Position numbers and translations under genes: made by a program | Shown here: positions 1 through 23,191 of the stretch, piece after piece | Layout: every line of letters starts with the position of its first letter | How positions within the stretch are numbered: the first letter of the stretch is position 1 | DNA from: a virus | Direction: 5' to 3' (one strand) | Virus record (IMG/VR): IMGVR_UViG_3300048112_000078 | Location: 1-23,191 of that record | DNA: 23,191 bases | Notes under the pieces: model-generated | The model's database searches: none | Told to the model about the DNA's origin: nothing | What the model saw: only the letters and a program-made list of their open reading frames with translations

Positions 1-1
1 G

Positions 2-202
2 CTACCTCTTAATCAGTGTAGATTCTTTTTTAGTTTTAGGACCTGGTTTCTTGTGTGCCCACTTAGTTTTCTTGGGCTTCTTTGGACGTTGGGCTATACG
101 CTGTGCGTCATTGGCAATTGGCTTTATTACTGTTGCAACTGCGCCGGCACTCATGCCTCCAACTGATGCTGTTTCGTTTATTATAATATCTGAAATCTTC
201 AT
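2..202 (-). CDS. Small basic protein with capsid-targeting-like N-terminus
   Basis: A 66-residue protein of unknown function. The N-terminus MKISDIIINE fits the pattern shared by five other proteins here (M-[KR]-hydrophobic-x-[DE]-hydrophobic, ending in [LIV]-x-E). It resembles the T4 capsid-targeting sequence, which gp21 cuts after such a Glu; the predicted cut is after Glu10. A short Gly/Ala-rich stretch follows, then a strongly basic tail from about residue 38 (many Lys, with Pro and a WAHKKPGPK segment), as expected for a DNA-associated internal head protein. A late promoter element sits exactly 5 nt before the ATG with no Shine-Dalgarno between, so the mRNA may be leaderless. The stop codon lies at the left edge, so the gene is complete. 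That the gene is real is likely; the internal-head role is inference. Confidence 0.7.
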   Translation of the reverse strand: MKISDIIINETASVGGMSAGAVATVIKPIANDAQRIAQRPKKPKKTKWAHKKPGPKTKKESTLIKR

Positions 203-207
203 ACTGT

Positions 208-215
208 TATTTATC
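208..215 (-). promoter_or_regulatory. T4-type late promoter element GATAAATA
   Basis: On the minus strand this reads GATAAATA, followed by ACAGT and then the ATG of the 66-residue gene. T4 late promoters (TATAAATA) start transcription about 5 nt beyond the element, which here is the A of the ATG. It lies in the 18-base gap after the upstream gene. Confidence 0.65.
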
Positions 216-220
216 TTTCT

Positions 221-1474
221 TTAAAAGATTTTAGTAAAATCTGTATACACTTTTAGCCAGTCGCTTGTATCTTTTCTAATATTTTCTAAAATGAATGTAC
301 AATTGTCTTGAAATATGTTATAATTATGTTCAGCACATTCAATACTTTGCTCAACTACGTCTTGCCACATAGCAGGATTGTCCTTTTTCATTTGTAATAT
401 TTCTAAATTATCCACCAACATATCAATTTTGTGTATAATGTTTGTTTCAGTATCATATAATTGCATATTGTCAAACAAATGGTCGTATGTTTTATATCCC
501 ATTTGTTGTAAATGTTGATTTATACGGTTTGGGCCAAGCAATATAAACGGTTGCTTTTGTATGATAGGCTTAAAAACTTTTTCAGTAAAGTATAAACAAT
601 TGCCTACGGTGGATTCTGTTATTAATTGTATGTCGCAGTCAAACATGTTAGCATAAAACGTACTACTATTACTCATAGTTCTCATATGGACAATATCGTC
701 ATCTCTGTCATCAAACTTTATAGGGTAATTTTGCGACAATGCTTCTAAATAATTAACACCTTTTTGTATGTCTGCAATACTTGTAAGATTTTTACTAAAG
801 TATTCCATTGTGTTTGCTGTAATTTTTTCAAAAGGCACATCTGGACTGCTTAGTATATTATCTTGTAGCCTGTGCTTTATAAATGCTCCTAATAATAATG
901 CTCTGTGTGGCTTGGGTGCATTGTTTAAGCAATTAAATAAATGTGTTTTAGGTGTGCTAAAATCAAATTCATCGTTAATTTCTAACTCAAGCATTGTGTC
1001 TTCTTTATAATTCCTAGTGTATAGCACATCAAAAGTGTCGTAGTTAAACGTTTTAAATATATCTGCTATATTGACGCAACTATTACCGTAAAACACTGTA
1101 GTGAGCTTGTATGACTGTGTAACTTGGTGAATAAACTCGAATATGTCCTTATCGCAATGCCCTTCTGCCCCATTCTCAAACAGAACTATTGCATGTGGGT
1201 TGTTTGTTATAAACTTAGGTATTAGTAAATGTTCAGTGTTGTACTGTTGCCATGTGTTAAAAATTACACTGGAATCGAATCCGTCTAGACTAATCACATA
1301 CAATACAGGTTCCATTAAGTAAACAGGTTGATCTTTATGATTAGGGTGTGTCCAATTAAAACATTCGTTCATTGCAAATATAGATTCACGTGAAGTTGCT
1401 GGTACATGAGACACATCAAGGCCACAGTCTTGCATAAATTGTTTAAATGGATTATGGATGTCCGCTATAAGCAT
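221..1474 (-). CDS. Glycosyltransferase-like protein with TEK-FKPI motif (copy 1)
   Basis: A 417-residue soluble protein with no signal peptide or membrane segment. The most telling segment is near the C-terminus: TEKVFKPI at about residues 297-304, then PFILLGPN and a G-x-KTYD stretch. Such a 'TEK-x-FKPI ... PF ... G' block is common in marine phage proteins and resembles the SEK-containing donor-binding region of GT10/fucosyltransferase-like enzymes, so sugar transfer (to virion, host surface or DNA) is possible but unproven. A second protein with the same block lies at 13023-14231. The gene starts 13 bases beyond the stop of the SOD-ParB gene. The near-late element TTAAATA is 5 nt before its ATG, and there is no clear Shine-Dalgarno. 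The reading frame is certain; the function is tentative. Confidence 0.75.
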   Translation of the reverse strand: MLIADIHNPFKQFMQDCGLDVSHVPATSRESIFAMNECFNWTHPNHKDQPVYLMEPVLYVISLDGFDSSVIFNTWQQYNTEHLLIPKFITNNPHAIVLFENGAEGHCDKDIFEFIHQVTQSYKLTTVFYGNSCVNIADIFKTFNYDTFDVLYTRNYKEDTMLELEINDEFDFSTPKTHLFNCLNNAPKPHRALLLGAFIKHRLQDNILSSPDVPFEKITANTMEYFSKNLTSIADIQKGVNYLEALSQNYPIKFDDRDDDIVHMRTMSNSSTFYANMFDCDIQLITESTVGNCLYFTEKVFKPIIQKQPFILLGPNRINQHLQQMGYKTYDHLFDNMQLYDTETNIIHKIDMLVDNLEILQMKKDNPAMWQDVVEQSIECAEHNYNIFQDNCTFILENIRKDTSDWLKVYTDFTKIF

Positions 1475-1479
1475 AGCAG

Positions 1480-1487
1480 TATTTAAC
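1480..1487 (-). promoter_or_regulatory. Degenerate late promoter element GTTAAATA
   Basis: On the minus strand this reads GTTAAATA-CTGCT-ATG. It has one mismatch to ATAAATA but the same 5-nt spacing to the start codon as the elements at 208, 10934 and 19801. It overlaps the stop codon of the gene upstream. Because of the mismatch this call is weak. Confidence 0.35.
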
Positions 1488-2980
1488 TATTTCTTTTTCT
1501 TACCGGACTTCATGTTGGCACACCAGTGGTACATTTTTGACTTCTCTCCACTGCTGTCTTTTGCTTTTTTGCGTAGACTTGTAACTGAACCATCACAACT
1601 AGCGCCAGACTTCTTTACTCTGCCTGGACGACTTTTGCCTTTCACTTTGCCGTCAGCAAAGTTTTCGTCTAAAATTTCATCCGGTACTTCAAATTGCCAT
1701 ACAGTTGCTTGACCTTTATCATGCATCATTGCTGTAAGCCTAGTGTTACCGCCTATCAATTCCTTGTGCCCATCACTGTAAACAGCCACAATAGGCATTT
1801 CTACTTTACCACTTTTTAATTGTGCTGTTGCACGTTTTTGTTTTTGTGGATCCAATGTTTTAAAACTGTCAACATCTGCCGCATCTGTGTTGTTGATATC
1901 TTTGGCGCTCACAATAGTTGTTGCTTTTCCTTTACTAGCAAGTTCGACCCAACCGTCTTTGCCTAATTTTTTAAACTCTGGATAACGTTGTGCTTCATCC
2001 CATTCCACATCAAACTGTGGCTTATTCATTTTTGTTTCCAACAGATTCTTAAAGTAATTTTCTGCCATTACTGCTCTGTCACTTGTGGTGTGGTCAAATG
2101 CTTTCATTACGTCTTCAATGTCTGCATCTATCATTATAGTTTTTACTTTCTTAATACCTAATACATTGGCGGCATCAAATCTATGATGGCCATTAATAAG
2201 GTATCCTTTCTTATCTACTATAAACGGCTTGTCTTCGTTGTTTAAAAATACATCCTGAGACTTCTTTGCTAATCCGTCTACACGCTGAGTCTGTACAGGC
2301 TTAATTTTGTCTATGCTCATTGTTCCTTCTTTGTACTTGAACTCTGAGCCTACTAAATGTTTTCTTTTAATTTGTGGTAATTGATTTCTATCAAATGTTT
2401 TCTCATATACTGGTCTAGTATAACTTTCTTCTACGCTCTTTCTTAAACGTACAACTCCACATGCTAACCTATCACCTGCGTTACCTGTTTTAAGACTTTC
2501 TTCATCTCCGCCTGTGCCTAAGTCATCTTCATCAGCATGTATAACTATTGCTCTACCAACAATACTTCTGTCGCCGCTTAGGTCAATACGCCTTGCAACA
2601 ATTTTAAATCTTGCTATACCATCGTCATTGGCAACTATGTTTCCTAAATCACCTATATGCCCGTCTGATAAGCCGCCATGGTCAACACCTTCTGGATTGT
2701 AATGCCCACCAGCACTTTCACAACCTTTACTAAGGTCCCCAAATTCATGTACATGGAATCCGTGCTTGCCTGATGTAAGTCCTTTTATTATACCTCGTAT
2801 AATAGTAGGCTTGCCGGGGTCTTGTTTCATAACTATAGCACCACTGATATCGCCTTCAGTGTGTTCTAGTTGTACAACTGCTTTAACTACTTCCTGTGCT
2901 TCTTGTATAGCACTTAAACTACTACACTCGCAAACCTTTGCTTTTGTTCGTGGGCAACTTATAAAATCACTCGACTTCAT
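1487..2980 (-). CDS. Cu/Zn superoxide dismutase fused to two ParB-like domains and a Cys/basic tail
   Basis: A 497-residue fusion. Residues about 33-178 are a complete Cu/Zn superoxide dismutase domain. They hold GFHVHEFGD (copper ligands H76, H78), the bridging H93, zinc ligands H101, H108 and D111, H148 before the DDLG loop, the R171 position, and the disulfide pair C87/C174. All metal ligands of the family are present, so O2- dismutation is expected. Residues about 220-295 form a ParB/sulfiredoxin-like domain with GHHR (264-267). A second such domain (about 390-432) carries GGNTRLTA (410-417). The tail (about 448-497) is basic with C462 and C487. No signal peptide is seen, unlike most bacterial SodC. 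The start overlaps the stop of the giant gene as TAATG, so the two are translationally coupled. The ParB part may bind or cut DNA, or bind CTP; that is unknown. Confidence 0.9.
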   Translation of the reverse strand: MKSSDFISCPRTKAKVCECSSLSAIQEAQEVVKAVVQLEHTEGDISGAIVMKQDPGKPTIIRGIIKGLTSGKHGFHVHEFGDLSKGCESAGGHYNPEGVDHGGLSDGHIGDLGNIVANDDGIARFKIVARRIDLSGDRSIVGRAIVIHADEDDLGTGGDEESLKTGNAGDRLACGVVRLRKSVEESYTRPVYEKTFDRNQLPQIKRKHLVGSEFKYKEGTMSIDKIKPVQTQRVDGLAKKSQDVFLNNEDKPFIVDKKGYLINGHHRFDAANVLGIKKVKTIMIDADIEDVMKAFDHTTSDRAVMAENYFKNLLETKMNKPQFDVEWDEAQRYPEFKKLGKDGWVELASKGKATTIVSAKDINNTDAADVDSFKTLDPQKQKRATAQLKSGKVEMPIVAVYSDGHKELIGGNTRLTAMMHDKGQATVWQFEVPDEILDENFADGKVKGKSRPGRVKKSGASCDGSVTSLRKKAKDSSGEKSKMYHWCANMKSGKKKK

Positions 2981-5900
2981 TAAAGTACACCTGTCAGTAT
3001 TTGTGGAGTTCCTTTACTCCTGTCATCAAAGAAGTCCATACCGCCATTAAGTTTAACTTTTCCGCTATCTAATAATTGTTTCATATCAGATGCATCTTTA
3101 ATCATTACATACTCACCTGTAGCAGTATTAAATATCATTATGTAATCATGTCCTTCTTTTAATTTGTAATAGTCGTGTCCTAATGCAACAAAATTAAATA
3201 TTGCTTCTTTAGGATCTATTTCGTTACCTGAATACGAACTTATCATTTTCTTGAACGCATCTGTATTTTCAGGAACATCGATGTAAAAGCCTTTTGCAAT
3301 AGCATGTAATATTTTTTCTGCAGAACCGGCGGGAGTTTTCTCTAACACTTTGTTCATGTTCTTAATACCTGCCATATTAAAGTTTAAGTTGAAGTATGTT
3401 AATCCTTTAACTTTACCATTCCATCCAAATTGTTCCAAATCATCTTCTGTTATACCAAGATCCATAAATGCTTGTTTAACAACTTGTCTTGCGCCAGAGC
3501 CGCCATTGTATCCGCCAGTTGAGTACAATCTGCCGCCAGACCTACTCTTCTTGCCACTTTTGCCAATAGACGTTCCATCTGCTTTAACTTCAACACCTTT
3601 GCCGTCAATAAGTACTAAATCACTTTTTTCTGCTAAGTCTATTCCGCCACCGGTTAGTGCTAACAGAAACTCGCCCGGGCCTTGATCTGGTCCATATCCC
3701 ATTGCACCTCTAAGTTGTAACGCTATCGGTTTTGCTAATGCGTTAGCAATTGGATTGGAAGATAACATGTCGTATATGTTGCCTGTTAGGTTAGATATAA
3801 GAACATTGCCTGACCATAAACCGTTACCTGTGCCTAAGTCTTTTAAGAATTTATCTTTACTGGCAAAATCTCCAGGTGTCTCCAACACTAAGTTTGCAAT
3901 CTTTTGATCTAAGTCGCCTTTTACACCTTGTGATATATTGGCAGTGATTGCCGCATGTGCCAATTCTGTAATTTCATTTTTCTTTAAAAATGCAACCAAT
4001 TTATTTAATTCTGTTACATCCTCTACCTGCCCAATTAAGTCGAATGCCTCTTGTTTTAATTGTGCTAAATCTTCTTTTACTAGTTGTTGCTTGTCGTCAT
4101 GTTGTTCATAGTCTTGGTCGGCATCTTGTTCTGAGGCTTCAGGCTCTTGTTTGCTTACAATACTTCTTAAATAATTAACTACAGTTGCTAAAACTGACTG
4201 AGTAGAAGATTTTTGTACTAACTCTTTAGCATCTGATTTATTATCTGATTCGGTTAACAACAAGTTTTTAATATGTTGTTTGCTCCATTCAGTCATTCTA
4301 ATTTTTGCTTTTGTTTCGTCGGGTAAAACACCTACAAACATTTGCAATATGTTTCTAGCACATGCATCATCGCCTGCTTCAGCTCTTAGTTGTCTAAAAT
4401 GATCTAACATTGCAGGTACAGGAATCGCCTGATAGGCTAACATCTGTTTTTTAAGATCTCCTACTGGAAAATGATCTGACATTAATCTGTTAATAGTATC
4501 TACTTGTTTAAAGTCTGGTACACTTTCTTCGATATTAGCATGGCTCATATTTCGATCATGTACATACGAACCAGGGTCTTTTTCAAATTCTTTATCTTTA
4601 ATTTTTTTAAGATCCCTTTGATCTTTAGTAAAACCTTTATTGTTAAATCCAAACGAACCTTTAGGTTTTCTGCCAATCTGAGGAATTTTCTTTATACTTT
4701 TAACCCCTAACTCTTTTTTGCTGACATCTTTTCCGTTGCCTAATTTCCTTCTGACACCATATGTACTCTGTGCTATCACTTCTTCAGTTCTACCATCTTT
4801 GTATGATACTTTCCATTTATGGTATCCGCTAGGTAAATCATCTTTGTTTTCGTAAAGTTTATCAATTTTGTCTTTGCTAACTTTATTAATAATATTAATT
4901 TGCTCTTCTAATGGCAAACCGTCGAATTCATCGAATGCATTTTCTTTATTCATTTTCCATACCGTTGCTGATGTTGGACTAAAAGGTTCACCATCTGGGC
5001 CCTTTGCTACATCTGGTGTAACTAATGGAGCAAAGTTAGGTTCTCTACCGTCGCCCAATTCATCAGTGAACTCTACTCCTCTTTTTTGTAGTATTTGCTT
5101 AATGTTAGATTCGTTATAAGATACAAAATGGTCAAATACACTTTCGTAATCGTAGCCGTATTTGTTTATAAATCTAGTTTTCATTTCCTCAGCAACTGGC
5201 CATCTCCAGTTATCTTTATATTTTTCTGGATTATTTAATATTTCAATAGCATCTCTAATTGCACTGCTGTGTGCCCACGGCATAATTAATATGTCTTTGT
5301 AATTAGTTGAGTGTATTGAATTGCTTTGTTGAAGTCTGGAAGTTAATTCTCTTTCGCCTAGTGTACTAAGCTCTTTAGCAAATTCTTTTTTGACCATTAC
5401 GTCACCACCAAAACTAAATGCTTTTATCTTAGCAATTGATGGATCGCCATGTTTCTTCATAAACTGTTTTTGTTTTTTAGGAAGTTGTTTTTTCTTGTCA
5501 ACATCAATACCAGTACTATCAAAGCCTAACTCTTTGCCGAGCTTGTCTACTGTGTTTATAAACTTAGATATAGCATCAGTTCTAGTTTTAATTAGTTCAG
5601 GCAGTTTGCCTCTAGTAAATACGTCAGCACCATACTTTGCTTTAGCAAGATGATTTCTTTCGAATACATCATTTAAATATTGTTGTAGTTGTTGCTGTAC
5701 TTGAATTAAAGGAGTTTCAGAAAAAGGATCTGCTCCAGCTGGGTTTGCCAACTGTCTAGCAATTGTTGTCAATGTTTCTGCTTGTGACGATCTCATACCA
5801 AAGTAATCTAGACCATCTTGTGACATACCGTGAGCCTCATCACCTTTTAATGAAGGGTCCATTTCTGGCATCATTTTATCTGTGGCTTGTACCGCTGATA

Positions 5901-8900
5901 ATAATTCTGTTAAAGATTTACTTACAACCTTTAGCATATCGTAGTGTTGTGCTGGTTGCACATCTTTCATACGTTGTATTTCTTCAAATCTCTTTCTTAA
6001 GTTAATTTGCATTTTACTAAGTGCATTATCTGTATAAGAATCATCTCCGCTTACTTGTGGGTTATGACCTTTCTTAACTGGGTGGTTCCACTCTTCATAA
6101 TCTGCTAAGTGAGTGAGTAATTTCTTTAGTCCTGCTTTATTAACTGGAGAGCCTACTGGAAACCAACTGTTGTCACTATTAATGCCGGTACTGTTATAAG
6201 AACCTCTTGTCATATCTTGATTGAATTTTTTAAATTCATTCTTGTTAACACTATCCCATGCCGCGGCTACTGTTTCTGCATTTACATTAGTAGCACTTGC
6301 TAAAGCATTAAAGAATTTTTTATTTTGTTCGCCATCTTGTAATGCACCACTTTGTGATGCCGACCACATTCCCTTAACAATTTTGTCACTTTCTGGTCCA
6401 CTTAAAAAAGCAGGAAGTGTAATAATACTTTTCTTAAATAATTTGTCAACACCGTTTTGTATTGTGGTTAACTTCTTTTGTGGTGTTGATTGTGCCTGAT
6501 TAGGAACTTGTACTCTATCTTCTTGTTGTAGTATTAATTTAGCCAACTTATCATATGTAAGTTCAAAGTCTGCTAGAGATTTTCTAAATTCACCAATGGA
6601 TTTCGCATTAGGTTTTGCTCTACTTTTGTTTGAACTAAGGTCAAATCCTGCCTGTCCAATTGCCAGTGCAAAGTTTTCCTGTGCTTTTTTCAAATACAAT
6701 GGTGCTTGTTTACTTGGTGCTTGTTTGTAAGGCCTTGTAATAGGTTCCTGTGCCTGTAAAGGCTCCATTTCTTCTACTTCTTCTACTTCCACCTTCTTGC
6801 CTGTTCTCTCTTCATAATCTGCAAGTGCTTGTTTCCACTGCTCATCTGCATTTGGCTGAGAGAATTCTCTATATCTAATTAGACTGTTTACTGCTACAGC
6901 AACCGAATCCATTGAATCAATGTAAATGGCTTTATCAAAGTAGTCTTTAATAACATCTACAATAGGTAGTTCTACATCGAATCTACCTTTAACACGTTCT
7001 ATATCTTTTGCATCAATTTCATCTAAACTGTTTATTAGTTTGAATAATGCTTTTACATAGTCTGCATTATACATTTTATCACTGTATGCCGCACTTAATG
7101 TTTCAGCATAACGTATAACTGCTTTTGCGGCTGTATCAAAGTTTAAATGATAGTCATTGCCGCCACCAATTCTAAATTCGATAAGTTGATTACCTGTCTG
7201 ACTATCAGTTTGGTCTTTAAAGTTTATAGAACTAAACTTGCCTGGATTAATACCTTTTTTAAGAATATTTTCTATGTTTTTTATAGTCTTGGTGTTTTCT
7301 GGACTCGATTTTAAGTCTTGTGCGGCTTTCTTTAAACTTTCAATCTGTGACTTTGCATAACTGTTGTTTGATCTACCAAATGTACTCAACAAGTATTTGT
7401 CGCCTAACAGTACAGCAAGTTTAACTGGATTTACTTCTTCCTTTTCTTCGCTGTCTAAACTCATTGTAATGTGTAATCCACAACTACTGTTCGTTTCTAC
7501 ATTTTCCTTTTGGAACCAATCGAACAGGCTTTTCATTTCTTCCATCATTTGCTTAGGTGTATCGTAAACAGGAGAAATAACTTCTGCGCCTGTGCCTCCA
7601 TCTGTTTCAATACTGCTGTCAGTCTCTACACGCCAAAAGTCATTGTTAGTACCATAACTCGAGTGATACTCACCATGTTCCACATCATCACTAACTTTAC
7701 TGTTATCGGTGGCCCAATTTCTTAACATGTCTGCTACTTCACCTACACCTTCGCCTGAGCCGTTTTCGTTATACAAGTAAATACCGTGTTCACCTAAACA
7801 ACTACTCCAACTACCGTATTCTCTATTAGCCCATTCATCGTGATCATATTCAGATTCAGCTGTCTCAACTGCTGTTTCTAATGCTTCGCCATTGTCTCTG
7901 ATTTTCTCTTCGAGCCACTCAATGTATTCATCTTCTCGTTGTTCTTCGGCATACTGTCTGCCCCATGCAATAAAGTCCCAATCTTCGAACTCTTCTTTTT
8001 GCTCATCGTCCATACCTTCTAATTCTTCTTCTTTGTACGCTTCTATATCATCTTCGTCTAGCATTGATTCAACAAAATCATTTAACTCATCTTCATCTTC
8101 TTTTCTATCTGCGACTATGTCTTGCATTATCTCGCCTTCTAAATCATATGCTTTCTCATATATCCATTCTCTGTATGCTTCATTGATTGTTTCAACACTG
8201 CCACTGCCTTCTTGGTCTCTAATAAAGTCTTCAATGTCGTACCAATTGTATTCGTACAACCAGTCGTCGTCATCACTTCCGCTGTCCATAACATCCTGGA
8301 ATACTGTTTCTGCTTCGAATCCACATTTAATAGGACTGTTAAGTGCCTGCTGTGCAATATTTTTTCTATTAAAGTTTATTTCAAATATTTGTTCAGGTCC
8401 TTGTTCACGCAATTTAAATTTACGCACAAGTTTTTTCATATTAGTTTTTAGTTTGGCAAGTCTTTTTTTGCTGTGCTTTTTAATGTTAAAAGAAGATGCA
8501 GTAGACTTACTCAACTTGGAAAGTTTACTAGCATTAAGTACTTGTACTTCTTCATCTGGGTCGACTAATTGGTACTCACCTTTGGGATCTTGTATTACAA
8601 CTTTGTCTGGATTTGGCTTGTTTCCAACTTTACTAACTACTTTTCCTGCTACTTCGCCTTTATCGTTGTGATATTCTGCATCAACTTCTATATCCTTTGC
8701 TTTAGACTTCGTGTAAGTTGGTTCTACTTTCTCAGGCTCTGCATCTTTAACATCTAATCCAGGTGTCACTGTTGGACTACCTTTATCTACTTTAGTAGTT
8801 GTAGGAGTTGTAGGTTTAGCATTTGCTTTTGCTGTTGCCCCAGTCTTTTGTTGACTAGTGGGTGTACTTGCTCCGGAACTCATACCATATTCTGCTAGTA

Positions 8901-8934
8901 CACTTTCTAAAGTTCTCACATCCGTAAATTTCAT
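2980..8934 (-). CDS. Giant multidomain protein: amidoligase-like N-part, PD-(D/E)XK nuclease-like C-part
   Basis: A 1984-residue protein. The N-terminus MKFTDVRTLESVLAE fits the capsid-targeting pattern (predicted cut after E15). A Thr/Pro/Lys-rich linker follows, then a Lys-rich helix (about 150-175). Residues about 200-620 resemble the GCS-like putative amidoligase fold: GFEAE (205-209), an acidic insert rich in Asp/Glu (about 215-370), a D-S-S-I patch (439-442), GAEVISP (449-455), SCGLHIT (484-490) and EFRIGGG (586-592). Such enzymes join carboxyl and amine groups. The middle 1100 residues are unrecognised, mostly helical with Gln/Lys-rich stretches. About 1740-1800 looks like a PD-(D/E)XK nuclease: E1755 in GPGE, D1772, then E1782-V-K1784. 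It starts 4 bases beyond the stop of the basic-protein gene, with no promoter of its own. The domain calls rest on motifs only; the open frame itself is beyond doubt. Confidence 0.9.
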   Translation of the reverse strand: MKFTDVRTLESVLAEYGMSSGASTPTSQQKTGATAKANAKPTTPTTTKVDKGSPTVTPGLDVKDAEPEKVEPTYTKSKAKDIEVDAEYHNDKGEVAGKVVSKVGNKPNPDKVVIQDPKGEYQLVDPDEEVQVLNASKLSKLSKSTASSFNIKKHSKKRLAKLKTNMKKLVRKFKLREQGPEQIFEINFNRKNIAQQALNSPIKCGFEAETVFQDVMDSGSDDDDWLYEYNWYDIEDFIRDQEGSGSVETINEAYREWIYEKAYDLEGEIMQDIVADRKEDEDELNDFVESMLDEDDIEAYKEEELEGMDDEQKEEFEDWDFIAWGRQYAEEQREDEYIEWLEEKIRDNGEALETAVETAESEYDHDEWANREYGSWSSCLGEHGIYLYNENGSGEGVGEVADMLRNWATDNSKVSDDVEHGEYHSSYGTNNDFWRVETDSSIETDGGTGAEVISPVYDTPKQMMEEMKSLFDWFQKENVETNSSCGLHITMSLDSEEKEEVNPVKLAVLLGDKYLLSTFGRSNNSYAKSQIESLKKAAQDLKSSPENTKTIKNIENILKKGINPGKFSSINFKDQTDSQTGNQLIEFRIGGGNDYHLNFDTAAKAVIRYAETLSAAYSDKMYNADYVKALFKLINSLDEIDAKDIERVKGRFDVELPIVDVIKDYFDKAIYIDSMDSVAVAVNSLIRYREFSQPNADEQWKQALADYEERTGKKVEVEEVEEMEPLQAQEPITRPYKQAPSKQAPLYLKKAQENFALAIGQAGFDLSSNKSRAKPNAKSIGEFRKSLADFELTYDKLAKLILQQEDRVQVPNQAQSTPQKKLTTIQNGVDKLFKKSIITLPAFLSGPESDKIVKGMWSASQSGALQDGEQNKKFFNALASATNVNAETVAAAWDSVNKNEFKKFNQDMTRGSYNSTGINSDNSWFPVGSPVNKAGLKKLLTHLADYEEWNHPVKKGHNPQVSGDDSYTDNALSKMQINLRKRFEEIQRMKDVQPAQHYDMLKVVSKSLTELLSAVQATDKMMPEMDPSLKGDEAHGMSQDGLDYFGMRSSQAETLTTIARQLANPAGADPFSETPLIQVQQQLQQYLNDVFERNHLAKAKYGADVFTRGKLPELIKTRTDAISKFINTVDKLGKELGFDSTGIDVDKKKQLPKKQKQFMKKHGDPSIAKIKAFSFGGDVMVKKEFAKELSTLGERELTSRLQQSNSIHSTNYKDILIMPWAHSSAIRDAIEILNNPEKYKDNWRWPVAEEMKTRFINKYGYDYESVFDHFVSYNESNIKQILQKRGVEFTDELGDGREPNFAPLVTPDVAKGPDGEPFSPTSATVWKMNKENAFDEFDGLPLEEQINIINKVSKDKIDKLYENKDDLPSGYHKWKVSYKDGRTEEVIAQSTYGVRRKLGNGKDVSKKELGVKSIKKIPQIGRKPKGSFGFNNKGFTKDQRDLKKIKDKEFEKDPGSYVHDRNMSHANIEESVPDFKQVDTINRLMSDHFPVGDLKKQMLAYQAIPVPAMLDHFRQLRAEAGDDACARNILQMFVGVLPDETKAKIRMTEWSKQHIKNLLLTESDNKSDAKELVQKSSTQSVLATVVNYLRSIVSKQEPEASEQDADQDYEQHDDKQQLVKEDLAQLKQEAFDLIGQVEDVTELNKLVAFLKKNEITELAHAAITANISQGVKGDLDQKIANLVLETPGDFASKDKFLKDLGTGNGLWSGNVLISNLTGNIYDMLSSNPIANALAKPIALQLRGAMGYGPDQGPGEFLLALTGGGIDLAEKSDLVLIDGKGVEVKADGTSIGKSGKKSRSGGRLYSTGGYNGGSGARQVVKQAFMDLGITEDDLEQFGWNGKVKGLTYFNLNFNMAGIKNMNKVLEKTPAGSAEKILHAIAKGFYIDVPENTDAFKKMISSYSGNEIDPKEAIFNFVALGHDYYKLKEGHDYIMIFNTATGEYVMIKDASDMKQLLDSGKVKLNGGMDFFDDRSKGTPQILTGVL

Positions 8935-8937
8935 GTA

Positions 8938-9219
8938 TTATCGCCTGTTTAATGTTCTTAATCTTCTACTTGCAGGATTAAGTCTTTTTGTTCTTTGCGA
9001 CTTTCTAGAAAGTCTTTTGCCCATTCTTGCTTTTGTTTTTTTCAACGTCATACGTTTTTTCATATTGACAGGGGCAGAACATTGTGCTGGGCTACTAACT
9101 ACTCTACCTTTACGTCTGCCACTAGTACATCTAACAGCACGTTTGATCTTCTTACCACTTCTACGCCAAACCATCCTGGCTTCGGTAATTGTATCTTCTG
9201 TTATATCTTCTAATCTCAT
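8938..9219 (-). CDS. Very basic small protein with capsid-targeting-like N-terminus
   Basis: A 93-residue protein. The acidic N-terminus MRLEDITEDTITEARM has an I-T-E|A site at E13 (another at E8) and fits the capsid-targeting pattern. Everything after it is extremely rich in Arg and Lys, with two Cys (in the segments VRCTSG and AQCSAP). Removing the acidic leader would leave a DNA-binding, histone-like peptide, as for T4 internal proteins. A Cys/basic segment also ends the SOD-ParB protein in the same operon. The start overlaps the stop of the membrane protein gene as TAATG. Function as an internal head or DNA-condensing protein is inferred. Confidence 0.75.
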   Translation of the reverse strand: MRLEDITEDTITEARMVWRRSGKKIKRAVRCTSGRRKGRVVSSPAQCSAPVNMKKRMTLKKTKARMGKRLSRKSQRTKRLNPASRRLRTLNRR

Positions 9220-9467
9220 TATTTTCCAAATACATTAACCAGCAAACCAATTACTACGGCAATAAGTGTTGTGAAACTTGTTCCAACAATTGCCACTAAC
9301 CAGTTCTCTAATTTATTCAGTCTTTGTTTTGTATCTTCTTTAAACTCTCTCAGCTCAGTAGTGATACTTTCTATTCTCAGCATGTCTGCAATAATATGTG
9401 CTTCTAAGTTACCCTTTTCTGCATACACTTCTTGTTCAACTGGTTTTGGTTGATTACGTTCTTCCAT
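9219..9467 (-). CDS. Small membrane protein with coiled coil, XhlA/holin-like
   Basis: An 82-residue protein, taking MEERNQPK as the start. That ATG lies just past the stop of the gene upstream, with AGGA about 11 nt before it; a longer frame to 9530 would overlap that gene by 62 bases. Residues about 25-55 form an amphipathic, heptad-like helix (LRIESITTELREFKEDTKQRLNKLE, split by no proline), followed by one hydrophobic segment (WLVAIVGTSFTTLIAVVIGL) reaching nearly to the C-terminus. A soluble helix plus a C-terminal anchor is the layout of XhlA-type proteins, which work with holins in lysis. No endolysin is next to it, so it could instead be a virion membrane or tail protein. Confidence 0.6.
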   Translation of the reverse strand: MEERNQPKPVEQEVYAEKGNLEAHIIADMLRIESITTELREFKEDTKQRLNKLENWLVAIVGTSFTTLIAVVIGLLVNVFGK

Positions 9468-9468
9468 T

Positions 9469-9873
9469 TTATAATAAATCCTGTTTAGTAAATTCCATAT
9501 TAATACTTGTTTTAGTATTAATTGTCCCATCGTTTAAAACGACAAGGTCTAACTCGTCTATTAATGTCTGTACCGTGTGTGCTCCGGGCTGTTCTGTCGC
9601 GAACTTAAAGATATAACCTGCACCTGTTAAACTTGGTGCTCCGTAATTCTCTAGTAAGTTCTGCCCTGTGCCATTTAAAAATACAGGATTATTCATCACT
9701 GTTGGCATAGCTCTTAAACCAATTACCTGAACAACGCTCTCAAAATCTTTTTGTGTAGCATCTGCAAAATCACCAGTTACGGATATATCCAACGATGTAA
9801 ACAATGTAAAAAATTCTATGTTACCAGTTAGTACTTCTACTGATCCCATTGCTCCTGCTCTTGTTATACTCAT
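9469..9873 (-). CDS. Conserved small protein, possibly virion (MSITRAGA type)
   Basis: A 134-residue protein taken from the ATG at 9873, which follows GGAG by 6 nt. A longer frame up to 9906 is rejected because it would begin upstream of the predicted late transcript start (about 9891). The opening (M-x-x-x-R-x-G-A, then L-x-G-x-x-x-F-F) resembles that of the 109-residue protein at 9993-10322, so the two may be distant paralogues. No enzyme motif, signal peptide or membrane segment is seen. Late promoter, strong ribosome site and small beta-rich sequence suggest a virion component, but this is inference. It is the first gene of the operon that leads to the giant and SOD proteins. Confidence 0.7.
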   Translation of the reverse strand: MSITRAGAMGSVEVLTGNIEFFTLFTSLDISVTGDFADATQKDFESVVQVIGLRAMPTVMNNPVFLNGTGQNLLENYGAPSLTGAGYIFKFATEQPGAHTVQTLIDELDLVVLNDGTINTKTSINMEFTKQDLL

Positions 9874-9896
9874 GTGTGTCTCCGTGTTATTTGTAG

Positions 9897-9904
9897 TATT
9901 TATC
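9897..9904 (-). promoter_or_regulatory. T4-type late promoter element GATAAATA
   Basis: GATAAATA on the minus strand, between the terminator at 9940-9969 and the 134-residue gene. The predicted start at about 9891 gives a short leader of roughly 18 nt that contains the GGAG ribosome site. It probably drives the operon from 9873 to at least 1487. Confidence 0.7.
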
Positions 9905-9939
9905 ATTATGCACAGAAATATGGCTCAGGAACGAAAGCC

Positions 9940-9969
9940 AAAAAAAAGCACACCGTAGTGTGCTTTTTT
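9940..9969. terminator. Bidirectional Rho-independent terminator
   Basis: A perfect 6-bp stem GCACAC/GTGTGC (9948-9953 and 9958-9963) with loop CGTA, an A-run on the left (9940-9947) and a T-run on the right (9964-9969). On the minus strand the left A-run becomes the U-tract, so it ends the transcript of the 109-residue gene, 24 bases beyond its stop. It would work in both directions. Confidence 0.88.
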
Positions 9970-9992
9970 AAATGTTGTTAAAGTAGTTAAAC

Positions 9993-10322
9993 TTACGCTA
10001 CTCTGTATTCACCAGCTGTTACAGTTGCGTTTGCACCGTTACCAGATAATGCTGGTTGGATTGCCGCTAATACGTCTGCCGCTGAAGGTTGACCTTCTAC
10101 TGCTACATGCATTACTGTTGCTGAAACAGAAGTAATGATAACTGGTGTACATCTTGTTGCTAAAGCTGAAATTAATGCTTCACCTTTGTTTGCCACACCT
10201 GCTGTGAAACCAAATGAACTAATGTCATCTGTTCCGTCTACTTCGTCGATGATGAAGTGACTTAAAGAACCAACTAATAATTGACCTTCTTCTGCCGCTC
10301 CGTTTACTCTTACTTGTGCCAT
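9993..10322 (-). CDS. Small late protein, possible virion/decoration protein
   Basis: A 109-residue protein (MAQVRVNGAAEEG start) of unknown function. It is Ala/Val/Gly-rich, with no Cys except in ATRCTP and no membrane segment; its make-up looks like a compact beta protein. It forms a transcription unit of its own: late promoter at 10375-10382, a leader of about 47 nt with a 7-bp stem-loop and AGGAG before the ATG, and a strong terminator just downstream. Such a unit suggests high late expression, as for an abundant virion protein. Its opening resembles that of the protein at 9469-9873. The structural role is inferred from the setting and not from a recognised domain. Confidence 0.75.
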   Translation of the reverse strand: MAQVRVNGAAEEGQLLVGSLSHFIIDEVDGTDDISSFGFTAGVANKGEALISALATRCTPVIITSVSATVMHVAVEGQPSAADVLAAIQPALSGNGANATVTAGEYRVA

Positions 10323-10344
10323 GTTATTCTCCTAAACTTGGTAT

Positions 10345-10362
10345 GTATGCTCTTCAGCATAC
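10345..10362 (-). promoter_or_regulatory. Stem-loop in late mRNA leader
   Basis: A perfect 7-bp inverted repeat (GTATGCT / AGCATAC) with a 4-base loop, just after the predicted start of the late transcript and about 12 bases before the AGGAG site. There is no U-tract, so it is not a terminator; a 5' stabilising hairpin or translation control element is more likely. Confidence 0.6.
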
Positions 10363-10374
10363 GCTTGTTACTTT

Positions 10375-10382
10375 TATTTATC
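10375..10382 (-). promoter_or_regulatory. T4-type late promoter element GATAAATA
   Basis: GATAAATA on the minus strand upstream of the 109-residue gene. The predicted transcript starts near 10369, giving a leader of about 47 nt that contains the stem-loop and AGGAG. Confidence 0.72.
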
Positions 10383-10390
10383 AATTTCTA

Positions 10391-10422
10391 CCAAAAAATG
10401 GTGTAAATAGTTTTGCTATTTA
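10391..10422 (-). terminator. Weak possible terminator after the 170-residue gene
   Basis: A 7-bp AT-rich inverted repeat TAAATAG/CTATTTA (10404-10410 and 10416-10422) overlaps the TAG stop. On the minus strand it is followed by CACCATTTTTT. The stem is weak and the T-run is 5 nt away, so the call is tentative. Confidence 0.3.
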
Positions 10423-10928
10423 GTTGTAGAACCTATTATATTCTTAAGTTGTTGTGCCCTTTTAGATGCTTTATTTTTGCCAGCATCGTAGTTTGACTTT
10501 GCAGTTTGTTTAACATCAAAGGATGCCGGGCCTTTTGGGGCCTTAGCCGCTTTAGGTTTCCTCAAATGCCCATGGGTTATATCGTCCCAACCCTTGTTTA
10601 CACTTTTGCTAGGACCAATGTCTAGTCCTTTTCTTGGCTGTTTATTTGGGCTACTAGTTTTTGCCGCAGAATTACGTCTCATTACCTTATCTTCTATCTC
10701 AGGGTGTACTTGTACCATTGCCATCTTAACTGCTATACCCGGAGTAATACTGGGACCACCTGTGGTAAATTTGCCAATTGCTACAGACTTTACAGCCGCT
10801 TTGTCTACACCTTCGTATCCAGGACGTCTGTTTCCAGGAGGACCAATCTCATCATCAATCTCACTGTCAATCATCTCAGCCGTTGATTGTTCTTCTCCTA
10901 GTTTTTGTATAATTTCGTAAATCTTCAT
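10416..10928 (-). CDS. Basic protein with capsid-targeting-like N-terminus
   Basis: A 170-residue protein of unknown function. MKIYEIIQKLGE fits the capsid-targeting pattern (predicted cut after E12, L-G-E). The rest is low in hydrophobic residues and probably largely disordered: an acidic stretch (about 18-30), a middle part with TGGPSITPGI, then a Lys-rich C-terminal half with repeated KAxKxPK-like stretches. This suits a DNA-associated internal head protein. A perfect TATAAATA element ends 5 nt before the ATG with no ribosome site between; the upstream gene ends at 10937 inside that element, so read-through transcripts could also supply translation. Confidence 0.72.
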   Translation of the reverse strand: MKIYEIIQKLGEEQSTAEMIDSEIDDEIGPPGNRRPGYEGVDKAAVKSVAIGKFTTGGPSITPGIAVKMAMVQVHPEIEDKVMRRNSAAKTSSPNKQPRKGLDIGPSKSVNKGWDDITHGHLRKPKAAKAPKGPASFDVKQTAKSNYDAGKNKASKRAQQLKNIIGSTTK

Positions 10929-10933
10929 ATCTA

Positions 10934-10941
10934 TATTTATA
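10934..10941 (-). promoter_or_regulatory. Perfect T4-type late promoter element TATAAATA
   Basis: TATAAATA on the minus strand, then TAGAT, then the ATG at 10928. The predicted transcript start is the A of the ATG. The element overlaps the last codons of the upstream gene (10937-11680). Confidence 0.7.
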
Positions 10942-11680
10942 CCTTTTTTCGTCCGCTGGCCCAGTAGCCTGCAATCTTTCCTATACCTGACCCTGTTGTG
11001 CCTTGTATTTTAGTCTTAGTAAGTGTTGGTATTACTGGACTGTCCTTATAACCAGACTTTTTACTAGTGTCAGTATACTTTCTTTCTCTTTTCATAGCAT
11101 GTAAATGCTCGTATGAATCACTTGCTTTGCCTCTTAGCATTGTTTGTTGTTGCATTAACTTAGATACCACAAACTGCTTTTGGGCATATTTTAAATCTTC
11201 CCAATCTATAATCAAACGTCTTAACTGTTTAAAAAGAGAATTGTTTATTTTTAATTGTGTTTCTAATCTTACAAGAAATGCAGTTGTCTCACTTCTATTC
11301 GGTGGACGTACAGCCATTCTTTTTATAAAATTAAAATGTCGTCTGTTTTGAAATTGTACAGATTTTAATATTTTTTGTTCTCTAGTCGAGATGTTTAAAC
11401 TTTCATATTCAGGATGGTCTAAAGCAAATGCTAATACATATATATCAGTTGATGTTGTTCTAAAAAGTGCGTAAGGACCAAACTGTGTTGTCTTTCTTGC
11501 ATAACCAACGGAGTAATCTCGTTGCTTAGAATCTCTGTTAAACATAATAAGTTGTAGTGTTTGCAAATACAGTAAGTCTGCAATAGACCTACCTTTAAGC
11601 ATACCAAAGTTACTTGTTGTTCTTAACAATTTGCTTTCTGATAAATCCTGATTTATCATTTGGAAGTCGTATTGTGCCAT
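10937..11680 (-). CDS. Conserved basic protein of unknown function
   Basis: A 247-residue protein when begun at MAQYDFQMINQDL. That ATG sits one base beyond the TAG stop of the ligase-like gene and follows a GAG about 8 nt upstream; a start at 11707 would overlap that gene by 26 bases and is less likely. It is basic and helical: ADLLYLQTLQLIMF, a DIYVLAFALDHPEY segment, an Arg-rich patch (RRHFNFIKRMAVRPPNR), LFKQLRRLIIDWEDL, and a Lys/Gly-rich tail ending GRKKV. No catalytic motif is recognised. The setting among proteins with capsid-targeting leaders suggests a late, perhaps virion-associated role, although it lacks such a leader itself. Confidence 0.75.
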   Translation of the reverse strand: MAQYDFQMINQDLSESKLLRTTSNFGMLKGRSIADLLYLQTLQLIMFNRDSKQRDYSVGYARKTTQFGPYALFRTTSTDIYVLAFALDHPEYESLNISTREQKILKSVQFQNRRHFNFIKRMAVRPPNRSETTAFLVRLETQLKINNSLFKQLRRLIIDWEDLKYAQKQFVVSKLMQQQTMLRGKASDSYEHLHAMKRERKYTDTSKKSGYKDSPVIPTLTKTKIQGTTGSGIGKIAGYWASGRKKV

Positions 11681-11681
11681 A

Positions 11682-12977
11682 CTATGAGCTCGGCTTGCCT
11701 GATCCAAAGTTTAATCTACTAAACTCTAGTCTATCTACTAGTTTAAGAGCGTTACCAATTCTGTCTACAGCAACAAACCCTTCCTCTCCTGTAACTTCGA
11801 AACCTGAATCTGTTTGTACAAACGTTCCGATTTGTTTAATTTGTTCTAGTTTCTTAACAATCTTAATTTTTGCTTCAATGAGTTTTAAGTATAAGTCATA
11901 TACTGCTACAATGCTTGGAACATGCTCTTTAATAAACTTAACACCTTGTACCATCGCATCTGTTTTGGAATCTATGCTTTTTTGTGTTTTAACTTTTGCA
12001 ATTTCTTTTTGCATAAAGTCAATATACTTTTGTACAAAGCCTTGTGCAAATTTAGTAGGCTCATCAAAAGAACCTTGTCTAACTTGATTATTTGCATGTG
12101 CTTTTAATTGCTGTAAAAAGTTTTTACCTATTAAGTCTGTGCCTTGTTGCAACCACTTAAATGTGTCTGCATCAATAGACTTAAGATATTCATTTGCCAC
12201 AGTTATAGCATTTAGTATGCCATCACTTTGTTCAGCAGTCATTGTAACTGTGCCGCTAAGGTCTTTGATAAGTGCATCTCTGTGCCATACACCGTTTGCT
12301 TGTCCTAACACACTGCTGTCAAAACCAAAACTTGCATTTGTGTCTGCTAGTGTTGGACCACCTACATATTCTGTGTGCCACACTATGCCAAAACCTGCGT
12401 TTAATATTTGTTTTGCCATGTCGCTGTTCTTAGGAACAGCATAAGTTATTGTATTAGGTTTAAAAATTATATGCTCTTCGTTATCAAGAGTAACTGTTTT
12501 GATGTCTTCACTTCCAGCAAACAACATGTCGCCTTGTGCTACAGTGTCCCAATTTAAACGATCAAGATATTTAAGAGCTAATTTAAGTTTCTTTCTTAGA
12601 CCACTGCCGTCTTTATCGCCTTGGTCTGCATGATTTTCATCAATGTCTTTTTCTGTGAAATTTATTTTAGGTTTTTGTGCAAACACACCTTTAGTGCCTA
12701 CAAAAAACTTACCTGTTGCAGGATCTTTACCAGCAACAATAGCCGGTGCTCCATCCCATTTTGTGGTCATACTGATAGGTGACTTTGCATTACCGTCAAG
12801 CATAGAATGTAAACTGTATAAGTAGTCTACTGCTTCTTTGGCACCCGGATACCCTTTGTTAAAAATATTATCTTCTAAATGTTCTAAATGAGTATTTTTG
12901 CCATCCTTACCTTCTAGCAAGATGCTTTCACTAAGAATGGATGTGACTAATGGTTTTGATATTTCAATAAATTTCAT
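11682..12977 (-). CDS. RNA/DNA ligase-like nucleotidyltransferase with capsid-targeting-like N-terminus
   Basis: A 431-residue protein. It has features of the covalent nucleotidyltransferase superfamily (ligases and capping enzymes): motif I K73-W-D-G in TTKWDGAPAIV (Lys as AMP acceptor), a downstream GTKGVF, AQGDMLF as a motif III candidate, EGFVAVD as motif IV and LKLVDR as motif V near the C-terminus. The HLEHLED segment (30-36) before motif I is seen in marine phage relatives as I recall them. The N-terminus MKFIEISKPLVTSILSESILLEG has the shared leader pattern with L-S-E|S (E17) and L-L-E|G (E22) sites. Substrate (RNA, DNA or protein) cannot be told. It is first in its operon, with a late promoter and a GTGAG ribosome site. 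Confidence 0.78.
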   Translation of the reverse strand: MKFIEISKPLVTSILSESILLEGKDGKNTHLEHLEDNIFNKGYPGAKEAVDYLYSLHSMLDGNAKSPISMTTKWDGAPAIVAGKDPATGKFFVGTKGVFAQKPKINFTEKDIDENHADQGDKDGSGLRKKLKLALKYLDRLNWDTVAQGDMLFAGSEDIKTVTLDNEEHIIFKPNTITYAVPKNSDMAKQILNAGFGIVWHTEYVGGPTLADTNASFGFDSSVLGQANGVWHRDALIKDLSGTVTMTAEQSDGILNAITVANEYLKSIDADTFKWLQQGTDLIGKNFLQQLKAHANNQVRQGSFDEPTKFAQGFVQKYIDFMQKEIAKVKTQKSIDSKTDAMVQGVKFIKEHVPSIVAVYDLYLKLIEAKIKIVKKLEQIKQIGTFVQTDSGFEVTGEEGFVAVDRIGNALKLVDRLEFSRLNFGSGKPSS

Positions 12978-13001
12978 ATTAACTCACTATTATGTTACAT
13001 G

Positions 13002-13009
13002 TATTTATC
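13002..13009 (-). promoter_or_regulatory. T4-type late promoter element GATAAATA
   Basis: GATAAATA on the minus strand in the 45-base gap before the ligase-like gene. With the usual 5-nt offset the leader is about 19 nt and includes GTGAG just before the ATG, a normal leadered late message. Confidence 0.7.
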
Positions 13010-13022
13010 ACATTATAGCAGT

Positions 13023-14231
13023 TTATTTTATTTTCTTCAACTGCTTTATAAACGGATCAAAAAATGAGTTGTATGTTTCATCTGAATAAAAATTTTCGAT
13101 ATTGCGTTTTTCCCTATCAATATCTCTTACATAGTCTGTTTGCATAAACGTTCTTATGCTGTCCATAAGCATAGTCTGACGTTTAGAATAATCTGCTTCT
13201 GTATCGTATGAATGGTCTAGTACATCGTCATACACATCAAACCCTTGTTGTCTGAGGTATGATATTGAACCACAACTTGCTTGTACAAAGAAAGGCATGC
13301 CTATTGCAATAGGCTTGAATGTTTTTTCTGTTAAAAATACGTTACTGTCTGCCCACCATGTAGTAGTTTCAGTTACTATATTACACACACTGTTTGAATA
13401 GGCATCGTTAACATCTAAACCAGGGTGTTGTTCTTTATCCTTTGGACTATATTCCGATTTATCCTGTGCTCTGATAGGCAATAGATTCCATTGTTGTTTT
13501 AGGGTGTCATCGATCTGCTGTAGTTCGGTATCGCTAAGTGCTACACGCGATGGTCCCATATACTCATACAATGCCTTTGGCACGGTGTTATTATCCGTTA
13601 ATATGTTTCCTGATTTTGTTTGGGTTAATCCTAACCCATGAAAAGAAAAATACATGTCTTTAAAAAAATCTTCGTTAACTAAATTAGTAAACATGTGTAT
13701 TCTAGAAGGTCTTGCAACTCTATTTAAACAAGACAATTTATGCTGTTTATGTTGAGGTGGGGTAATCTTTGTTACGTGATTATATGTGAGAAAATAAAAC
13801 AAGTTAAAGTGTATTATGTTATAGTAAGGATCTGTTTGATTAGGGTCAGACGATAAAATAACTTTAGGCTCTTTAATACTGTCATACAAAGTGCGTATAT
13901 CAGCATTTTGCTTCAGCATTAATTTTTTACTTGCTTCTAAATTTTTGTGTCCGCCAGTTTGTGTGTCGCTATCTAAACCCATAAGATTTGGCTCACACGC
14001 AAAAAGTATAATAACAAGGTCTGGTTTGAACTCGGAGATTGTTAGTTCTCTATAGAAAGCCAATGTTGCAGGAATACAATACATTGTTCTATCGCATAAT
14101 ATAAGAATTTTTTTATCTAATTGTTGTGCAATATCATACCAAAAGGACTTCTCTAACGCAAAATATAAATCCTCTGCAGGATTGCTAATAAATTTGCAGT
14201 TGTCCGTGCCACTAATGTGTGGATTGTCCAC
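13023..14231 (-). CDS. Glycosyltransferase-like protein with TEK-FKPI motif (copy 2), GTG start
   Basis: A 402-residue soluble protein. The block TEKTFKPIAIGMPFFV (from residue 301), followed by SYLRQQGFDVYDDVLDHSYD, matches the block at the end of the 417-residue protein at 221-1474. Such blocks resemble the donor-site region of GT10-like glycosyltransferases. The N-terminal half (KKILILCDRTMY, then PDLVIILFACEP) could be a Rossmann-like part. The start is GTG, overlapping the TAG stop of the gene upstream (TAGTG) with AGG about 7 nt before it, so translation is probably coupled. The target of any sugar transfer is unknown. The two copies differ strongly outside the C-terminal block. Confidence 0.75.
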   Translation of the reverse strand: MDNPHISGTDNCKFISNPAEDLYFALEKSFWYDIAQQLDKKILILCDRTMYCIPATLAFYRELTISEFKPDLVIILFACEPNLMGLDSDTQTGGHKNLEASKKLMLKQNADIRTLYDSIKEPKVILSSDPNQTDPYYNIIHFNLFYFLTYNHVTKITPPQHKQHKLSCLNRVARPSRIHMFTNLVNEDFFKDMYFSFHGLGLTQTKSGNILTDNNTVPKALYEYMGPSRVALSDTELQQIDDTLKQQWNLLPIRAQDKSEYSPKDKEQHPGLDVNDAYSNSVCNIVTETTTWWADSNVFLTEKTFKPIAIGMPFFVQASCGSISYLRQQGFDVYDDVLDHSYDTEADYSKRQTMLMDSIRTFMQTDYVRDIDREKRNIENFYSDETYNSFFDPFIKQLKKIK

Positions 14232-15445
14232 TACATGCCTGCTAAGTTCTTAAGTTCCTGTATTTCAATTGCTTCATTTAACTCGTTCATTGCTACAATA
14301 GGAGTTAAGAACACAACATCACTTGCTTCTTCATGTAAGGATACTTTATAACCCGCTTGTTCCCAAGTAATACCTGCCGCTTCTAATACACTGTTTGCAT
14401 ACTCAAATGCTTCGGCTCTCATAGCTCTAACTTGTTTTACGAACTGACCATAAAACTCTGGTGCCGCTTTTTGTAGTCCTGATCTCTTAATAGCAGGAGT
14501 AATTGCTTGAACATATTTGTCAACATCATACTTTACATCATGTTTCTTTAACAATTCTAAAAACTGTTTTGCATGTTCTATTCTAGCACCCTGATCTTTG
14601 CCTTGGTCAACCATACCTTTTTGGTGTATTTTTATATCGTTCATATGTACACCTTGTAGTGGTAATTCAGGCTTTGGTGCTTGTACTTGTGGCTTTTTAA
14701 TCATTTTAGATGCTAGTCTGCCTAATCCAGCACCTGCAACTGCGCCTACTTTAGCGGCTGTACTTGCATCTGGATCTTGCATAGTGCCGGTTGCTAAAGG
14801 TCCGCCCATTGCCTTAGTTGCTCTGTCTTTCATCGCTTGTGCAAAGCCTTTAGTTGGTTCAACACCTTTTGCAATTGACATCAAGTCTTGTGCTACACCA
14901 TCAGTATCTTTTAAAGGATATGTTCCTGGTAAGTCTGTGATTATATCCTTTTCAGGTTCCCAGGCTTTCTTCTCACCCGGATTAACTTTTTTACCACTTC
15001 CTTTAAGTTCGATTGCCCTCCAGGCATATTTTCCATTTGGATTCGGTTCTGTTACCTGTTGACCGTCTTTATCTAATACAGGTACCATCTCACCTTCTGG
15101 GTTTTGAGGGTCTTGTTGCATTTTTACTTGTTGTTCTTGTGGTTGATATTGATATACAATACCATTAGGATCTGCCACTATAGCATTCTTTAAAGAATTT
15201 TTGAAACTTTGTTGTTTACCAAAGTCACTGATAGCGCCGCCTTGTGTAGCCTTAACTCGGTTATTACTAGCCTGCTTGTCAACTGACCTTTGGTATTTCT
15301 TTTCTTTTCCAACAGCTCGGTTATCTCTGGCGCCCATATCAGCATTTTTTAACTTAGGTGTTGCTGGTGCTGATCTACGTTTTTTTTCTATACCTCTGTC
15401 GCCGGTAAGTTCGTTTACTATATCACCAAATTCAAAAATTTTCAT
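14231..15445 (-). CDS. Large protein with capsid-targeting-like N-terminus, unknown function
   Basis: A 404-residue protein. MKIFEFGDIVNE fits the shared leader pattern (V-N-E, possible cut after E12). It is followed by a basic, polar, probably disordered part (about 13-110), a middle with KYAWRAIELKGSG, a Gly/Ala-rich helix (AAKVGAVAGAGLGRLASKMIK, about 229-249, of glycine-zipper type), and a helical C-terminal part (about 275-404). No enzyme motif is recognised. The ability of glycine-zipper helices to enter membranes would suit an ejected protein, but this is inference. It lies 2 bases after the coiled-coil gene, with GAG as ribosome site. Confidence 0.75.
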   Translation of the reverse strand: MKIFEFGDIVNELTGDRGIEKKRRSAPATPKLKNADMGARDNRAVGKEKKYQRSVDKQASNNRVKATQGGAISDFGKQQSFKNSLKNAIVADPNGIVYQYQPQEQQVKMQQDPQNPEGEMVPVLDKDGQQVTEPNPNGKYAWRAIELKGSGKKVNPGEKKAWEPEKDIITDLPGTYPLKDTDGVAQDLMSIAKGVEPTKGFAQAMKDRATKAMGGPLATGTMQDPDASTAAKVGAVAGAGLGRLASKMIKKPQVQAPKPELPLQGVHMNDIKIHQKGMVDQGKDQGARIEHAKQFLELLKKHDVKYDVDKYVQAITPAIKRSGLQKAAPEFYGQFVKQVRAMRAEAFEYANSVLEAAGITWEQAGYKVSLHEEASDVVFLTPIVAMNELNEAIEIQELKNLAGM

Positions 15446-15446
15446 A

Positions 15447-15704
15447 TTAATTCTCTTTGCTTTCGAGTACCTTTTTTATACCCCTTGAGAATTTTTTTGG
15501 ATCACCACTTTTAATGCTATTGATAAGTCTTCTTTCTAAGTCTAAAGCATCTTGTTCACTGTATGTTTCTTGTAACATCTTTCTAAGATTTTGTACAGCG
15601 GATACAACATTTTCCACCCTGTTTTCTAACACATGGTGTTTGTCCCTGTCAACAGAAATCTGTTGTAGTTCTTCTAATATTGTTCTTGACTTTTTAAGTG
15701 ACAT
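15447..15704 (-). CDS. Small coiled-coil protein
   Basis: An 85-residue, charged and almost wholly helical protein (runs such as ILEELQQ and VENVVSAVQNLRKMLQE), with a basic end containing KKFSRGIKKVLESKEN. It has no signal peptide or known domain. It begins a late operon: GATAAATA at 15727-15734 gives a leader of about 17 nt containing AGGGAA before the ATG. Its gene neighbours are the 404-residue and glycosyltransferase-like proteins. Function is unknown. Confidence 0.7.
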   Translation of the reverse strand: MSLKKSRTILEELQQISVDRDKHHVLENRVENVVSAVQNLRKMLQETYSEQDALDLERRLINSIKSGDPKKFSRGIKKVLESKEN

Positions 15705-15726
15705 AAATAAATTCCCTATGTATCTG

Positions 15727-15734
15727 TATTTATC
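15727..15734 (-). promoter_or_regulatory. T4-type late promoter element GATAAATA
   Basis: GATAAATA on the minus strand, 3 bases beyond the helicase stop codon. It marks the switch from the replication operon to a late operon that runs from 15704 to 13023. Confidence 0.72.
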
Positions 15735-15736
15735 TT

Positions 15737-17119
15737 TTATAGGTCATTTTTTTTCATAAACTCTCGCATGTTCAATGCTTGGTTCACAGTATCTTGTTGT
15801 TCTGGTTCGTCTGCTTTAATACTTTTGTTTCTAGTCAACTGATCTAATAGCCCAGTTGATGTAACACTTACAGCACCTTCTTCGCCTTCTTCTAAATCTT
15901 CTACTCTTAATGTGTCAGGACAAAATTTCAAATCAACTTTACTGCCTACGCCACTACTAGAACGTGTTTTCATAAACTGTATCTGATATCTACCACGTTC
16001 TCTCATTGCATTACTTGTAAAAATACCAATTACATTATCTGCTGTTTGTATCTTAGATATACCACCTGCAATATGGTGGTGGTCAAATTCTATTTCTTCT
16101 ACTGCACCTCTGTTTAACTGCGATGCTGTTACAAGTATTACACCAGTTTCCATTGCTAAATTACGCAACTCTTCTGATACAAACTTATCTTTAATAAACT
16201 GGTCATTAGCACTAATCTTACTGTTAATAGGCATCATCAAATCCAAGTAATCTACAAGTACAACATCTACCTTCAAGTCTGAATTAATTTCATATTCTCT
16301 AATAAATGCCCTAATGTCATTGGTTGTTACACCACTGCTCATTTGTTTTACTCTAAATTTACCTGCGCCTTTCCCTTTCATACGCACTTTTAAGTCTACG
16401 TCATCCATATTCTTCATAACGTCTTTAGTGCTGTAGCCACTTACCATTGCATCAAGACGCATACTGATAAGTTGTTCACTAAGTTCTAAACTAATGTAAA
16501 CTACATTTTGCCCTGCTAAACTCCAGTTAACACCTAAGTTCTGTAAGAACAAACTTTTACCTGCACCCGAGCCACCAGCAAAAATAGTAATCTCGCCTTT
16601 GTTTAATCCGCCATATAATTTTCTATCAACATCTCGCCAGCCTGTGCTTGTTGCACCTGCTTGACTTTTAATGTACTGTAAACGTTCTTTAGGATTATCA
16701 AAATACTCTAGCCCTAAGTCTTTTACAAGTCCTACTTGACTTGCTTCTTTAATTAATACTTCTACAGCACCATAATCTGCTGTTTCTAATAAGTCTGTGC
16801 TTTCTAAGATTGCTTTTTCTAATGCTTTGTGTCTGCAAAATCTTTCAAAACTATCCAAGAACCAATCAACATGGTTATCGTTAACGCCTTCAATACGTTC
16901 CAAGTCTACATTTGTTGTTGCACTAATTTGATCAATAGTGGGTATGCTACTATAATCTGTAGCATGGTCTTTTAGAAACGTAACTGTTGCTTGGAACTTT
17001 TTGTTAAACATATACGGTTCAATAATACCGTTTACCCTAACAAACAATTCTGGATCAGTAACTAAAAAGTTAAGGAATAACTGTTGTATTTCTTCGTTGT
17101 AATCTTGTATTTGATCCAT
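15737..17119 (-). CDS. 41: Replicative DNA helicase, gp41-like (DnaB family)
   Basis: A 460-residue protein, close to the 475 of T4 gp41. It unwinds DNA 5'-3' on the lagging strand as a hexamer and works with the primase. The N-terminal helical domain (about 1-130) is followed by a RecA-like core: Walker A GGSGAGKS (182-189), a YISLELS segment, Walker B in VDVVLVDYLDL, and the sensor-type VTASQLNRG. A KTRSSSGVGSK loop may be the arginine-finger region. The C-terminal 60 residues are acidic and variable. The start codon overlaps the stop of the SGNH gene (TAATG), and the primase lies just upstream, so the primosome parts are made from one transcript. Confidence 0.95.
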   Translation of the reverse strand: MDQIQDYNEEIQQLFLNFLVTDPELFVRVNGIIEPYMFNKKFQATVTFLKDHATDYSSIPTIDQISATTNVDLERIEGVNDNHVDWFLDSFERFCRHKALEKAILESTDLLETADYGAVEVLIKEASQVGLVKDLGLEYFDNPKERLQYIKSQAGATSTGWRDVDRKLYGGLNKGEITIFAGGSGAGKSLFLQNLGVNWSLAGQNVVYISLELSEQLISMRLDAMVSGYSTKDVMKNMDDVDLKVRMKGKGAGKFRVKQMSSGVTTNDIRAFIREYEINSDLKVDVVLVDYLDLMMPINSKISANDQFIKDKFVSEELRNLAMETGVILVTASQLNRGAVEEIEFDHHHIAGGISKIQTADNVIGIFTSNAMRERGRYQIQFMKTRSSSGVGSKVDLKFCPDTLRVEDLEEGEEGAVSVTSTGLLDQLTRNKSIKADEPEQQDTVNQALNMREFMKKNDL

Positions 17120-17916
17120 TATTGCTTCATGTCCTTCTTTATGTGATTGTATATTAATTTATGTCCTTCTAGACTTGGATGCCCGTCTTCGTGGCTTACT
17201 GTTTTGTTGTCCATCATAAAACTCATGGGCTTACCGGTCCACTTTGTAATATCTATTTCTTTTAATAAGTGCCTTTCGTAGTCACACAACATGTTGTCGC
17301 TATTAAAATCAAAGCCGGAACCGCCCATTGCTATAGTAGGTATATGTGATTCGTTAGACATACTAGTAAAAAGAAACGGAATGTTTCGTTTTTGTAATGC
17401 TTGTTGCATTGTGATAACTGTCTTTAAAAATTCTATCCTGTAATCCTGTAACGACTTGCCGTATAATAATTCTGCGGTCAGAGCCTTGTTTGTTAAATTA
17501 AATGTTTTTTCTACTCCAGCATTTGCAGGAGTATCATCCATATATTTGTAATCATCTGTGTGCCAGTCATATAAACCATTTTCATGAGATCCTTCTACTT
17601 TATTGTAAGGGTCATTTGTTATTACATGCCCAGCATTACAAAAATTTACCCATTGCTTTGTCATAGTGCTGTAACGCTCTTGTCTGTGCAATGCAGTCCA
17701 CTGTACTATAACATAGTCATATGATTCGTCTAGTTCTTCAAACACTCTACGACTTATTTTTTGATTGCTGTTTCCACCTAATGCAATGTTGTTTACATCA
17801 GCATCTAAAAAACTGCACCATGTTGTTTGGTCGTTCTTTGCTACTAGTCCGGTTTCTTCATGATGTATTACATCTGATCCGCCTGTAAAACTGCAACCAC
17901 TAATTAATATTTTCAT
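17119..17916 (-). CDS. SGNH/GDSL-like hydrolase
   Basis: A 265-residue protein with the blocks of SGNH hydrolases: GCSFTGG (7-13) with the block I serine at 9, GGNSN (47-51) with the block III asparagine, and D244-G-H246 in HEDGHPSLEGH as the catalytic Asp/His end. The block II glycine is less clear. The Ser-Asp-His set suggests esterase or deacetylase activity; the substrate is unknown, with sugar acetyl groups or a lipid possible. It has no signal peptide, so it works in the host cytoplasm. It overlaps the primase gene by 4 bases (ATGA) and the helicase by 1, which places it firmly inside the replication operon, an unexpected site for such an enzyme. Confidence 0.82.
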   Translation of the reverse strand: MKILISGCSFTGGSDVIHHEETGLVAKNDQTTWCSFLDADVNNIALGGNSNQKISRRVFEELDESYDYVIVQWTALHRQERYSTMTKQWVNFCNAGHVITNDPYNKVEGSHENGLYDWHTDDYKYMDDTPANAGVEKTFNLTNKALTAELLYGKSLQDYRIEFLKTVITMQQALQKRNIPFLFTSMSNESHIPTIAMGGSGFDFNSDNMLCDYERHLLKEIDITKWTGKPMSFMMDNKTVSHEDGHPSLEGHKLIYNHIKKDMKQ

Positions 17917-18893
17917 AACATTTTGCTCTGTACACGGATTTTAACTTTATTGTTTGTGGCAAAATCCACAATACTTTTTACTGTGAGTAATCTACCATAA
18001 CGCTCTATTGCGTCTGCGGCATCTTTTATATCAGGATGCCAAGGTGGAAAACTAACTTCCCATCCTAAATCAACTGCTTGGTCGATTAACTCTTTGCCTG
18101 GTTCATCTCTGTCCGGGCATAGTATAACACGTTTATTTAGTTTGTCAATTAAGTGTGCTTGTTCTGGTGTTACTACATTTCCTAGTACACTTATGCCGTC
18201 AACAAACACTGCATCAAATACACCTTCTACCACAATAACAAAATCTCTATCACTGTCTACAAACCTATCAATATTGAATACATACCCAGGTTGTGTGTTT
18301 AGCAAATACTTTGCTGTTTCTTTATTAGGTGGATTTACATGCCTTCCTGTCCACCCTACTAATTTGTTATTGTACATAAACGGTATTGTAAGCCTAGCAC
18401 TATAAACAGGATTATTAATATGCAATAATGGAAACTTGCCTAATAGTCCACGCTCAATTGCATACTGTTTTACTTTATGGTCATCGGGCAAGTCTTCTAC
18501 CATAGTAGTTTCATCTGGCAGACTATGTGTTTTAAATTCTGCCGCACTGTACACATAACTATCGTCAGTGTCTTCTATTTCCAACTCTTCGCCAAACTTC
18601 ATTAAGTCTAATACAACTTTATGAATGTCTGTTACCTGCACACCCAATGTCTCAACTAGTTTTTTATACTTGCCACCTAATCTAGGTGCAGGTGCCCAAC
18701 CAGTTGTGTATTGGCAATTGAAACAATGGAAACTTATTTTGCTACCTGATTGTATAACACCAGCACGTTTACGCCTGTCACTACACATTGGGCAATTGAA
18801 TGTTGTCCAGCCGCCTGGAGTTTTGCCATTTTGTAACGGCAAGTTATCCATTAACAGTCGGTGTACTTGGTCAACTAATTCATGATGATGCAT
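17913..18893 (-). CDS. 61: DNA primase, gp61-like (zinc ribbon plus Toprim)
   Basis: A 326-residue protein, near the T4 gp61 length of 342. It makes RNA primers for the lagging strand together with the gp41 helicase. The N-terminal zinc ribbon has C34-P-M-C37 and C57-F-N-C60. The Toprim core has E223-G-V-F-D227 (metal-binding Glu) and D261-R-D263. A region KEFHCFNC-like in DnaG terms is SFHCFNC here. The C-terminal 20 residues are basic. The start is an ATG 7 nt after a TATAAT box, with no ribosome site, so the message may be leaderless. The end overlaps the SGNH gene by ATGA. Confidence 0.93.
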   Translation of the reverse strand: MHHHELVDQVHRLLMDNLPLQNGKTPGGWTTFNCPMCSDRRKRAGVIQSGSKISFHCFNCQYTTGWAPAPRLGGKYKKLVETLGVQVTDIHKVVLDLMKFGEELEIEDTDDSYVYSAAEFKTHSLPDETTMVEDLPDDHKVKQYAIERGLLGKFPLLHINNPVYSARLTIPFMYNNKLVGWTGRHVNPPNKETAKYLLNTQPGYVFNIDRFVDSDRDFVIVVEGVFDAVFVDGISVLGNVVTPEQAHLIDKLNKRVILCPDRDEPGKELIDQAVDLGWEVSFPPWHPDIKDAADAIERYGRLLTVKSIVDFATNNKVKIRVQSKML

Positions 18894-18900
18894 AACAGTA

Positions 18901-18928
18901 ATTATAACACCTAGTATTTAAAAGTCAA
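18901..18928 (-). promoter_or_regulatory. Sigma70-like promoter of the replication operon
   Basis: On the minus strand: TTGACT (18923-18928), a 16-nt spacer, TATAAT (18901-18906), then 7 nt to the primase ATG. The -10 box is perfect and the -35 has one mismatch. The usual start 6-8 nt after the -10 box falls at or next to the ATG. It fits the gap between the structural gene and the primase and suggests host-polymerase (early) transcription. Confidence 0.78.
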
Positions 18929-19759
18929 CTAGTTTCTGAGTAAAACTTTATCTAAAGTTCCTGAAGTCTGGTCAAAAATAACTCTAATCCAATTAGTGTT
19001 TATTGTGAAGTTAAAAGGATCAACGCCACTTGTTGCTGAAGTATAAGGAATTGCTGGATTACCAATATCACCTTGTGCATTAATATCATACCAATCTGTA
19101 TCTTGTGTTGGTGCTGATGCTAGTGCTGAACCTTGTATTTTAACAGTGCCTACAAAGTCTGTCATATAAAGTGCTATTGTGTGTCCGCTATGCCTATAGT
19201 TTTTATCTTGATTACCATACAACGACGAGGTTGCAAAGGAATCTATACCATCTACACCAACACTTGCTGTCTGTGTGAACACAGATGCTGTTTGAGTTGG
19301 ACTAGGTTCGTACTCTAAACTACTTTTGATTTCTAAATCAGTTATAATTCTGTCATTTTGATTTGAGTATAACGGAGACTGTGTTGCGCCTGCATCTGCA
19401 CTTTCGCTAATTGCTATTTGATATAGCCCTGGTGATAAATCTTGTATATCACCTGTAACTAAATCTAGTCTTGCTTCACCTGTTGTTCCACCACTAATTA
19501 GCGTCAACGGTTTAAATAAAACACGTTTACTAGTGTTAGGATTAATAACTGTAGCATACAACGTTTTAGTGCTAAGATTTTGCTTAACTCTGTCTCTGTT
19601 TCTTACATGAAAGTTTAATTGATTGTTTAACCCTTTATGTACTACTAATTTTGTCTGATTCATAGGTCTATTATCCACATATATACCATCCGCACTAAGA
19701 ACTAAATCTACGGTCTGATATCCTAAGTTATATAATGTATGTGCGGTTCCGCTTGTCAT
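18929..19759 (-). CDS. Structural-like protein (Ser/Thr-rich, beta-type)
   Basis: A 276-residue protein rich in Thr, Ser, Gly and Asn, with alternating hydrophobic residues as in beta-sandwich virion proteins. The part of about 40-125 (VVHKGLNNQLNFHVRNRD, then TVINPNTSKRVLF and LSPGLYQIAIS) looks like an Ig-like or baseplate-upper-protein-like N-terminal domain, and the rest may be a second beta domain ending in WIRVIFDQTSGTLDKVLLRN. No catalytic motif, signal peptide or membrane segment is seen. It has its own late promoter (19784-19791) and is followed at once by the replication promoter. A tail, neck or fibre role is inferred. Confidence 0.7.
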   Translation of the reverse strand: MTSGTAHTLYNLGYQTVDLVLSADGIYVDNRPMNQTKLVVHKGLNNQLNFHVRNRDRVKQNLSTKTLYATVINPNTSKRVLFKPLTLISGGTTGEARLDLVTGDIQDLSPGLYQIAISESADAGATQSPLYSNQNDRIITDLEIKSSLEYEPSPTQTASVFTQTASVGVDGIDSFATSSLYGNQDKNYRHSGHTIALYMTDFVGTVKIQGSALASAPTQDTDWYDINAQGDIGNPAIPYTSATSGVDPFNFTINTNWIRVIFDQTSGTLDKVLLRN

Positions 19760-19783
19760 TGTTCTTTACCATTATCTTTACTA

Positions 19784-19791
19784 TATTTATC
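19784..19791 (-). promoter_or_regulatory. T4-type late promoter element GATAAATA (leftward)
   Basis: GATAAATA on the minus strand, giving a leader of about 20 nt for the structural-like gene. It is one of two divergent late elements, with 9 bases between them. Confidence 0.7.
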
Positions 19792-19800
19792 TATTAGACA

Positions 19801-19808
19801 CATAAATA
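19801..19808 (+). promoter_or_regulatory. T4-type late promoter element CATAAATA (rightward)
   Basis: CATAAATA on the plus strand, then TCACG, then the ATG at 19814. The predicted transcript start is the A of the ATG. There is no ribosome site upstream, so a leaderless message is likely if the element is used. Confidence 0.65.
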
Positions 19809-19813
19809 TCACG

Positions 19814-20185
19814 ATGACTAAAGAACAAGAGCTACAAGATAAATTTCCATTTTTGACTGGTTTGCTCTTTAGCGAAAAAGAATTCGTAGGTATTGTACAA
19901 AATCAAGATAAACAAATCATAAGTTTTTATGATATTGAGCGTTGCAAAACCGGTGAGCATAAAAAATTAATGCTCGATTACGGCGAACTATGGTGGTGGG
20001 AGTCAAACAGACAATTACCGATAGATATATTCTTATTCCAAGAGATGCAAGAATTACAGTACTGCTTGAGAACATTTATTCTTAAAGAGACGGATGTATT
20101 ATTCGGTCCTGTGACCAGTATGCAGAACATTCTTAAGAAGCGAATAAAAAGAAGAAGTATTCAGTTAGTTAAAAAGACTATTTAA
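19814..20185 (+). CDS. Conserved unknown protein, only plus-strand gene
   Basis: A 123-residue protein from the ATG at 19814 (MTKEQELQDKF). A frame that extends to 19739 is rejected since it would run back across both late promoters and into the divergent gene. It is a soluble alpha/beta protein with an aromatic centre (GELWWWESNRQLPIDIFL) and a basic end (KKRIKRRSIQLVKK). As I recall, the WWWESN segment recurs in unknown proteins of marine T4-like phages. It converges on the DnaE-like gene, and the two stop codons overlap in TTTAAA. It stands apart from the minus-strand operons and probably is expressed late. Confidence 0.78.
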   Translation: MTKEQELQDKFPFLTGLLFSEKEFVGIVQNQDKQIISFYDIERCKTGEHKKLMLDYGELWWWESNRQLPIDIFLFQEMQELQYCLRTFILKETDVLFGPVTSMQNILKKRIKRRSIQLVKKTI

Positions 20186-20748
20186 ACCTTATCTACCAAA
20201 AGATTCAATTGGACTATAATTACCATTGCATATCCTATCGCATGACTTTTCTTAAAGAAGTAATCATCAGTTCTTTCCCATACTTCCTTTTCAATAATAT
20301 CCCAACTGTTACCTACCAAGTATCGCTTACCTGGTCTAATCATTGCAAGTATCATTGCTAGTTGTTCAACAGTTTTAGGTGGATGTTGCTTGATAATATC
20401 GTAATGGTTACCTATGTGAAAGAGTTGCTTAACAATTTCCTCATGTTCAAACAACTCCCACATTGGTTCTTTTGCCAATAGTCTATCTAAGTGTGCTTCG
20501 TCTATGATATCTTTGTAAACGCTATTGTTCAATACGTCTACTTTAAAATATCCCATATCCTCTGCTTCTTTATGATCTATTGTGCTGTATCCTTCTAAAG
20601 GAAAAGAAGGAATAGGTTGAAAGTAAACTCCGGTGTTGTGTTTTTCATATGATTGCTCACGTTTGATACTAGCAGGTATAGGATTAAAAAGTTCTAAGAA
20701 CTTATCCCTATTTGCCATATCAATATCAACATCGAAGTTTATTTTCAT
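20182..20748 (-). CDS. Miniature DnaE-like (C-family polymerase alpha) protein
   Basis: A 188-residue protein that seems to follow the order of motifs in the bacterial DNA polymerase III alpha subunit (about 1100 residues). FDVDIDM...RD (5-15) matches the PD-x-D-x-DF...RD palm motif (D8, D10 as the first two catalytic Asp). TGV (39-41) matches the aGV segment. GYFKVDVL (66-73) with D71 matches the LVKFDFLG motif of the third Asp. RPG (138-140) matches the RPG of the fingers. KKSHAIGYA (166-174) matches NKSHAxAYA. PHP, beta-binding and OB domains are absent. Whether it polymerises DNA or serves another role is unknown. It starts at the end of the acidic 110-residue gene, with AAAGG before the ATG. 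The gene is certain; the homology is motif-based. Confidence 0.82.
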   Translation of the reverse strand: MKINFDVDIDMANRDKFLELFNPIPASIKREQSYEKHNTGVYFQPIPSFPLEGYSTIDHKEAEDMGYFKVDVLNNSVYKDIIDEAHLDRLLAKEPMWELFEHEEIVKQLFHIGNHYDIIKQHPPKTVEQLAMILAMIRPGKRYLVGNSWDIIEKEVWERTDDYFFKKSHAIGYAMVIIVQLNLLVDKV

Positions 20749-21077
20749 AGTTTGCCTTTCATTTTATCTATCATACGTTGTGCATTATACAACTCTTTGA
20801 CAGGATTGTCATCCTCTAAAGATTCAATTACATTTAATAGTGCATCTAACTTACCTAATTTTTCTTCGTCAAGTTCGAACTTACCTATGTGAATCTTGCT
20901 CTCTATTTTAATATCATCAGGATTTAAAGGTGTAGAATCGAGTGTAAAATAAGGTGCACCTGATCCACTAATAGTAACTGTTGATGTATCAATTGTTGCG
21001 TCATTTGTTGTGTATATATCACTACCCACTGTAATTGACCCCATGTTATCGTAATTATAATCGTCGTAGTCGTTCAT
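20745..21077 (-). CDS. Small acidic protein, unknown function
   Basis: A 110-residue acidic protein. The N-terminus is rich in Asp, Asn and Tyr, followed by a Thr/Ser/Gly stretch (about 15-50). The C-terminal half is helical (LDEEKLGKLDALLNVIESLEDDN, then YNAQRMIDKMKGKL). No domain is recognised. It has a good ribosome site (AGGAG before the ATG at 21077) and overlaps the start of the DnaE-like gene by 4 bases (ATGA), which suggests that the two are made together and might work together. Confidence 0.72.
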   Translation of the reverse strand: MNDYDDYNYDNMGSITVGSDIYTTNDATIDTSTVTISGSGAPYFTLDSTPLNPDDIKIESKIHIGKFELDEEKLGKLDALLNVIESLEDDNPVKELYNAQRMIDKMKGKL

Positions 21078-21078
21078 C

Positions 21079-21333
21079 TCATTCTCCTTCTGTGTACAAC
21101 ATACTCCACTTCATTAACTTTTCTTTCTTAACTTGTATACGTTCTTGAATTTGTTCTTCACTTACAAGTCCACCATCACGCAAGATTTCAATCATGCACA
21201 TTACATCGCCGATTTCTTCTTGTAGTTGTGTGTAGTCTTGGTCTTCTCCAAAACGTAACATTTTACTACATGCTTGAATTAACTCACCACATTCTTCCAT
21301 GGTGATTACTAACATTTCTTCCCTTTTTTTCAT
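21079..21333 (-). CDS. mazG: MazG-like nucleotide pyrophosphohydrolase
   Basis: An 84-residue all-alpha protein with the MazG/dUTPase-2 type metal site: E13-E14-x-x-E17 and, after a loop, E40-x-x-D43 (LQEEIGDVMCMIEIL). The family splits NTPs or dNTPs to the monophosphate plus pyrophosphate; phage versions are thought to adjust nucleotide pools or alarmone levels. It is a single-domain form, shorter than cellular MazG. It overlaps ThyX by 4 bases (ATGA) and is followed one base on by the acidic protein. The nucleotide role fits its partner ThyX. Confidence 0.85.
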   Translation of the reverse strand: MKKREEMLVITMEECGELIQACSKMLRFGEDQDYTQLQEEIGDVMCMIEILRDGGLVSEEQIQERIQVKKEKLMKWSMLYTEGE

Positions 21334-21998
21334 ATCTCTTTACTCTTGTATTCCTCTGCCATAGGGAAAATTCTAGCAATAGCATCCGCTATTGCCCATG
21401 CTAACTCCATATGCTCTAACTGTGTTCCGTTGGAGCCACGCAATTCAATATAATGAATCCAACTACGCAACGTACCGTTAACGTACAGCCTGCTTAACGT
21501 GTTTCCTTCCGGTAGTACTGCTCTTGCCTGCTCTTTAGCAATACCATTGTTTACAGCGTAATTGTATGCTTCTGTGGCAGTGTCTATAACCTTCTGTTGC
21601 ATGTCTGCCCAGCCATGCTGTAACAATCCATCATCTGTTGAAACACTATTCTGCCTATTTTTAGGATCTTGCAGTCTTGCTTCACGAATTTCAAACTCTA
21701 AATCCTTTGTAGGGTCTGCATAACGTTGACTAAACTCTTGGAAACTAAAACTTCTATGCCGTAACAGTTGTCTTGCTATGTCTCTGGTTGTTTCCACTTC
21801 CATACACACTGATACCATTTCAAGTGGACTCCAATGTTTATGTTTAATCAAATATTTCACAAGTTTTTCATTTGTTTCTGTGTTATTCTGATTACCAGGA
21901 TTACTTACTCTAGCACAGTAAGCCACTAAATCCAAAAGACTGGGGTCTGCACCTGTTAATGCTGGTGCTTGACTATAACTAATTATTTTTGTTTTCAT
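21330..21998 (-). CDS. thyX: FAD-dependent thymidylate synthase ThyX
   Basis: A 222-residue protein of normal ThyX length. It makes dTMP from dUMP using methylene-tetrahydrofolate, FAD and NADPH. The signature R80-H-R82-x7-S90 is intact (RHRSFSFQEFSQRY), and the C-terminal part has SWIHYIELR and TQLEHMELAWAIA, where the family binds substrate and FAD. The start follows AAGGA at a good distance and overlaps the stop of the zinc-finger gene by 4 bases (ATGA). Together with MazG it supplies nucleotides for phage DNA synthesis. Confidence 0.96.
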   Translation of the reverse strand: MKTKIISYSQAPALTGADPSLLDLVAYCARVSNPGNQNNTETNEKLVKYLIKHKHWSPLEMVSVCMEVETTRDIARQLLRHRSFSFQEFSQRYADPTKDLEFEIREARLQDPKNRQNSVSTDDGLLQHGWADMQQKVIDTATEAYNYAVNNGIAKEQARAVLPEGNTLSRLYVNGTLRSWIHYIELRGSNGTQLEHMELAWAIADAIARIFPMAEEYKSKEI

Positions 21999-22663
21999 AT
22001 TTTTGCTTCCTTACAAGCCTGTTTAATTTCGTTTGCTTCTTCTTTGTTCGCAGTAAACAGTTTCATCCAAAACGGAGGATCAATCACATCTTGTATCATT
22101 TTAACTTGCTCACTGTTGAATCTTTCTAATAATTTATCACCTGATTCGCTAAGATATAATATCCAAGGACTTATTTTTGCACTTCTTAAATCATACACTG
22201 CTCTGCTAGGCGATACTTTTTCAAAGTAATCTTGCCAAGGCTCATTATTTTCTTCGCCCCAACCTGCAAGATATATCACAGTACGTTCTAATGCTCTAAG
22301 TCCTGGTTCTTTCCTAACATAAATCTTTAAGTACTTGTCATACTCTTTGTCTGATGCCCATTGTTTTAACTTTACACCTGTCTTAATAAGATGCTCAGTG
22401 TACTTCACAGGGTCTAACCATTCGTTTACTGTACACGCTCTACCATATTTTACAAATGCTTCATAATATTGACTGCGAATAAAGTCTTCAATGCTCTTGG
22501 GTTCTTTTGCACTAGTGTTTATTTCATAGAATATCTGAAATGCTCTGTGTGCCAATCTAATATGACTCATATCTTTGTCTGCCCAGCGCCTTTTCTTTAC
22601 GCACATATGGACAGCCAGAGTAGTCTCAGACTTAAATGACTTTTTACACCACTTACATTCCAT
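21995..22663 (-). CDS. Zinc-finger protein, conserved unknown
   Basis: A 222-residue protein. It opens with a probable single zinc finger, C3-x2-C6 ... H19-x-C21 (MECKWCKKSFKSETTLAVHMC), a C2HC variant of the C2H2 type, followed by a basic KKRRW. The rest is helical, with aromatic patches (FYEIN, SQYYEAFVKYG, ISPWILYLSESG, DPPFWMKLF). It may bind DNA or RNA. As I recall, similar proteins occur near replication genes of marine T4-like phages without a known function. It follows the gp62-like gene by TAATG overlap and precedes ThyX by ATGA overlap. Confidence 0.8.
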   Translation of the reverse strand: MECKWCKKSFKSETTLAVHMCVKKRRWADKDMSHIRLAHRAFQIFYEINTSAKEPKSIEDFIRSQYYEAFVKYGRACTVNEWLDPVKYTEHLIKTGVKLKQWASDKEYDKYLKIYVRKEPGLRALERTVIYLAGWGEENNEPWQDYFEKVSPSRAVYDLRSAKISPWILYLSESGDKLLERFNSEQVKMIQDVIDPPFWMKLFTANKEEANEIKQACKEAKI

Positions 22664-23127
22664 TATTTTAATAGGTCCTTAATTTCTTTATCTTCCCAAC
22701 CGTGTGCTAATGCTAATTCTTTAAGATCATTATCATCATTTAAAGACAAGAACAATGCTACTTCATCGCCTTTCAAGTGAGGTAGTACTGAATGCACAAA
22801 GTCTCCACGTTTACTTTTCTTCTTTCTACTGTTGGGCGGTTTGATATATGGATGGTGTTGTACTTTACCGCTACCAGCCGCTGTTAATAGCAACCATTGT
22901 AATTCAGGGTGCTTACTAACATCTGTAAACTTGTGATTAACTAACTCATTAACCATCCAAATGTAGTCTGGTGCTGAACTGCCTTGCACACTACTCGCAT
23001 ACCGCATCATCATCCAGGCACTAAAAGCCTTTTTCTTTTCAGCATCAAGTTTATTATACCAGCCACGATCTTTTTTGTCTATGGCTTTCATAACTTCTTG
23101 TAAAGGTATTTGCGGTTTCTTTGCCAT
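22663..23127 (-). CDS. Probable clamp-loader small subunit, gp62-like
   Basis: A 154-residue helical protein (T4 gp62 has 187). Gp62 with gp44 loads the sliding clamp gp45. The suggestive parts are GWYNKLDAEKKKAFSAWMMMRY followed by YIWMVNELV, then a YIKPP segment with Lys-rich KKKSKRG, and a C-terminal helical end; the order and spacing recall gp62 of T4-like phages. There is no ATPase motif, as expected for gp62. The match is by pattern memory and not strong. The partial upstream gene does not clearly look like the gp44 end, which weakens the call. Confidence 0.5.
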   Translation of the reverse strand: MAKKPQIPLQEVMKAIDKKDRGWYNKLDAEKKKAFSAWMMMRYASSVQGSSAPDYIWMVNELVNHKFTDVSKHPELQWLLLTAAGSGKVQHHPYIKPPNSRKKKSKRGDFVHSVLPHLKGDEVALFLSLNDDNDLKELALAHGWEDKEIKDLLK

Positions 23128-23128
23128 A

Positions 23129-23191
23129 TTAATCCATGTCTAATTGTAGTTGTGTGTCGTAGTCATTTAAATTGCTAGTATGAGTATTCCA
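23129..23191 (-). CDS. C-terminal end of a gene cut by the right edge
   Basis: The last 20 residues of an open frame (ending NDYDTQLQLDMD), stopping with TAA one base before the gp62-like ATG. The rest lies outside the window. The frame is open to the edge and the spacing matches the operon style. The product cannot be named: the position suggests a replication gene, but the acidic end does not match the T4 gp44 tail. Confidence 0.55.
   Translation of the reverse strand, partial: WNTHTSNLNDYDTQLQLDMD

Follow-up and report, generated by a model that had tools for sequence, protein, structure and literature searches.

A probable T4-type capsid-targeting propeptide shared by diverse proteins of a T4-like jumbo phage locus

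Leader-bearing genes and their neighbours

The window analysed here is a 23,191-base stretch of DNA which makes up an entire IMG/VR contig and represents a piece of a marine T4-like phage. Its 25 called genes include a gp41-type helicase, a primase and a protein matching phrog_11778 (annotated as DNA polymerase), and the fragment carries no head-assembly gene. The helicases closest to its own belong to Pseudomonas jumbo phages of the PA5oct group, followed by that of Atu_ph07. The locus was compared with 80 related viral loci, gathered by similarity to the window's DUF6267 protein, with G001 (339,794 bp, 379 genes), a near-complete relative which contains one of these loci, and with PA5oct, a cultured relative whose GenBank record supplies virion evidence in the form of 'ESI-MS/MS' notes.

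Six of the 25 called genes, all on the minus strand, encode an N-terminus of the form M-[KR]-[IFL]-x-[DE]-[IVF] (hereafter the strict motif), followed by [LIV]-x-E within 8-17 residues. Shuffling residues 2-24 of the window N-termini left a mean of 0.05 such genes (300 shuffles). The original prediction held that the proteins starting at 202, 8934, 9219, 10928, 12977 and 15445 begin alike and continue into unrelated bodies. Each open reading frame, start and quoted sequence was confirmed on the minus strand with N-termini identical to the first reading, and clustering of 1,712 proteins from about 80 related contigs assigned the six bodies to separate sequence families.

Two of the six are small and basic. 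The 66-aa basic protein (2..202; this and all later window features are on the minus strand) opens with the leader MKISDIIINE/T (173-202; the slash marks a predicted cut), and its homologs begin MRINEIIIKE/T in G003 and MKIHDIIGE/T in G001. The 93-aa very basic protein (8938..9219) starts with MRLEDITEDTITE/A; its leader, MRLEDITE/DTITE/ (9181-9219), offers two possible cut sites and recurs in 36/42 homologs. Larger bodies follow the same kind of leader in a 170-aa protein (10416..10928; MKIYEIIQKLGE/E at 10893-10928; leader in 27 of 48 homologs) and in a 404-aa protein (14231..15445; MKIFEFGDIVNE/L at 15410-15445; 42 of 70 homologs), the latter having a homolog in G002 from which the leader is missing. 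The 431-aa DUF6267 protein (11682..12977; PF19782, E=1.5e-100) carries MKFIEISKPLVTSILSE/S (12927-12977), as do 75 of 81 family members with their own versions. Among 30 aligned DUF6267 proteins, M1, E5 and E17 are invariant, E17 being the predicted P1 residue, and so is K73-W74-D75-G76 of the KxDG motif. By this motif the protein would be labelled ligase-like, a candidate for the nucleotidyltransferase/ligase superfamily; no PDB fold matched its AlphaFold model (pLDDT 70) significantly. The sixth carrier is a modular giant protein of 1984 aa (2980..8934) with the leader MKFTDVRTLESVLAE/Y (8890-8934), found in 17 of 21 family members.

Next to the giant protein lies a 497-aa protein combining a Cu/Zn superoxide dismutase (SOD) with a ParB-like protein (1487..2980; PF00080, E=7e-45). 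It lacks the strict leader and possibly has a longer propeptide ending AIQE/A at residue 27, so that its status as capsid cargo is uncertain. The C-terminus of this protein is a KGKSRPGRVKK basic module (1490..1663) located directly after an internal ILDE/ site, and in G001 the same module is a separate gene with the leader MKIVEITE/NFADGK. Relatives instead carry an Fe/Mn SOD at this place, with the leader MKLHDFLTE/D in G001 and MKFTDLHE/G in the relative L236. Since two unrelated SOD families occupy equivalent places, these comparisons suggest that SOD activity is under selection at the locus.

The six proteins had also been called late, a label which finds no support here. The leader genes adjoin the helicase and primase genes in the same orientation, and the T4 late promoter TATAAATA occurs once in the window against an expectation of 3.

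Distribution of the leader, the prohead protease and virion evidence

A search of N-termini for the motif, foreseen with the original prediction, was carried out in the window and its relatives. In G001, 10/379 genes combine the motif with L-x-E, compared with a mean of 0.41 and a maximum of 2 in column shuffles, which preserve the position-specific residue composition; phage phi30-3 has 7 motif genes against a column-shuffle mean of 0.27. The G001 carriers are clustered, with 8/20 genes of the homologous locus bearing the motif versus 2/359 elsewhere (Fisher p=5e-10). The two remaining genes lie at 160.6 kb and 274.5 kb, the second between the portal gene and the genes for gp21, gp22 and gp23. 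Across the approximately 80 contigs, clustering identified about a dozen unrelated families which commonly bear the leader, several smaller ones joining those described above. Their consensus is M1, K/R2, I/F/L3, x4, E/D5 and I/L/F/V6, then [LIVMF]-x-E, with the end mostly at residues 8-17. Of the 170 distinct N-termini in leader families, 143 have an L-x-E ending at residues 8-22, compared with 195 of 577 in other families on the same contigs. The fit is not uniform: about a third of the proteins related to that at 14231 are without L-x-E, and an ART-PolyVal protein in L236 starts with MKITEVVGAP, matching the motif without a clear L-x-E.

In Melnitz, HTVC008M, DLP6 and L236, other leaders precede the same bodies, and in every case [LI]xE marks where the body begins. 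For instance, DUF6267 bodies begin INFSKYITE/ in Melnitz, MYNDLLVE/ in HTVC008M and MMKFTQFLAE/ in DLP6. Another example is a P-loop kinase body, matched by Zeta_toxin (PF06414) in both L236 and HTVC008M, which follows MRFIDLQE/G in L236 and MIPFILKE/G in HTVC008M, while a similar body in Melnitz follows MKTFAELQE/G. By these comparisons the leader is a replaceable unit.

T4 served as a positive control. As had been stated for its internal head proteins, MKTYQEFIAE begins the products of two T4 genes, and MKTFKEFIKE was found at a third. In T4 and the Kyanoviridae the register is mostly shifted by one residue, and the strict motif is not universal among gp21-bearing phages. CBB has no N-terminal match to either register despite gp21 and an L-x-E site in gp23, and its virion proteome was accordingly dropped as a test of the leader. 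Among other virion data sets, the proteomics of MIJ3 lists just four proteins, and 14 virion proteins are reported for S-CREM1.

The protease that would act on such leaders is found in the relatives, the window fragment being without head-assembly genes. G001 and G002 encode the PF03420 prohead protease, of T4 type and accompanied by gp23 in G001, and Peptidase_S77 was detected in both and in 7/7 named phages tested. In an alignment of gp23, the T4 cut LTE/A aligns with LQE/S in G001, LSE/A in G002 and LVE/N in PA5oct, and four further phages have L-x-E at this position. Because L-x-E aligns at the T4 cut across phages, the specificity of the prohead protease is very probably conserved with T4. 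Mutagenesis of the T4 capsid-targeting sequence (CTS) has linked residues 4 and 7 chiefly with targeting, and residues 8 and 10 with processing (PMC9026906).

Virion evidence comes from PA5oct, in which 93 proteins are marked 'ESI-MS/MS'; the comparison set consists of 229 other called genes, from a gene calling that yielded fewer genes than the GenBank record annotates. The strict motif is found in 7/93 noted proteins versus 3/229 others (Fisher p=0.0075), and the motif together with L-x-E in 6 versus 2 (p=0.0084). This list includes likely contaminants such as ribonucleotide reductase. One noted carrier, MKINDIITE/G, is encoded by the gene after the portal gene, the position of T4 67/68. Another, MKIKDILVE/S, is a homolog of a G001 leader protein starting MRIAEVFLLE/S, and the leader-bearing Fe/Mn SOD of G001 has a marked homolog beginning MNDSIKKYISIAE/A. 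Two leader families of G001 thus have MS-noted homologs in PA5oct, the Fe/Mn SOD among them. None of the six leader proteins of the window has a marked homolog in PA5oct; those with one are leaderless neighbours at 9469..9873 (E=2e-27), at 9993..10322 (E=1e-9) and at 18929..19759, a homolog of a virion structural protein (phrog_14467; E=1.5e-46). These three neighbours suggest that the locus, taken as a whole, codes for virion proteins. Most virion proteins would be without the leader, since just 6 of the 93 noted ones fit the motif with L-x-E. Judging by the notes in the GenBank record, tagged proteins are present in the virion of PA5oct, and this evidence belongs to PA5oct rather than to the window's own phage.

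The giant protein and its exchangeable tip

The giant protein contains an Amidoligase_2 domain above the cut-off at residues 423-559 (7258..7668; PF12224, E=3.2e-6). Its C-terminal portion consists of a pre-tip module, residues 1471-1562 (4249..4524), bounded by IEE/ (1470), MTE/ (1549) and LTE/ (1562), and an exchangeable tip, residues 1563-1984 (2983..4248), with a conserved GPGE...EVK...GGR core. Compared with the giant protein of G004, that of the window is 97.5% identical over residues 1-1559 and unalignable by blastp beyond, while the DNA on both sides of the replaced tip is 98-99% identical. Between L208 and L212 the corresponding figures are 65% in the N-terminal 900 residues and 98.6% in the last 220. 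By these comparisons the C-terminal tip is exchanged between near-identical phages. Exchange of an immunity gene together with the tip was rejected for the window and G004, whose downstream DNA is 98.9% identical. The leader of the giant protein also precedes shorter proteins (720-941 aa) whose middles differ.

Many tips share a GP[GA]E...E[VLI]K...G[GA]R core, so that the core-bearing tips can be taken as divergent versions of a single domain; a further type of tip lacks the core. The ExK of the tip is invariant, and the core resembles PD-(D/E)XK nucleases by motif only. Searches of Pfam, PDB sequences and folds gave no match for the tip (AlphaFold model, pLDDT 74). As neither AlphaFold model yielded a significant PDB fold match, the nuclease label of the tip, like the ligase label of DUF6267, remains motif-based, and the tip is best described as looking nuclease-like.

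At 10/10 non-redundant junctions between module and tip, exactly two L-x-E sites fall in a 34-residue stretch, compared with an average of 0.63 elsewhere in the same proteins, and 0/20,000 random placements reached the junction total, a figure that is descriptive only because the position of the stretch was chosen after the sites were seen. Tipless proteins can end right after such a site (INLNE/K). This arrangement suggests, more tentatively than the leader itself, that the giant protein is a polyprotein of the capsid which has an interchangeable tip and is cleaved by the prohead protease.

Capsid loading, alternative readings and known systems

We read the shared N-terminus as most likely being a capsid-targeting propeptide of T4 type, at a probability of about 80%. 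The further claim that it acts as a general tag for capsid loading is well supported by the combination of about a dozen families with non-homologous bodies, gp21 accompanied by L-x-E in gp23, and the MS enrichment in PA5oct. Such a use of the CTS, as a means for T4-like phages to incorporate various proteins, has been proposed earlier (PMC9026906; also PMC3012670). Cargo would be synthesised with a leader of 8-17 residues, M-[KR]-hydrophobic-x-acidic-hydrophobic...[LIVF]-x-E, which would dock it onto the prohead scaffold core ahead of shell closure. A gp21-like prohead protease would then cut after the Glu, a step that is likely by analogy with T4, leaving the mature protein free inside the head. 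DNA would be packaged around the cargo, and the entry of the cargo into the cell along with the DNA is plausible on the same analogy. More tentatively, the same protease would release the modules of the giant protein, the exchangeable tip included, at internal L-x-E sites.

Loading of the prohead need not imply delivery. The cargo could work within the virion, in DNA condensation, protection or assembly; the bodies of 66 and 93 aa are among several that are small and very basic, and an SOD might shield packaged DNA. This appears unlikely, because the T4 internal proteins and Alt, which have similar leaders, are injected (PMC3012670; PMC5512222), and because bodies of the zeta-toxin-like and ART-PolyVal kinds would be of use chiefly in the cytoplasm of the host. 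That the leader is instead an uncut docking peptide for the neck, tail, baseplate or a complex of the infected cell would suit the members without a clear L-x-E. We regard this as improbable given the invariant P1 Glu of DUF6267, the finding that in different phages L-x-E marks where the body begins, and the carrier in the gp20-gp21 interval, at the T4 67/68 position, whose PA5oct homolog is MS-noted. Chance or a general bias of N-terminal composition (K/R second, hydrophobic and acidic helix starts) can hardly account for the column-shuffle and clustering results, even if M-K starts are common and the single weak cases in T4 and DLP6 are about the chance maximum.

Several known systems come close to the one proposed here. 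The CTS of T4 IPI-III and Alt, substrates of gp21, is likewise a short propeptide with K2, a hydrophobic pair three residues apart, an acidic residue before the second of these and an [LI]-x-E end, attached to diverse bodies in the presence of a T4-type protease. The window leader differs in lying one residue earlier (hydrophobic residues at 3 and 6, not 4 and 7) and in extending to 17 residues (10-19 aa in T4); many more and larger proteins are tagged, and their cleavage is predicted. The DarB protein of P1 establishes that a giant defence protein can carry an N-terminal capsid signal, in this case of <30 residues on a very large head protein (PMC9024508). However, P1 has no separate T4-type scaffolding, and its Dar proteins lack a common N-terminal consensus, whereas one motif is shared here (PMC9024508). 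Polyvalent proteins are similar in their giant size and possibly, given the Amidoligase_2 domain and the tip that is nuclease-like by motif, in their multi-domain architecture, as well as in the ART-PolyVal and ParB-like domains seen at the locus and in their predicted delivery with DNA (PMC5512222). Their processing is ascribed to built-in zincin peptidases, whereas the junctions here have L-x-E of prohead-protease type; Pfam (E<=0.01) showed no zincin metallopeptidase, a domain common although non-obligatory in polyvalent proteins, in the protein of 1984 aa. In the ejection proteins of SPN3US and phiKZ, which belong to the inner head of giant phages, an N-terminal propeptide is removed by cleavage after Glu, but those propeptides are mostly >100 residues with A-x-E sites (PMC5694885), in contrast to the short T4-like leaders and L-x-E found here.

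The CTS itself is known; what is new is the breadth of its use, a polyprotein whose parts the protease may release, and tips that can be swapped. The literature searched contained no joint treatment of the T4 CTS and giant proteins of polyvalent type. A speculative extension, for which we claim low confidence, is a modular capsid-cargo system in marine jumbo T4-like phages. One leader would load SOD, kinase, ART, ligase-like and DNA-binding proteins; a giant polyprotein would be cut at internal L-x-E sites into effectors; and its nuclease-like tip would recombine in the manner of a polymorphic toxin tip.

Most genes of jumbo phages have no known function, and a cargo tag yields a list of predicted head proteins. 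The tagged proteins are candidates for the first proteins that the phage puts into its host, and superoxide dismutase may be one of the enzymes carried. The findings also suggest that processing injected effectors may be a second role of the prohead protease, and that effector tips are swapped between phages.

Cargo-like genes at the leader locus

In the window, a Cu/Zn superoxide dismutase is encoded at 1487-2980. The equivalent place in two relatives is occupied by an Fe/Mn superoxide dismutase that bears the leader, the putative T4-type capsid-targeting N-terminus (L236:11699-12265, and 194765-195304 in the 339,794-bp contig G001). The cultured Pseudomonas phage PA5oct also encodes an Fe/Mn enzyme (172979-173527), noted "ESI-MS/MS" in its GenBank record. 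L236 further encodes an ART-PolyVal protein (14982-15965) and a zeta-toxin-like kinase (12265-14985), both with leader-like N-termini.

Repeated families and an exchangeable tip

Two related proteins of unassigned function (221-1474 and 13023-14231) represent one sequence family present twice in the window, each placed between leader genes. Small proteins with GCSFTxG/CGDSYTEG-like N-termini, resembling SGNH hydrolases, are dispersed across the genome (window 17119-17916; G001 155578, 156293, 158287, 207580 and 273683). The C-terminal tip of the leader-bearing 1984-aa protein (window 2983-4248) is swapped between near-identical phages, with flanking DNA 98-99% identical on either side (window and G004), and diverged carrier proteins also bear near-identical tips (L208 and L212); the loci compared were the window, L208, L209, L211, L212 and G004.

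Leader variants, a promoter-type site and reach of the tag

The late-promoter-type site TATAAATA occurs once in the window (10934-10941), against three copies expected by chance; this copy sits upstream of leader gene 10928, 5 bases from its start. Adjacent G001 genes (164216-164509 and 164493-164831) have N-termini MNEMRKLMETVAPLFQE and MMNEIDRIKYLSGIINE, which perhaps constitute a second leader class. In phage CBB (KU574722), gp23 retains its L-x-E site, the predicted prohead protease cut site, but neither leader register was found among CBB N-termini; the tag is thus not universal among T4-like jumbo phages.
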